Shown here: piece by piece, positions 1-64,000 of the stretch
How the letters are laid out: the number at the start of each line of letters is the position of its first letter
Position numbering within the stretch: position 1 is the stretch's first letter
DNA from: Geodermatophilus siccatus
GTDB lineage: Bacteria > Actinomycetota > Actinomycetes > Mycobacteriales > Geodermatophilaceae
Length of the DNA: 64,000 nucleotides
Assembly: GCF_900103785.1 (NCBI RefSeq)
Contig: NZ_FNHE01000005.1
Span: 62,001-126,000, forward strand
Reading direction: 5' to 3'
Translations under genes and position numbers: made by a program
The notes under the pieces: generated by a model
What the model was told of the DNA's origin: nothing
The model's database searches: none
Seen by the model: the letters and a program-made list of their open reading frames with translations, nothing else

Positions 1-126
1 CTGCAGGGAGCCGGTCACCAGGAGGGCGACGGCCAGATGGGTCGCGGTCAGCGTGGCCGCCAGCGCCCCGGCGAGGACCGCGATCTGCAGGCCGCGAGCC
101 GGGGGCCGGGCCGGTACGTCGTCCAC
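1..126 (-). CDS. membrane protein, N-terminal fragment (runs off the left edge)
   Basis: Only the first 42 codons are inside the window. They read from a GTG at 126 preceded by a good GGAAGG ribosome binding site about 7 nt upstream. The first 14 residues are polar and proline-rich (VDDVPARPPARGLQ). A hydrophobic segment of about 26 residues follows, rich in Ala, Leu and Val, which looks like a first transmembrane helix or an uncleaved signal anchor. No family can be named from so little sequence. The gene lies downstream of the tctC/scoB operon on the same strand, but a hairpin at 199-226 separates them, so it is probably a separate transcript. Confidence 0.6.
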   Translation of the reverse strand, partial: MDDVPARPPARGLQIAVLAGALAATLTATHLAVALLVTGSLQ

Positions 127-198
127 TGCTGGCCTTCCGTCGGGGAGCGCGTCCCCGACGGTCTCGGCGCGCCGGCCCGGCCGCTTGAGCGGACCGGG

Positions 199-226
199 CC
201 GGGCCCACCCCCAGGGGTGAGCCCGG
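199..226 (-). terminator. hairpin after the tct/sco operon
   Basis: A 13-bp stem with one mismatch (CCGGGCCCACCCC against GGGGTGAGCCCGG, nearly no loop) lies about 70 nt beyond the stop codon of the last operon gene. There is no U-tract, as is usual for actinobacterial intrinsic terminators. Confidence 0.5.
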
Positions 227-294
227 TCAGCCGAGCCAGGTCCGCGCCTGGTCCGGGCAGGTCGGCGACCGACTGCCGCCGGCGGGTCGACCGC

Positions 295-1272
295 TCAGCT
301 GCCGAGGAGGGGCTCGTACACCTCCTGGGTCCGGTCGAGGACCTCCTGCAGCTCGTCGGCGCCGCGGAACTCCTCGTCGATGTACTCCGCGCCCACCTGC
401 TCGACGACCGCGGGGTCGTCGTGCGCGGTGCGCAGCGCGTCCTCGAGGACGGTGACGACCTCCTCGGGCATCCCGGCCGGGCCGGCGAGGCCGAACGTCG
501 ACCCGGACAGGGTCAGCTCCGGGAAGCCGGACTCGACCAGGGTGGGCGTGTCCGGCAGCCAGGACAGCCGCTCCTCCGAGGAGACCGCCAGCGGCCGGAA
601 CTGCCCGCTGTCGATGTTCGCGGTGACGTCCGAGGAGGCGTTGATGAGGACGGCGTCGACGTTCCCGCCGAGCAGCGCCGTCGTCATCTCCGCGTTGCCG
701 TTGAACGGCACCGCGGTCACCTCGACGCCGTGGTCCTCGCGCAGCCGCTGCAGCTCGATGCCCTGCGGGGTCGAGGCCCCCGGGACGCCGACGGTGACGA
801 CGCCCGGCTGCTGCCGGGCGGCGGTGAAGAAGTCCGCGGCGGACCGGTACGGGGAGTCGGCACCGACCGCCAGGACGGAGGGCACCTCGGCCATGACCCC
901 GATCGGCGTGACGTCGTCCTTGGTGTACCCCACCTCGTTGGCCAGGGGCGTGAGGACCAGCGTCCCCGCGGTCACCAGGGACAGGGTGTGCCCGTCGGGC
1001 TCGGCGGCGATCAGCTCCTGGGTGGCGAGCGCACCCGAGCCGCCGGGCAGGTTCTCGACCACCACGGTCTGCCCCAGCTGATCCTCCAGCGAGGCGCCGT
1101 ACGCGCGGGCGGTCAGGTCGGTGGGCCCACCGGCTGCGTACGGGACGAGCAGCCGGATCTCCTCGCTCGGGTACGCGGCCGGGTCGCCGGCCGCGCTCCC
1201 TCCCTGCTCGGCGCAGGCGGTGAGCAGGCCGAGGGCGGTCAGCGCCGCGATGGTCCGGACGGGACGGGGCAT
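295..1272 (-). CDS. tripartite tricarboxylate transporter substrate-binding lipoprotein (TctC/Bug family), copy 1
   Basis: A 325-residue extracytoplasmic solute receptor that hands its ligand to the TctA/TctB membrane complex. The signal peptide ends in a lipobox (LTAC, Cys20), so the protein is lipid-anchored. The mature part shows Bug-family landmarks: IRLLVPYAAGGPTD near residue 40, VVVENLPGGSG near 70, and GNAEMTTALLGGNVDA near 200. The ATG is preceded by GGAGGCAACG. It is the last gene of the operon, 27 nt after scoB. Bug proteins bind carboxylates such as citrate, aromatic acids or dicarboxylates; the ligand cannot be read here. It is a clear paralogue of the genes at 4382 and 8509. Confidence 0.93.
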   Translation of the reverse strand: MPRPVRTIAALTALGLLTACAEQGGSAAGDPAAYPSEEIRLLVPYAAGGPTDLTARAYGASLEDQLGQTVVVENLPGGSGALATQELIAAEPDGHTLSLVTAGTLVLTPLANEVGYTKDDVTPIGVMAEVPSVLAVGADSPYRSAADFFTAARQQPGVVTVGVPGASTPQGIELQRLREDHGVEVTAVPFNGNAEMTTALLGGNVDAVLINASSDVTANIDSGQFRPLAVSSEERLSWLPDTPTLVESGFPELTLSGSTFGLAGPAGMPEEVVTVLEDALRTAHDDPAVVEQVGAEYIDEEFRGADELQEVLDRTQEVYEPLLGS

Positions 1273-1299
1273 CGTTGCCTCCAGGGACGTCGGGTGGCC

Positions 1300-1968
1300 T
1301 CAGCCGGGGGGGACCACGGCCAGGTCGGACGGGAAGGTCAGCCGGGCGCCGGTCACCGCCTGCAGGGCGTCGGGCGTGACGCCGGGCGCCACCTCCCGGA
1401 CGACGAAGCCCTCGGGGCCGACGTCGAGGACGGCCAGGTCGGTGTAGACCCGGTCCACGACGGCCGCGGCGGTCAGCGGGTAGGTGCAGTGCGCCAGCAG
1501 CTTCGGGCGGCCGTCGCGCGTGGTGTGCGTGGTCACGACGAGGACCCGCTTCGCACCCACGGCGAGGTCCATGGCCCCGCCGACGGCCGGCGGCAACGCG
1601 GCCTCGTCGGTGGCCCAGTTGGCCAGGTCGCCGGTCTCGGACACCTGGAAGGCGCCGAGCACGCTGACGTCGAGGTGCCCGCCGCGCATCATCACGAACG
1701 CGTCGGTGTGGTGGAAGAACGAGCCGCCGGGCAGCAGGGTCACCGGCTGCTTGCCGGCGTTGATCAGCTCCGGGTCCTCCTCGCCGGGCGTCGGTGCCGG
1801 TCCCATCCCGAGGATGCCGTTCTCGCTGTGGTAGACGATCTCCTTGTCCGGCCCCACCACGTCGGCGACGAGCGTGGGCAGGCCGATCCCGAGGTTGACG
1901 TAGGAGCCGTCGGGGATGTCGCGGGCGACCCGGCGGGCGACGTCCGTCGGTGACAGCGGGCGGATCAC
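1300..1968 (-). CDS. scoB: 3-oxoacid CoA-transferase, subunit B
   Basis: Beta subunit (222 aa) of a family I CoA transferase (SCOT/PcaJ/AtoA type), which moves CoA between acyl donors and acids through a glutamyl-CoA intermediate. The glycine-rich NLGIGLPT is at residues 25-32, and the SENG motif at 48-51 holds the expected catalytic Glu (Glu49). The start is GTG with AGAGGA upstream. It pairs with scoA, with a 73-nt gap formed by an R1 repeat. Context (carboxylate transporter, TPP enzyme) suggests activation of an imported or derived oxoacid; succinyl-CoA or acetyl-CoA as donor is inference. pcaJ or atoA are alternative names. Confidence 0.9.
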   Translation of the reverse strand: MIRPLSPTDVARRVARDIPDGSYVNLGIGLPTLVADVVGPDKEIVYHSENGILGMGPAPTPGEEDPELINAGKQPVTLLPGGSFFHHTDAFVMMRGGHLDVSVLGAFQVSETGDLANWATDEAALPPAVGGAMDLAVGAKRVLVVTTHTTRDGRPKLLAHCTYPLTAAAVVDRVYTDLAVLDVGPEGFVVREVAPGVTPDALQAVTGARLTFPSDLAVVPPG

Positions 1969-2041
1969 GATCCGTCCTCTCCGGCGCTCGTCGGTCCCGT
2001 GCCGGGGGATGCCGTGCCCCCGCGCGCCCTCGCGAGCTCGG
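1969..2041 (-). repeat. R1 junction element, copy scoA-scoB
   Basis: The gap between the scoA stop and the scoB start is exactly 73 nt (GTGA to GTGA period 77 bp), as in four other junctions of this window. It contains the GAGCTCGCGA core, the middle part with GGGGCACGGC, and the CGACGAGCGCCGG segment before the scoB ribosome binding site. The hairpin next to the stop is degraded here (GTGACC against GGGCGC). Confidence 0.75.
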
Positions 2042-2707
2042 TCACGGAGCCACCTCCACCACGCGGTCGACGAAGATGCCGGGCGTCACGACGGCCTCGG
2101 GGTCGAGCTCCCCCAGCTCGACGAACTCCCGCACCTGGACGACGGTCAGCGCGGCCGCCGTCGCCATCGTCGGACCGAAGTTGCGGGCCGCGGTGCGGTA
2201 GACGAGGTTGCCCCAGCGGTCGGCGCGGTGCGCCTTGATGAGCGCGACGTCCGCGGGCAGGGGCCGCTCGAAGACCTGGCGGCGGCCGTCGAGGACCCGG
2301 ACCTCCTTGCCCTCCGCGAGCAGCGAGTCCGCGCCGGTCGGTGTGAAGAAGCCGCCGAGTCCGGCGCCGGCCGCGCGCATCCGCTCGCTGAGGGTGCCCT
2401 GGGGGACGAGCTCCAGCTCGATCTCGCCGGCCCGCCAGAACTGCTCGAACCACACCGAGCCGGCCGAGCGCGGGTAGGAGCAGATGATCCGGCGGACGCG
2501 GCGCTCGCGGATCAGCGCCGCGATGTCGGTCTCCCCGCTGCCGGCGTTGTTGGTCACCACCGTGAGGTCCCGGGCCCCCTGCTCCAGCAGGGCGTGCACC
2601 AGCTCCACCGGGACGCCGGAGTTGCCGAAGCCGCCGACGAGCACGGTCGCGCCGTCGGCGACGTCCGCCACGGCCTCGGCGAGCGTGGCCACCCGCTTGT
2701 CGATCAC
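2042..2707 (-). CDS. scoA: 3-oxoacid CoA-transferase, subunit A
   Basis: Alpha subunit (221 aa) of the CoA transferase. The GGFGNSGVP motif near residue 25 is the family GGFG signature, and NNAGSGETD near 53 is also typical. The chosen start is the GTG at 2707, which overlaps the stop of the TPP enzyme by 4 nt (GTGA); the next residues IDKRV begin the usual family N-terminus. The upstream overlap and the R1 gap downstream show tight coupling with both neighbours. Substrate specificity cannot be read from sequence. Confidence 0.9.
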   Translation of the reverse strand: MIDKRVATLAEAVADVADGATVLVGGFGNSGVPVELVHALLEQGARDLTVVTNNAGSGETDIAALIRERRVRRIICSYPRSAGSVWFEQFWRAGEIELELVPQGTLSERMRAAGAGLGGFFTPTGADSLLAEGKEVRVLDGRRQVFERPLPADVALIKAHRADRWGNLVYRTAARNFGPTMATAAALTVVQVREFVELGELDPEAVVTPGIFVDRVVEVAP

Positions 2708-4398
2708 GGCGCCGCCTGCCGGCGCCGGTACCAGCGCGGCGAGGTGGACGGCGGCGGGGTGAGCGCCGCCCGGACCACCAGGACGTCCGGTCCCTGGGCG
2801 TCGAGGCTCGCCGCCAGTGCGGCGGCGAACTCCTCGCCGAAGCCGTCGACCGCGCGGGCCGGGACGCCGAACGACCGCGCGAGGGCGACGAAGTCCGGGG
2901 TGGTCAGGTCCACGCCCCGGGCCGGGACGCCGGAGTGCAGCTGGTCGAACCGCAGCATCCCGTAGCCGCCGTCGTCGACGAGGACGGTCGTGACCGGCAG
3001 CCGTTCCTGGGCGAGGGTGGCCAGCTCCCCGCAGGCGAACAGGAAGCCGCCGTCCCCCACCAGCGCCAGGGCCCGGCCCCTGCCCGCGGCGGCCGCGCCG
3101 ATCGCGGCGGGGAACGCGTAGCCGAGGGTCCCCCAGCCCAGCGCGTAGGCCAGCCGCCGCGGACCCGGCACGCGGGCGAAGGCGGCCGCCCAGTAGCCGG
3201 CGATGCACATGTCCGCGAGCAGCACCCCGGTCCGGTCCGACACCCGGTCGAGGGCGTCGAGCAGCCCCTCGGCCTGGGGCTCGTCCGCGCGCACCAGCGC
3301 CCGCACCTCCCCGGCCACCGCGTCCAGGGTGCTGCGGAGGGCGGGCAGACCGTCCCGCTGCGGCAGGCCGTCGAGCAGGGCGGCGAGCACGGCGGACACG
3401 TCGCCGGCCACGGTGACGTCGGCCGGGTAGTTCTTGCCGGCGTCGGCGGGGTCGACGTTGACGGCGAGCAGCGTCGGCGGGCGTGGCATCGCCCAGTTCT
3501 GGGTGTTCGTCCCGTCGAGGTCGCTGCCCAGGGAGACCACCAGGTCGGCCTCGTCCCACAGCCGGCCGACCGCGGGGACGTGCGGCGGGCCGGGCACCAG
3601 GCAGGGGTGGTCGGGCGGCAGCAGGCCGCGGCCGCCGAAGGTGGTGACCACCGGCGCGGCCAGGCGTTCGGCGAGCTCGCCGACGAGGTCGCCCGCTCCG
3701 GAGCGCAGCGCCCCGCCACCGGCCCACACCAGCGGGCGGCAGGCGCGGGCGAGCAGCTCGCGGGCGCGGGCCAGCTGGTCGCCGTCCACCGGCTGCTCGG
3801 GGTCGGGCGGCGCCGGCGCACGCCCGGGGCTGCCGGCCGGTGCGCCGAGGAGGTCGGTGGGGACCCCGAGGTAGACCGGTCCGGTGGCCGGCCGCAGGGC
3901 GGCCGAGCCGGCGCGGACGGTGTCCGCGTACAGGTCCCCGGGCGCCGCCGTCGCCACGGTGGCCTTGGTGACCGGGGCGAACATGGCGGCCTGGTCGCGG
4001 GTCTCGTGGAGCACGCCGCGGTACACGCCGGGACGCCGCAGTGTCGACGGGATGTCCGTGGCGACCACGAGCACCGGCGCCCCCGAGGCCATCGCCTCGC
4101 CCGTGGCGCCGAGCGTGTTCGCCGCACCCGGCCCCGTGGTCACCACGGCCACACCCAGCCGGCCCGTGGCGCGGGCGTACCCGTCGGCCGCGTACACGGC
4201 GGCCTGCTCGTGCCGGACCCCCACCACCCGGAGGCCCGCGGCGGCGGCGGCCTCCCAGACGGCGAGGTTGTGCACGCCGGGCAACCCGAACACCGTCTCC
4301 ACGCCGAGGTCCCGCAGGCCCGCGACCAGGGAGTCCGCGCCCGTCCCCGATGCCGGGCCGCCCGCTCCGGCCCAGGTCGCCTCAGCCGCCGACGACAT
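2704..4398 (-). CDS. thiamine-diphosphate enzyme of the acetolactate synthase/benzoylformate decarboxylase family
   Basis: A 564-residue enzyme with the three-domain layout of the family. The N-terminal PYR domain carries the catalytic Glu (VRHEQAAVYAADGYARATG, near residue 64), a central domain follows, and the C-terminal PP domain has GDGGFLFACGELATLAQE. The usual NN of the metal-binding motif is replaced by DD (VLVDDGGYG), seen in some non-biosynthetic members. No small regulatory subunit gene is adjacent, so branched-chain amino acid synthesis is unlikely. Between transporter and CoA transferase genes, decarboxylation or carboligation of a 2-oxoacid is plausible (inference). The ATG overlaps the preceding tctC by 17 nt. 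Confidence 0.85.
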   Translation of the reverse strand: MSSAAEATWAGAGGPASGTGADSLVAGLRDLGVETVFGLPGVHNLAVWEAAAAAGLRVVGVRHEQAAVYAADGYARATGRLGVAVVTTGPGAANTLGATGEAMASGAPVLVVATDIPSTLRRPGVYRGVLHETRDQAAMFAPVTKATVATAAPGDLYADTVRAGSAALRPATGPVYLGVPTDLLGAPAGSPGRAPAPPDPEQPVDGDQLARARELLARACRPLVWAGGGALRSGAGDLVGELAERLAAPVVTTFGGRGLLPPDHPCLVPGPPHVPAVGRLWDEADLVVSLGSDLDGTNTQNWAMPRPPTLLAVNVDPADAGKNYPADVTVAGDVSAVLAALLDGLPQRDGLPALRSTLDAVAGEVRALVRADEPQAEGLLDALDRVSDRTGVLLADMCIAGYWAAAFARVPGPRRLAYALGWGTLGYAFPAAIGAAAAGRGRALALVGDGGFLFACGELATLAQERLPVTTVLVDDGGYGMLRFDQLHSGVPARGVDLTTPDFVALARSFGVPARAVDGFGEEFAAALAASLDAQGPDVLVVRAALTPPPSTSPRWYRRRQAAP

Positions 4399-5347
4399 CG
4401 CGGAAGGTCTCCTCCGTCTCGGTGAACAGCCCGGCCAGGTCCGCGCTGCCCAGGAACTCCTCCGGCACGTACCGCGGGTCCAGGGCCTCGACGACGGCCT
4501 CGTCCTCGCTCGCGCTGCGCAGAGCGCCCTCGAGCGTCGAGACGACCTCGTCCGGCGTCTCCGCGGGCGCGATGACGCCGAACGTCGCCGTGCTCTGGGT
4601 CAGCTCCGGGTAGCCCAGCTCGACGAAGGTCGGCGCGTCGGCGTAGGGCAGCCGCTCCTCGGTGCCGACGGCCAGCAGCCGCAGCTCACCGGACTCGATC
4701 GCCGGCAGCACGTCCTGCGAGAGGTTCACGAAGCCGGCGGCGACGTTGCCGCCCAGCAGCGCGGTCTGCACCTCGGCGTTGCCCTCGAAGGGCACGACGG
4801 TCAGCGGCACGTCGTGGAGCTCGGTGATCCGCCGGGTCTCCGCCGCGTGGGTGTTGGTGGCTCCGGGGGTCCCGACGGTGACGGCCTGGGGGTCCTGCCG
4901 TGCCGCCTCGAACAGCGACTCCAGGTCCTGGTGCGGGGAGCCGGCCGGGACGACGATGCCGGAGGGCACCTGGGTGACCACGCCGATCGGGGCGAAGTCC
5001 TCGCGGGTGTAGCCGACGTCGTTGGCCAGGTAGTTGAGCACCGCGGTGGGCAGGGCCGTCATCGACAGCGTGTGGCCGTCGGGCTGCGACCCGATGAGCT
5101 CGGTGTACGCGGTGGCGCCGGACGCCCCGGGCAGGTTCTCGACGACGACCGGCCGGCCGAGCTCGCCCTCCAGGTGTGCGCCGAGCGCCCGCGCCGCGAT
5201 GTCGGTCGGGCCGCCGGCGGTGTAGGGCACCAGCAGGCGGATGTCCTCCGAGGGGTAGTCGGCGGCGACGGACGCGGGGTCCTCGGCGCACCCGGAGAGG
5301 GCGGCGGCGGTGACCAGCAGGGCGGCGAGGGGGCGCAGGGGTCTCAT
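4382..5347 (-). CDS. tctC: tripartite tricarboxylate transporter substrate-binding lipoprotein (TctC/Bug family), copy 2
   Basis: A 321-residue lipoprotein with lipobox LSGC (Cys20). Family motifs are IRLLVPYTAGGPTD, VVVENLPGASG and GNAEVQTALLGGNVAA. The ATG at 5347 overlaps the tctA stop in an ATGA, so this is the copy directly coupled to the transporter and the best candidate for the primary receptor. It resembles the copies at 295 and 8509 but differs in ligand-pocket loops, for example a TNTHAAE segment where the others have STPQGIE or TTSQAME. A longer upstream reading frame exists but lies inside tctA and lacks a signal peptide. Confidence 0.93.
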   Translation of the reverse strand: MRPLRPLAALLVTAAALSGCAEDPASVAADYPSEDIRLLVPYTAGGPTDIAARALGAHLEGELGRPVVVENLPGASGATAYTELIGSQPDGHTLSMTALPTAVLNYLANDVGYTREDFAPIGVVTQVPSGIVVPAGSPHQDLESLFEAARQDPQAVTVGTPGATNTHAAETRRITELHDVPLTVVPFEGNAEVQTALLGGNVAAGFVNLSQDVLPAIESGELRLLAVGTEERLPYADAPTFVELGYPELTQSTATFGVIAPAETPDEVVSTLEGALRSASEDEAVVEALDPRYVPEEFLGSADLAGLFTETEETFRDVVGG

Positions 5348-6948
5348 CGTTCTCCAGGGGCGGACGGGACGTCGGTGTCGACGCTGTCGGAGGTGCGGCG
5401 GGTGTCGCGCCCGGGCGTCGGTGCCGTGCCGAGGTCGGCCTCGCCCTCGGGTTCGACGTGCCGGAAGGCGGCACGCCGCCGCCGGGCCATGACGAGGCTG
5501 AGGACCACCACCGCGGCCATGACGGCCAGCAGGCCGCCGGACAGGGGGCGGGTCACGAAGACGTCGAGGCTGCCGCCGGACAGCAGCATCGACTGCCGGA
5601 ACGCCCGCTCCATGATCGAGCCGAGCACGAAGGCGAGGACCAGCGGACCGGGCTCGAAGCCGGTCTTCTTCATCAGCCAGCCGATGACGCCGAAGACCAG
5701 CACGACCCACATGTCGAAGGAGTCGTTGTTGACCGAGAAGACGCCGGCCATGGTCACCAGCAGCGCGAAGGCGGCGAGGACGCCGGCCCGCACCCGGAGC
5801 AGCTGCACGAAGACCCCGACCAGCGGGATGTTCAGGACCAGCAGCATCACGTTCCCGACGACCATCGAGGCGATCACGCCCCAGAAGATCTCCGGCTCCT
5901 CGCTGATCAGCTGGGGTCCCGGGGTCACCCCCTGGATCAGCAGGGCGCCGAAGATGAGCGCCAGCACCACGTTGGCCGGGATGCCGAGGGTCAGCAGCGG
6001 GATGAACGCCGAGGTGGACGACGCGTTGTTCGCCGTCTCGGGCCCGGCCACGCCCTCGATGGCGCCCCTGCCGAAGCGGCTGGGGTCCTTGGCGCGGCGC
6101 TTCTCCAGCGCGTAGGAGGCCAGCGAGGAGATCACCCCTCCGCCGCCGGGCAGCACCCCGATGACGAAGCCGAGCACCGAGCCGCGGGCGATGGCCCCGG
6201 AGGAGTCCCGGAGGTCCTGCCGCGTGGGCCAGATGTGCCTGATCCTGCGGGTGACCGCCTGCACCTTGTCGGTGCGTTCGAGGCTGTGCAGGATCTCGCC
6301 CACCCCGAACAGGCCCATGGCCACCGCGACGAAGTCCAGCCCGTCGAAGAGGGCGACCGAGCCGAACGTGAACCGGGTGGTGCCGGTGATGGGGTCCTGC
6401 CCCACGGTGGCCAGCAGCAGGCCCAGCGCCGCCATCGACAGGCTCTTCAGCGGCGACCCGCTGCCGAGGTAGGTGACCAGCAGGATGCCCAGGGCGGTCA
6501 GCGCGACGTACTCCGGCGGGCCGAAGGAGACCGCCAGGTCGGCCAGCGGCGGCGCGAGCAGCATCAGGCCGAGGACGGACAGGATCCCGCCGACGAACGA
6601 GCCGATGGCGGCGATGCCCAGCGCCGGCCCGGCCCGGCCCTGCCGAGCCATCTGGTAGCCGTCGAAGGTGGTGACGACCGAGGCCGCCTCGCCCGGCAGT
6701 CGCAGCAGCACCGAGGTGATCGTCCCGCCGTACATCGAGCCGTAGTAGATGCCGGCCAGCAGGATCACCGCGGTCGCCGGCTCGATGGTGTAGGTCAGCG
6801 GCAGCAGCAGCGCGATCGTGGCGGTGGGGCCCAGACCGGGCAGCACGCCGATGACGGTGCCGATGAGCACGCCGGCGAAGACGTAGAGCAGGTTGACCGG
6901 GTCGAGGGCGACCGCGAAGCCCTGGACGATGCCGTCGGAGATCCCCAC
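5344..6948 (-). CDS. tctA: tripartite tricarboxylate transporter, large membrane subunit TctA
   Basis: A 534-residue integral membrane protein with about 11-12 predicted helices. It forms the transport path and works as an ion-coupled symporter with TctB and a TctC receptor. Signature stretches are IGTVIGVLPGLGPTATIALL near residue 30, YGSMYGGTITSVLLRLPGEA near 72, and a second similar half including VLPGGGGVIS near 270. The start is GTG at 6948, one nucleotide after the tctB stop. The C-terminal tail after about residue 495 is hydrophilic and low complexity. It is the only TctA in the window, although three TctC receptors are present. Confidence 0.95.
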   Translation of the reverse strand: MGISDGIVQGFAVALDPVNLLYVFAGVLIGTVIGVLPGLGPTATIALLLPLTYTIEPATAVILLAGIYYGSMYGGTITSVLLRLPGEAASVVTTFDGYQMARQGRAGPALGIAAIGSFVGGILSVLGLMLLAPPLADLAVSFGPPEYVALTALGILLVTYLGSGSPLKSLSMAALGLLLATVGQDPITGTTRFTFGSVALFDGLDFVAVAMGLFGVGEILHSLERTDKVQAVTRRIRHIWPTRQDLRDSSGAIARGSVLGFVIGVLPGGGGVISSLASYALEKRRAKDPSRFGRGAIEGVAGPETANNASSTSAFIPLLTLGIPANVVLALIFGALLIQGVTPGPQLISEEPEIFWGVIASMVVGNVMLLVLNIPLVGVFVQLLRVRAGVLAAFALLVTMAGVFSVNNDSFDMWVVLVFGVIGWLMKKTGFEPGPLVLAFVLGSIMERAFRQSMLLSGGSLDVFVTRPLSGGLLAVMAAVVVLSLVMARRRRAAFRHVEPEGEADLGTAPTPGRDTRRTSDSVDTDVPSAPGER

Positions 6949-6949
6949 G

Positions 6950-7450
6950 TCAGCCCCCCAGCAGCTGGTCGACCGGGCCCGCGGGGAACGGCACGCCGAG
7001 GACGACGACGAAGACCAGGTGGAGGACGATCGCGCCCGCCACGGCGAGGACGAGGGCCATCCGCCAGGACTCGCCGCCCAGGAAGCGCAGCCACGCGAAC
7101 AGCAGCAGGAACGCCGAGACGACGAAGCCGATCGTCTGGAACAGGACGATGAAGAGCGCCAGGCCGGCCAGGCCCGCGACGATGCGCGCCGTCCCGGCCG
7201 TCCAGGGCTCGTAGTCCTCCGCCGGGTCGAGGAACAGCAGCACGACCGACGTGGCGATCAGGAGCCCGGCCACGATGGTCGGCCAGAGACCGGGGCCGGG
7301 CGCGGTGAGCTCGCCGAGTCCCATGTCCCGGCCCACGAGCACGGCGCCCACCCCCAGCGCCAGGAGCAGCAGCGGGGCGAGCCGGCGCAGCTCGGACCGG
7401 GCCGACCGGGGGTGTCGCGCGGGCGCCGGTGCTGGAGGAGACGCGGACAT
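6950..7450 (-). CDS. tctB: tripartite tricarboxylate transporter, small membrane subunit TctB
   Basis: A 166-residue protein with about four transmembrane helices: two after a proline/alanine-rich N-terminal tail (LAPLLLLALGVGAVLVG, then LWPTIVAGLLIATSVVLLF) and two long ones in the second half. This matches the small TctB subunit in size and layout. The ATG at 7450 is preceded by GAGGAACCC and is preferred over an upstream start that would overlap the promoter. It is the first gene of the operon and is divergent from the LysR gene. Confidence 0.88.
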   Translation of the reverse strand: MSASPPAPAPARHPRSARSELRRLAPLLLLALGVGAVLVGRDMGLGELTAPGPGLWPTIVAGLLIATSVVLLFLDPAEDYEPWTAGTARIVAGLAGLALFIVLFQTIGFVVSAFLLLFAWLRFLGGESWRMALVLAVAGAIVLHLVFVVVLGVPFPAGPVDQLLGG

Positions 7451-7487
7451 GGGTTCCTCGTCGGGTCGCGGCCGGGTGTGACGCCCG

Positions 7488-7518
7488 ACACTACGAGCGG
7501 GCATTGTTCGTGGTCCAA
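7488..7518 (-). promoter_or_regulatory. probable promoter of the tct/sco operon
   Basis: On the minus strand TTGGAC (7518-7513) and TAGTGT (7493-7488) are 19 nt apart, followed by about 40 nt to the tctB ATG. The -35 lies inside the LysR-type box at 7503-7519. Confidence 0.4.
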
Positions 7519-7519
7519 T
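7503..7519. promoter_or_regulatory. LysR-type T-N11-A box in the divergent tctB/lysR promoter
   Basis: ATTG and CAAT arms form ATTG-TTCGTGGTC-CAAT, which fits the T-N11-A rule for LysR-family binding sites. It sits in an AT-richer patch between the regulator and the operon. A second small dyad, ATTCCGAAT, adjoins it at 7518-7526. Likely bound by the LysR protein encoded at 7570. Confidence 0.5.
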
Positions 7520-7569
7520 TCCGAATCGGGACGCCGTTCATAACGCGTCTGCATCAATGGGGAGGAGCC

Positions 7570-8484
7570 GTGGAACTCCGCCACCTGCGGGCCTTCACCA
7601 CCGTCGCCGAGGAGCTGCACTTCGGCCGGGCGGCCCGCAGGCTGCACCTCGCCCAGCCGGCGCTGAGCCAGCAGGTCAAGCAGCTGGAGCAGGACGTCGG
7701 CGCGGCGCTGCTCGAGCGGACGACCCGGCAGGTGCGGCTCACCAGCGCGGGCGCGGTGTTCCTCGAGCACGCCCACCGCGTCCTGCGGGAGGCCGAGCTG
7801 GCCCGCGAGTCGGTGCTGGTCACCGAGCGGGGCGAGCGCGGTGAGCTGCGCGTGGGGGTCACCGGTGTGATCACCTGGCGGCTGCTCCCCCGCATGGCGC
7901 GCGCCTACCGCCGGCGCTACCCGCACGTGCGGCTGGAGCTGCGGCCGTCGGTGTTCAGCGCCGCCCAGGTGAGCGCACTGATCGACGGGGAGATCGACGT
8001 GGGCTTCCTGCGGGCGCCGGTGCCCGCGGGACCGCTGGCCAGCCGGGTCATCCTCAACGAGTCCCTCATGGCCGTGCTGCCGCAGGACCACCCGCTGGCC
8101 GGCCGGCCGGAGGTGGACCTGGCCGACCTGTCCGACGAGAACTTCGTCAGCTACGTCTCCATGCAGGGCTCGGCGCTGCGGGACGCCGCGGTGCACGCCT
8201 GCTTCTCCGCGGGCTTCACGCCGCGCGTGGTCCAGGAGGCGCCGGACACGCACACCGTCGTCGCGCTGGTGGGCGCCGCGGTCGGCGTGGCCCTGATGCC
8301 CGCGTCGGCCGAGACGCTGCAGATCGAGGGCGTCGTCTTCACGCCGATCGCCGGTGGCGTCGACGTCCGGGTGCCGATCGCCCTCGCCTGGCGTGGGGGC
8401 GACACCTCCCCGGTGCTGGCGAACTTCCTCGCCACCGCCGAGGAGGTGCTGCCCAGCCCCGGGCCCGGGAGGGGCGGCCCCTGA
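7570..8484 (+). CDS. LysR-family transcriptional regulator
   Basis: A 304-residue regulator. The winged HTH covers residues 1-60 (ELRHLRAFTTVAEELHFGRA, AQPALSQQVKQLE), and the periplasmic-binding-protein-like effector domain runs from about 90 to 295. The start is GTG at 7570, just after GGGGAGGAGCC; a longer frame would cross the divergent promoter and is not needed. The C-terminal half resembles BenM/CatM-type regulators (GELRVGVTG, VIALVGAAVG-like region), which sense small carboxylates. It is divergent from the tct/sco operon and very likely controls it; the effector is unknown. Confidence 0.92.
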   Translation: MELRHLRAFTTVAEELHFGRAARRLHLAQPALSQQVKQLEQDVGAALLERTTRQVRLTSAGAVFLEHAHRVLREAELARESVLVTERGERGELRVGVTGVITWRLLPRMARAYRRRYPHVRLELRPSVFSAAQVSALIDGEIDVGFLRAPVPAGPLASRVILNESLMAVLPQDHPLAGRPEVDLADLSDENFVSYVSMQGSALRDAAVHACFSAGFTPRVVQEAPDTHTVVALVGAAVGVALMPASAETLQIEGVVFTPIAGGVDVRVPIALAWRGGDTSPVLANFLATAEEVLPSPGPGRGGP

Positions 8485-8508
8485 CCGGCACCCGGACGCC
8501 ATCCGCGC

Positions 8509-9495
8509 CTACTCCTGGAGCAGCGGGCCGTAGACCTCGACGATCTCGTCGATCCGCGCCCGGAACTCCTCCCGGCCGATGAACTCGTCGGGCACGTACT
8601 GGTCCCCCAGGGCCTCGACCACCTCCGGCTGCTCCAGGCAGGCGGCGACGCCGTCCTCGAGGGTCTGCAGGACCTCGTCGGGCGTGCCGGCCGGAGCGGC
8701 GAGCCCGAACACCGACACGCTGTTGGTGAGCTCGGGGTAGCCCAGCTCGGCGAGCGTGGGCACCTCGGGCAGGTAGTCGACCCGCTCCTCCGGGCTGATC
8801 GCCAGCGGCACGAAGCTGCCGGCCTCGATGTTCTGCAGCACGTCCTGGGAGGCGTTGATGAAGACCGCGTCGACGTTCCCGCCGAGCAGCGCGGTGGTCA
8901 TCTCGGCGTTGCCGGTGAACGGGACGAGGGACAGCTCGACGCCGTACTCCTCGGCCAGCCGCCGCAGCTCCATCGCCTGGGACGTCGTCGCGCCGGGCAC
9001 CCCGACGGTCACCCGGCCCGGGTTCTGCTCGGCCTCGGCCAACAGCGCCCGGGCGTCGGCGAACCGCGACCCCTGCCCCACGGCCAGCACCGAGGGGATC
9101 TCGGTGACCGCGGCGATCGGCACGTAGTCGTCGTTGGTGTAGCCGACCTCCTCCTGCAGCGGGTTGGTCGCCGAGGCCGGCACCGCGATCAACGACAGGC
9201 TGTAGCCGTCGGCACCGCCCTGGATCATCGCCTGCATCCCGAGCGACCCGGAGGCGCCCTCCCGGTTCTCGACGACCACGGTCCGGCCGAAGTCCGCGGC
9301 CAGGCAGTCGCCGACGGTGCGTGCCGCCAGGTCGGTGGGGCCGCCCGGCGCGTACGGCACGTAGAGCGTGATGTCGTCGGCCGGGTAGTCCTGGGCGGCG
9401 GCTCCCTCCTCCTCGTCGCGTTCGGCCACGCAGGCGGTGAGCAGGACGGCGGAAGCCGCCGCGAGGACGGGCAGGGACGACCGGCGGGATCTCAT
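8509..9495 (-). CDS. tripartite tricarboxylate transporter substrate-binding lipoprotein (TctC/Bug family), copy 3
   Basis: A 328-residue lipoprotein with lipobox LTAC (Cys22). Motifs are ITLYVPYAPGGPTD, VVVENREGASGS and GNAEMTTALLGGNVDAVFIN. An acidic linker (DEEEG) follows the anchor. The ATG at 9495 is preceded by GGAGGCACGC. It is outside the main operon, converges with the LysR gene (24-nt gap), and has its own promoter region facing malQ. It is closer to copy 1 than to copy 2 by eye. It probably supplies another ligand to the same TctAB, or serves an unlinked system. Confidence 0.92.
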   Translation of the reverse strand: MRSRRSSLPVLAAASAVLLTACVAERDEEEGAAAQDYPADDITLYVPYAPGGPTDLAARTVGDCLAADFGRTVVVENREGASGSLGMQAMIQGGADGYSLSLIAVPASATNPLQEEVGYTNDDYVPIAAVTEIPSVLAVGQGSRFADARALLAEAEQNPGRVTVGVPGATTSQAMELRRLAEEYGVELSLVPFTGNAEMTTALLGGNVDAVFINASQDVLQNIEAGSFVPLAISPEERVDYLPEVPTLAELGYPELTNSVSVFGLAAPAGTPDEVLQTLEDGVAACLEQPEVVEALGDQYVPDEFIGREEFRARIDEIVEVYGPLLQE

Positions 9496-9604
9496 GCGTG
9501 CCTCCACGGGGTGCGCTCGGGCCGGCGGCGGGTGGCGCCGTCGCCCCGGAGCCTGGTGTGCCGGTCGCCCGCATGTCATCCGGAGCGGCGAACCGTCATG
9601 AACC

Positions 9605-9620
9605 TGTGACCGTCGTCACG
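9605..9620. promoter_or_regulatory. CRP/GlxR-like site between tctC copy 3 and malQ
   Basis: TGTGA-CCGTCG-TCACG matches TGTGA-N6-TCACA in nine of ten fixed positions. It lies about 110 nt upstream of the tctC start and 85 nt upstream of the malQ start, in their shared 209-nt divergent region. Carbon-source control by a cAMP-type regulator is an inference. Confidence 0.45.
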
Positions 9621-9704
9621 CGACGCCGTCGGAGGGGGACGGGGAGAGCGGCACCACGCCCGGTGTGCCGTGTGGGCGGCGGGCGGGCTGGGGAGTATCG
9701 GGGC

Positions 9705-11597
9705 GTGACGCGCACTCCCACCACCGACGAGTGGGGCATCGACGCCGGCTGGCTCGACGCCCTCGACGAGGAACACCAGGTCGCCGAGGCCACCATCGAG
9801 CGGCTGCGCGAGGTCATCGGCACCCCGCCGGCGGACCTCGAGGACCGCGCTCCCATCGTCGCCCGCCCCGGCGACGTCCTGGAGGTGGACGAGGCCGAGG
9901 TGACCCTCGAGGACGGCTCCGCCCGGCACGTCGACGGGGAGCTGCCCGACGACTTCCCGCTCGGCTACCACTGGCTGCAGGCTCCCGGCGGGCCGCGCCG
10001 CAGGCTCGTCGTCTCCCCGGGCCGCTGCTGGCTGCCCGACGACCGCGCCTGGGGCTGGGCGGTGCAGCTGTACGCCACCCGCAGCCGCGGCAGCTGGGGC
10101 ATCGGCGACCTCGCCGACCTGCGCGCCGTCCGCGAGATGGCCGCGGACCAGGGCGCCGGGTTCGTCCTCATCAACCCGCTGCACGCCGTCGCCCCCACGC
10201 CGCAACAGGAGGCCAGCCCCTACCTGCCGGCCACCCGCCGGTTCCGCAACCCGGTCTACCTGCGGGTCGAGGAGGTGCCCGGCGCGGACGCCGTCGACCT
10301 CGACGGCGCGGCCGGTCGGGCACTGGGCGACGGCGAGCTCATCGACCGCGACGCGATCTGGGCGCGCAAGCGCGAGGTGCTGCACCGGGTCTTCGACGCC
10401 GCCGGCCGCGTCGACCCGGCCTTCCCGGACTGGTGGTGGCACCAGGGCCAGAAGCTGCAGGACTGGGCGACCTGGTGCGCGCTGGCCGACGTCCACGGCC
10501 CGGACTGGCACACCTGGCCCGCGGAGCTGCGGGACCCGCGCAGCGACGCCGTCGGTCAGTTCGTCGCCGAGCACGAGCGCGACGTCGCCTTCCACGCCTG
10601 GCTGCAGTGGTGCCTGCACCTGCAGCTGGAGCGGGCGACCGAGGGGATGACGGTCATCCAGGACCTGCCGATCGGCGTCGCCGGCGGCGGTGCGGACGCC
10701 TGGACCTGGCAGGACGTGCTCGCCCAGGGCGCGACCGTCGGCGCCCCGCCGGACGCCTTCAACTCGCAGGGCCAGGACTGGGGCTCCCCGCCGCTGGTCC
10801 CCTGGCAGCTGCGCGCCGCGGACTACGAGCCGTTCGTCGAGTCGATCCGGGCCACCATGGCCGGCGCCGGGGGCCTGCGCATCGACCACGTGATGGGGCT
10901 GTTCCGGCTGTGGTGGGTGCCCTCCGGCCAGAGCGCCGCGGACGGCGCCTACGTGCGCTACCCGGCCGAGGACCTGCTCGACATCGTCGCGCTGGAGAGC
11001 CACCGGGCGCAGGCCGTCGTCGTCGGCGAGGACCTCGGCACCGTCGAGGAAGGCGTCCGCGAGGCCATGGCCGAGCACGGCATCCTGAGCTACCGGCTGC
11101 TGTGGTTCGAGGACGACGACCCCGCCGAGTGGCCCGACGAGGCGATGGCCGCCATCACCACCCACGACCTGCCCACCGTGGCCGGGCTGTGGACCGGGGC
11201 GGACCTCGAGGAGCAGCGCGAGTACGGCACCGGGACCGACGAGGAGCTCGAGCGGGGCCGGACGTCGCTGCTGGAGAAGCTGCCGGGCCTGCGGAGGAAC
11301 GCCCGGGCCGAGACGGCGGTGAAGCGGGCACACGAGCTGCTCTCCCGGGCGCCGTCGCTGCTGCTCTCGGCGACCCTGGACGACGCCGTCGGCGAGCGGC
11401 GCCGGCCGAACATGCCCGGCACCACCGACCGGCCCAACTGGTCGCTGCCGCTGCCGGTGCTGGTGGAGGACCTGCCCGCGCACCGGCTGCTGCAGGAGGT
11501 GGCCCGGACGCTGGCCGAGGGGGTCGGCCGCACCAGCGACCCGGAGGAGGACGCCCTCGGCGAGCAGCCCGGCGGGGAGGCCCGCGAGGGCGCCTGA
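9705..11597 (+). CDS. malQ: 4-alpha-glucanotransferase (amylomaltase)
   Basis: A GH77 enzyme (630 aa) that transfers alpha-1,4-glucan segments in maltodextrin and glycogen metabolism. The nucleophile region is GLRIDHVMGLFRLWW, the acid/base region is VVGEDLGTVEEGV, and the third acid is in ITTHDLPT. The N-terminal domain has the usual actinobacterial add-on before the barrel (GIDAGWLDALDEEHQV). The GTG at 9705 was chosen because it begins the conserved part; the ribosome binding site is weak. The gene stands alone and converges with the nuclease gene. The acidic C-terminal tail is low complexity. Confidence 0.93.
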   Translation: MTRTPTTDEWGIDAGWLDALDEEHQVAEATIERLREVIGTPPADLEDRAPIVARPGDVLEVDEAEVTLEDGSARHVDGELPDDFPLGYHWLQAPGGPRRRLVVSPGRCWLPDDRAWGWAVQLYATRSRGSWGIGDLADLRAVREMAADQGAGFVLINPLHAVAPTPQQEASPYLPATRRFRNPVYLRVEEVPGADAVDLDGAAGRALGDGELIDRDAIWARKREVLHRVFDAAGRVDPAFPDWWWHQGQKLQDWATWCALADVHGPDWHTWPAELRDPRSDAVGQFVAEHERDVAFHAWLQWCLHLQLERATEGMTVIQDLPIGVAGGGADAWTWQDVLAQGATVGAPPDAFNSQGQDWGSPPLVPWQLRAADYEPFVESIRATMAGAGGLRIDHVMGLFRLWWVPSGQSAADGAYVRYPAEDLLDIVALESHRAQAVVVGEDLGTVEEGVREAMAEHGILSYRLLWFEDDDPAEWPDEAMAAITTHDLPTVAGLWTGADLEEQREYGTGTDEELERGRTSLLEKLPGLRRNARAETAVKRAHELLSRAPSLLLSATLDDAVGERRRPNMPGTTDRPNWSLPLPVLVEDLPAHRLLQEVARTLAEGVGRTSDPEEDALGEQPGGEAREGA

Positions 11598-11612
11598 TCC
11601 GGGTCCGCGTCC

Positions 11613-11641
11613 GGCGCGGTCCCCGGTCCGGGGGCCGCGCC
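11613..11641. terminator. bidirectional terminator hairpin between malQ and the nuclease gene
   Basis: GGCGCGG pairs with CCGCGCC, then CCCC with GGGG around a short GGTCC loop. The stem lies in the 64-nt space between two converging genes and could serve both. Confidence 0.6.
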
Positions 11642-11661
11642 CGACGCGTCCGGGGCTCGAC

Positions 11662-13626
11662 TCAGGACTCCGGGCCCTCCTGCTCGCGGGTGCCGCTGCC
11701 GTGCCCGTCCTCGAGGACGTCGTCGCCGTCGCCGCCGCGCTGGACGTCGTCCCCCTCGGTGCCGGTGGCGGTCGGGACCAGGCGCGGACAGCGCTCGTCG
11801 AGGTCGATCCCGACGACGAGCGGGTCGTGGTCGCTGGAGCGGTACGGGTCGGCGGCGTAGAGCGCCGGGTCGCCGTCGTACTGGTAGGCCGGGGACTCCA
11901 CCGAGTTGACGTTCCAGTGCACGACGTCGGTGACCTTGGCGGTCAGGGCGGCGGTGCCCAGCGCGTGGTCCAGCGAGCCGGACAGCCCGCCGAAGACGTA
12001 GCTGTACCGGCCGGGGTCGAACCGCTCGCCGAGGTCGGTCCAGCCGGCGGCCCGCAGCTCCTCGACCGGGTCCTCCCGGCTGTGGGCGTTGAGGTCGCCC
12101 ATCAGGACGACGTCCTGGTCGCCGGTGCGCTGCGCCAGCCCGGCGGCGAAGGCCGCGACCGACCGCGCCTGCCGGACGCGGTCGCCGTTCCACTCGCCCT
12201 GCCCGTCGCCGTCGTCGACGTTGTCGCCGGTGGCGTTGCCGGGCGTCTTGGACTTGAAGTGGTTGGCCACCACGGTGAAGGCGTCGCCGTCCGCGGCGAA
12301 CGTCTGCGCCTGCGGCTCGCGGGCGTTGCCCCACACGGCCTCGTCGACCAGGCCGACCGGGTCCCCGACCGGCTGGACCCGGTCGGCGCGGTAGACGATC
12401 CCGTTGCGGATGGCGTCGCGCCGCACCCCGTACAGCTCCTGCGGCAGCGGCACGTAGGCCCACACCTCGGCGCCCGCGGCCTCGTCCAGCCGCCGCACGA
12501 GGTCGGCCAGCGCGGTGTCGGCGTTGCCGGGGGTCAGCCCCGTGGTGTCGGTGTCCTCGATCTCCAGCAGCGTGACGACGTCGGCGCCCAGCGCCCGGAT
12601 CGCCGGGACGATCTTGCCGGCCTGCTCCTCGAACTCCGCGGGGCTGTCGGCGCCGCGGCCCGCGCCGCCGAGGGTGAGGAAGTAGTTGAGCACGTTGAAC
12701 GTCGCCAGCCGGACGTCGCCGCCGACCGGATCTGGGGCTGCGGTGCGGGTGTCCTGCGGCGCGAGGACGCCGTCCGCGGTGCCGTCGGCCGGCTGCAGCC
12801 GCCACTGGCCGAAACCGAAGCCGAGGACGAGGGGCTCGGTGAGCTCCAGGACGTCGCCGACGCGCACCGGGCTGTCCGGGGACAGGTACGGCCGGTCCGT
12901 GAGGGACCGCGAGTCGTCCCGGCCGTCGTCGAGCAGGACCCTGCGCGCGGCGTTGCCGGCGACGACCGCGGCGGCCTCCGGGGTGCCCGGCCGGGCGACC
13001 TCGGTGGGCTGCACCAGCACGCCGCCCTCGGAGAGGGTCAGCTCGCCGTAGCGGGTGAGCGCGAAGACCTCGCTGACGGTCAACGCGTCGGCCGGCCGCA
13101 CGAGCACGCCCTCGAGCCGCTCGCGGGCGGCGTCGTCGGCGGGCAGGTCGAGGGCCGCCGGTGCGGGCTCGGGCAGCAGGTCGCCGGTGCAGACGGCGAC
13201 GGCGGTGCGCGCGGTGACCCGGGTCTGGCCGAACGACTCGCCGGGCACGCCGGTGACCGCGACCTCGTCGCCGAGCGCGACCGGGACGGTGCTGAGCACG
13301 AAGACGCCGTCCGACGTGGCCGGGTCGCCGTCGCCGGCGTCCTGCAGGTGGAAGCCCTCGAGGCCGTCGGGACCCTGCAGGTCGGCCACGACCGTGCCGC
13401 GGACCGTGACCGTCCGCCCGGCCAGCGGCGTGGCCGCGCCGCTGCCCTGCACCGCACCGATCGGGTGCGTCACCGGGGCCGCGCAGACGTCGGCCGGCTG
13501 CTGCCGGGGCGGCACGGCGGGCGCGGCCGACGCGAGGATCGGCAGGCCGGCGACCGCGAGGGCGACGACGGAGATGCCGACGGCGGCACGGACGGCGCCG
13601 CGGCCGGGACGGGTCGGTGGCTGCAC
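11662..13626 (-). CDS. secreted ExeM/NucH-like nuclease (endonuclease/exonuclease/phosphatase family)
   Basis: A 654-residue exported protein. A signal peptide (residues 1 to about 35, ending near ASA) is followed by an OB-like domain and then the metal-dependent nuclease domain from about residue 310. Visible motifs are LATFNVLNYF, VTLLEIEDTD, GDRVRQARSVAAF, VVLMGDLNAHSREDP, SLDHALGT and SSDHDPLVVG, giving the expected Asn, Glu, Asp and His ligands. It probably degrades extracellular DNA. The tail has a single RTX-like GGDGDD turn but no array. The GTG at 13626 has GGAGG five nt upstream; longer frames run through non-coding DNA. Confidence 0.88.
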   Translation of the reverse strand: MQPPTRPGRGAVRAAVGISVVALAVAGLPILASAAPAVPPRQQPADVCAAPVTHPIGAVQGSGAATPLAGRTVTVRGTVVADLQGPDGLEGFHLQDAGDGDPATSDGVFVLSTVPVALGDEVAVTGVPGESFGQTRVTARTAVAVCTGDLLPEPAPAALDLPADDAARERLEGVLVRPADALTVSEVFALTRYGELTLSEGGVLVQPTEVARPGTPEAAAVVAGNAARRVLLDDGRDDSRSLTDRPYLSPDSPVRVGDVLELTEPLVLGFGFGQWRLQPADGTADGVLAPQDTRTAAPDPVGGDVRLATFNVLNYFLTLGGAGRGADSPAEFEEQAGKIVPAIRALGADVVTLLEIEDTDTTGLTPGNADTALADLVRRLDEAAGAEVWAYVPLPQELYGVRRDAIRNGIVYRADRVQPVGDPVGLVDEAVWGNAREPQAQTFAADGDAFTVVANHFKSKTPGNATGDNVDDGDGQGEWNGDRVRQARSVAAFAAGLAQRTGDQDVVLMGDLNAHSREDPVEELRAAGWTDLGERFDPGRYSYVFGGLSGSLDHALGTAALTAKVTDVVHWNVNSVESPAYQYDGDPALYAADPYRSSDHDPLVVGIDLDERCPRLVPTATGTEGDDVQRGGDGDDVLEDGHGSGTREQEGPES

Positions 13627-13821
13627 GGGGACCTCCGGTGGACGACGAGGACGACCGGACGCTGGCAGCGCCACGTGGACGCTGCAGTCACGGTAGGTGT
13701 CCGACCGATGACACGCCCACTGCGGATGCGCGTGACCGTCGGTGACCTCCCCGGTGACCCGTGGTGCGCGGTGCGGACCCCGCCTCCCCTGGTCACCGTC
13801 CTCCGCCACCCGACGCTGGGA

Positions 13822-13837
13822 TCGAACAGGCGTTCGA
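13822..13837. promoter_or_regulatory. perfect LexA SOS box
   Basis: TCGAACAGGCGTTCGA is a perfect 16-bp match to the actinobacterial LexA operator TCGAAC-N4-GTTCGA. It lies 20 nt upstream of the GTG at 13858 and about 195 nt upstream of the divergent nuclease start. Confidence 0.8.
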
Positions 13838-13857
13838 CCTCGTGCGACACTCTCCGC

Positions 13858-14172
13858 GTGGCTGGCGGCATGCACCCCGGGCGGTCCGGTCGCTCCCTCG
13901 GCGAGCGCGCGGCGCGCTCGGGCCTCGGTCCGCCCGAGCCCCCGGCACCGCCCCCGCCGCCGGCCTCGACGAGCCGGCCCGACCGTGCGCGCGGCCGGCA
14001 CTGCTGGGTGCACGACCCGCCCGGCGCCCCCGGTGTGTGGCCGGGGCTGCTCGTGGAGTGGCGACAGGGCGAGGACGGCTGGTCCGGCCGGGTCACCTAC
14101 GCCGTCGCGGGGCCGCAGGGCACCGTGCTCGTCGAGGCGTGGGTGCCCGCCGCTCTCCTCGAGCAACGCTGA
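13858..14172 (+). CDS. small conserved-looking protein behind an SOS box
   Basis: A 104-residue protein from a GTG 20 nt after the SOS box; a weak GACACT -10 six nt before the GTG suggests a leaderless message, and an ATG at 13870 is an alternative start. The first 45 residues are Pro/Arg/Gly-rich and probably disordered. The second half looks folded: GRHCWVHDPPGAPGVWPGLL followed by VEWRQGEDGWSGRVTY and VLVEAWVPAALL. From memory, similar small proteins occur next to error-prone polymerase genes in other actinobacteria, but no such gene is in this window. Function unknown; an SOS-induced role is the best lead. Confidence 0.65.
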   Translation: MAGGMHPGRSGRSLGERAARSGLGPPEPPAPPPPPASTSRPDRARGRHCWVHDPPGAPGVWPGLLVEWRQGEDGWSGRVTYAVAGPQGTVLVEAWVPAALLEQR

Positions 14173-14248
14173 TCACGGGTTACCGCCGCCCCCGGGTGGC
14201 TATGGCCTCTCCCGACGCACCGCCCCCCGACGCGGAGGAGAGAGACCC

Positions 14249-14446
14249 GTGAGCGAGCCCGACCGTCCCAACCTCGACGACGTCATGGAGACGACGGAGT
14301 CGGCCCCGCGCGACCGGCAGCAGCACGCCGGGGGCTACACCCGCTCCGACGACGAGCTGCAGCACCGGACCGAGCACGAGCGGCAGATGGTGGACGCCGA
14401 CGACGCCGACCCCGCGGGCGCCGACGTCCACTCCGCGACCGACTGA
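14249..14446 (+). CDS. small acidic hypothetical protein
   Basis: A 65-residue, very hydrophilic and acidic protein (EPDRPNLDDVMETTES, ERQMVDADDADPAG) without hydrophobic core or cysteines, so probably disordered. The GTG start has a strong GGAGGAG nine nt upstream, which is the main reason to believe it is translated. It is followed by a hairpin at 14458-14474. Not assigned to any family. Confidence 0.55.
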   Translation: MSEPDRPNLDDVMETTESAPRDRQQHAGGYTRSDDELQHRTEHERQMVDADDADPAGADVHSATD

Positions 14447-14457
14447 CCGATGACACC

Positions 14458-14474
14458 GCGGTCCTCCGGACCGC
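14458..14474 (+). terminator. short hairpin after the small acidic gene
   Basis: GCGGTCC-TCC-GGACCGC, a perfect 7-bp stem 12 nt past the stop codon. Confidence 0.45.
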
Positions 14475-14596
14475 ACCGCGGCCACGTGCCGTCCCCGTCC
14501 GGCGCTGAGCCGCTGCCCGTGTCCCCGGCGGGAGGCCTCCGGCCCCCACGCCGGACCCACCGCGGCCACGTGCCGTCCCCGTCCGGCGCTGAGCCG
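14474..14596. repeat. 39-bp exact direct repeat upstream of the EVE gene
   Basis: Two identical 39-bp copies at 14474-14512 and 14558-14596 (period 84 bp), each beginning CACCGCGGCCACGTG and ending GGCGCTGAGCCG. The second copy ends 23 nt before the EVE gene start, so the repeat lies in its promoter/leader region. Confidence 0.8.
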
Positions 14597-14619
14597 TCAC
14601 CGGTCCGGAGGAGGTGCGG

Positions 14620-15069
14620 GTGAGCCGCCTGGGGCCGGGGGACGTCGCCTGCTGGGTGCTGAAGTCCACCCGCCCGCCGGAGCTGATCGACCCCGGCTGG
14701 CGGGAGGGCACGGTGCTGGGGCTGACCCGTTGCGTCCGGCGCTCCTACCGGCTGGACCTCGTGCACCCGGGCCAGCCGTGCCTGCTGTGGGTCAGCGGCC
14801 GGACCGACCCCGGCGTGCACGCGCTCGGCGAGGTGACCGGCGGGGCCGAGGAGCGCGACGGCGGACCGGTCCTCCCGGTCCGGCTGACCCGGCTGCCCTC
14901 GCCCGTCGCCCGCGCCGACCTGCTGGCCGACCCGGTCGCCCGCGACGCCGAGGTGCTGCGGATGCCGGCCGGCAGCAACCCGTCGTGGCTGTCCCCGCAG
15001 CAGTACGCCGCCGTCCTCGCCCACCTGCCCCCGCACCCGGACGCCGCGCTGGGACCATGGCCGGTGTGA
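14620..15069 (+). CDS. EVE-domain-like protein
   Basis: A 149-residue soluble protein. Its pattern fits the EVE (PUA-like) fold: an N-terminal VACWVLKSTRPPELI, a central LVHPGQPCLLWVSG, and GVHALGEVTG. EVE domains bind modified bases in DNA or RNA and are often tied to RNA modification or to defence restriction systems; no restriction gene is nearby. The GTG at 14620 is chosen over one at 14614 because GGAGGAGG ends five nt upstream. It overlaps the next gene, so the two are translationally coupled. Confidence 0.65.
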   Translation: MSRLGPGDVACWVLKSTRPPELIDPGWREGTVLGLTRCVRRSYRLDLVHPGQPCLLWVSGRTDPGVHALGEVTGGAEERDGGPVLPVRLTRLPSPVARADLLADPVARDAEVLRMPAGSNPSWLSPQQYAAVLAHLPPHPDAALGPWPV

Positions 15070-15854
15070 CTCCCACCCGGTACCGCTGGGGCGCGATCGC
15101 CTGGCTGCTGACCCTGCAGTTCTTCGTCGTCGAGACCGTCGTCCAGCTGCAGACCGGCGGCTCGTACAGTCGCGCCGACGACGTCATCAGTGCCCTGGGG
15201 ACGTCGGACTCCGCGGCGCCGCTGCTGATGAACGCCTCGTTCGTCCTGCAGGGCCTGCTGATCGCCGTCGGCACGGTCCTGCTGCGCCCCGCGCTGGCCG
15301 GCCTCGGCGGCCGGATGGTCCCCGCCTTCCTGACCGCGGCCGCCGTCGGCGTCGTCCTCGTCGGGCTCTTCCCGCTCGGCAGCCAGGACGACCTGCACCA
15401 GGCCGGTGCCGGGCTGCACTTCGTCGGCGGCGGGCTGGGGCTGCTGGCGCTGGCGTACGCCGTCCGGCCGCGCTCGGAGGCCCTGGGGACGGCGCTGGCG
15501 CTGCTGGGCCTGCTGAGCAGCGCGATGACGGTCTTCTTCGCCCTCGGCATCACCACGTTCCTCGGCGAGGGCGGCACCGAGCGGGCCTCGGCCTACCCCA
15601 TCCCGATCGGGCTCGCGCTGGCCGGCGGCGCGCTGTGGGCGCTCAGCCGGCGCCCGCAGGTCGACCCGCGCCCCTCACGCCGCGAGCTGCGCTCCCAGGA
15701 GCGGGCCGAGCGCGCCGAGCGGGCCCGCGAGCGCGACGCCGCCCTGGAGGCCGCGACCGCCCGCCCCGAGCCAGCCCGGGCGCAGACCGACACCGAGCCC
15801 GACGACGACTTCGACCCCGAGGACCCCTGGGCGGCCTCCCGGCGCCGCAACTGA
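15057..15854 (+). CDS. DUF998-like membrane protein
   Basis: A 265-residue protein with six to seven transmembrane helices between residues 8 and 200. The motif SRADDVISALGTSDSAAPLL followed by MNASFVLQG is typical of DUF998. The last 60 residues are a charged, Arg/Glu-rich helix (RRELRSQERAERAERARE) and an acidic tail on the cytoplasmic side. Two starts are possible: ATG at 15057 (used here) or GTG at 15066, which would give a 4-nt GTGA overlap with the upstream stop. Function unknown. It converges with the nitroreductase gene with only 7 nt between. Confidence 0.75.
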   Translation: MAGVTPTRYRWGAIAWLLTLQFFVVETVVQLQTGGSYSRADDVISALGTSDSAAPLLMNASFVLQGLLIAVGTVLLRPALAGLGGRMVPAFLTAAAVGVVLVGLFPLGSQDDLHQAGAGLHFVGGGLGLLALAYAVRPRSEALGTALALLGLLSSAMTVFFALGITTFLGEGGTERASAYPIPIGLALAGGALWALSRRPQVDPRPSRRELRSQERAERAERARERDAALEAATARPEPARAQTDTEPDDDFDPEDPWAASRRRN

Positions 15855-15861
15855 ACCCGTC

Positions 15862-16869
15862 TCACCCGGTCGGCTGGAACCGGAGCACCTCGCTGACCGG
15901 ACGCCGTCCCGACACGGGGCCGTCGGTGGTCGACGGGTAGCCCATCCGCAGCAGCATCTGCGGGTAGCCGACCAGCGAGAGCCGGGCGCGCATCCGGGTG
16001 CGGGTGGCCGGCCAGTCCAGCGCCTGGGTCAGCGGCGAGGTGGCCAGCCCCTCCACCGTCGCCGCGAGCAGCAGCCGGCCCAGCGCCCGGCCGGCCAGCA
16101 GCCACGCCGTCCGGTCGTCGCCGTCGGTCCCCAGCAGGACGACGGTCGGCCGCTCCACCTCCGGCGGGGGCGCCGCGGGGTCACCGGCCGGCAGGAAGTC
16201 GTGCGGGGCGCGGCTGCCGGCGACGAAGTCGCGGACCAGCCAGTTCGACGGCCGCGTCGCCGGGTCCTCCTCCGGGACCGCGCCGACCGGGATGCCGTCC
16301 ACCGCCGCCGGGTCGGTGCGCAGCCACCGCTCGAGTTCGGCGAGGTACTCGGGGTCGCTGCGCTCGAGCTCCTCGGCGCGGGAGACCAGGAAGGCGGTGG
16401 CGAGCTCCTCGTCGGAGCCGGTGACCGTCTTGACCCAGACACCCAGCAGCCCGGCGTCGGCCTGCATCCGCTCCAGCACGCCCTCGGGGACGGCGCGCGG
16501 CAGGAACGGCGCCCGCTCGGTGTGCCGCCGGCCGATCGCCTCCGCCAGGGCGGCGTCGGCGGGCGCGACCTCGCGCGGTGCCCCGGCGCGCACGGTGGCG
16601 AGGTGGTCGGGGTCCTCCGCTGTCGGCAGCAGCTCGACCTCCGCCTCGACGCCGGCCGCCCGCAGCGCGACGGCGGCGAACTCGGCGGCCACGCCGCAGC
16701 TGATCACCTGCTGCCGGCCGGTCCGGTCCAGCACCGGCAGCGCCCGCTCCTGGTCCCGGTGCAGCTCGAGGCGGTCGTCGGAGGCGGTGAACCGCCACGG
16801 CTGGGTGTTGTGGATCGACGGTGCCCGGGTGGCGGCGGCCACCACCGCCGTCCACTGCTGCTCGTCCAT
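15862..16869 (-). CDS. nitroreductase-family protein (Acg-like)
   Basis: A 335-residue protein with the FMN-binding motif APSIHNTQPWRF at residues 15-26 and the long-form layout of Acg/Rv2032-type proteins, in which two nitroreductase-like halves are fused. The second half has TAWLLAGRALGRLLL. Acg proteins belong to the mycobacterial dormancy (DosR) regulon and may store rather than turn over flavin. The ATG at 16869 has GGAGGAG eight nt upstream. It is divergent from a universal stress protein gene, the classical DosR partner, and the shared promoter carries four CCCGGGAC repeats. Confidence 0.82.
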   Translation of the reverse strand: MDEQQWTAVVAAATRAPSIHNTQPWRFTASDDRLELHRDQERALPVLDRTGRQQVISCGVAAEFAAVALRAAGVEAEVELLPTAEDPDHLATVRAGAPREVAPADAALAEAIGRRHTERAPFLPRAVPEGVLERMQADAGLLGVWVKTVTGSDEELATAFLVSRAEELERSDPEYLAELERWLRTDPAAVDGIPVGAVPEEDPATRPSNWLVRDFVAGSRAPHDFLPAGDPAAPPPEVERPTVVLLGTDGDDRTAWLLAGRALGRLLLAATVEGLATSPLTQALDWPATRTRMRARLSLVGYPQMLLRMGYPSTTDGPVSGRRPVSEVLRFQPTG

Positions 16870-16884
16870 CCCGACTCCTCCCCG

Positions 16885-16965
16885 CCCGGGACGACGACAC
16901 CCCGGGACTCTCCTGCCTAGCCCATGGACGGCGCCAGGTCGACGGTCCCGGGACCTTCCCGGGAC
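16885..16965. promoter_or_regulatory. four CCCGGGAC repeats in the nitroreductase/Usp divergent promoter
   Basis: CCCGGGAC occurs at 16885-16892, 16901-16908, 16947-16954 and 16958-16965, all on the plus strand, within a 114-nt intergenic region. The last two are 11 bp apart (one helical turn) in the 10-mer TCCCGGGACC. GGGAC is the half-site core of the mycobacterial DosR box, which suggests a DosR/DevR-like operator. Confidence 0.6.
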
Positions 16966-16983
16966 CGGCCCGTCCGGGGGACG

Positions 16984-17871
16984 ATGCCCGCCATGAGCGC
17001 ACCCGACACCGGTGTCCGGCGCCCGCGTGTCCTGGTCGGCTACGACGGTTCGCCCAGCGCGGTGAACGCGATCGAGGCGGCCGCGGCACTGCTGCCCTCG
17101 GCCACCGCCTCGATCCTCAACCTCTGGGAGCCGCCGTTCACCTCGCCCGAGCTGCGGCACCGCGTCATGGAGCGCGCCGCCAACGCCGAGGCGCTGGGCC
17201 TGCTGGTGGAGAACGAGGGCAGGGCCGAGGCCGAGCGGCTGGCCGGAACCGGCGTGAAGCTCGCCAAGGCCGCGGGCTGGGACGCCGAGCCGCTGGTCAA
17301 GCGCACCTTCGGCGGCGACGGTTACGCGTTCGCCCGCACCGCCGAGGAGCTCGACGCCGACCTGATGGTCGTGGGCTCGCGCGGGATGAGCGGCATGCGC
17401 GCCTCGATGGGGAGCGTCTCGGAGCTGGTGGTGCACGTCAGCCCGGTGCCGGTGCTCGTCGTGCCGCACCCGCTGACCACGGTCGAGTGGGCGGCGGTGG
17501 AGTCCGGGCCGGTCGTCGTCGGCAACGACGCCTCGGAGCACGCGCAGCGGGCGCTCACCGCGGCCACCACGCTGTTCCCGCACCGGAAGCGGCTGATGGT
17601 CACCGTCGAGGAGTCCGTGGGCTCCCCTGCCCCGTCCCCCGTCGAGGGCACCGAACTGGTCACCGTCCGCTGCTCCGGGCGGGCCGGCCGGCCGCGGGCC
17701 ACCGCGGCGACCCTGGCCGACGAGGCCGCCCGCCGCCGCGCAGCGGTGGTCGTCGTGGGCAGCCGCGGCCGCGGGGGCGCCCGCGACACCCTGGTCGGCC
17801 ACGTCACCCGCGCGCTGCTGCACTGCGCGCACCGGCCGGTGCTCGTCGTCCCGTCCCGCCCGGCCGGCTGA
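16984..17871 (+). CDS. universal stress protein, tandem UspA domains
   Basis: A 295-residue protein with two Usp domains. The first (residues 14-155) has VLVGYDGSPSAVNAIEAA and an ATP-binding loop VVGSRGMSGMRASMGSVSEL. The second (residues 170-290) has VVVGNDASEHAQRAL and VVVGSRGRGGARDTLVGHVT. Both keep the G-2x-G-9x-G(S/T)-like nucleotide loop, so ATP binding is likely. The ATG at 16984 is used; one at 16993 is an alternative. In mycobacteria such tandem Usps are induced in hypoxia. The stop is 2 nt from the converging EamA gene. Confidence 0.9.
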   Translation: MPAMSAPDTGVRRPRVLVGYDGSPSAVNAIEAAAALLPSATASILNLWEPPFTSPELRHRVMERAANAEALGLLVENEGRAEAERLAGTGVKLAKAAGWDAEPLVKRTFGGDGYAFARTAEELDADLMVVGSRGMSGMRASMGSVSELVVHVSPVPVLVVPHPLTTVEWAAVESGPVVVGNDASEHAQRALTAATTLFPHRKRLMVTVEESVGSPAPSPVEGTELVTVRCSGRAGRPRATAATLADEAARRRAAVVVVGSRGRGGARDTLVGHVTRALLHCAHRPVLVVPSRPAG

Positions 17872-17873
17872 GC

Positions 17874-18794
17874 TCAGGCGCTCGCGGCGGCCCGCTGCAC
17901 CTCCGGGTCGGGCCGCCGCACCGCCGCGCGCCGGCGGGACAGCGCCACGCCGGCCAGGCAGACCGCGCCGCCGGCCACGGCCAGGGGCGGCGGCACCTCG
18001 TCGAGCAGCAGCCAGCCCATCAGCACCACCAGCGGCGGCACGAGGTAGGTGGTGACGCCCAGCCGCCCGGCGTCGGTGCGCGCCAGCGCGTAGGCCCAGG
18101 TGCTGAAGGCCAGCGCGGTCGGCACCGCGCCGAGGTACACCAGCCCGGCCACCGACCCGGGCGAGGCCGCGCCCAGCTCCGCGACCAGCGACCCGGCCCA
18201 GGGCAGGCAGCACAGCGCCCCGACCGCGCAGGCCGTGGCCGTGACCTGCAACGGGGGCAGCCGGCGCAGCACCGGCTTCTGCGCGACGACCCCCGCGGCG
18301 TAGGTGACCGCGGCGACCAGGCAGAGCACCACGCCGAGCACGTCGGCCTCGGCGCCTCGGGTGGCCAGGCCGATGAGCAGCACGCCGGCGAAGGCCACCG
18401 CCAGGCCGGTGACCAGCCACCGCGGGAAGCCCTCGCCCAGCCACAGCCCGGCGAGGACGGCGATGAGGATCGGCCCGACGTTGACCAGCATCGCCGTCGT
18501 CCCGGCGTCCAGGTGCTGCTCGGCCGCGTTGAGCGCCACGTTGTACACGCCGAACCAGCCGATCCCGCAGACCGCGAGCAGGCCCCACTCCCGCCGGGTG
18601 GGCGCCACCCACGGCCGCCCGACCGCGAGGAGGAGCAGGCCGAGCACCGCGGTGCCGACCAGCAGCCGGCCCAGCGCCAGCGCCCCCGGCGAGAGGTCGG
18701 CCCCCACGGCGCGGATGCCGACGAACGCCGACGCCCAGGCCAGCACGGTGGCGGCGACGGCGGCGAGCACGGGGACGGGGACGCGACGGGGCAC
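17874..18794 (-). CDS. EamA/DMT-family transporter
   Basis: A 306-residue drug/metabolite-type transporter with ten predicted helices in two EamA repeats (residues 8-138 and 150-285). Landmarks are AFVGIRAVG at the start and PTALAFSTWAYALART in the second half. The substrate is unknown; related proteins export amino acids or metabolites. The GTG at 18794 begins directly at the first helix. The gene stands alone and converges with the Usp gene. Confidence 0.85.
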   Translation of the reverse strand: MPRRVPVPVLAAVAATVLAWASAFVGIRAVGADLSPGALALGRLLVGTAVLGLLLLAVGRPWVAPTRREWGLLAVCGIGWFGVYNVALNAAEQHLDAGTTAMLVNVGPILIAVLAGLWLGEGFPRWLVTGLAVAFAGVLLIGLATRGAEADVLGVVLCLVAAVTYAAGVVAQKPVLRRLPPLQVTATACAVGALCCLPWAGSLVAELGAASPGSVAGLVYLGAVPTALAFSTWAYALARTDAGRLGVTTYLVPPLVVLMGWLLLDEVPPPLAVAGGAVCLAGVALSRRRAAVRRPDPEVQRAAASA

Positions 18795-18847
18795 GCAGCG
18801 ACCCTAGGCACCGCCCACGACGCTGCGCTGGCGCTTCCCGGACGCTG

Positions 18848-18874
18848 TCCTCCCCGTTGCGGAGACGGGCAGGA
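18848..18874 (-). terminator. hairpin downstream of the NAD(P)-binding protein gene
   Basis: TCCT and CCCGT pair with ACGGG and AGGA around a TGCGGAG loop with one mismatch; it begins 10 nt past the stop codon at 18884. Confidence 0.4.
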
Positions 18875-18883
18875 CCGCTGCGT

Positions 18884-19630
18884 TCAGCCGCGCAGGTGCT
18901 CGGCGTAGGTGCGCCGCCCGCGCGCGCCGCGGGTGGGCAGCGCGCCGCCGTCACGGACCGCCGCGGAGAGCCGGCCCGGCACCGGGGTGGCCACGACGTG
19001 GGCGTTCGACTCCCGCGCCGCCGCCCACGCCCGCGCGACCTCCGCCGCGGTGAGCTCCTCGGGTCCGCCGAACTCGACGACGTCCCCGGCCGGCGCCCCG
19101 AGCGCCACCTCCGCGGTGTGGGCGGCGGCCTCCGCGACGTCCACCGGCTGCAGCCGCCAGCCCATCGGCACCGGCAGCACCGGCCCGCGCCGGGCCGTCG
19201 TCAGCAGCTGGTCGACGAAGTCGTGGAACTGGGTGATCCGCAGCAGCGTCACCGGCAGCCCCGACGCCAGCAGCACCTGCTCGGCGGCGTACTTGGCGTG
19301 GTAGTAGCCGTAGGGGATGCGGTCGACGCCCACGATGGAGACGAACACCAGGTGCCGCAACCGGTCCCGGTCCACCGACTGCACCAGTCGCCGCGTACCG
19401 GCGACGTCGGCCTCCCAGTAGTCCCCCCGCGCGTCACTCGCCGCGTGCACGACGACCTCCGCACCGGCCAGCGCCGTCGGCAGGTCGCGGCCGGTCGCCA
19501 GGTCGCCGCGCACCCCGCCCGGACCGGTCCCCCGCCGCGACATCTGCCGCACGCGGTGGCCGCCGTCCTGCAGGCGCTCGACGACCAGGCGGCCGAGCCG
19601 CCCCGTCCCTCCCGTCACGAGAACGTCCAT
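18884..19630 (-). CDS. NAD(P)-binding NmrA/atypical SDR-like protein
   Basis: A 248-residue Rossmann-fold protein. The dinucleotide motif VTGGTGRLGRLVVERL is at residues 5-20, VVVHAASDARGDYWEADVAG is at 58-77, and YYHAKYAAEQVL contains the YxxxK pair. It resembles SDRs related to NAD(P)H-binding regulators and isoflavone-reductase-like enzymes; the substrate is unknown. The ATG at 19630 starts the core fold. It is divergent from the HTH-MurA gene, with a palindrome in the 79-nt gap, so that operator might affect both genes. Confidence 0.82.
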   Translation of the reverse strand: MDVLVTGGTGRLGRLVVERLQDGGHRVRQMSRRGTGPGGVRGDLATGRDLPTALAGAEVVVHAASDARGDYWEADVAGTRRLVQSVDRDRLRHLVFVSIVGVDRIPYGYYHAKYAAEQVLLASGLPVTLLRITQFHDFVDQLLTTARRGPVLPVPMGWRLQPVDVAEAAAHTAEVALGAPAGDVVEFGGPEELTAAEVARAWAAARESNAHVVATPVPGRLSAAVRDGGALPTRGARGRRTYAEHLRG

Positions 19631-19680
19631 GCCCGGCAGTCTGGCCGGACCGTTCCGTCCCGGCGTGGCAGACCCGCCGC

Positions 19681-19701
19681 ATCTCACATGCGAGATATCG
19701 T
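19681..19701 (+). promoter_or_regulatory. palindromic operator joined to a leaderless promoter of the HTH-MurA gene
   Basis: ATCTCACATGCGAGAT (19681-19696) is a palindrome matching in 14 of 16 positions. Its last T is the first base of TATCGT (19696-19701), a TAnnnT -10 box that lies 8 nt before the GTG start, so the transcript probably begins at or next to the start codon. The placement suits autorepression by the HTH of the encoded protein. Confidence 0.6.
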
Positions 19702-19709
19702 GACCGCTC

Positions 19710-21308
19710 GTGACGGCCACCGACCCCACCACCGACACCGCTGGCACCCCGACGTACGAGGCCGCTGCCAGCACCGCGGCGCACGAGGCCACCGCCATGC
19801 AACGCATCGGCATGCTCGTCCGCGACGCCCGCCGGCACCGCGGGCTGACCCAGCAGCAGCTCGCCGAGCGGCTGGGCACCAGCCAGAGCGCCGTCGCCCG
19901 CATCGAGCAGGGGGGCCAGAACCTCACCCTCGAGCTGCTCGGCCGGCTCTCCGAGGCGCTGGAGCGAGAGCTGTTCAGCGTCGGCCCGTCCGGCCCCACC
20001 CACCTGCGGGTCGCCGGCGGCGTGCCGCTGCGCGGCAGCGTCGTCGTCAAGTCCTCGAAGAACGCCGCCGTCGCACTCCTGTGCGCAGCGCTGCTCAACC
20101 GCGGCCGGACGACGCTGCGCAACGTGGCCCGCATCGTCGAGGTGGACCGGATCCTCGACGTGCTGCGCTCGATCGGCGTCTCGGCGACCTGGGACGGGAC
20201 CGGTCGCGACCTCACCCTCGTCGTCCCCGACGAGCTCGACCTGGCCGGCATCGACGCCGACGCCGCCCGCCGCACCCGCAGCATCATCATGTTCCTCGGC
20301 CCGCTGCTGCACCGGGCGCCGTCGTTCGACCTGCCCTACGCGGGCGGCTGCGACCTGGGCACCCGCACCGTCGAGCCGCACATGATCGCGCTGCGCCCCT
20401 TCGGGCTGGAGGTCGAGGCCCGCGGCGGCAGCTACCACGCCGCGGTCACCGCCCCCGGCACGGCCGACCGCACCATCGTGCTGACCGAGCGGGGCGACAC
20501 CGTCACCGAGAACGCGCTGCTGGCGGCGGCCCGCGTCGACGGGACGACGACCATCCGCAACGCCAGCTCCAACTACATGGTCCAGGACCTCTGCCTGTAC
20601 CTGCAGCTGCTCGGCGTCGAGGTCCAGGGACTGGGCAGCACCACCCTCGTCGTCCGCGGGCGGCCGGTGCTCGACGCCGACGTCGACTACACGATCAGCG
20701 AGGACCCGGTGGAGGCGATGAGCCTGCTGACCGCCGGCATCGTCACCGACTCCGAGCTGACCGTGTGCCGGGCGCCGATCGAGTTCCTCGAGGTGGAGCT
20801 GGCCACCCTCGCCGAGATGGGGCTGCGCTACAGCCTCTCCCCGGAGTACCTGGCCGCCAACGGGCACACCCGGCTGGTCGACGTCACCATCTCGCCGTCG
20901 CAGCTCAAGGCGCCGATCGACAAGATCCACCCGATGCCGTTCCCGGGCCTCAACATCGACAACCTGCCGTTCTTCGCCGTCATCGCGGCCGCGGCCACCG
21001 GCTCGACGCTGATCCACGACTGGGTCTACGACAACCGGGCGATCCACCTGTCCGACCTCACCCGGCTCGGCGCCGACGTCCGGCTGCTCGACCCGCACCG
21101 CGTGCTGGTGAGCGGCCCGACGCGCTGGTCGAGCGCGGAGGTGGTCTGCCCGCCGGCACTCCGCCCGGCGGTGTGCATCCTGCTGGCGATGCTCGCGGCC
21201 AAGGGGACGTCGGTGCTGCGCAACGTCGACATCATCGCCCGCGGCTACGAGCAGCTCTACGAGCGCCTGGTCGAGATGGGCGCCCGCATCGAGGTCTTCC
21301 ACGACTAG
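19710..21308 (+). CDS. XRE-type helix-turn-helix fused to a MurA-like UDP-GlcNAc enolpyruvyltransferase
   Basis: A 532-residue fusion. Residues 33-88 form an XRE/Cro HTH (VRDARRHRGLTQQQLAERLG, SQSAVARIEQGG). From about 97 to the end it is a full-length EPSP-synthase-family enzyme most like MurA. MurA active-site residues are kept: Lys and Asn in KSSKNAA (Lys117), Arg190, Cys214 in AGGCDLGTR, Asp in NIDNLPFFAV, Arg in YDNRAIH, and RGYE near the end. It could be a working enzyme, a UDP-GlcNAc-sensing regulator, or both. It is not in a cell-wall operon and is followed 9 nt later by a GNAT gene. Confidence 0.85.
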   Translation: MTATDPTTDTAGTPTYEAAASTAAHEATAMQRIGMLVRDARRHRGLTQQQLAERLGTSQSAVARIEQGGQNLTLELLGRLSEALERELFSVGPSGPTHLRVAGGVPLRGSVVVKSSKNAAVALLCAALLNRGRTTLRNVARIVEVDRILDVLRSIGVSATWDGTGRDLTLVVPDELDLAGIDADAARRTRSIIMFLGPLLHRAPSFDLPYAGGCDLGTRTVEPHMIALRPFGLEVEARGGSYHAAVTAPGTADRTIVLTERGDTVTENALLAAARVDGTTTIRNASSNYMVQDLCLYLQLLGVEVQGLGSTTLVVRGRPVLDADVDYTISEDPVEAMSLLTAGIVTDSELTVCRAPIEFLEVELATLAEMGLRYSLSPEYLAANGHTRLVDVTISPSQLKAPIDKIHPMPFPGLNIDNLPFFAVIAAAATGSTLIHDWVYDNRAIHLSDLTRLGADVRLLDPHRVLVSGPTRWSSAEVVCPPALRPAVCILLAMLAAKGTSVLRNVDIIARGYEQLYERLVEMGARIEVFHD

Positions 21309-21317
21309 GCCGCCGAC

Positions 21318-22046
21318 GTGCTCGAGGTCGCCGCAGCCGACGTGGCGGGCTTCTTCGCGCCCGAGCGGCCCGGCCCGCTGGTCCAGCAGCACATCGCGCA
21401 CACCGGCGTGGGGGTCTGCCGGGTCGACCGGTGGCCCGCGCCGCGGACCGTGGTGGCCGAGTCGGCCGGCAACGTCGCGCTGCGCGGGGTGCCGCGCGAC
21501 ATCGACGGTCTGGCCGGGTTCGTCGAGGCGCCACCCGAGTGGCTGCCGACGCTGCGCGCCATCGACCCGGGCACCGCGATCTGGCCGCGCGTGATCGCCG
21601 TCCTGCCACCCACGGCGGAGACACCGCCGCCGGTCGCCGCGGTCCGGCGGCTGGGAGCGGGCGACGCGCCGGCACTGGCCGTGCTCTCCCCCTCGCTCGC
21701 CTGGATCGGCGCGACCTGGGGCGGCGCGGCCGGGCTCGCGGCGTCCGGGTGGGCCTGGGCCGCGTTCGACGGCGACCGACCGGTCTCCGTCGCGTGCCCG
21801 TTCCTGGTGGGCCGGCGGTTCGAGGACCTCGGCGTCGTGACCGAGCCCGGGGCCCGAGGCCGCGGCCTGTCGACGGCGTGCGCCGCCGCGGTGGTGGCCG
21901 ACGTCCGTTCCCGCGGGCGCACGCCGACCTGGACGACCAGCCCCGACAACCGGGCGAGCCTGGCGGTCGCGGCCCGGCTCGGCTTCGTGCGGGAGCGCGA
22001 CGACGTCCTCTACGCCGTCCGCACGCCGATCCCGCCGGTCGACTGA
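21318..22046 (+). CDS. GNAT-family acetyltransferase
   Basis: A 242-residue protein whose C-terminal half is a GNAT domain: EDLGVVTEPGARGRGLSTAC includes the acetyl-CoA pyrophosphate loop (RGRGLS, the Q/RxxGxG/A equivalent), and TSPDNRASLAVAARLGF is the following helix. The N-terminal half (residues 1-110) is unassigned, as in GCN5-type proteins of the FR47 group. GTG start 9 nt after the HTH-MurA stop with no clear ribosome binding site, so translation is probably coupled to it. Substrate unknown. Confidence 0.78.
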   Translation: MLEVAAADVAGFFAPERPGPLVQQHIAHTGVGVCRVDRWPAPRTVVAESAGNVALRGVPRDIDGLAGFVEAPPEWLPTLRAIDPGTAIWPRVIAVLPPTAETPPPVAAVRRLGAGDAPALAVLSPSLAWIGATWGGAAGLAASGWAWAAFDGDRPVSVACPFLVGRRFEDLGVVTEPGARGRGLSTACAAAVVADVRSRGRTPTWTTSPDNRASLAVAARLGFVRERDDVLYAVRTPIPPVD

Positions 22047-22119
22047 GAGAGGACCCCCCGCCCCCCACCGCTCGCAGGCTCGGGGCGGGACCCTGCAGGA
22101 GGGCCGGGGACCTGCAGGG
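22047..22119 (+). repeat. R2 hairpin repeat (copy F) plus a further stem-loop after the GNAT gene
   Basis: The R2 copy begins right at the stop codon (GAGAGGACCCCCCG ... GCTCGCAGGCTCGGGGCGGG, to 22090), in the sense orientation of the gene. A second inverted repeat, CCCTGCAGG / CCTGCAGGG, follows at 22091-22119. Together they look like the terminator of the HTH-MurA/GNAT operon. The rest of the gap to 22239 shows nothing recognisable. Confidence 0.6.
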
Positions 22120-22239
22120 ACCAGTGGGGCCCGTGCCGGGGCCGCCGTGCCGCTCCCACGCCGTTCCGGCCGCCCTGGCGCCGCTGCACCAGCGCGGACG
22201 CGCGAGGAACAGCGCGAGAGCGCGGGCCGGTCGAGCCGT

Positions 22240-22998
22240 TCAGCGCTCCTGGTCGGTGGGGCGCACCAGCACCTCGTTGACCGCCACGTGCGGCGGCTGG
22301 GTGACCACGTAGACGATCGCGCGGGCGACGTCCTCGGCGTGCAGCGCCCGCATGCTCGTGTACATCTGCACCGACGCCGCCTTGGCCTCGGACTGGGTGA
22401 TGTGGTCGGTCAGCTCGGTGCTCACGGCGCCGGGCTCGACCAGGGAGACGCGCACGCCCGTCGTCGTCACCTCCTGGCGCAGCGACTCGCTGAAGGCGTT
22501 CACCGCCCACTTGGAGGCGTTGTAGACCCCGGCGCCCTTGCGGGCCTGGCGGCCGGCGACGCTGGAGATGTTGACGACGTCGCCCGAGCCCTGCTCGACC
22601 ATGCCCTCGATCGCCGCGTGCGTCATGTACATCAGCCCGAGCACGTTGGTGTCGAGCATGCGCCGCCAGTCCTCGGGATCGGCGCCGACGATCGTGCCGA
22701 GCAGCATCACCCCGGCGTTGTTGACCAGGACGTCGAGCCCGCCGAGCCCGCTGCGGGTGCGGGCGACGGCGTCGCGGCAGGACGCCTCGTCGGTGACGTC
22801 GAGGTCGAGGGTGACCACCTCCGCGCCGGCCTCGCCGAGCCGAGCGGCCAGGCCGTCGAGCCGGTCGCGACGACGGGCACCGATCGCCACCGACGCGCCC
22901 GCCTCGGCCAGGGCCACGGCCGTGGCCTCGCCGATCCCCGACGACGCCCCGGTGACCAGCGCGACCCTGCCGGACAGCGGGCGGGCGAGCTCGGTCAT
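22240..22998 (-). CDS. short-chain dehydrogenase/reductase
   Basis: A classical SDR of 252 residues. The NAD(P) motif VTGASSGIGEATAVAL is at residues 15-30, NNAGVM near 90, NISSVAG near 138, and YNASK (Tyr and Lys of the active site) near 154. An Arg-rich stretch (GARRRDRL) after the second strand favours NADP(H). The ATG at 22998 has GAGGAGGTCGC directly upstream. It resembles the YdfG-like serine/3-hydroxyacid dehydrogenase group, but the substrate cannot be fixed. No operon partner. Confidence 0.9.
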   Translation of the reverse strand: MTELARPLSGRVALVTGASSGIGEATAVALAEAGASVAIGARRRDRLDGLAARLGEAGAEVVTLDLDVTDEASCRDAVARTRSGLGGLDVLVNNAGVMLLGTIVGADPEDWRRMLDTNVLGLMYMTHAAIEGMVEQGSGDVVNISSVAGRQARKGAGVYNASKWAVNAFSESLRQEVTTTGVRVSLVEPGAVSTELTDHITQSEAKAASVQMYTSMRALHAEDVARAIVYVVTQPPHVAVNEVLVRPTDQER

Positions 22999-23080
22999 GC
23001 GACCTCCTCGTCGTGCGGCCACCGGGTGCGGCCGTCGTCCCAGCCTCGCCGATGCTCCCCGTCCCGGCAGCGCGGGCGGG

Positions 23081-23818
23081 TCAGACCAGCGTGACGCCGA
23101 AGCCGCGGACGGCCAGCCGCACCAGCACCGGGCCGGGGCGCAGCAGGTCGTCGACCCGTGCCGCCGAGGCGACCTCGAGGTCGGCCAGCCGGGCTGCGGC
23201 GGCGTTCGGGCCCACGCGGCGGGCGCGGTCGAGAGCGGCCGCGTTCGCCCACACCTTGCGCCGGGACTCGCGCAGGAACACCTGGCTGGCGGTGCGGTTG
23301 ACCGGGGCCAGCAGCCGGTCCAGCCGCGTCCGCCGTCCCCCGGCGCGGTGCAGCTCGCCGTCCTCGGCGGCGACCCGGGAGGCGAGCACGCGGTCGATCC
23401 GCTCGTGGTCGCGCCCGCGCATCGCCAGCACCGCGGGGGTGTCGAACTCCTCCGGCGGGATGACCCGCACCAGCGACTGCGGCAGGTCGTAGTTGATGTG
23501 CGCGTTCATGCCCAGCAGCACGTGCGCCTCCGGCGGCAGCTCCGGCCGCGCGCCGAAGGCCAGCCGCCACGGCCGGGGGGCCGACGCCGGGTCGCGGCGG
23601 TGGGCGGTCAGCGCGTCGAGGTAGAGGCCGGCGAAGTCGACGTCCCACTCCTCGACCCAGGCCGGGTCCTCGAAGGCGCCCGCGTCGATCGCCGCGCCCA
23701 CGGCGACCGTCGTCCGCAGGTACACGCCCAGGAAGAAGCGGGCCGGGTCGCGGTCGGCCTCCAGCGGCGCCAGCAGCTGCCCCATGCGGTCGACCAGCGC
23801 CGCGACGGCCTCCGTCAC
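23081..23818 (-). CDS. DUF5995-like hypothetical protein
   Basis: A 245-residue soluble protein that I place in the DUF5995 family from its pattern: RDPARFFLGVYLRTTVAVG, then LGMNAHINYDLPQSL (conserved His/Asn/Asp), and RDHERIDRVL. Two His-containing helices suggest a metal-binding alpha-helical fold, but no activity is known. GTG start at 23818. An R2 repeat and the PucR gene lie upstream on the same strand, so it is probably transcribed separately. Confidence 0.7.
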   Translation of the reverse strand: MTEAVAALVDRMGQLLAPLEADRDPARFFLGVYLRTTVAVGAAIDAGAFEDPAWVEEWDVDFAGLYLDALTAHRRDPASAPRPWRLAFGARPELPPEAHVLLGMNAHINYDLPQSLVRVIPPEEFDTPAVLAMRGRDHERIDRVLASRVAAEDGELHRAGGRRTRLDRLLAPVNRTASQVFLRESRRKVWANAAALDRARRVGPNAAAARLADLEVASAARVDDLLRPGPVLVRLAVRGFGVTLV

Positions 23819-23847
23819 GCTACGGCCCCGTTGCAGGGTCCCGCCGC

Positions 23848-23942
23848 GGCCCCGTACCGAGGCTCGCCCCGAGCGTGCGAGGGGTGAGGAGGACGGGGTC
23901 CTTCCACGGTGGGGGCAGCGGGGTCCTCCACGGGGTCCTTCC
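23848..23942 (-). repeat. R2 hairpin repeat (copy C) after the PucR gene
   Basis: Arms GGCCCCGTACC (23848-23858) and GGACGGGGTCC (23891-23901) enclose the GCTCGCC/GCGTGCGAG core. The gene-proximal arm is repeated in part twice more (CGGGGTCCTYC) up to the PucR stop codon, as if this end had been duplicated. Confidence 0.65.
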
Positions 23943-25889
23943 TCAGACCAGCGCGTCGAGGCCGTCGTCCGGGGGCAGCGTCATCGCGGCGTCCACCGGT
24001 GGGCGGTGCGGCTGGTCCAGGCCGCGCATGCGGGCCGCGTGCAGCGCGAGCAGCAGGTTCAGCCGGAGGGTCGGGTCGGTGGTGAAGGGCCCGAGCAGCC
24101 GCTCCAGCTTGCCGATCCGGTAGCGCATCGTGTTGTAGTGGAAGTGCAGGCGGCGCGCGGACTCCGCGACGTTCAGGTTCGTCTCCAGCAGCACGCGCAG
24201 CGTCTCCCGCAGGTCGGCGGAGTCGGGGTCGGCGGCGTCGGCCAGCGTCCCCAGCACCTCGTCGACGTAGTTGCGCAGCTCGGTGCTGTCCGGGATCAGC
24301 GACAGCAGCCGGAAGACGCCGAGCTGGTCGAAGTGGGTCACCGCCTGCGTCCCGTGGATCTCCTGGCCCACGCCGAGGGCGCGGGACGCCTGCTGGTGGG
24401 CCTCGCCGAGCGCCGACAGCGAGCCGGCCGGGCGACCGATGCCGGTGCCGAGCACCCGCCCGACCCGGCGCACCCGGGCGTTGACCCGGCCGGTCACCGC
24501 GCTCACCAGCGAGGTGATCTCCTCCGGCGTCCGCCCGTCGAGGGGCAGCACGGTGACGATCTCCGTCGACAGCCCGGCCACCGCCGCGCCGGAGACCTCG
24601 GTCTCCAGCGCGGCTCGCCAGCCGTCGGCCAGCCGGTCGAGGACGTCGAGGGCACGGGCGGGGTCGGCCTGCGGGTCGGCGGCGGTCTCCGTGGCGGTCA
24701 CCAGGACGACGACCGGGCCGTCGAGCCGCCAGCCGAAGGACCGGGTCTGGGCCAGCGCCCGCTCGGTGTGCCGCAGCGACCCGGCGACCAGCCGGCGCAC
24801 CAGGTCGCCCTGGAAGCGCAGCTCGACCGAGTGCACGGCCTGCTGGCGGATCACCGAGAGCGCCGCCACCACCGCGGCCCGCTCGAGGAGGGCGCCGGCG
24901 CCCACCAGCAGCGGCCCGGTCCGGTGGACGGCGACCAGCCAGCCGTGCCGCTGGTCGCCGGCCATGATCGGCGCGACCGCGTACTCCCCCACCCCGCCGG
25001 GCAGCTCGTGGTGCCCGGGCACGAGCAGGATGCCGTCGGCCGGGGAGAGGTCGGCGTCGGCGAGCACGTCGGCCGGGGTGACGACGGTCTGGTCGGCGCG
25101 CAGGCCCGAGAGCCGGCGGGACGGCGCCATCATCGCCATCTCGTCCTCTGCCTCGGCGTCCAGCAGCCACAGCCAGTCGCTGATCTCGGCGACGTCCTCG
25201 GGCGGACCGGCGCTGGTGACGATCTCGCGGTCCGGCCCCAGGCCCAGCACGGCGGCGCCCTGGAGGGAGTCGGCGAGCTGCTCGGTGACCTCGGCCAGCC
25301 CCCCGCCGCTGAGCGCCACGTCGATGAACTGGTCGTGCATGCGGCTGGAGAGCGCCAGCGCCTCGCTCTGCTTGCCGACGACGGCACCGAGCACCTCGGA
25401 GACGACCTCGCCCATCCGCACCGTCGCGGGCAGGGCGAGCACCGGCAGCGCCCGGCGGTCGGCCTCGGCCAGCACGTCGGCCGGCACCGGCGGCGGCCCC
25501 TCCGTCCGGCGGTAGGCCAGCGCCGTGGTGCCCATGGAGTCCAGCCGCTCCACCAGGGCGCGGCAGTTGGCGGCGTCGGCCGGCGGCAGCCGCGCCCCGA
25601 GGACGACGAGGACGTCGGGCCCGGCCACGGCCAGGGGGTCGGCGGGGTCGTCGACCACCATGTAGCGGACGACGCGGTCGAGGCCGCCGTGCCCGGCGAC
25701 GACCTCCGTCCCCGCGAGGCCGGGCAACCGCAGCGCCTCGGCCAGGCTGAGGCCCATGCGCTCCTGCCAGCTGGGCCGCTCCCCGCGGCTCTCGGTCACC
25801 GGCGCCTCCGCTGCCGACAGGTGACGCCAAGATGAGACCAAGCCCTCACCCAGCGTGGGGACGACGAGGGGTGCTTCACCCTGGGTCAC
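23943..25889 (-). CDS. pucR: PucR-family transcriptional regulator
   Basis: A 648-residue regulator. The N-terminal PucR (purine catabolism) domain (LRLPGLAGTEVVAGHGGLDR onward, about residues 50-170) is followed by a GAF/GGDEF-like middle region. The C-terminal PucR HTH has LRETLRVLLETNLNVAESAR and RLHFHYNTMRYRIGKLERLLG near residue 580. Such proteins control purine/allantoin catabolism in Bacillus and Actinobacteria. The GTG at 25889 has GAGAAGG upstream; an internal ATG just before the PucR domain is an alternative. It is divergent from a DUF2877 gene, in line with a purine or oxamate link. Confidence 0.87.
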   Translation of the reverse strand: MTQGEAPLVVPTLGEGLVSSWRHLSAAEAPVTESRGERPSWQERMGLSLAEALRLPGLAGTEVVAGHGGLDRVVRYMVVDDPADPLAVAGPDVLVVLGARLPPADAANCRALVERLDSMGTTALAYRRTEGPPPVPADVLAEADRRALPVLALPATVRMGEVVSEVLGAVVGKQSEALALSSRMHDQFIDVALSGGGLAEVTEQLADSLQGAAVLGLGPDREIVTSAGPPEDVAEISDWLWLLDAEAEDEMAMMAPSRRLSGLRADQTVVTPADVLADADLSPADGILLVPGHHELPGGVGEYAVAPIMAGDQRHGWLVAVHRTGPLLVGAGALLERAAVVAALSVIRQQAVHSVELRFQGDLVRRLVAGSLRHTERALAQTRSFGWRLDGPVVVLVTATETAADPQADPARALDVLDRLADGWRAALETEVSGAAVAGLSTEIVTVLPLDGRTPEEITSLVSAVTGRVNARVRRVGRVLGTGIGRPAGSLSALGEAHQQASRALGVGQEIHGTQAVTHFDQLGVFRLLSLIPDSTELRNYVDEVLGTLADAADPDSADLRETLRVLLETNLNVAESARRLHFHYNTMRYRIGKLERLLGPFTTDPTLRLNLLLALHAARMRGLDQPHRPPVDAAMTLPPDDGLDALV

Positions 25890-25964
25890 GACACCAACCT
25901 TCTCAGTTGCCGATGCACACGGCCACACAGCAGCACCCTGTCAGGAGTGCCCGGACCTGATCGT

Positions 25965-25996
25965 CCATTCTTGGCGACATCCGCCATACTTGGGCG
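25965..25996. promoter_or_regulatory. direct repeat in the pucR/DUF2877 intergenic region
   Basis: CCATTCTTGGCG (25965-25976) and CCATACTTGGGCG (25984-25996) form a direct repeat 19 bp apart, in an AT-richer patch between the divergent genes. The CTTGG core resembles the TTGG core of the Bacillus PucR box. Candidate PucR operator. Confidence 0.4.
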
Positions 25997-26165
25997 TGCG
26001 ACGCGCCGCATAGGTTCGAGACCCGGTTCCACTCCGCCCGGTGGATGGTAGGCCGGTTCCCGCCCCAGGGTGCCGCCCACCTCCCTCCAGCGGGTGGACG
26101 GGCCCGGGCGGGGGGTCCCGAGCCGACGGTGCTCCCCGTGGTCTTCCAGCGTGAAGAGGGTCGCC

Positions 26166-27176
26166 ATGCGCACCATCGACGAGACCGCAGGCCCGGGCGG
26201 TAACCGCCCCGGGGCTCCGACCTCCCCGCGTGGCCGCGCCGCGCGGGCCGGACTACCGACCATCCCGCTGCCGCGCGAGTCTGCCCAGGCCACCGCGCGC
26301 ACCGCTCCCCCCGCCCGTGCCGCCACCGCCGTGCCCGCCTCGGCGAGCACCGGTGTCGCCGACCTCCTGCGCGGTCCGGTGCGCCCGGCGCGCGTCCTGC
26401 TCAGCGTCCCCGCCGCCGTCTACCTGCAGGTGCCCACCGAGCGCGGCGGCGACGTCGTCGGCGTGCTCACCAGCGACGCCGCCCGGCTGCCGCTGGCCTG
26501 CGTGCTCTTCCGCCCCAGCAACGGCCGCCCCCTGGTGGCGCTGCCGCCCGACGCCCCGGCCGAGGTCGGCGGCGGGCGCATCGTCGTGGGTGACCTCGCC
26601 GTCAGCGCGGCCGCCTGGTGGGACCCGCGGCCCCGGCTGCCACGTCCCCGCCCGGCGCTGCTCCCCGAGGGCGTCCGCCAGCTCCGCAACGCCCTCTACG
26701 GCGAGGGGGTGCCGCACAGCGCGTTCACCCTCCCCGGCCTGCCGGCCGGTCCCGGTGGCCCGCTCGCCGCGCTGCGCGGCGCCGTCCGCCGGGCCGACCT
26801 CGACGCCGCCCTGCGCACCGCCACCCGGCTGATCGGCCTGGGCCCGGGGCTGACCCCGGCCGGGGACGACGTCATGGCCGGGACCATGGCCGGTCTCGTG
26901 CTGCTGGGCCACCCCGCCGCTGAGCGGTTCGCCGCCGCGGTCTCCGCGCTGGCGGCCGGCCGGACGACGGAGCTGTCCCGGTCGCTGCTGCGGCACGCGG
27001 CCGCCGGCCGGGTCAGCGCCGAGTACGCCGCGGTGCTGCACGGCCTGGTCGGCGAGCGTCCGCTGGGCCCGGCGATCGACGGTCTGCTGGCCACCGGCGC
27101 CACCAGCGGCCGGGCGATGGCCCTGGGGCTGTGCACCGCGATCGACCTCGTCGACCGGACCATGCGCGTCCGCTGA
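26166..27176 (+). CDS. DUF2877 protein (AllH/YlbF-like)
   Basis: A 336-residue protein. The family signature LIGLGPGLTPAGDDVMAG is near residue 226, followed by LLRHAAAGRVSAEY. DUF2877 includes AllH, a part of the oxamate carbamoyltransferase AllFGH in allantoin degradation, but AllF and AllG genes are not in this window. The first 60 residues are Pro/Ala-rich and unlike the family. The ATG at 26166 has AGAGGG upstream. Divergent from pucR, which is probably its regulator (inference). Strong terminator directly after. Confidence 0.78.
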   Translation: MRTIDETAGPGGNRPGAPTSPRGRAARAGLPTIPLPRESAQATARTAPPARAATAVPASASTGVADLLRGPVRPARVLLSVPAAVYLQVPTERGGDVVGVLTSDAARLPLACVLFRPSNGRPLVALPPDAPAEVGGGRIVVGDLAVSAAAWWDPRPRLPRPRPALLPEGVRQLRNALYGEGVPHSAFTLPGLPAGPGGPLAALRGAVRRADLDAALRTATRLIGLGPGLTPAGDDVMAGTMAGLVLLGHPAAERFAAAVSALAAGRTTELSRSLLRHAAAGRVSAEYAAVLHGLVGERPLGPAIDGLLATGATSGRAMALGLCTAIDLVDRTMRVR

Positions 27177-27192
27177 GGACCCCAGAGCAAGG

Positions 27193-27230
27193 ACGAGGAG
27201 CCCCCTCCGCTGCGGGAGGGGGCTCCTCGT
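27193..27230 (+). terminator. strong intrinsic-type terminator after the DUF2877 gene
   Basis: A perfect 16-bp stem: ACGAGGAGCCCCCTCC pairs with GGAGGGGGCTCCTCGT around a GCTGCG loop, 16 nt past the stop codon. Confidence 0.85.
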
Positions 27231-27616
27231 CGTAGCGCCGCTCGACTCACTCACCGCACACGCCTGACCTCTGACGCGAAGCGTCACCGGTGGCGAACGG
27301 TACGTTGCGCCCGGATCCCGCTGTTGCGTCTGGGCTCCCCGGCACGGGGAGCGGTGCCTGGTGAGGTGGCGTGTCGCTCTCCTTCGGTCAGTGCCGCCTG
27401 GCGGCGCGCTCGGTCGCCTCGGCGGACGGGTACCCCGAGGTCCGGAATGCCATGAGGCCTCGAGGTCCGACGAGGATCTTGCGGCAACGGGCTCCCCTGG
27501 TGTTGCAGGTCCTGCTCGCCGACCGGGAAGGCCGTCTCGCATGGGGGGCGCCGCACGAGTTCGCGATCCTGCAGCCACCAGCGGGATGCAGACGAGTTCA
27601 TGGTCGAGGCAGCTCA
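27231..27616. other. intergenic stretch without a supported gene
   Basis: Nearly 400 nt of lower GC than the neighbours. It holds one hairpin (GCTCCCCG-GCA-CGGGGAGC, 27334-27352). Reading frames cross it on both strands, but their translations are Arg/Pro/Gln-rich with no domain pattern. The plus-strand frame runs into the next gene, so part of this stretch could be its N-terminus. Confidence 0.5.
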
Positions 27617-28657
27617 GTGCTGCGCGCTCTCAACTCCTCGTGGGACGTGCTGGTGTTCATGGCGGTCATGCTCGTGCTGCTGGGGATTGCCACCGCGCTC
27701 AGCATTGCTGCGCCGAGTACACGGCAGGCCGGCCTCTGGCTGGCTGTAGGCGTCGTCGCAGTCGTCGCAGCAGCGATGCTGATGGTGTCCATCACTCAGG
27801 TGCGGGAGCTGGTGACGGGAGGACGGCGCCGACAGCTGACAGCGCTCGGTGCCGTCGAGTCGAGGCTCTGGTCGGTTGCGCTGTGCCATGTGATGGACCC
27901 GGCCCGAGTCCAGCCACTACTCGAGACAGCTCGTGCACGCATCGCCTCTGGAGAGCAGCACCTCTTCTGCGCTGCAACAGCCGTGACCACCGCCGCAGCT
28001 CGGACCAGTCTGGCCCAGGTGACCGAGCCCCTGACGACGTCGCCGTCCGTGCGGATCCTGCTCGGCTCGGATGACCCTCGACTCGAGGAGCCCGGCCAGC
28101 AACACCCTCGTCCAGGTCGTGGACTCGGCTTCCTGTTGGGCGCTTCAGCGATCGTCGTGGCCGTCGTCGCCCAGCAGGTGAGCCGCGAGGAGCAGCGACT
28201 CTGCGTGGGCACACAGTCGTGTGCAAGCGTGCCCACGGGCTACGGCGACGCACTGTACTGGAGCATCAGCCGAGTTCTCGGCGGCGATCCAGAGGGCCTG
28301 GGCGTAGCAGCCGTGGGCAGTCGGGTCGTCGGTCTCCTGCTGACCTTCTACGGCCTCTTCATCCTTGCCTTCATCCTCGACAAGGTCTTGGAGAGGCGCA
28401 TCGCCGAGGATGCGCAGAGCGCTGCCGAACTGGTCGAGCAGTTCAACGACCGGGTGAGTGACCGGATACAGACCGTGGTCGAGCAGGGTGCGTCACCTCT
28501 ACCGTCCCGTGCTCCCGACGTGGTCCGAGTGCCGGGTGTCATCTACTTCCTGGTCGGCATGCTCACAGGACTCTCGACGAAGATCGTCCACGTCAGGCTG
28601 GGGACGTCTCGACGTCCTGACCCGAGACGCGGAGACGACCGATCTGAGGGTGCATGA
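27617..28657 (+). CDS. membrane protein with a potassium-channel-like pore region and a replaced selectivity filter
   Basis: About 346 residues. Two N-terminal helices (VLVFMAVMLVLLGIATAL and WLAVGVVAVVAAAMLMVSI) precede a soluble linker of about 110 residues. Then come a third helix (FLLGASAIVVAVVAQQV), a pore-like segment (ALYWSISRVLGGDPEGLG), a fourth helix (VVGLLLTFYGLFILAFIL) and a coiled cytoplasmic tail. The segment from ALYW to SR aligns without gaps to the KcsA pore, but TVGYGD is replaced by GGDPEG. Base composition is less GC-rich than the surroundings, suggesting transfer. The start is uncertain: GTG at 27617 (GAGG upstream) or in-frame codons as far as 27371. Confidence 0.6.
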   Translation: MLRALNSSWDVLVFMAVMLVLLGIATALSIAAPSTRQAGLWLAVGVVAVVAAAMLMVSITQVRELVTGGRRRQLTALGAVESRLWSVALCHVMDPARVQPLLETARARIASGEQHLFCAATAVTTAAARTSLAQVTEPLTTSPSVRILLGSDDPRLEEPGQQHPRPGRGLGFLLGASAIVVAVVAQQVSREEQRLCVGTQSCASVPTGYGDALYWSISRVLGGDPEGLGVAAVGSRVVGLLLTFYGLFILAFILDKVLERRIAEDAQSAAELVEQFNDRVSDRIQTVVEQGASPLPSRAPDVVRVPGVIYFLVGMLTGLSTKIVHVRLGTSRRPDPRRGDDRSEGA

Positions 28658-28674
28658 GCCACTGACTGCAGGAC

Positions 28675-29541
28675 TCACAGCCGGCAGGCGTGGATGCTGG
28701 TGACGAGGATCGCGCGGGCGCCGAGCTCCCAGAGCTCGTCCATCACCCGGTTGGTCTCGTGCTGCGCGACCATGGCGCGCACCGCCGACCAGCCCTCCGT
28801 CTGCAGCGGGCTGACCGTCGGCCCCTCGAGGCCGGGGGTGAGCGCGGTGGCCTTCTCCAGCAGCTCGTTCGGGCAGTCGTAGTCGAGCATCACGTACTGC
28901 CGGGCCACCAGGACACCGCGCAGCCTGCGGCGCAGCTGCGAGACCGCGGGCACCTCCTCGGCCCCGGCCCGCCGCACCAGGATGGCCTCGCTGGTGAGCA
29001 CCGGCTCGCCGATGATGTGCAGCCCGGCCGCGCGCAGCGTCGTCCCGGTCTCGACCACGTCGCACACGGCGTCGGCGACGCCGAGCCGGCAGGCGGTCTC
29101 CACCGCCCCGTCGAGCTTGACCACCGACGCCGCGATGCGCCGCTCGTCGAGGTGGCGCTGCAGCAGCACCGGGTAGGCCGTGGCGATCCGCTTGCCGGCC
29201 AGCTGCTCGACGGTCTCGATGCCGGACTCCACCGGCGTGGCGAACCGGAAGGAGGAGCGGCCGAAGCCCAGCGGCATGACCTCCACCGCGGCAGCGCCCT
29301 CGCCGACCGCCGGCGCGGTCTCCAGCAGCATGTCGCGGCCGGTGATGCCGACGTCCAGCGTGCCGGCGGCGACGTAGACGGCGATGTCACGGGGCCGCAG
29401 GTAGAAGAACTCGGTGTCGCTGTCGGGATCGTAGACGGCGAGGTCCTTGGTGCTGCGGCGCTGCCGGTAGCCGCTCTCGGCGAGCATGGCAGCCGCGGGC
29501 TCGCTCAGGACGCCCTTGTTCGGCACGGCGATGCGCAGCAC
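28675..29541 (-). CDS. hisG: ATP phosphoribosyltransferase, long form
   Basis: First enzyme of histidine synthesis (ATP + PRPP to phosphoribosyl-ATP), 288 aa. The N-terminal LRIAVPNKGVLSEPA and the PRPP-binding region VCDVVETGTTLRAAGL are typical. The C-terminal domain (from about residue 210, ending ARAILVTSIHACRL) is the histidine-binding ACT-like domain of the long form, so feedback control by histidine is expected and HisZ is not needed. GTG start with GAGGAG upstream. It is the last gene of the rib-his operon, separated from hisE by an R2 hairpin. Confidence 0.96.
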   Translation of the reverse strand: MLRIAVPNKGVLSEPAAAMLAESGYRQRRSTKDLAVYDPDSDTEFFYLRPRDIAVYVAAGTLDVGITGRDMLLETAPAVGEGAAAVEVMPLGFGRSSFRFATPVESGIETVEQLAGKRIATAYPVLLQRHLDERRIAASVVKLDGAVETACRLGVADAVCDVVETGTTLRAAGLHIIGEPVLTSEAILVRRAGAEEVPAVSQLRRRLRGVLVARQYVMLDYDCPNELLEKATALTPGLEGPTVSPLQTEGWSAVRAMVAQHETNRVMDELWELGARAILVTSIHACRL

Positions 29542-29574
29542 GGAGGAACTCCTCGAGGTCGGTGACGGACGGTC

Positions 29575-29634
29575 GGCCCTCCTGCAGGGTCCCGCCGCGA
29601 GCCTGCGAGCGGTGGGGGGCAGGAGGGTCCTTCT
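29575..29634 (-). repeat. R2 hairpin repeat (copy E) between hisE and hisG
   Basis: Arms GGCCCTCCTGC (29575-29585) and GCAGGAGGGTCC (29619-29630) around GCCGCGAGCCTGCGAGCGGT. The arm sequence differs from copies A and B but remains self-complementary. Confidence 0.65.
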
Positions 29635-29656
29635 TCAGAGATGGGCATAGACGTCT

Positions 29657-31822
<2,166 letters not shown>

Positions 31823-31895
31823 GAACCCTCCTCGCTGGCGTACGTCGGCTCCGTGCGCTCGGCTGCTGTGCCCCTGCGTGAGCTCGCCGGCTCGC
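31823..31895 (-). repeat. R1 junction element, copy ribE-ribBA
   Basis: 73 nt between the ribE stop and ribBA start. The stop-side hairpin is perfect (GTGAGC-GAGCCGGCGA-GCTCAC). Middle GGGGCACAGC and the CCAGCGAGGAGG ribosome binding site are present. Confidence 0.85.
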
Positions 31896-32549
31896 TCACG
31901 AGCGTGCTCCCAACAGGCGTTCCACGTACTTGGCGATCACGTCGACCTCCAGGTTGACCGGGCTCCCGGGAGGGACGGCACCCAGCGTGGTCTCGCGCAG
32001 GGTGGTGGGGATCAGGCTGACCTCCAACCACGGCTCGGGGTCGTCCGCGGCGCTCACGGCGCTCACGGTCAGGGAGACGCCGTCCACGGTGATCGAGCCC
32101 TTCTCGACCACGTAGCGCGCCAGCTCCGGCGGCAGCGCGACCCGCACGACCTCCCAGTGCTCGCCGGGGGTGCGGGTGACGACGGTGCCGACACCGTCGA
32201 CGTGGCCCTGCACCAGGTGCCCGCCGAGCCGGGTGTGCGGGGTGACCGCGCGCTCCAGGTTGACCGGGTCGCCGGCACCGAGGGCGCCGAGGCTGCTGCG
32301 GCGGAGGGTCTCGGCCATCACGTCGGTGGTCCACTCCTCGGCTGTGCCGTCGCCCCCCGGGCCCGTACCAGCGAACCCGGTGACGGTGAGGCAGACCCCG
32401 TTGACGGCGATCGAGTCGCCCAGCGCCACGCCCTCGAGGGCCTTGCGCGCCCGGATGCGCAGCCGGGCGGCGTCCGCCTCCCGACCCACCCCACCGGACT
32501 CCTCGCGGGCGAGCAGGACGCCGACCTCCTCGACGATGCCGGTGAACAC
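31896..32549 (-). CDS. ribE: riboflavin synthase, alpha chain
   Basis: A 217-residue enzyme that dismutates two lumazines to riboflavin. Two tandem lumazine-binding barrels begin [10 protein letters not shown] and (after residue 115) [11 protein letters not shown]. Each contains the typical [12 protein letters not shown] or [12 protein letters not shown] motif. The GTG at 32549 gives the standard (M)FTGIVEE start; GGAGGG lies 8 nt upstream, and the ribD stop is 2 nt before. The C-terminus ends inside the R1 element. Confidence 0.96.
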
Positions 32550-32551
32550 GA

Positions 32552-33640
32552 TCAACTCCCTCCGGTCGCGCCGCGGTGGTCCGCGACGCGCCGGTCTCCA
32601 GTGTGCCGGTTGGGCCGCAGCCGGATCTCCACGTCCCCGCCCAGGCGGGTGAGGCCGACGACCGAGAGGGTCAGCGCATCGCCGATCCCGGTGATTCCCA
32701 GGTCCCCGACCAGCGGTGCGCCGGCGCCCAGGAGCTTCGGCGCCAGGTGCACGACCGCCTCGTCGACCAGTCCCTCGCGCAGGAAGGCGGCCGCCAGTGT
32801 CGGGCCGCCCTCCAGCAGCACCCGCCGCACGTCGCGGGCGAAGAGCTCCTCGAGCAGCTCCTGCGGGCCGGCCGCGACGCTGACGAGGGTGGGCGCGGCG
32901 TCGTCGAGCACCCGGGCGGTCCCCGGCAACCGGCCGCGGCGGTCGAGGACCACCCGCAGCGGCTGCCGCGCGGCGGCCGGGTGGGTGGGAGGCAGCTCGG
33001 CGTCGCGGACGGTCAGCTGCGGGTCGTCGGCCAGCGCCGTCCCCGACCCGACGACGACCGCGTCACAGGTGGCCCGCAGCCGGTGGACGGCGGCCCGCGC
33101 CTCCGGGCCGGTGACCCAGCGGCTGCTGCCGTCGGCGGCGGCCACCCGGCCGTCGAGGGTGCCGGCGACCTTCCAGACCACGAACGGGCGGTGCTCCCGC
33201 ACGCCGGTCAGCCACGCGCCCAGCGCGCCCTCCTCGGCGGCCTGCTGCTCCACGCCGAGCTCGACCTCGATGCCGGCGGCGCGCAGCCGGGCCGCGCCGC
33301 CCCCGGCCAGCTGCGTCGGTTCGGGGACGGCGACCACCACGCGGGCCACGCCGGCGGCGATGAGCGCCTCGGTGCACGGCCCGGTGCGGCCGGTGTGCGC
33401 GCACGGCTCGAGGGTGACGACGGCGGTGCCCCCGCGGGCCCGCTCCCCGGCCTGCGCGAGCGCCCGGACCTCGGCGTGCGGGCCCCCGGGCGGTGCGGTC
33501 GCGCCCTCCCCCACCGGCGTCCCGTCGGCGGCCAGCACCACCGCGCCCACCGCCGGGTTCGGGCTGGTGGTGCCGAGGACGCCCATGCCCAGCTCGCGCG
33601 CCCGGGCCATGGCCGAGAGCTCGGCCGCGGAGACGCTCAC
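32552..33640 (-). CDS. ribD: bifunctional diaminohydroxyphosphoribosylaminopyrimidine deaminase / reductase
   Basis: A 362-residue protein. The deaminase domain (1-145) has zinc ligands in [10 protein letters not shown] and [13 protein letters not shown]. The reductase domain (from about 150) has [29 protein letters not shown] and [14 protein letters not shown]. It carries out two consecutive steps of riboflavin synthesis. GTG start overlapping the rpe stop (GTGA). The last 20 residues after RLRPNRH are extra. Confidence 0.96.
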
Positions 33641-34311
33641 CTCTGCCGCGCCGCGGCGGCCTGCGCGCGCAGGCCGGCGATGGCGCGCGCCGGGTCGTCG
33701 GCGCCGTAGACCGCGGAGCCGGCCACGAAGACGTCGGCGCCGGCGGCGGCGGCCTGCTCGATGGTGTCGGCGTTGATCCCGCCGTCGACCTCGACCAGCA
33801 GCGTGAGGTGCCCGGTGTCGACCAGCTCCCGGGCGCGGCGGACCTTGGGCAACGTCTCGGCGATGAAGCGCTGCCCGCCGAAGCCGGGCTCGACGGTCAT
33901 GACCAGCAGGGTGTCGAACGCGGGGAGCACGTCGAGGTACTCCTCCAGCGGCGTGCTCGGCTTGAGCGCCAGGCCGGCCAGCGACCCGGCCGCGCGCAGG
34001 TCACGGGCGACGGCGCGCGGGTCGCCGGTGCAGGCCTCGGCGTGCACGGTGACGTTGCGCGCGCCCGCCTCGGCGTAACCCGGCGCCCAGCGCTCCGGGC
34101 CCTCGATCATCAGGTGGCAGTCCAGCGGCACTGGGCTGACCGCCTGCACCGCCTGCATGACCGGCAGTCCGAAGGTCAGGTTCGGCACGAAGTGCGCGTC
34201 CATGACGTCGAAGTGCAGCCAGTCGGCGTCGGCGACCCGTTGCGCCTCCTCGGCCAGCCGGGCGAAGTCCGCCGACAGGAGGCTGGGCGCGATGAGGGGG
34301 CTGCGGGGCAC
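33637..34311 (-). CDS. rpe: ribulose-phosphate 3-epimerase
   Basis: A 224-residue TIM-barrel enzyme interconverting ribulose-5-P and xylulose-5-P, which supplies the pentose phosphate used by the rib genes. Motifs are [25 protein letters not shown] (metal His and Asp), [21 protein letters not shown] and [12 protein letters not shown]. The GTG at 34311 gives the usual short N-terminus; longer frames extend into the YcnI gene. First gene of the rib-his operon. Confidence 0.96.
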
Positions 34312-34336
34312 GTCCGCCGAGTCTAGGCGGCGGTGA

Positions 34337-35032
34337 TCACCGTCCCGCGCGCGAGCGGCGGTAGGCGAGGCCGCCGGCCACGGCCGCGAGCGCGGCCACC
34401 ACGGCTGCCGCGACCAGCCAGCCGCTGCCGCTCCCCTCGTCGTCCTCGGTGGCGGCGCCCGGCACCGACGCGGTGGGCGCGGCGGGGGTGGACACCACCG
34501 TGGGAGCCGGCGGGGCGGGCGCGGCCGTCGTGGGGGCGGCCGCACCCGGGGCGACGGCGAGGACCGGCGCGGGCAGCTCCGGCTCCGGCCCGCCGGGCAC
34601 CTCCTGCTCGATCCAGGCGTCCTCGGTGCCGTCGGCGTAGACCTGCACCGTCGGGAAGGCCAGCTCGGTCACACCGGCGGGCAGGGTCGCCACGGTGACC
34701 GCGTACTCGGCGTCCGCGCCGACCGGCAGTGCGGGCCCGCCGACGTCGAAGCCCTCCGCGGTCGGGGTGAGCACCCACCCGGGCGGCCCGGCGGCCAGCG
34801 TCACGTCGGCCGGGTCGATCCCGTCGGGCAGCTGGGTGCGCATCGCGGTGATGCCCGAGGCGGCCTCCGACGCGGCGGAGAAGGCGAGCGTCACCGGGCC
34901 GGTGCCGGCCACGGCGCCCTCCGCGCTGACCTCGACGTGGGCGGCCGCCGTCCCGGTCCCGGCGGCGAGCAGGACGGCGCCCATCAGGACGGTGGCGGGG
35001 GTCCGGCGCACGGCCGGCGATCGAGTCGTCAC
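34337..35032 (-). CDS. ycnI: YcnI-like (DUF1775) membrane-anchored copper-protein homologue
   Basis: A 231-residue exported protein. The signal peptide (1 to about 31) ends AAA before HVEVSAEG, giving a mature N-terminal His, the copper-binding residue of YcnI proteins. Conserved DUF1775 parts are [19 protein letters not shown] and [16 protein letters not shown] Pro/Ala/Thr-rich linker and one C-terminal helix ([20 protein letters not shown]) with basic residues anchor it. The GTG at 35032 has no clear Shine-Dalgarno. It is divergent from a two-component system; a role in copper handling is family-based inference. Confidence 0.82.
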
Positions 35033-35046
35033 GGTGCAGTGGTCGT

Positions 35047-35193
35047 CGGCGGGACGCGCCCGGTTCCCGCCGTCTCGCTCCGTGGCCGGGTGGTGGCTAT
35101 CCGTAGGAGTCCCCGGCGCGCCGGAATGAGACGTCCGCTCTGAGCTGCACCGCGTCCCGAGACCCCCAATACGGAACTGACCCTCCTTATCGT
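35047..35193. promoter_or_regulatory. divergent promoter region of ycnI and the two-component system
   Basis: In the 168-nt gap, TATCGT (35188-35193) stands exactly 7 nt before the kinase GTG, a leaderless-type promoter. A hairpin GGCGGGA/TCCCGCC is at 35047-35070 on the ycnI side. Confidence 0.45.
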
Positions 35194-35200
35194 TCGAGCC

Positions 35201-36568
35201 GTGGTCCGAGGGAGACGGCGGACAGCGGGGCACCGAGCGGGGCGTCGCTCCTCGGTGGTCGTCCCCGTCGCCTGGTTCACCTGTGCCGGACTCGCCGTGA
35301 CCCTCGCGCTGGCCCTGCTCACCGGGGTGCTCGCCCGCCGGGCCGGTCTCGAGCAGGGCACCCGGGCCTTCGAGAGCCTCGCCCGCGTCACGGCCGCCAC
35401 GCTCACCCCCGCCCTGGACGGTGACCCCACCCGGCCGCCCGCCACCCCCGGCGACCTGCGCACCCACGTCAGCGCGCTGGTCGCGGCCGGCCCGGTGGTC
35501 GCGGTCCGGGTGCGCGCCGGTGACGGTCGGGTGCTCTGGGCCGACGACCGCAGCGTCGTCGGCCGGGTGGCCCCGCTGCCGCCCGAGGCACGGCGGGCCC
35601 TGGACTCGGGGTCGGTCGCCTCGCAGGTCGCCGATTCCGACGACCCGGGCGTGCTCGCCGGCCGCAGCAGCGGCCGGGTGCTGGTGGCCTGGGTGGCGGT
35701 GGAGGACGTGCACGGCACGCCCCTGCTGGTCGAGTTCCACGAGAGCTACTCCGAGGTCACCGAGATCGCCGAACGCGCCTGGATGCGCTTCACGCCCGCC
35801 GCGCTGGGCGCCCTGGCGCTGCTGCAGGTGATCCAGGTGCCGCTGGCCTGGCGGCTGGCGTCCCGGCTGCGCCGCTCGCGGCAGGCCGAGGACGCGCTGC
35901 TGCAGGCCGCCGTGGACGCCTCGGACGCCGAGCGGCGCCGGATCGCCGGCGAGGTGCACGACCACGTCGTCCAGGACCTCACCGGGCTGGCCTACGACCT
36001 CGACGCAGCACGGATGCGCGGCAGGCCGCGCAACGCCGAGGACGCCGAGCTGCTGGAGCGGACCGCGGCCGCGGTGCGCCAGACCGTCGAGGACCTGCGC
36101 GCCCTGCTCGTCGCCCTGATCCCGGCCCGTGGCGCCTTCCGCGGCGGCCTGCTGCCGGCCCTGCAGGTGCTGGCGCAGGAGGTCGGCCGCTCCGGCATCC
36201 GCGTCTCCGTGTCCGCCGACGCCGCCCGGGACCTGCCCGGGCCGACGGCCGCACTGCTCTACCGCTGCGCCCAGGAGGCGCTGCGCAACGTGACCACGCA
36301 CAGCCGGGCGACCTCGGTCGAGGTCGTCGTCACCCGAGACCAGGGGGTTGCCACCATGCGCGTCGAGGACGACGGGCAGGGCTTCGACGAGAGCCGCCTG
36401 GACGAACGGTTCGCGGCCGGCCACGTCGGGCTGCGGGCGCTGGGTGAGCTGCTGGTGGACGCGGGCGGCTCACTGACGCTGACCAGCGCCCCGGGACAGG
36501 GCACCCGGTTGGTCGCGACCGTGCCGCTGTCCACCACTGCGCCCCTGTCCGCCGGAGCGGCACGGTGA
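35201..36568 (+). CDS. sensor histidine kinase (NarL-type, HisKA_3)
   Basis: A 455-residue membrane kinase. Helix 1 is at residues 18-45. An extracytoplasmic sensor follows (about 50-185, with VVAVRVRAGDGRVLWADD), then helix 2 at about 200-222. The HisKA_3 box ERRRIAGEVHDHVVQDLTGL holds the phospho-His, and the HATPase domain has YRCAQEALRNVTTHS (N box) and VEDDGQGFD (G1 box). The signal is unknown. GTG start, probably leaderless. Its stop overlaps the response regulator start (GTGA). Confidence 0.92.
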   Translation: MVRGRRRTAGHRAGRRSSVVVPVAWFTCAGLAVTLALALLTGVLARRAGLEQGTRAFESLARVTAATLTPALDGDPTRPPATPGDLRTHVSALVAAGPVVAVRVRAGDGRVLWADDRSVVGRVAPLPPEARRALDSGSVASQVADSDDPGVLAGRSSGRVLVAWVAVEDVHGTPLLVEFHESYSEVTEIAERAWMRFTPAALGALALLQVIQVPLAWRLASRLRRSRQAEDALLQAAVDASDAERRRIAGEVHDHVVQDLTGLAYDLDAARMRGRPRNAEDAELLERTAAAVRQTVEDLRALLVALIPARGAFRGGLLPALQVLAQEVGRSGIRVSVSADAARDLPGPTAALLYRCAQEALRNVTTHSRATSVEVVVTRDQGVATMRVEDDGQGFDESRLDERFAAGHVGLRALGELLVDAGGSLTLTSAPGQGTRLVATVPLSTTAPLSAGAAR

Positions 36569-37209
36569 TCCGGGTGCTGGTCGTCGACGACCACGCCGTG
36601 GTCCGGCGGGGCATCTCCAGCCTGCTGGACGCCGCCGACGGGCTGGAGTGCGTGGGCGCGGTCGGGGATGGCGACACCGCCCTCGAACTGGTCGAGCGGC
36701 TGGACCCCGACGTCCTGCTGCTGGACCTGTCGATGCCGGGCCCGGACGGTGTGACGGTGATCCGCACGCTGCGTGAGCGCGGCCGCACCACCCCGGTGCT
36801 GGTGCTCACCTCCTTCGGGGAGCCCGACCTGGTGCTGCCCGCGCTGATCGCCGGCGCCGACGGCTACCTGCTCAAGTACCAGGACGGCGAGTCGATCCTC
36901 GACGCGGTGCGCTGCATCGCCGCCGGCGGAGCGCCGATCGACCCGATGGTGACCTCCGCCCTCCTCGCCGACCTGCGCGACCGCGGCCAGGGCGACCTGC
37001 TCACCGACCGCGAGAAGGAGGTCCTCGAGCTGGTCCGGCAGGGCCTGCCGAACAAGGTGATCGCCCGACGGCTGCGGATCAGCGAGGCCACCGTCAAGAC
37101 CCACGTCACACGCATCCTGCAGCGCATCGGTGCCACCGACCGCACGCAGGCGGCGCTGTGGGCCGAGCGCCGGCTGCGGCCGGCCGGGCCGCACCGGACG
37201 ACGGGATGA
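36565..37209 (+). CDS. LuxR/NarL-type response regulator
   Basis: A 214-residue regulator, partner of the kinase upstream. The receiver domain has VVDDHAVVRRG and the phospho-acceptor Asp in LLLDLSMPGPDG (residue about 54), with Lys in GYLLKYQDG. The LuxR-type HTH covers residues 148-205 (LTDREKEVLELVRQG, SEATVKTHVTRILQRIG). GTG start in a 4-nt overlap, and its stop overlaps the next ATG, so three genes are translated as a unit. Confidence 0.94.
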   Translation: MIRVLVVDDHAVVRRGISSLLDAADGLECVGAVGDGDTALELVERLDPDVLLLDLSMPGPDGVTVIRTLRERGRTTPVLVLTSFGEPDLVLPALIAGADGYLLKYQDGESILDAVRCIAAGGAPIDPMVTSALLADLRDRGQGDLLTDREKEVLELVRQGLPNKVIARRLRISEATVKTHVTRILQRIGATDRTQAALWAERRLRPAGPHRTTG

Positions 37210-38186
37210 GCGGCCACGGCCGGCACCGCCCGAGCCGGCGCGGAGCGGTCCCACCGCCGGACCCGCAGCAGCGTCCGGTCCTGCTGCACTACGCGGCGAG
37301 CGGGTGGCCGGCGCGGCGGCGGTGGTCCGAGCGGCTGGCGCTGGCGGCCGGCGCGATCGCCGTGCTGGGGGCCATCGGCATCGTGACGCTCACCGGTGCC
37401 TGGGCCGGCTTCTCGCTGCTCGGTGGGCCGACCGAGCCCGCCCGCCGGGCGACCGAGGAGCCCGCGGTCGGCACTGCGGCCCCCACCCGCCCGCCGTCGA
37501 CGTCACCCGCCGCACCGTCGCAGGACGCCGGCGCGGCACCGCAGCGCGGCACGACGCAGGGAGCGGACCGGTGGGCAGGGACCTCCCTCGCCGCGCAGTC
37601 GACCGCCGCGCCACCCGAGGCCGCGCCGCAGGACGCCGCCCCGCGGACGACGGCGGCGCCGCAGGACCGTCCGGCCCCGTCCACCTCCCCGCAGATCGCG
37701 GGAACGCCGCCTCCGGCGACGGCGGCCGGGGGGCCGCAGGCGACAGCACCCGCGCCGGAGGCGGGGAACGCCGGGACGACCGGCTCTCCGGCCGGGACGC
37801 CGTCGGCGGACGCCCCGGTACCGGCGCCCGCGCCCGCGCCGAGTACGCCGCAGGCTCCCGCGACGCCCTCCTCCTCGCCCCCGCCGCGGTCGGACGCCGA
37901 CCGGCACCCGCGCGACCACGACCACGACCACGACCACGACCGGCACGAGGACGAGGGGAAGAAGGACAAGGACAAGGACAAGGGGTGGGAGGAAGACGAG
38001 GACGAGGACGAGGAGTGGGACGGGGGGCACGGCAGCGGGACCGCCGAACCGGTGCGGGGCAGCTCCTCCGCACTCCCGACGACGAAGCCGGCCCCGACCA
38101 CGTCGGCCCCGGTGACGACGGCTCCGGCCACGTCGGCCGCGGCCCCGGTGACGACGGCCCCGGCGTCGACCTCGCCGGCCGGGTGA
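37206..38186 (+). CDS. single-pass membrane protein with a His/Asp-rich low-complexity exterior
   Basis: A 326-residue protein of unknown family. A short basic cytoplasmic N-terminus and one helix (residues about 45-70, LALAAGAIAVLGAIGIVTL) are followed by an extracytoplasmic Pro/Ala/Thr-rich stretch. Then come an alternating Asp-His run (DHDHDHDHD), a Lys-Asp run (KKDKDKDK), an acidic run (EEDEDEDEE) and a Thr/Pro/Ala tail. The His/Asp runs look like a metal-binding segment. Coupled to the two-component genes by an ATGA overlap, so it probably belongs to their function. Repeats make slippage and length variation likely. Confidence 0.7.
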   Translation: MSGHGRHRPSRRGAVPPPDPQQRPVLLHYAASGWPARRRWSERLALAAGAIAVLGAIGIVTLTGAWAGFSLLGGPTEPARRATEEPAVGTAAPTRPPSTSPAAPSQDAGAAPQRGTTQGADRWAGTSLAAQSTAAPPEAAPQDAAPRTTAAPQDRPAPSTSPQIAGTPPPATAAGGPQATAPAPEAGNAGTTGSPAGTPSADAPVPAPAPAPSTPQAPATPSSSPPPRSDADRHPRDHDHDHDHDRHEDEGKKDKDKDKGWEEDEDEDEEWDGGHGSGTAEPVRGSSSALPTTKPAPTTSAPVTTAPATSAAAPVTTAPASTSPAG

Positions 38187-38195
38187 CCGCCCGGC

Positions 38196-39578
38196 TCAGC
38201 GGGTGCGGCGCAGCAGTGCCATGAACATCGCGTCGGTGCCGTGCCGGTGCGGCCACAGCTGGCCATAGGACCCGCGGGCGATGCCGGGCACCTCCGGGAA
38301 CAGCGGCGCGACCGGCAGCACCTCGACGTCGTCCCGGCCGGCCGCGGCGTCGACCACGGCGACGGTCTCGTCGGTGTGCGGCGAGCAGGTCACGTAGGCG
38401 ACCACCCCGCCGGGGCGCACCGAGGCCAGCGCACCGTCGAGCAGCGCCGTCTGCAGGTCCACCAGCGGCGGGACGTCGTCCGCGGTGCGTCGCCAGCGCA
38501 CCTCGGGGCGGCGGCGCAGCGCTCCCAGGCCGGTGCACGGCGCGTCGAGCAGCACGCGGTCGAAGGACCCGGGCGACCACGGCGGCGTCCGCCCGTCGGC
38601 GACCACCACCTCGACGTCGTCCTCGTCGCGCAGGGCGCGGCGGACCAGCTCGGCGCGGTGCGGCGCGCGGTCGGCGGCGGTGAGCCGCACGCCCTCGGGC
38701 CGGACGGCGGCGAGCAGCCCGGCCTTGCCGCCGGGGCCGGCGCACACGTCGAGCCAGGCGGTGTCCGGACCCTCCAGCGGCGCGCGGGTCAGCAGCAGAG
38801 CGGCCAGCTGGCTGCCCTCGTCCTGCACCGCGGCCCGCCCCTCGCGCACCGACGGGACGCGCGCCGGGTCCCCACCACCCAGCCGGACGGCGTACGGCGA
38901 CCACCGACCGGGCTGCCCGCCGGCCTCGGCCACCAGCTGGTCGCGGGGCACCCGCCGGGCGACCAGGTGCACCTCGGGCGCGGCGTCGTCGGCCAGCAGC
39001 GCGGGCTCCACCTCGGCCTCGTCGCCGAGCGCGTCGCGCCAGGCCTCGACGATCCAGCGCGGGTGGTCGGTGGCCAGCGCCAGCCGCTGGTCGCCGTCCC
39101 CGTCGAGGCGCTCGATCCAGGCCGCGCGGTCCCCGCCCGCGGCGACCTTGCGCAGCACCGCGTTGACCAGCCCGGAGGCGCCGGTGCCGACGATCGCCCG
39201 GGTGAGCGCCACGGTGGTGTCGACGGCGGCGTGTGCCGGCACCCGCAGGTCCAGCAGCTGGTGGGCGCCCAGGCGCAGCAGGTCGAGCACCCGCGGGTCG
39301 AGCTCGGCCAGCGGCCGGGAGACCAGCGGAGCCAGGACCGCGTCGAGCGTGCCGGTGGCGCGCAGGGTGCCGTAGGCCAGCTGGGTGGCGAAGGCGGCGT
39401 CGCGCTCACCGAGGTCGGCGGCGCGCTCGCGCAGCAGCTGGGGCAGCAGCAGGTTGGCGTAGGCGTCGCGGCTGCTGACGCCGTCGAGGACGTCGAAGGC
39501 GGTCAGCCGCGCGCCGTCGAGCACCGGGCGGGAACGACGGGACGGCGGACGCCGGTCGGCGCGCCGGGGAGCGCTCAC
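38196..39578 (-). CDS. rsmB: 16S rRNA m5C967 methyltransferase
   Basis: A 460-residue enzyme. The N-terminal NusB-like domain (25-165) is followed by a Rossmann methyltransferase: WLDVCAGPGGKAGLLA (SAM motif I), DAPCTGLGALRRRPEVRWRR, and the catalytic Cys in VAYVTCSPHTDE. It methylates C967 of 16S rRNA with SAM. GTG start at 39578, its ribosome binding site supplied by an R1 element. It ends the def-fmt-rsmB group; the next gene downstream converges. Confidence 0.95.
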   Translation of the reverse strand: MSAPRRADRRPPSRRSRPVLDGARLTAFDVLDGVSSRDAYANLLLPQLLRERAADLGERDAAFATQLAYGTLRATGTLDAVLAPLVSRPLAELDPRVLDLLRLGAHQLLDLRVPAHAAVDTTVALTRAIVGTGASGLVNAVLRKVAAGGDRAAWIERLDGDGDQRLALATDHPRWIVEAWRDALGDEAEVEPALLADDAAPEVHLVARRVPRDQLVAEAGGQPGRWSPYAVRLGGGDPARVPSVREGRAAVQDEGSQLAALLLTRAPLEGPDTAWLDVCAGPGGKAGLLAAVRPEGVRLTAADRAPHRAELVRRALRDEDDVEVVVADGRTPPWSPGSFDRVLLDAPCTGLGALRRRPEVRWRRTADDVPPLVDLQTALLDGALASVRPGGVVAYVTCSPHTDETVAVVDAAAGRDDVEVLPVAPLFPEVPGIARGSYGQLWPHRHGTDAMFMALLRRTR

Positions 39579-39651
39579 GAGACCTCCTCGCCGGCGCTCG
39601 TCGCCCCCGCGAGCGGCGCTGCTGTGCTCATCGGTGAGCTCGCGAGCTCGC
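39579..39651 (-). repeat. R1 junction element, copy fmt-rsmB (clearest copy)
   Basis: 73 nt between the fmt stop and rsmB start. The 14-mer GCTCACGAGACCTC (plus strand) flanks it as a direct repeat at 39573-39586 and 39650-39663, 77 bp apart. The stop-side hairpin is perfect (GTGAGC-GAGCTCGCGA-GCTCAC), and CCGGCGAGGAGG is the rsmB ribosome binding site. Confidence 0.9.
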
Positions 39652-40590
39652 TCACGAGACCTCGCCCCCCAGCCGCTCGCCCGGCGCCGGCCGCGCCCCG
39701 CGCGCCCAGTCCGGCGCGGGCAGCATCCGCTTGCCGGCCGGCTGCACGTCGCCGAGCCGGACCGCGCCGCGCCCGGTGCCGACCAGCACGCCGGTCGGCC
39801 CCACCGACAGCTCGCCGTCCGCCAGCCCCAGGGACGTCGGCAGCGGCTCGACCGGCCCCAGCCGCAGCCGGTCGCCGCGCCACGTCGTCCAGGCCCCGGG
39901 CGCAGGGGTGACCCCTCGGACCCGCCGGTCGACGACGTGGGCCGGCAGCGACCAGTCGACGCGGGCGTCGGCCGGCTCGATGCGCGGCGCGAGACTGATC
40001 CCCTCGGTCGGCTGCGGCCGGGGCTCCAGCGTGCCGGCCGCGATGCCGTCGAGGGTGGTCCGCAGCAGCCGGGCGCCGCTGATCGACAGGCGGCCCAGCA
40101 GGTCGCCGGCGGTGTCGCGCGGGTCGATCGGCTCGGTGACCACGCCGTAGACCGGTCCGGTGTCCAGGCCCGCCTCCAGCCGGAAGGTCGAGGCGCCGGT
40201 GACCTCGTCGCCGGCCATGATCGCGTGCTGCACCGGCGCGGCGCCCCGCCAGGCCGGCAGCAGCGAGAAGTGCAGGTTGACCCAGCCGTGCCGCGGCAGG
40301 GCGAGCGCGGCCTGCGGCACGAGGGCGCCGTAGGCGACGACCGGCGCGCTGTCGACGGCGAGCTCGGTGAGCTGCTCGAGGAACTCCGGCTCGCGCGGCG
40401 AGCGGGGCTGCAGCACGGGGACGCCGGCGGCGTCGGCCCGCTCGGCGACCGGCGAGCGACTCACCGTGCGGCCGCGGCCGGAGCGGGCGTCGGGGCGGGT
40501 GAGGACGGCGACGACCTCGTGGTCGGAGGCCAGCAGCAGTTCCAGCGAGGGGACGGCGACATCGGGCGTCCCGGCGAAGAGGAGCCTCAG
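39652..40590 (-). CDS. fmt: methionyl-tRNA formyltransferase, probable CTG start
   Basis: Formylates initiator Met-tRNA with 10-formyl-THF; 312 aa. The N-terminal [36 protein letters not shown] (Asn/His active site) and LDTGPVYG are diagnostic; the C-terminal OB domain is at 210-300. The family begins at M-R-L-x-FAGTP, and here that codon is CTG, overlapping the def stop in CTGA with GGAGGT 9 nt upstream. In-frame GTG codons further upstream lie inside def and would add a non-family tail. The C-terminus EVS comes from R1 flanking sequence. Confidence 0.93.
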
Positions 40591-41120
40591 TGGGGGCTCA
40601 CCTCCACGCGCGGCAGCCACGCCCCGGCACCGGCCCACTCGGCCTCGTCGATGACCGCCAGCGCGGCGGCGCGGGCCTCGGCGTCCAGCCGGTCGACGAA
40701 CAGCACGCCGTCGAGGTGGTCCACCTCGTGCTGCACCGCGCGGGCCAGCAGGTGCGAGCCCTCGATCCGCACCGGCTCGCCGTGCAGGTCGAACCCGGTG
40801 GCCGCGACGTACAGGTGCCGGCGGCAGTCGAAGGTGAAACCGGGGATGGACAGGCAGCCCTCCGGGCCCTCCTCGGTCTCCTCCCCCACCGGCGTCACCT
40901 CCGGGTTCACCAGGTGGCCGACCTCACCGTCGACGAACCAGGTGAACACCCGCAGCCCGACGCCGATCTGCGGGGCGGCCAGCCCGGCGCCGCCGGCGGC
41001 GAACATGGTCTCGGTGAGGTCGGCGACCAGCCGGCGCAGCTCCTGGTCGAAGTCGACCACCGGGGCGGCGGGGGTGCGCAGCACCGGGTCGCCCAGCAGC
41101 CGGATGGGGGTCACGCTCAC
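40587..41120 (-). CDS. def: peptide deformylase
   Basis: Removes the formyl group from nascent proteins; 177 aa. The three motifs are present: [18 protein letters not shown] (Cys ligand) and QHEVDHLDG (HExxH metal and catalytic residues). GTG at 41120 with TACGAT ending 6 nt upstream, so the message is probably leaderless; a second GTG at 41114 is possible. The CTGA overlap with fmt couples the two functionally linked enzymes. Confidence 0.95.
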
Positions 41121-41126
41121 CGGTCG

Positions 41127-41132
41127 ATCGTA
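41127..41132 (-). promoter_or_regulatory. leaderless -10 box of def
   Basis: TACGAT on the minus strand fits TAnnnT and stands 6 nt before the GTG. No Shine-Dalgarno sequence is present between them. Confidence 0.5.
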
Positions 41133-41136
41133 GAAG

Positions 41137-41235
41137 GTGTCCCCTCGGCCCCCGCCGCTCGCAGGCCGGCCTCGCCCGGGGACCCAGCCCGAGCGCCGAG
41201 GGCTGAGAGGGCGAGGTCCTCCTGCGTGCCGAGGG
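41137..41235. repeat. degenerate R2-like sequence upstream of def
   Basis: CCCCGCCGCTCGCAGGCC and CCCGAGCGCCGAGGGCTGAG resemble R2 core pieces in opposite orientations. The order is scrambled, so this may be two decayed copies. Confidence 0.35.
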
Positions 41236-41242
41236 GGCACCA

Positions 41243-41279
41243 GGACGGCGCGCCGTCCCCCCGGCCGGGTGGACCCGGC
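41243..41279 (-). terminator. double hairpin after the small membrane protein gene
   Basis: GCCGGGT/ACCCGGC (41264-41279) touches the stop codon, and GGACGGCGCGCCGTCC (41243-41258) is a perfect 16-bp palindrome just beyond it. Confidence 0.6.
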
Positions 41280-41525
41280 TCAGCCGGACGAGGTCGTGGT
41301 CACCACCGCCGACAGCCCCTGCGGCTCGCCGCCGCTGGGGCCGTCGTCCGGGCCGCACCGGCTGATCGACACGGTGACGGCCAGGACCGCGACCAGGAGG
41401 ACGAGGCCGAGCACGATCCGCCGCAGCCAGCGGCGCAGGTCGCCGGGGTTCTCCGTGGAGCGGTGCGGGTCCTCAGCGGCGGCCCGCTCGGCGCGGGGGT
41501 CGGGGGGCGGGTCGGTCGACGTCAC
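41280..41525 (-). CDS. small single-pass membrane protein
   Basis: An 81-residue protein: acidic, proline-rich N-terminus (about 30 residues), one strong helix (RIVLGLVLLVAVLAVTVSI) preceded by RRWLRR, and a short polar tail with one Cys. The basic residues before the helix put the N-terminus inside. The GTG at 41525 has GAGGAGG five nt upstream, which supports translation. It lies between priA and def on the same strand and has its own terminator. Function unknown. Confidence 0.65.
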   Translation of the reverse strand: MTSTDPPPDPRAERAAAEDPHRSTENPGDLRRWLRRIVLGLVLLVAVLAVTVSISRCGPDDGPSGGEPQGLSAVVTTTSSG

Positions 41526-41643
41526 AGGCCCTCCTCGGCCACCGGACGGACGCCGAGCGCCCGGTGCTGAGCCGCTCGGGGAACGCCGCTGCGCTACCCC
41601 GGCGGGGCGGTCGCCACACGGCCCGGCCGACCTGGTGCGGGCC

Positions 41644-43599
41644 TCAGACCAGCTCGAGCGGGTCCAGCTGGACGCGGACGTGCTCGGGGGCCTTCTTGGC
41701 GCTGCGCACGCCCTGCACCTCGGCCAGCGCGGCGGCCAGCGCGGCGCCCTCCGACCGCGGCACCCGCACCAGGTAGCGCTCCCGCTCGCCCTCCTGGCCG
41801 GGCCGCGGCTGTTCGGGCACCGGGCCCAGCAGGTCGGCGTCGGCGGGCAGCCGGGCGGCCGCGAGGAACTCCGCCAGCGCCGGCGCCGTCCCGGACAGCG
41901 CGGCCATCCGCGTCGCCGGCGGGAAGCCGAGCTCGCGACGGTCGGCGAGCTCGCGGGCGGCCAGCCAGCCCGGGTCCCAGCGCACCAGCGCCTGCACGAC
42001 GGGGTGCGCGGCGTCGGCCGCGACGACCACCTGACCGCCCGCCGACGCCGGGCGGACGAGGGCGGCGGCGTTCATCCACCGGCGCAGCGTCTCCTCACCC
42101 GCGCGCAGGTCGGCCCGGCCGAGCAGGGCCCAGGAGTCCAGCAGCAGCGCGGCGCCGTACCCGCCCTCGGCGACCGGTTCGGCACCCGGGGTGGCGACGA
42201 CCAGCGCCGGCCCGCCGGGCACGCCCGGCAGCACCCCGGACCCGCGGCCGGACACCCGCACCGCGGCGCCCGGGAAGGCCCGGCCCAGCTCCTCGGCGGT
42301 GCGGGCGGCGCCGACGACCGAGGCGCGCAGCTTCGTGCCGTGGCAGTACGGGCAGTCGAAGGTCGCCGCGGGGCGGGCGCACCAGCGGCAGGCCGGCACC
42401 CTCGACCCGCCCGGGCCGGGGGTGGGCGCGACGCCCAGCGGCCCGGAGCAGACCGCACAGCGGGCCGGCGCCCGGCACCGGTCGCAGGCCAGGCCGGGCG
42501 CGTAGCCGGCCCGCGGCACCTGCACGAGCACCGGCGCGCCGTCGGCGAGGGCCTGGCGCGCGACGCGGTGGGCGAGGCTGGGCAGCCGGGCGGTGCGGGC
42601 GGCCGGGTCGCGGGCCAGCTCGGCGTCGGCGCCCAGGGCCTGCACACGCGGCGCGGCCGCGCGCAGGGTGGCGCGGTCGGCGGCCAGCTCGTGCGCCCAG
42701 CCGCTCTCCACCAGCAGCTGCGCCTCCGCGGTGCGCGCGGTCGCGGCGAGGACGGCCGCGCACGAGGCGAGGTGGGCGCGGTGCACGAGCACGTCGCGGG
42801 CGTGCGCGTAGGGCGCCCGGGGCTCGGCGTGCAGGTCGTCGCCGTCGTCCCAGACGGCGACCAGCCCGAGGTCGGCGACCGGGGCGTAGACCGCGGCACG
42901 GGTGCCCAGCACCACCCTCGCGGCGCCGCGGACGACGTCGAGGAAGCGGCGGTAGCGGGCGTCGGGGGCGGCGTCGGCGCGCAGGACGACGACCGATCCC
43001 GCCGGCAGCCGGGCCTCCGCGGCGGCGGCCAGCCGGTCGAGGTCGCGGCCGTCGGGCGCCACGACGAGGGCGCCGCGCCCGCCGGAGAGGGCGGCCTGGC
43101 ACAGCTCGACCAGCCGGGCCGGCCAGTCCTCCCCCGGCAGCGCCGTCCACACCGCGCGGGCCGGCCGGCCCTCGGCGACCGCGGTGAGCAGCGCCGGGCC
43201 GGTCGGGTACCGGGCGAAGCCGGCCGGGTCCGGGGGTGCCGGCGGCGGGAGCGGCTCGGCGGGTGGGCGCTTCTCGGCCGCGGCGCGGCGCGGCGGGACG
43301 GCGAGGCGGAGCACGTCGGTCACCGTGCCGCCCCAGCGCTCGGCCACCGCGCGGGCCAGCGTGAGGACCTCCGGGGTGAGCACCGGCTCGGCGGAGACGA
43401 CCTTGGCCAGCGGCGCGAGCTTGCGCCCCGACTCGCTGACGTCGGTCAGCTCCAGGACGAAGCCGTCGACCAGCTGCCCGGCGAAGCGCACCCGCACCCG
43501 GCACCCGGCCCGCACCTCGTCGGCCATCGCGTCGGGGACGGCGTAGTCGAAGGGCCGGTCCAGGTGCGCCAGGGGCACGTCGACGACGACCCGGGCCAC
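41644..43599 (-). CDS. priA: primosomal protein N-prime, actinobacterial form lacking ATPase motifs
   Basis: A 651-residue PriA homologue for replication restart. The N-terminal DNA-binding domain (VVVDVPLAHLDRPFDY, VRVRFAG) and the zinc module (CDRC, CAVC, CRWC, CPYC, residues about 395-440) are intact. The Walker A motif is missing, and the usual DEEH is WDDGDD, so it is unlikely to be an active helicase; this is the known state for actinobacterial PriA. It probably acts as a loading scaffold. GTG at 43599. Confidence 0.88.
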   Translation of the reverse strand: MARVVVDVPLAHLDRPFDYAVPDAMADEVRAGCRVRVRFAGQLVDGFVLELTDVSESGRKLAPLAKVVSAEPVLTPEVLTLARAVAERWGGTVTDVLRLAVPPRRAAAEKRPPAEPLPPPAPPDPAGFARYPTGPALLTAVAEGRPARAVWTALPGEDWPARLVELCQAALSGGRGALVVAPDGRDLDRLAAAAEARLPAGSVVVLRADAAPDARYRRFLDVVRGAARVVLGTRAAVYAPVADLGLVAVWDDGDDLHAEPRAPYAHARDVLVHRAHLASCAAVLAATARTAEAQLLVESGWAHELAADRATLRAAAPRVQALGADAELARDPAARTARLPSLAHRVARQALADGAPVLVQVPRAGYAPGLACDRCRAPARCAVCSGPLGVAPTPGPGGSRVPACRWCARPAATFDCPYCHGTKLRASVVGAARTAEELGRAFPGAAVRVSGRGSGVLPGVPGGPALVVATPGAEPVAEGGYGAALLLDSWALLGRADLRAGEETLRRWMNAAALVRPASAGGQVVVAADAAHPVVQALVRWDPGWLAARELADRRELGFPPATRMAALSGTAPALAEFLAAARLPADADLLGPVPEQPRPGQEGERERYLVRVPRSEGAALAAALAEVQGVRSAKKAPEHVRVQLDPLELV

Positions 43600-43826
43600 C
43601 CGCTTCGGCCCCTCCCGGAGGCTCGCCCCGAGCTCGCGAGGGGTGACGGGGGCGGGGTCCTTCGACAGCGGGGTCTCCGTTCGGCGCGGGCTGAGCGGTC
43701 ACCCGTCAGTGTCGCCGCCGGGTCCGACGGGACCCGGCGACCCCGCTGCGGGCGTGGACGTGACGGGGCAGCGCGGTCGCCCTCCAGCGCCGCGGGCCGA
43801 GCGAGCGAGGGGAGGGTGGTCCCCCT
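43600..43826 (-). repeat. metK-priA gap with two R2 copies
   Basis: Copy D (about 43607-43660: GGCCCCTCCCGGAGGCTCGC ... GGGGGCGGGGTCC) and a shorter copy G (about 43785-43826) ending at the metK stop codon. Nothing else is recognised in this 227-nt gap. Confidence 0.5.
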
Positions 43827-45023
<1,197 letters not shown>

Positions 45024-45086
45024 GCGGTACTCCCTGGGGTCGGTGACGGTCGGGTGGACGCCCGGGGTGAGCGTCTCGTCGGGTGC

Positions 45087-45116
45087 ACGTTACCGGCGTG
45101 TGCCCGAGGCGGTGTC
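45087..45116 (-). promoter_or_regulatory. probable metK promoter
   Basis: On the minus strand GACACC (45116-45111) and TAACGT (45092-45087) are 18 nt apart; the start site would be about 57 nt before the GTG. No SAM riboswitch pattern was seen. Confidence 0.4.
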
Positions 45117-45120
45117 GGGC
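45102..45120 (-). terminator. short hairpin at the coaBC stop
   Basis: GCCCGA/TCGGGC with a 7-nt loop directly adjoining the coaBC stop codon; overlaps the metK -35. Confidence 0.35.
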
Positions 45121-46332
45121 TCAGGCCAGCCGGGGGGCGACGACGTCCCAGATGCCGGCGGCCACGGCGTCCTTGCTGCCCTCGGGCAGCTCGGTGGTGG
45201 TGCCGTCGGCGGCCAGGACGACGGCGGCGTTGTCGGCCCGGCCGAACACCCGGCCCGCCGAGACGTCGTTGACCACGAGCAGGTCGCAGCCCTTGCGGGC
45301 GAGCTTGGCGCGGGCGTGGGTGAGGACGTCGGCCTCGTCGTCCCCCGTCTCGGCGGCGAAGCCGACGACCAGCTGGCCGGCGGGGCGCTTGGTGACCAGC
45401 TCGGCGAGGACGTCGGGGTTGCGCACCAGCGGGACGGCCTCGGGCTCGGCGCTGCTGCCCTTCTTCAGCTTGGTGGGTGCGACCGTGGCGGGCCGGAAGT
45501 CGGCGACCGCGGCGGCCATGACCACGACGTCGGCGTCCTCCGCCTCGGCGAGCACCGCGGTGCGCAGCTCCTCGGCGGTGCCGACGCCGACGACGCGGAC
45601 GCCGAAGGGCGCCGGCAGCTCCACGTTGGCGGCGACGAGCGCCACCTCGGCGCCGCGGGCGGCGGCGACCCGGGCCAGCGCCCAGCCCTGCTTGCCGGAC
45701 GAGCGGTTGCCCAGGTAGCGGACCGGGTCCAGCGGCTCACGGGTGCCCCCGGCGCTGACGACGACGCGACGGCCGGCGAGGTCCGCCGCGAGGGCGGCGG
45801 GGCCGCCGGCGAGCACGACCGAGGCGAGCGCGGCGATGTCGGCGGGCTCGGGCAGCCGGCCGGGGCCGGAGTCCGGGCCGGTGAGCCGGCCGACGGCGGG
45901 CGGCAGCACGATCGCGCCGCGGCGGCGCAGCGTGGCGACGTTGTCCTGGGTGGCCGGGTGCAGCCACATCTCGGTGTGCATGGCCGGGGCGAAGACCACC
46001 GGGCAGTGCGCGGTGAGCAGGCTCGCGGTGAGCAGGTCGTCGGCCCGGCCGGCGGCGGCGCGGGCCAGCAGGTCGGCGGTGGCCGGCGCGACGACGACGA
46101 GGTCGGCGGTCTGGCCGATGCGGACGTGCGCCACCTCGTCCACGTCGGACCACACGTCGGTGGTGACCGGGTTGCCCGACAGCGCCTCGAAGGTGGCCGC
46201 GCCCACGAACCGCAGGGCGGCCGCCGTCGGGACGACGCGGACGTCGTGCCCGGACTCGGTGAACGCGCGCACCAGCAGGGCGGCCTTGTACGCGGCCACG
46301 CCCCCGGCGACGCCCAGCACGATGCGGCTCAT
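45121..46332 (-). CDS. coaBC: bifunctional phosphopantothenoylcysteine decarboxylase / phosphopantothenate-cysteine ligase
   Basis: Two coenzyme A steps in one 403-residue protein. The CoaC half (1-180) is a flavoprotein with LGVAGGVAAYKAALLVRAF and the PAMHTEMW active-site region. The CoaB half has VVSAGGTREPLDPVRYLGNR, SSGKQGWALA, the Lys of PTKLKKG, and NDVS. The ATG at 46332 with GGAGG 9 nt upstream is preferred over one at 46341, which would sit on the ribosome binding site. Confidence 0.96.
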   Translation of the reverse strand: MSRIVLGVAGGVAAYKAALLVRAFTESGHDVRVVPTAAALRFVGAATFEALSGNPVTTDVWSDVDEVAHVRIGQTADLVVVAPATADLLARAAAGRADDLLTASLLTAHCPVVFAPAMHTEMWLHPATQDNVATLRRRGAIVLPPAVGRLTGPDSGPGRLPEPADIAALASVVLAGGPAALAADLAGRRVVVSAGGTREPLDPVRYLGNRSSGKQGWALARVAAARGAEVALVAANVELPAPFGVRVVGVGTAEELRTAVLAEAEDADVVVMAAAVADFRPATVAPTKLKKGSSAEPEAVPLVRNPDVLAELVTKRPAGQLVVGFAAETGDDEADVLTHARAKLARKGCDLLVVNDVSAGRVFGRADNAAVVLAADGTTTELPEGSKDAVAAGIWDVVAPRLA

Positions 46333-46354
46333 GCCGTCCATCCTCCACACACGG

Positions 46355-46387
46355 GAACGCACCCGGCAGCGATCGCCGGGTGCGTTC
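46355..46387 (-). terminator. strong hairpin between rpoZ and coaBC
   Basis: A perfect 13-bp stem (GAACGCACCCGGC with GCCGGGTGCGTTC, loop AGCGATC), immediately beyond the R2 copy. Together they should separate rpoZ from coaBC transcription. Confidence 0.7.
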
Positions 46388-46401
46388 TCCTGAGCTCTGG
46401 T

Positions 46402-46459
46402 GGCCCCGTCCAGGGGCCCGCTCCGAGCGTGCGAGGGGTGCGGAGGACGGGGTCCTCTC
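46402..46459 (-). repeat. R2 hairpin repeat (copy B) after rpoZ
   Basis: Arms GGCCCCGTCC (46402-46411) and GGACGGGGTCC (46445-46455), core GCTCCGAGCGTGCGAGGGGT, ending at the rpoZ stop. Confidence 0.75.
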
Positions 46460-46723
46460 TCAGTTGTCGCCGGCCGTGTGGGTCAGCAGACCCTCGTTGA
46501 TCTCCCGCAGGGCGATGGAGAGCGGCTTCTCCTGCGGAGCGGTGTCGACCAGCGGGCCGACGTACTCCAGCAGGCCCTCGGAGAGCTGGCTGTAGTAGGC
46601 GTTGATCTGGCGCGCGCGCTTGGCGGCGAAGATCACCAGGCCGTACTTGCTGCTGGTGCGCTCGAGCAGCTCGTCGATCGGCGGGTTGGTGATGCCCTCG
46701 GGGGCAGGTGCGACTCCGGACAC
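46460..46723 (-). CDS. rpoZ: RNA polymerase omega subunit
   Basis: An 87-residue protein assisting RNA polymerase assembly. Conserved [20 protein letters not shown] and [15 protein letters not shown] match the omega core, and [15 protein letters not shown] is the C-terminal helix. GTG at 46723. Between gmk and coaBC, the usual actinobacterial place. Confidence 0.96.
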
Positions 46724-46782
46724 GGGCGGGCGTGCTCCTCAGCTCGTCAGTCGGGAGTGGCGGGCGGCGGCGCCGGGCCCCG

Positions 46783-47394
46783 TCACTCGGGCGCGCCGCT
46801 GCTCCGGAGGGACCCGGGCGACGGCGCAGTCAGCAATCCTACCAACTCGTCGGCAGCGCGGGTCACGTCGTCGTTGACGACCACCACGTCGAACTCGCCG
46901 GCGGCGTCGAGCTCGGCCTGCGCGATGCGCAGCCGCTCCTCCTGGACCGCGGGGGGCTCGGAGCCCCGCCCGGCCAGCCGGCTGACCAGCTCGCCCCAGG
47001 ACGGCGGGGCCAGGAACACCAGCTGGGCGTCGCCGTCGCGGGCCCGGACCTGCCGGGCGCCCTGGAGCTCGATCTCCAGCAGCGCCGGCCGCCCGGTGGC
47101 CAGCTGCTCCCGCACCGGACCCGCCGGCGTGCCGTAGCGGTTGCCGGCGTACTCGGCCCACTCGAGCAGGCCGTCCTCGGCGATCAGCCGGTCGAACTCG
47201 GCGTCGCTGACGAAGTGGTAGTGCACCCCGTCGACCTCACCCGGCCGGCGCCGACGGGTGGTGGCCGACACCGACACCCAGACCTCGGGGTGCCGGCGTC
47301 GGACCTCCGCCACGACCGTGCCCTTGCCGACCCCTGACGGGCCGGAGAGCACGGTCAGCCGTGCCGGGGCGTGCTCCGGGACAGCAGCTGCCAC
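46783..47394 (-). CDS. gmk: guanylate kinase
   Basis: Phosphorylates GMP to GDP; 203 aa. P-loop [13 protein letters not shown] at residues 15-27, GMP-binding [20 protein letters not shown] and [15 protein letters not shown]. The C-terminal 12 residues are an extra tail. GTG at 47394, 39 nt after mihF, and 59 nt before rpoZ. Confidence 0.96.
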
Positions 47395-47433
47395 GCGTCG
47401 TCGTCCTCGACCTCCGGTGCCTGGTCCTGCGGG

Positions 47434-47784
47434 TCAGCCCTCGACGGGGACCTGCTCGGCGGCGACCTTCTCGCCGCCGAACTCGGTCTCGAGGGCCCGG
47501 CGCTGGTTGGCACCCAGACCGCGCACCCGGCGGGTCGGGGAGATCTCGAGCCGCTCCATGATCTTCGCAGCCCGGGCCTTGCCCACACCGGGCAGGGACT
47601 CCAGGACCGCGGAGACGCGCATCTTGCCGATCACCTCGTCGGTCTCGCCCTGGCGCAGGACGTCACCGACCGTGGCGCCCTTGCTCTTGAGCCGCTCGCG
47701 CAACTCGGCTCGGGCCTTGCGGGCGGCCGCGGCCTTCTCGAGGGCCGCGGCACGTTGCTCGGGGGACAGGTCAGGGAGGGGCAT
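47434..47784 (-). CDS. mihF: actinobacterial integration host factor
   Basis: A small nucleoid-associated protein of 116 residues. The N-terminal Ala/Arg-rich helix (LSPEQRAAALEKAAAARKAR) is followed by the helix-two-turn-helix core: KMRVSAVLESLPGVGKARAA and RVRGLGANQRRALE. It bends DNA and serves phage integration and chromosome structure. ATG at 47784. It has a long 396-nt upstream region with its own promoter. Confidence 0.96.
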   Translation of the reverse strand: MPLPDLSPEQRAAALEKAAAARKARAELRERLKSKGATVGDVLRQGETDEVIGKMRVSAVLESLPGVGKARAAKIMERLEISPTRRVRGLGANQRRALETEFGGEKVAAEQVPVEG

Positions 47785-47876
47785 GGTGCGACCCAATCTG
47801 TCGTCGCCGGTCATCCGATCGGCCGGCGGGGCTCGGGCTGTGTCGGGGGCAGGACTCACTGCTGAGCCTGTCGGCC

Positions 47877-47906
47877 AACCTAGCTCCACCTATATGTGCA
47901 GGTCAC
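47877..47906 (-). promoter_or_regulatory. probable mihF promoter
   Basis: GTGACC (47906-47901) and TAGGTT (47882-47877) on the minus strand, 18 nt apart; leader about 85 nt. The patch around 47885-47900 (CTATATGTG) is unusually AT-rich. Confidence 0.4.
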
Positions 47907-48017
47907 GCGGGTCTGAACCCCGGGTTTCCGGCAATCCGTGAGCCGCCCGTGACGACGAGTGACCAAAATTGCTCACGTACGGTCATACCCGCTGCTCAGG
48001 CCCGGTGTCGGTACCGG

Positions 48018-48037
48018 ACGGTTCCGGCCGGAACCGT
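48018..48037. promoter_or_regulatory. perfect 20-bp palindrome upstream of mihF
   Basis: ACGGTTCCGGCCGGAACCGT is its own reverse complement. It lies about 235 nt upstream of mihF and 145 nt past the pyrF stop. It could be a terminator stem or an operator. No gene is seen in the surrounding 47785-48180. Confidence 0.5.
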
Positions 48038-48088
48038 TCTGACACGCCGGGCCCGACACGCCGGTCGGCGGCGTATACGTGCTGGTGA

Positions 48089-48129
48089 ACGGCCGGACAG
48101 GGGGCTGGTCCGGTACCGCGTCCGGCCGT
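48089..48129 (-). terminator. inverted repeat after the pyr operon
   Basis: Perfect 10-bp arms ACGGCCGGAC (48089-48098) and GTCCGGCCGT (48120-48129) with a 21-nt loop, about 50 nt past the pyrF stop. Confidence 0.5.
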
Positions 48130-48180
48130 GGACGAGCGGCCGGCGACGGGGCGCAGACCTCGCCGGGGCACGGCGGCGTC

Positions 48181-48993
48181 TCAGCCGGTCAGCTCCGCGG
48201 CCCAGCGCTCGGCGGCGGCGCGCAGCCCGGCCGGGTCGGGCCCGGCGGCCAGCACGTCCCGCGACACGGTCGGGACGACGGCGGTGCCGCGTCCGAACAG
48301 CCGGCGCAGGTCGGTCACCGACCCGCCCTGCGCGCCCAGCCCCGGCGCGAGCACCGGCCCGCCGAGGTGGGTGAGGTCGACGTCCAGCTCGGGCAGGGTG
48401 GCCCCCACGACGACGCCGAAGGAGCCGGACCCGTCGGCGGCGTTCCAGTCCCGCACGGTGTCGACGACGACCTGCGCGACCGACCGCCCGTCCACGAGCG
48501 CGTGCTGCAGCGTGCCGGCGTCCGGGTTGGAGGTGCGGGCCAGCACGAACAGGCCCCCGCCGTGCCGGCGGGCGGTGTCGACGGCCGGCTGCAGCGAGCC
48601 GGGGCCGAGGTAGGGGCTGACGGTCAGGGCGTCGGCGGCCATCGGGTGGTCCGGGCGCAGGTAGCCGGCGTAGCCGTCCATCGTCGAGCCGATGTCCCCG
48701 CGCTTGGCGTCGAGCAGCACCAGCGCGCCGGCGGCGCGGGCACGGGCGACGGCGTCCTCCAGCACGGCCAGGCCGCGCGAGCCGTGCCGCTCGTAGAAGG
48801 CCAGCTGCGGCTTGAGGACGGCGACGGTGCCGGCCAGGGCGTCGACGACGGTGCCGGTGAACCGCGCCAGGCCCTCGGGGCTGTCGGGCAGCCCCCAGCG
48901 CTCCAGCAGCGGCGCGTGCGGGTCGATGCCGACGCACAACGGCCCGCGGGCGGCGACGGCGTCGGCGAGGCGCCGTCCGAACGGGGCGGTCAC
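48181..48993 (-). CDS. pyrF: orotidine 5-phosphate decarboxylase
   Basis: Last step to UMP; 270 aa, of the longer type 2 form common in Actinobacteria. Motifs are LCVGIDPHAPLL, the active-site LLDAKRGDIGSTMDGYAGY (Lys and Asp tetrad), and GPVLAPGLGAQGG (phosphate). GTG at 48993 overlaps the pyrD stop by 4 nt. It ends the pyr operon. Confidence 0.96.
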   Translation of the reverse strand: MTAPFGRRLADAVAARGPLCVGIDPHAPLLERWGLPDSPEGLARFTGTVVDALAGTVAVLKPQLAFYERHGSRGLAVLEDAVARARAAGALVLLDAKRGDIGSTMDGYAGYLRPDHPMAADALTVSPYLGPGSLQPAVDTARRHGGGLFVLARTSNPDAGTLQHALVDGRSVAQVVVDTVRDWNAADGSGSFGVVVGATLPELDVDLTHLGGPVLAPGLGAQGGSVTDLRRLFGRGTAVVPTVSRDVLAAGPDPAGLRAAAERWAAELTG

Positions 48994-50356
48994 CGCGCCA
49001 CCGCCCGGGGCAGGGTGTCGCCCAGCGCGTCGACGCAGTCGCGGGCGAGGAAGGGGTTGGCGAAGGCGCCCGACGCCGACAGCACCGCGTCGGCCCCGAG
49101 GGCGAACAGCGCCTCGAACGAGGCCGGGTCGGTGACCCCGCCCATGGCCAGGACGTCGAAGTGCCGGCTCCCGGCCCCGCGCAGGGCGACCAGCCGGCGG
49201 GTGAAGTCCAGCGCGGAGTCGCGCACCGCCGCCCCCGACAGCCCGGCCAGCTCGCGGCCGGGGAAGGTCGGCTCGCCGTCGCTGCGCCGCACCCGGCTCT
49301 GCAGCGTGTTGATGCCCGCGACGCCGTCGACCAGCGGCGCGACCCTCGGCACCAGCGCGGCCAGCCGCGGCTCGTCGAGCCAGGAGAGCTTGGCGACCAG
49401 GCCGGTGCGGTCGTCCAGCGCGCGGCGCACGCCCTCGACCACGGCGACGGTCGCGTCGGCGTCCAGGCACAGCGGCGGCTTCACGCCCGGGGCCGAGGGG
49501 TTGAGCGTGTTGGGGCAGGACAGGTTGAGCTCGACGACGCTCGCGCCGGCCTCCTGCGCCAGCCGCGCGGTGAGGGCGAAGTCGTCGACCAGGGCGGGGC
49601 CGTCGCCCTCCCCCATGACGCTGACGACCAGCAGCTGGTCGTCGCCGACGGCGTCCAGCGACCGCTCGAGGTCGGCCGCCCACTCCTCGGGCGCCGGCGA
49701 CGGGACGCCGAAGGAGTTGACCGTGCAGACCTCCGGCGAGCCCGGGAGCACCCAGTCCCACGGGTCGGCGGTGACCTCGGCGGCCGCGCCCGGGGGCCGG
49801 CTGCTCGTCTCCCGCTGCGCGAAGACCCAGTTGGGCTGCTCGTTGGGCTCGTGCGCGCGGCTGCGGACGGTCTTGTAGGTCAGCACGCTGTAGCCGTTGC
49901 GCGCGAAGTGGCGGACCCACTCCGCACCGCCGCCCAGCACGCAGGCGGGCACGCCGATGGGGAAGCCGACGTCCCGGCCCAGCACCCGCCAGCGCCGTCC
50001 GCCGGCCACCGGGCGCTGCGCCAGCCGCGGCCCGACCGGGGTGGTCAGGTTGTCGCGGTAGGAGCCGAGGACGTCGTAGGCCGGGGTCGGCACGCCGGCG
50101 TCGGCGAGCACCGCCGCGTGGCGCGCGAAGAACAGCACGCGGGTCAGCAGCGGCAGGTCCCCCTCGTCGGCGGCCCCGGTGGCGAGCCGCGTCGCCACCC
50201 CGCGGGCCGCCGCCGCCAGGGCGTCGAGCTCCGGCTGCGGCGGCCGCGCGAAGCGGGTCACCCCGGCGAGGAAAGCCGCGGGCAGGCCGTCGACCAGCCC
50301 GCGGGCGACCAGGTCGTCCCGCACCCGCCCGACGGCGTCGCTGCGCGACGCCGTCG

Positions 50357-50360
<4 letters not shown>
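48990..50360 (-). CDS. pyrD: dihydroorotate dehydrogenase, unusually long form
   Basis: A 456-residue FMN enzyme in the pyr operon. The core has [46 protein letters not shown] and [13 protein letters not shown]. About 100 residues precede the barrel ([20 protein letters not shown]), longer than usual class 1 or 2 enzymes, and [20 protein letters not shown] is unlike classical class 2. Position and the SCPN motif make the assignment sound; class, electron acceptor and catalytic base are not clear. GTG at 50360 overlapping the carB stop. Confidence 0.85.
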
Positions 50361-53686
<3,326 letters not shown>

Positions 53687-53688
53687 GA

Positions 53689-53751
53689 TCAGGCCTCCTG
53701 TCCGTCACGTCGGCCGCTGACGTCGTGCGCGTACCGCTGCACGTGTCGCAT
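53689..53751 (-). CDS. possible 20-residue coupling peptide between carA and carB
   Basis: [20 protein letters not shown]. Its ATG overlaps the carA stop (TGATG), and its own TGA is 2 nt before the carB GTG, with the carB AGGAGG inside its last codons. This layout would carry ribosomes from carA to carB. The peptide itself may be meaningless. No independent evidence of translation. Confidence 0.35.
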
Positions 53752-54923
53752 CAGGCGCTCTTCTCCGCGGTGCTGTGCTCGACCCGCGGCGGCGGCCCAC
53801 CGGCCTGCGCGTCCCCGGTGCGGGCGGTCTCCATGAGGTCGACGAACCGCTGGAACAGCGGCGCGGCGTCGTGCGGGCCGGCGGCGGCCTCGGGGTGGAA
53901 CTGCACGCTGAACGCCGGCAGGTCGAGGCAGCGCAGCCCCTCCACCACGTCGTCGTTGAGGCCCACGTGGCTGACCTCGACCCGCCCGTAGGGGGTGTCG
54001 GCCGGCCGGTCCAGCGGCGCGTCGACGGCGAAGCCGTGGTTGTGGCTGGTCACCCGCACCGTGCCGCTGACCCGGTCGAGCACCGGCTGGTTGAGGCCGC
54101 GGTGGCCGAAGCGCAGCTTGTAGGTGCCCAGGCCCAGCGCCCGGCCGAGGATCTGGTTGCCGAAGCAGATGCCGAACAGCGGCCGGCGGGCGTCGAGCAC
54201 CCCGCGCACGGCGTCGACCGCGTAGTCGGCGGCGGCCGGGTCGCCCGGGCCGTTGGAGAGGAAGACGCCGTCGGGACCCGCCTCGAGGAGGTCCTCGGCG
54301 GTCGCGGTGGCCGGCAGCACGTGCGTCTCCACGCCGAGCTCGGCCAGGTGCCGCGGGGTGGCGGTCTTGATGCCGAGGTCGAGCGCGGCGATGGTGAACC
54401 GCTTCTCCCCCACCGCCGGGACGACGTAGGGGTCGTTCGCGGTGACCGACGGCGCGAGGTCGGCGCCGCTCATGCTCTCCGATGCGCGCACCCGGGTCAG
54501 CAGCTCCTCGGCCGAGAGGCCCTCGCTGCTGATGCCGGCGCGCATCGCGCCGCGCTCGCGCAGGTGGCGGGTCAGCGCGCGGGTGTCGATGCCACTGATG
54601 CCGACGACGCCCTGCTCGGCCAGCTCGTCGTCCAGGCTGCCGGTGGCCCGCCAGTTGGCCGGGCGGCGGGCGGGGTCGCGGACGACGAAGCCGGCCACCC
54701 AGATGCGGCGGCTCTCGTCGTCCTCCTCGTTGACCCCGGTGTTGCCGATGTGCGGCGCGGTCATCACCACGATCTGGCGGGCGTAGCTGGGGTCGGTCAG
54801 CGTCTCCTGGTAGCCGGTCATCCCGGTGGCGAACACCGCCTCGCCCAGCGTCGTCCCGACCGCGCCGTAGGCCTCGCCCCGGAACGTGCGCCCGTCCTCC
54901 AGGACGAGCAGCGCCTCTGTCAC
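53751..54923 (-). CDS. carA: carbamoyl-phosphate synthase, small chain (glutaminase)
   Basis: A 390-residue class I amidotransferase. The N-terminal domain has [13 protein letters not shown] and [12 protein letters not shown]. The glutaminase domain has [16 protein letters not shown] (nucleophile Cys) and [13 protein letters not shown] (His and Glu). GTG at 54923 overlapping the pyrC stop, with GGAAAGG upstream. A disordered tail of about 20 residues follows the enzyme. Confidence 0.97.
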
Positions 54924-56221
54924 TTCTGAGCCTTTCCGTCGAGCACGGTGGGGACGCCCCGCAGGAACGTCGCGACCACTCGGCCGGGCAGCTCCCGACC
55001 GGCGTAGGGGCTGTTGCGGCTGCGGCTGGCCAGCGCGGCGGGGTCGACGACCGCGCGCGCTCCCGGGTCCAGCAGCAGCAGGTTGGCCGGCTCGCCCGGG
55101 GCCAGCGGGCGGCCGTGTGCCTCGAGACCACGGCCGTCGAGCCGGCCGATGGCCGCCGGGCGGGTCGACATCCGGTCGGCGACGCCGCGCCAGTCGAGCC
55201 GGCCGGTCTCCAGCATCGTCGCGACGACCACCGACAGCGCCTGCTCCAGGCCCAGCATCCCGGGCCGGGCGTGCGCCCACTCGGTCTCCTTGTCCTCGAC
55301 CGCGTGCGGCGCGTGGTCGGTGGCCACCGCGTCGATCACGCCCTCGGCCAGCCCGGCGCGCAGCGCCTCGACGTCGGCGTCGGTGCGCAACGGCGGGTTG
55401 ACCTTGAAGACCGGGTCGTAGCCCTCGGCGCACTCGTCGGTGAGCAGCAGGTGGTGCGGGGTGACCTCGGCGGTGACCTGCACCCCTCGGGACTTCGCCC
55501 AGCGGAGGATCTCCACCGAGCCCGCGGTCGAGACGTGGCAGACGTGCAGCCGGGCGCCGACGTGGTCGGCGAGCAGCACGTCGCGGGCGATGATCGCCTC
55601 CTCGGCGGCGGCCGGCCAGCCGGTCAGCCCGAGGCGGGCGGAGCGGTCGCCCTCGTGCATCTGCGCGCCGACGGTGAGCCGCGGCTCCTCGGCGTGCTGG
55701 GCGACCACGCCGTCGAGCGCCTTGACGTACTCCAGCGCCCGGCGCATCAGGGCGGGGTCGGCGACGCAGTGGCCGTCGTCGGAGAAGACGCGCACCCGCG
55801 CGGCGGAGTCGGCCATCGCACCGAGCTCGGCCAGCCGCTCCCCCCTCAGCCCCACGGTCACCGCGCCGACGGGGACGACGTCCACCAGGCCGGCCTCCTG
55901 GCCCAGGCGCCACACCTGCTCGACGACGCCGGCGGTGTCGGCGACCGGGTCGGTGTTGGCCATGGCGTGCACCGCGGTGTAGCCGCCCAGCGCGGCGGCG
56001 CGGCTGCCGGTCTCGACGGTCTCGGCGTCCTCCCGGCCGGGCTCGCGCAGATGGGTGTGCAGGTCGACCAGGCCGGGCAGCGCGACCAGCCCGGCGGCGT
56101 CGACGACGTCGGCGCCGGGGACCGACAGCGACGCGCCGATCGCCGCGATCCGGCCGTCCTCCACCAGGATGTCGGCGGCGTCCTCGCCGTAGGGGCGGGC
56201 GCCCGTGATCAGGGTGCTCAT
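54920..56221 (-). CDS. pyrC: dihydroorotase
   Basis: A 433-residue amidohydrolase of the type I group. The metal-binding [10 protein letters not shown] is near residue 52, followed by [27 protein letters not shown] and [13 protein letters not shown] (catalytic Asp). It closes carbamoyl aspartate to dihydroorotate. ATG at 56221 with AGGGGA upstream. It overlaps carA by 4 nt. Confidence 0.97.
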
Positions 56222-56258
56222 GCCGCGTCCCCTCGCTCCCTGGCGCTCGCTGCGATGC
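56222..56258 (-). repeat. short R1 derivative, pyrB-pyrC junction
   Basis: 37-nt gap (GTGA stop to start 41 bp). Only the right part of R1 remains (GCAGCGAGCGCCAGGGAG), as if about 36 bp, including the stop-side hairpin, had been lost. Confidence 0.5.
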
Positions 56259-57793
<1,535 letters not shown>

Positions 57794-57822
57794 TCGTTAA
57801 AGGAGTGGTCGGACCGGGACCG

Positions 57823-57828
57823 ACGGTA
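57823..57828 (-). promoter_or_regulatory. probable pyr operon -10 box
   Basis: TACCGT on the minus strand, 60 nt before the pyrR ATG; a leader of about 53 nt would contain the PyrR loop and one further small hairpin at 57808-57824. Confidence 0.4.
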
Positions 57829-57928
57829 CTGCACGCTGCGATGTGACCCGCGACGCGCCGGGGTGGGCGTGATCGGGTCCCGTGTGACCCGGAGGAGTGT
57901 CCCGGTGTCCTTGGACCCGCTCGACCAG

Positions 57929-57934
57929 TACGCT
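57929..57934 (+). promoter_or_regulatory. probable bldD -10 box
   Basis: TACGCT, 46 nt before the bldD ATG, with GTGTCC (57904-57909) 19 nt upstream as a possible -35. Confidence 0.35.
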
Positions 57935-57980
57935 CCGTGACGACAACCCGCCCCCGACGACGGACAGTGAGCAGGAAGCG

Positions 57981-58532
57981 ATGAGCACCGACTACTCACG
58001 GGCCCTCGGTGCCCGGCTCCGCGCCATCCGCAACCAGCAGGGCCTCTCGCTCCAGGGAGTCGAGGACAAGTCCCACGGCCGCTGGAAGGCAGTGGTCGTG
58101 GGCTCCTACGAGCGCGGCGACCGCGCGGTGACCGTGCAGCGGCTCTCCGAGCTGGCGGTCTTCTACGGGGTCCCGGTCTCCGAGCTGCTGCCCGACCCGC
58201 GGCCCAGCTCGGCGGTCACCTCGACGACGAAGATCGTGCTGAACCTCGAGTCGCTGGGCTCGCTGCCTGCGGACGAGGCCGGCCCGCTGGCCCGGTACGC
58301 CTCGACCATCCAGGCGCAGCGCCACGACTACAACGGCAAGGTCCTCTCCATCCGCGCCGAGGACCTCAAGTCGCTGGCGATCATCTACGACATGAGCCCC
58401 GACGAGCTGACCAGCCGGCTCATCGAGTGGGGCGTCCTCTCCCCCGGCATGGAGAGCGTCGTCGGCTTCGGCGGCGACGAGGACGAGGACGAGGTCAACC
58501 CGAACTGGGAGCGCCGCCGCACCCCGCGCTGA
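57981..58532 (+). CDS. bldD: BldD, developmental transcription factor
   Basis: A 183-residue regulator. The N-terminal XRE HTH (residues 8-72: [34 protein letters not shown]) is followed by the C-terminal domain that dimerises through cyclic di-GMP in Streptomyces. The signature RGD-x8-RxxD appears as RHD at 114-116 and RAED at 125-128, so positions match, but Gly is replaced by His. The tail is acidic (GGDEDEDEV). ATG at 57981 with AGGAAG upstream. Divergent from the pyr operon; followed by a very strong terminator. Confidence 0.95.
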
Positions 58533-58538
58533 GCACCG

Positions 58539-58583
58539 AACGCCGAGGACCCACTCCGACGATCGGAGTGGGCCCTCGGCGTT
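58539..58583 (+). terminator. strong terminator after bldD
   Basis: Arms AACGCCGAGG and CCTCGGCGTT, then CCCACTCCGA and TCGGAGTGGG around a CGA loop: 20 bp paired with one mismatch, 6 nt past the stop. It can also stop nusB transcription. Confidence 0.88.
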
Positions 58584-58585
58584 CT

Positions 58586-58641
58586 GGCCCCGTCCCGGGG
58601 CTCGCCGCGAGCGGGCGAGCGGTGCGGAGGACGGGGTCCTC
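58586..58641 (-). repeat. R2 hairpin repeat (copy A) after nusB
   Basis: Outer arms GGCCCCGTCC (58586-58595) and GGACGGGGTCC (58629-58639), inner arms GCTCGCC/GGCGAGC. Ends at the nusB stop codon. Confidence 0.8.
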
Positions 58642-59049
58642 TCAGCTGGTCGGGACCTCGGCGTCGAGGATCGCGCCCAGGACGCCGTTGACGTAGGACG
58701 GCGAGTCGTCGGTCGACAGCGACCGGGCGAGCTCGACGGCCTCGTCGATGACGACCGGGTCGGGCACGTCGTCGACCCACAGCAGCTCGAACACCGCCAT
58801 GCGCAGGATCGCGCGGTCGACGTCGGGCAGCCGGTCGATCGACCAGCCGTGCGCGTGCCGGTCGATCAGCTCGTCGATGCGGTCGGCGTGCTCGGCCACC
58901 CCCTCGACCAGCCGGACGGCGTGGTCGGGGATGGGCGGCGAGGCGAGCGCCACCCGCTCGCGGAGCAGCTCCAGCGGGTCGCTGCCTCGGACGTCGGCCT
59001 CGTAGAGGACGTCGACGGCGCGCTTGCGCGCCTTGCTTCGGGCAGCCAT
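58642..59049 (-). CDS. nusB: transcription antitermination factor NusB
   Basis: A 135-residue all-helical protein that binds boxA RNA with NusE. Conserved RSKARKRAVDVLYEADVRG at the N-terminus (RNA-binding Arg), WSIDRLPDVDRAILRMAVFE in the middle, and PVVIDEAVELARSL. ATG at 59049, 10 nt after efp. Confidence 0.96.
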   Translation of the reverse strand: MAARSKARKRAVDVLYEADVRGSDPLELLRERVALASPPIPDHAVRLVEGVAEHADRIDELIDRHAHGWSIDRLPDVDRAILRMAVFELLWVDDVPDPVVIDEAVELARSLSTDDSPSYVNGVLGAILDAEVPTS

Positions 59050-59059
59050 GCGAGCGGCG

Positions 59060-59620
59060 TCAGTTGGCCCGGCCGAGGTACCGGCCGTCGCGGGTGTCGA
59101 CCTTGAGCCTGTCGCCGGTGTTGACGAACAGCGGGACCTGGATCTGCGCGCCGGTCTCCAGGGTGGCCGGCTTGGTGCCGCCGGTGGAGCGGTCGCCCTG
59201 CAGGCCCGGGTCGGTGTGCTGCACGACCAGCTCCAGGGTCACCGGGAGCTCGACGTAGAGGGGGGTGCCCTCGTGGACGGCGACCACGACCTCGGTGTTC
59301 TCCAGCAGGTAGTCCGCGCCACCGCCGACGGTCTCGGCGGGGACGTGGATCTGGTCGTAGGTCTCGCCGTCCATGAAGACGAAGTCGGTGCCGTCCTTGT
59401 ACAGGTACGTCATGCTCCGCTTGTCGACGGTGGCGGTGTCGACCTTGGTGCCGGCGTTGAAGGTCCTGTCGACGACCTTGCCCGAGAGCACGTTCTTCAG
59501 CGTGGTGCGGACGAACGCGCCGCCCTTGCCCGGCTTGACGTGCTGGAACTCGGTGACGGTCCAGAGCTGGCCGTCGAGGTTGAGGACCATGCCGTTCTTG
59601 AGGTCGTTGGTGGTAGCCAT
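59060..59620 (-). CDS. efp: translation elongation factor P
   Basis: A 186-residue factor that relieves ribosome stalling at proline runs. Domain I has [20 protein letters not shown], with the loop Lys in PGKGGA, domain II starts near 65, and the C-terminus ends [18 protein letters not shown]. No EpmA/EpmB partner is near, as expected in Actinobacteria. ATG with 0-nt gap to pepQ. Confidence 0.97.
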
Positions 59621-60736
59621 CTAGAGGACCAGCAGTTCCTTGCTCGTGAGGGTCAACAACTCGGGCTCGTCGTCCGTGACGATCAGCGTGTCCTCGATCC
59701 GGACACCGCCGTGGCCGGGCAGGTAGACCCCCGGCTCCACGGTGACGGCCATGCCGGCGGCCAGCCTACCCGCGCCCAGCTGCCCGATGCCCGGCGCCTC
59801 GTGGATCTCCAGCCCCACCCCGTGGCCCAGGCCGTGGGTGAAGTGCTCGGCGTGACCGGCGGCGGCGATGACGTCGCGGGCGGCGGAGTCGACGGCCACC
59901 ACGTCGGCGCCCACGGCCAGCGCGGCCCGGCCCGCCGCCTGCGCGGCCGCGACGAGCCCGTAGACCTCGCGCTGCCAGTCCGCCGCCTCCCCGAGCACGA
60001 CCGTGCGGGTCATGTCGGAGTGGTACCCGTCGACGGTCGCGCCGAAGTCCAGCTTGAGGAAGTCGCCCGGCCGCAGCTCGGTGCTGTCGGGCCGGTGGTG
60101 CGGGATGGCGGAGTTCGCGCCGGTGGCCACGATCGTCTCGAAGGACGGCGCCTCGGCGCCCATCGACAGCATGCGGGCGTCGAGCTCGCGGCCGACCTGC
60201 CGCTCGGTGCGCCCGGGCCGCAGCGCGCCCTCGGCGGCCAGCTCGGCCAGCGCCGCGTCGGCGACCGCGCAGGCGCGGCGCAGCGCGTCGACCTCGTCGT
60301 CGTCCTTGACGGCGCGCAGCGCCTCCACGGCCCGCCGCACGCTGGTCAGCTCCGGCACCGTGCCGCCGGCGGCGGCGTCGGCGAGCACCGACTCCAGCGC
60401 GCGCAGCCCGTCGACGGTCAGGTGGTGGCTCTCGTAGCCGATGCGCCGGGCGGTCGGGCCACCTGATCGAGGCAGCACCGCCTCACGGGCGAGGGCGGAG
60501 ACGGTGGCGCGGTCGACCAGCAGCTCGACGTCGGGCACCTGGGTGCCGGCCTGGGTCGTGTAGCGGCCGTCGGTGCCGAAGACGTCGGCGCCGTCGGTGC
60601 GCAGCAGGAGCGCGCCGTTCGAGCCGGTGAAGCCGGTCAGGTACCGCACGTTGAGCAGCTCGGTCACCAGGACGGCGTCCAGACCGCGGTCGGCCGCCGT
60701 CGCCCGCAGCCGCTCCCTCCGCTCGGCGTACCTCAC
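59621..60736 (-). CDS. pepQ: M24-family aminopeptidase (Xaa-Pro peptidase)
   Basis: A 371-residue metallopeptidase. The N-terminal creatinase-like domain ([25 protein letters not shown]) precedes the pita-bread domain with metal ligands in [46 protein letters not shown] and GVRIEDT. Cleaves Xaa-Pro bonds, fitting its place next to efp. pepP is an alternative name. GTG overlapping the aroQ stop. Confidence 0.93.
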
Positions 60737-61167
60737 GAGACCCCCTGCGCGGCCAGCCAGCGCAGCGCCAGCACGTAGCCCTGCACGCCCAGCCCGGCGA
60801 TCACCCCGTCGGCGACCGCCGAGACGTAGGAGTGGTGCCGGAACTCCTCGCGCTTGTGGATGTTGCTGATGTGCACCTCGACCAGCGGGGCGGTCAGCAT
60901 CGCCAGCGCGTCGCGCAGCACCACCGAGGTGTGCGACCAGCCGCCCGGGTTGAGCACCACCGGGTCGCCGGCGTCAGCGGCGGCGTGCACCCAGCGCAGC
61001 AGCTCGCCCTCGTCGTCGGTCTGCCGGACCCGGACCTCCAGGCCCAGCTCGTCGCCCGTGGCCGCGATCAGCTCGACCAGCTCCGCGTGGGTCGTCGTCC
61101 CGTACTTCTCCGGCTCGCGCGTGCCGAGACGGCCGATGTTGGCGCCGTTGAACACCTGGACCGTCAC
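60733..61167 (-). CDS. aroQ: type II 3-dehydroquinate dehydratase
   Basis: Third step of the shikimate pathway; 144 aa. The lid loop [10 protein letters not shown] holds the catalytic Arg and Tyr. [17 protein letters not shown] and [20 protein letters not shown] supply the His and substrate residues. The usual NGPN at the N-terminus is NGAN here. GTG at 61167 with GAGGAGAC from an R1 element. Confidence 0.95.
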
Positions 61168-61240
61168 GTCGTCTCCTCGCTGGCGCTTGTCGTCGCCGTG
61201 CCGAAACGTGCCCCGTCCCTGCGTGACCTCGCGAGCCCGG
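61168..61240 (-). repeat. R1 junction element, copy aroB-aroQ
   Basis: 73 nt between the aroB stop and the aroQ start. The stop-side hairpin is GTGACC-GGGCTCGCGA-GGTCAC, a perfect stem in which one pair is changed on both sides relative to the ribE and fmt copies. Confidence 0.85.
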
Positions 61241-62338
61241 TCACGCGGGCACTCCTCCACCGACGGCCGCCCACGCGGCGTCGAGCCAGGCCTGGTCGGG
61301 GTCGGCGAGGATGCGCGGGTTGCCGATGCCGTCCAGGACGACGAACCGCAGCGAGGCGCCGCGGGCCTTCTTGTCCACCCGCATGACCGTCTGGATGCGC
61401 TCCCAGTCCCCGGTGTAGCGGGTCGGCAGCCCCATCGCGGCGACCAGGCGGGCGTGCCGGTCGACCTCGGCGCGGGTCAGCAGCCCCGCCTGGCCGGCCA
61501 GCTCGGCGGCGAACACCAGCCCGACGGCGACCGCCTCACCGTGCCGCCAGCCGAAGTCCTCCACCCGCTCGATGGCGTGGGCCAGCGTGTGCCCGTAGTT
61601 GAGGAACTCGCGCACGCCGGTGTCGTAGAGGTCCGCCCCCACCGCGTCGGCCTTGACCCGCACCGCGCGCTCGATGAGCTCCTCGGTGTCGCGGCGGCCG
61701 GTGGGGTCGGCCTCGAGCAGGTCGAGGACGGCGGGGTCGGCGATGAAGCCGCACTTGACCACCTCGGCCATCCCGGCGCGGAACTCCGCCTCGGGCAGCG
61801 CGGCGAGGACGTCGGTGTCGGCCAGCACGGCCACCGGCGGGTGGAACGCGCCGACGAGGTTCTTGCCCGCGCCGGTGTTGATGCCGGTCTTGCCGCCGAG
61901 CGCGGCGTCCACCATGCCCAGCACGCTGGTGGGCACCTGGACGACGCGCACGCCGCGGGTCCAGGTCGCGGCCACGAACCCGGCGAGGTCGGTGACCGCA
62001 CCCCCGCCCACGCCCACGACGGCGTCGGACCGGGTCAGCCCCAGCCGGCCCAACTCCTCCCACACGCCCGCGGCGACCGCGGCGGTCTTGGCCGCCTCCC
62101 CGTCGGGGACGACGACGGCCTCCGCGGCCACCCCGGCGGTCTGCAGCGTCTCGACCAGCCCGCCGGCCAGCCCGGCCAGCGGGGGCGCGTGGACGACGGC
62201 GGCGCGGGCGGTGCCGTCGAGCACGGTGCTGGTCAGGCTGCCCAGCTCGTGCCGGGCACCGGGCCCGATGACCACGTCGTAGGGCCGCTCGCCCGGGACC
62301 GTGACCCGCCTGCGCGTCGCCCGTCCGCTCCCGCTCAC
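61241..62338 (-). CDS. aroB: 3-dehydroquinate synthase
   Basis: Second shikimate step; 365 aa, NAD- and metal-dependent. Motifs are [40 protein letters not shown], the metal-binding EVVKCGFI (Glu), [12 protein letters not shown] and [14 protein letters not shown] at 62338 overlapping the aroK stop. Confidence 0.98.
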
Positions 62339-62895
62339 GGTGTGGCCCGCACGGGGATCGCGGCCGCCACCTCGTCGACGACCTCACCGGGCGCGCGCCC
62401 GCCGGTGGTCACCGTGACGGTGGCGACCTCGGCGTACAGCGGCGCCCGCGCGGCGAGCAGCGTGCGCAGCGCGGCCCGCGGGTTGAGGCCGAGCACCGGG
62501 CGGGTGCGGCCCAGCCCCACCCGCTGGGCGGCCGAGGCCAGGTCGACGTCGAGCCAGACGACGGTGCCGCCGGCGCGGGTGTAGCCGGTCAGCCGCTCGC
62601 GCGTGACCGCGCTGAGCACCGCACCGCCACCGAGGGCGAGGATCCCGTCGTGCTCCTCGAGCGCGACCGCGACGGCCTGCTCCTCCAGCGCTCGGAAGTG
62701 CGCCTCGCCGAGGTCGATGAACAGGTCGGCGACCCGCTGGCCGGTGCCGGCCTCGACGTCGGCGTCGGTGTCGCGGAAGGCGATCCCGAACCGGTCGGCC
62801 AGCGCGGTGCCGACCGTGGTCTTGCCCGACGACGGCGGCCCGACCAGGACCAGCAGCGGACGGCGTGCCCCGGCCGGTGGACCCCCGGTGCTCAT
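62335..62895 (-). CDS. aroK: shikimate kinase
   Basis: A 186-residue P-loop kinase: [13 protein letters not shown] at residues 17-29, [13 protein letters not shown] (shikimate Asp), [11 protein letters not shown], and the lid [14 protein letters not shown] overlapping the aroC stop (ATGA). Confidence 0.97.
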
Positions 62896-64000
62896 CGGAT
62901 CGTCAGCGCGTCGAGGTAGGCGCGCGCGTTCCGGCGGGTCTCGGTCAGGGAGTCGCCGCCGAACTTCTCCAGCGCGGCGTCGGCCAGCACCAGCGCCACC
63001 ATCGCCTCCATCACGACGGCGCCGCGGGGCACCGCGCAGGCGTCGCTGCGCTGGTTGATGGCCACGGCCGGCTCGCCGGTGGCGACGTCGACGGTGGCCA
63101 GTGCCCGCGGCACCGTCGAGATCGGCTTCATCGCGGCGCGCACCCGCAGCACCTCGCCGTTGGTCATGCCGCCCTCGATGCCGCCGGCGCGGTCCGACAG
63201 CCGCTGGATGCGGGCCTCGCCGTCGCCACCGGGGGCCAGCACGATCTCGTCGTGGGCCACCGAGCCGCGGCGGCGGGCGGTCTCCAAGCCGTCACCGACC
63301 TCGACGGCCTTGACCGACTGCACGCCCATGAGCGCGGCGGCCAGCCGCGAGTCCAGCCGGCGGTCCCAGTGCACGTGGCTGCCCAGGCCCGGCGGCAGGC
63401 CGTGCACGACCACCTCGACGACCCCGCCGAGGGTGTCGCCGTTCTTCCGGGCGTCGTCGACCTCGGCGACCATGAGCGCGCTGGTCGCAGGATCCGCGCA
63501 GCGCACCGGGTCCTCGTCGACGCGGGGGTTGTCGTGGGGACCGGGCACCACGCCGTCGGGGACGACGACCGGACCGATGCCGACCACGTGGCTGACCACC
63601 TCGACGTCGAGGGCCTGGCGCAGGAACGCCCGTGCGATCGCGCCGAGGGCGACCCGGGCCGCGGTCTCCCGCGCGCTGGCCCGCTCGAGCACCGGCCGGG
63701 CGTCGTCGAAGCCGTACTTCTGCATGCCGGCCAGGTCGGCGTGCCCCGGGCGGGGACGGGTGAGCGGCGCGTTGCGGGCCTGGCCGGCGAGCACCTCGGG
63801 GTCGACCGGGTCGGCGGACATGACCGTCTGCCACTTCGGCCACTCGGTGTTGCCCACCTGGACGGCGATCGGCCCGCCCAGCGTCAGCCCGTGCCGGATC
63901 CCGCCGGTCAGCGAGACGACGTCCTGCTCGAAGGACATCCGGGCGCCGCGGCCGTGGCCGAGGCGGCGGCGGGCGAGGTCGAGGTCCAGGTCCGGCGTCG
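62892..64000 (-). CDS. aroC: chorismate synthase, N-terminus beyond the window
   Basis: Last shikimate enzyme, FMN-dependent. At least 368 residues are visible; the frame stays open to the right edge ([20 protein letters not shown]), so the first 20 or so residues are missing. Diagnostic parts are [48 protein letters not shown] and the C-terminal [16 protein letters not shown]. First visible gene of the aro operon. Confidence 0.97.

Follow-up and report, generated by a model that had tools for sequence, protein, structure and literature searches.

A recurrent 77-bp unit at stop/start overlaps of actinomycete genes, with internal pentamers that covary with its ends

Elements in the analysed window

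The window, which is the whole stretch of 64,000 nt of Geodermatophilus siccatus DNA that was analysed, carries five copies of one short unit, each located between two genes (Table 1). The flanking genes were confirmed with Pfam and encode AroB, AroQ, Fmt, RsmB, RibE, RibBA, RibH and two CoA-transferase subunits. Both strands were scanned for two DTGA separated by 73 nt, the first ending one open frame and the second beginning another, with at least 80 open codons demanded on each flank, and these five places were the only ones found. The GTGA-to-GTGA distance is exactly 77 bp at all five, which are all on the minus strand, in agreement with the original prediction. Under a stricter coding test, the spacings between a frame-closing and a frame-opening DTGA in the window, taken over the range 0 to 150, had the value 0 in 15 cases and 77 in five, six other values occurring once each, and in 2.0 Mb of a relative the most frequent non-zero DTGA spacing was also 77 (15 cases). 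Mean column identity among the five gaps was 81 %. The gaps are similar in sequence, as had been claimed for their shared core, but the exact GAGCTCGCGA is present in only two of the five, with variants in the other three. The 77-bp unit of these junctions is confirmed as a real, homologous unit, and it has features beyond those first described. Rfam gave no match in the window at gathering scores.

Two further details of the original prediction fared less well. The direct repeat at fmt-rsmB is present, but its extra match looks like chance, no base 5' of DTGA matching between the two ends above shuffles in 49 copies from this genome. For a sixth, shortened copy proposed at pyrB-pyrC, an HMM search of positions 56120-56300 (the junction taken for pyrB-pyrC) gave no match at E values up to 10. 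A short GTGAGC...GCAGCGAGCGCC likeness can be seen there by eye and may be a remnant.

Table 1 Elements of the window and the guide pentamers of one of them
Feature	Position	Strand	Description
Element between two CoA-transferase subunit genes	1965..2045	-	T type, diverged
Element ribBA-ribH	30438..30518	-	Junction filled in 7 of 26 genus genomes
Element ribE-ribBA	31819..31899	-	Junction filled in 7 of 26 genus genomes
Element fmt-rsmB	39575..39655	-	S type (GTGAG / CTCAC)
Guide 2 example, CTCGC	39609..39613	-	First base pairs with h5, last base with D2, of right pentamer GTGAG at 39574-39578; position counted from sequence
Guide 1 example, CTCAC	39634..39638	-	Complementary to left pentamer GTGAG at 39651-39655; position counted from sequence
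Element aroB-aroQ	61164..61244	-	GTGA, 73 nt, GTGA; 26-codon mini-ORF; T type (GTGAC / GTCAC)

Unit architecture

The unit comprises 81 nt from the first GTGA through the second GTGA and has a period of 77 bp. It has the form of a mini-cistron, in which the GTG of the first GTGA opens a frame of 26 codons whose TGA sits inside the second GTGA, and this mini-ORF shares 4 nt with the upstream frame and 4 nt with the downstream frame. The unit terminates in GAGGAGG or a variant of it, containing a Shine-Dalgarno-like GGAGG, a few bases 5' of the downstream start; GAGGAGG closes the consensus, which upholds the proposal that this end supplies the downstream ribosome binding site. Internal stops are absent from the mini-ORF in 35 of 37 copies from this genome and 60 of 61 from others (deduplicated, 81-nt copies; raw counts at 75 % GC). 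Codon-position entropy in the 81-nt copies was flat. Since third positions were no more variable than first or second positions, the encoded peptide is probably not what is conserved, and a conserved function of the peptide, considered as a candidate, was judged unlikely.

In the stretches retrieved from the G. siccatus genome 76 distinct copies were read, with DTGA at both ends in 66 and a spacing of 77 bp in 50 of those 66. Among 141 copies from other genomes with both DTGA the spacing was 77 in 91, 71 in 20, 74 in 12 and 80 in 7. When length was measured to the in-frame stop, which makes it 2 mod 3 by construction, 54 of 87 matches had 77, 13 had 71, eight had 74 and four had 80, with eight others (first 80 of at least 112 stretches from the pattern scan described below). 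Of the length variants in this genome 7 of 16 are in frame, which reveals no clear preference for the reading frame; 42 of 50 variants from other genomes are in frame, though many have a lineage in common. Units also occur in tandem 77 bp apart, as several pairs in this genome and as a run of four in Kutzneria sp. 744. By the coding test, no more than 39 of the 66 copies from this genome and 78 of the 141 from others have two flanks that look coding, and the downstream frame looks coding, in the sense orientation, in 57 of 66 and 108 of 141, respectively. Non-tandem copies among the 50 of this genome with 81 nt differ pairwise by at least 8 nt, so movement here was not recent.

Distribution among actinomycetes

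The G. siccatus genome (5.20 Mb, 36 contigs) gave 83 matches to the sequence model at E values up to 0.01, fragments counted, and matches were present in all 25 Geodermatophilus genomes searched, at 4 to 90 per genome. The first model matched 0 of 16 genomes of other genera (E up to 1e-4) and 22 of 394 genomes in a sample of the class, and a model built from diverse copies matched 134 of 298 genomes and 36 of 76 genera in a sample of the order (E up to 1e-4). When named genomes were scanned with a pattern, at least 112 stretches were returned; the genera among the matches listed include Pseudonocardia, Blastococcus, Modestobacter, Geodermatophilus, Nocardia, Rhodococcus, Catellatospora, Kutzneria, Amycolatopsis, Streptomyces and Microbispora. 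Carriage by phages or plasmids was sought with one pattern in IMG/VR, two element stretches against plasmids and one element against phages, and no match was obtained.

In the genus taken to be Mycobacterium, weak and in many cases partial matches occurred in 36 of 118 genomes (E up to 0.01). Seven of the loci inspected carry mini-ORF units of 65 bp with the same left end, in tandem at one locus, and by eye these unaligned units seem to obey the pairing rule given below for D1 and D2.

Empty sites and insertion

The junctions fmt-rsmB, ribE-ribBA and ribBA-ribH were read in 26 genomes of the genus, including that of G. siccatus. At fmt-rsmB the element is found in this species alone, and all 25 other genomes have a plain 4-nt DTGA overlap, which is strong evidence for insertion and not loss. 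ribE-ribBA is filled in seven genomes (77 bp in six, 65 bp in one) and ribBA-ribH also in seven (77 bp in four, 80 in two, 62 in one), the other 19 showing empty overlaps in each case. On 2.0 Mb of sequence from the close relative G431, 30 of the 76 copies could be placed; 14 correspond to junctions whose flanks lie 73 to 163 nt apart, the element having been checked in part of them, 14 are empty, and two tandem-site rows were left out. aroB-aroQ is filled in G431 as well, with a 77-nt gap, and the junction of the CoA-transferase subunit genes has a gap of 154 nt (twice 77) there. The empty sites contain DTGA in 13 of 14 cases.

Comparison of the genomes shows that relatives have one DTGA stop/start overlap at the place where the element lies flanked by two DTGA, so that the neighbouring genes on either side are left intact. 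The proposal that the unit inserts into GTGA overlaps and rebuilds both a stop and a start is supported by these orthologous junctions, which without the element are 4-nt DTGA overlaps. A long target-site duplication was considered and rejected, the two ends in the G. siccatus genome matching beyond shuffles only at the base after DTGA.

Covariation of internal pentamers with the ends

DTGA at both ends was the entry condition of the copy set, for which 66 of 76 copies from this genome and 141 of 155 from others qualified, and the resulting 207 were reduced to 143 single copies (49 from this genome, 94 from others) by removal of tandem copies and orthologous repeats. Mutual information singled out two internal pentamers, designated guide 1 and guide 2. 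The base after the left DTGA is designated b5 and the base after the right DTGA, which lies inside the downstream host gene, h5; the last base of the right pentamer belongs to the host. Watson-Crick partners were present in 135 of the 143 copies between D1 and the last base of guide 1, in 138 between b5 and the first base of guide 1, in 128 between D2 and the last base of guide 2, and in 117 between the host base h5 and the first base of guide 2. Scores were lower when the partner columns were slid by 1 to 4, and within-genus shuffles of the partners reached the observed counts in 0 of 2000 trials for each of the four pairs. In 18 copies with D1 unlike D2 the guides track their own end in 16 and 12 (crossed in 2 and 4), and in 28 copies with b5 unlike h5 they do so in 25 and 17 (crossed in 6). 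Because the pattern used for the scan of named genomes fixed b5 and the first base of guide 1 in most of the copies fetched, leaving D1, D2, h5 and guide 2 free, the pair of b5 and guide 1 is evidence mainly in the G. siccatus genome (46 of 49; C-G 25, G-C 21).

The two ends were also compared with each other. In this genome the base after DTGA is alike at both ends in 44 of 49 copies against 23.8 in shuffles, and D is alike in 43 of 49 against 41.6, which is no excess. Among the 94 other copies D is alike in 82 against 55.6 in shuffles, the base after DTGA in 71 against 66.2, and the bases at offsets -2 and -5 in 45 and 52 against 25.0 and 34.0, the excess at these two offsets being tentatively attributed to genus make-up. 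Through the covariation, individual base pairs connect a mobile element with stop/start overlaps, and it gives a concrete, falsifiable rule for the positions permitted to the element.

Element type and the host base

At empty sites of G431 the base after DTGA was G in 5 of 6 cases where G. siccatus has an S-type element and in 0 of 7 where it has a T-type element (hand-read; Fisher 0.005), and C in 5 of 7 T-type and 1 of 6 S-type cases (hand-read; p 0.10). For three copies that have b5 unlike h5 and are empty in G431, the host base in G431 equals h5. This agreement implies that h5 is the host's and older than the insertion, and since element type goes with the pre-existing base, the pattern favours site choice. 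ATGA was found in G431 at 5 of 13 empty sites whose copies in G. siccatus have G at both ends and at 1 of 25 element-free overlaps where G. siccatus has G (Fisher 0.012), and D1 is A in 4 of 49 copies from this genome versus 101 of 309 overlaps in G431. This excess suggests that D comes from the element, a reading that is not firm, as several such flanks also carry small local changes; D seems to be supplied or converted by the element, and the clear host target seems to be TGA and the next base only.

At some filled junctions pairing seems to be maintained even once the element is in place. In ribE-ribBA orthologues, which by eye seem to derive from one insertion (three of seven filled were re-aligned), a difference in h5 (G or C) is accompanied by one in guide 2, and by eye the same holds for another junction, L016, between G. 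siccatus and G431. One junction speaks against it: at L010, where h5 is C in G. siccatus and G in G431, guide 2 of G431 by eye starts with A and is mismatched. At L012 the unit is S type in G. siccatus and T type in G431, each fitting its own h5, and perhaps represents two insertions.

Proposed mechanism and alternatives

The best explanation, to which a probability of about 0.6 is assigned, is a short non-autonomous mobile element with the architecture of mycobacterial interspersed repetitive units (MIRUs), which reportedly go back to Supply et al. 1997; the element would be tolerated at stop/start overlaps, and its guides would aid site choice. It would insert at the TGA-N of start codons, chiefly at stop/start overlaps, and ribosomes leaving the upstream gene would translate the mini-ORF and then continue into the downstream gene, making the insertion nearly silent. 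Most likely, base pairing of the guides would assist in the choice and positioning of the site within a protein complex, in the manner of IS608 but with a different enzyme, T-type elements going to TGAC sites and S-type elements to TGAG sites. Confidence in the explanation is slightly reduced because of the mismatch at L010 and because the open-frame counts are raw. The broader proposal of a pan-actinomycete class of non-autonomous elements, in which two internal pentamers read a DTGAN target, a mover acts in trans that belongs to a family of enzymes so far unconnected with elements of this kind, and insertion into operons is translationally silent, is put forward tentatively and at somewhat less than even odds.

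The main rival to site choice by base pairing is a start-codon lock in the mRNA, in which the guides are anti-start sequences that each pair with a start-codon region and keep it closed until the upstream ribosome translates through, strict translational coupling being preserved and pairing selected after insertion. The joint shifts of guide 2 and h5 in ribE-ribBA orthologues and at L016 are what such a lock predicts, and the guide matches D even at sites where the relative has another D; the mean unpaired probability was also lower at the downstream start (0.32) and the mini-ORF start (0.25) than at the joined empty junction (0.44), which is a shorter sequence. The mismatched guide 2 at L010 tells against it, as do overall folds that are not unusually stable. 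Replacement of the downstream flank by one with another h5 shifted accessibility only slightly (0.351 versus 0.320, Wilcoxon p 0.064), and the comparison of same-h5 with other-h5 chimeras (p 0.041) gave a small effect on start accessibility, so that the support that predicted folding lends to the lock is weak. The lock leaves the identity of b5 and h5 in this genome unexplained, since b5 pairs with guide 1 only, and on balance it is considered unlikely. When the five window copies were folded as single-stranded DNA, their stability did not exceed that of shuffles (z -0.52 to 1.51).

Kinship with IS200/IS605 or REP/RAYT elements, with movement by a Y1 HUH transposase, would account for pairing between guide and site, insertion beside a fixed short motif and the role of the next base, all of which resemble features of IS608, where a guide pairs with the cleavage site and position +1 has a role (PMC5934647). 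The Y1 transposase family (PF01797) had no match in the 26 genus genomes, with positive controls in 5 of 14 including E. coli; the left guide is by eye without a hairpin 3' of it, and D appears to come from the element. Movement by such an enzyme is accordingly judged improbable. That the similar gaps are merely ordinary conserved intergenic sequence or chance, with no inserted element, can be given practically no credence in view of five unrelated junctions, exact spacing, orthologous empty sites and tandem copies.

Comparison with known systems

Like IS200/IS605 elements such as IS608, the present elements have short internal guides complementary to the site beside each end, seen here as covariation only, and insert at a fixed short motif. 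They differ in that the element is without a transposase gene and the Y1 family is absent from the 26 genus genomes, and in that the ends retain stop/start overlaps and the right pentamer takes in one host base. By eye, each end has a CGAGC-loop-GCGAG motif close to it, and the left guide comes after the motif, not before it. REP sequences with TnpA-REP (RAYT) are likewise short, multicopy and intergenic, but no gene of Y1, the same Pfam family, is present in the 26 genus genomes, and the present elements have an open mini-ORF with the downstream frame in sense. The short, non-autonomous, multicopy character is shared with MITEs; the ends are direct DTGA repeats and, judged by eye from the consensus, do not look like terminal inverted repeats.

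The closest likeness is to MIRUs, the repeats by which tuberculosis strains are typed. These are described as units of 40-100 bp at 41 places in one genome, with repeat length related to the mRNA level at one locus, and are widely used for typing (PMC2734929, MIRU passages); a further source is PMC12548453 (MIRU passages). The unit at senX3-regX3 is 77 bp, the length found here, and such units are stated to be confined to M. leprae and the M. tuberculosis complex (PMC4213456, senX3-regX3 passages), in contrast to the present family with its many actinomycete genera. Common to both, as sequence architecture, would be a small ORF with a 4-nt stop/start overlap to its neighbour, and further likenesses are tandem repetition, as in the pairs of this genome and in Kutzneria sp. 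744, and mobility, seen here as empty sites in relatives. The likeness drawn here to named MIRUs is one of architecture. In the open-access papers among the matches listed, no account of such elements outside mycobacteria was found. The MIRU passages of PMC12548453, PMC4213456 and PMC2734929 contain no covariation of guides with start pentamers and characterise MIRU spread only as apparent mobility. Relative to those descriptions, breadth across actinomycetes and guide covariation appear to be new. If the elements are of the same kind as MIRUs, MIRU mobility would become testable in soil actinomycetes, whose genomes have 4 to 90 copies each and whose empty sites can be read at orthologous junctions.

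Length variants of the element

The mini-ORF, the open frame of the element body, is placed in frame with the downstream gene through a change in length in six copies of the Geodermatophilus siccatus genome, which could give the downstream proteins at these loci a new N-terminus derived from the element.

Copies in which the mini-ORF and the downstream gene share a reading frame
Spacing (bp, DTGA to DTGA)	Loci	Genome
78	L195, L025, L220, L217, L225	G. siccatus
81	L003	G. siccatus

Units of 71 bp were observed at Catellatospora loci (e.g. L141, L144, L147), often with ATGA at both ends. Locus L298 (genus g8) carries 65-bp units in tandem, each with a 22-codon mini-ORF (N-terminal MSEACERIIG); this unit is the same kind of element as the 77-bp unit in a shorter version.

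RibBA copies and tandem arrays

RibBA, whose gene is flanked by elements in G. siccatus, had five, four and four similar matches (E up to 1e-60) in the Geodermatophilus genomes G015, G019 and G023; these three genomes may thus carry riboflavin genes in multiple copies. Tandem arrays of four 77-bp units in Kutzneria sp. 744 (L123:2221-2522) and of seven in G733, a genome from the order-wide model search (G733:C51:4873-5415), resemble the VNTR loci of mycobacteria.
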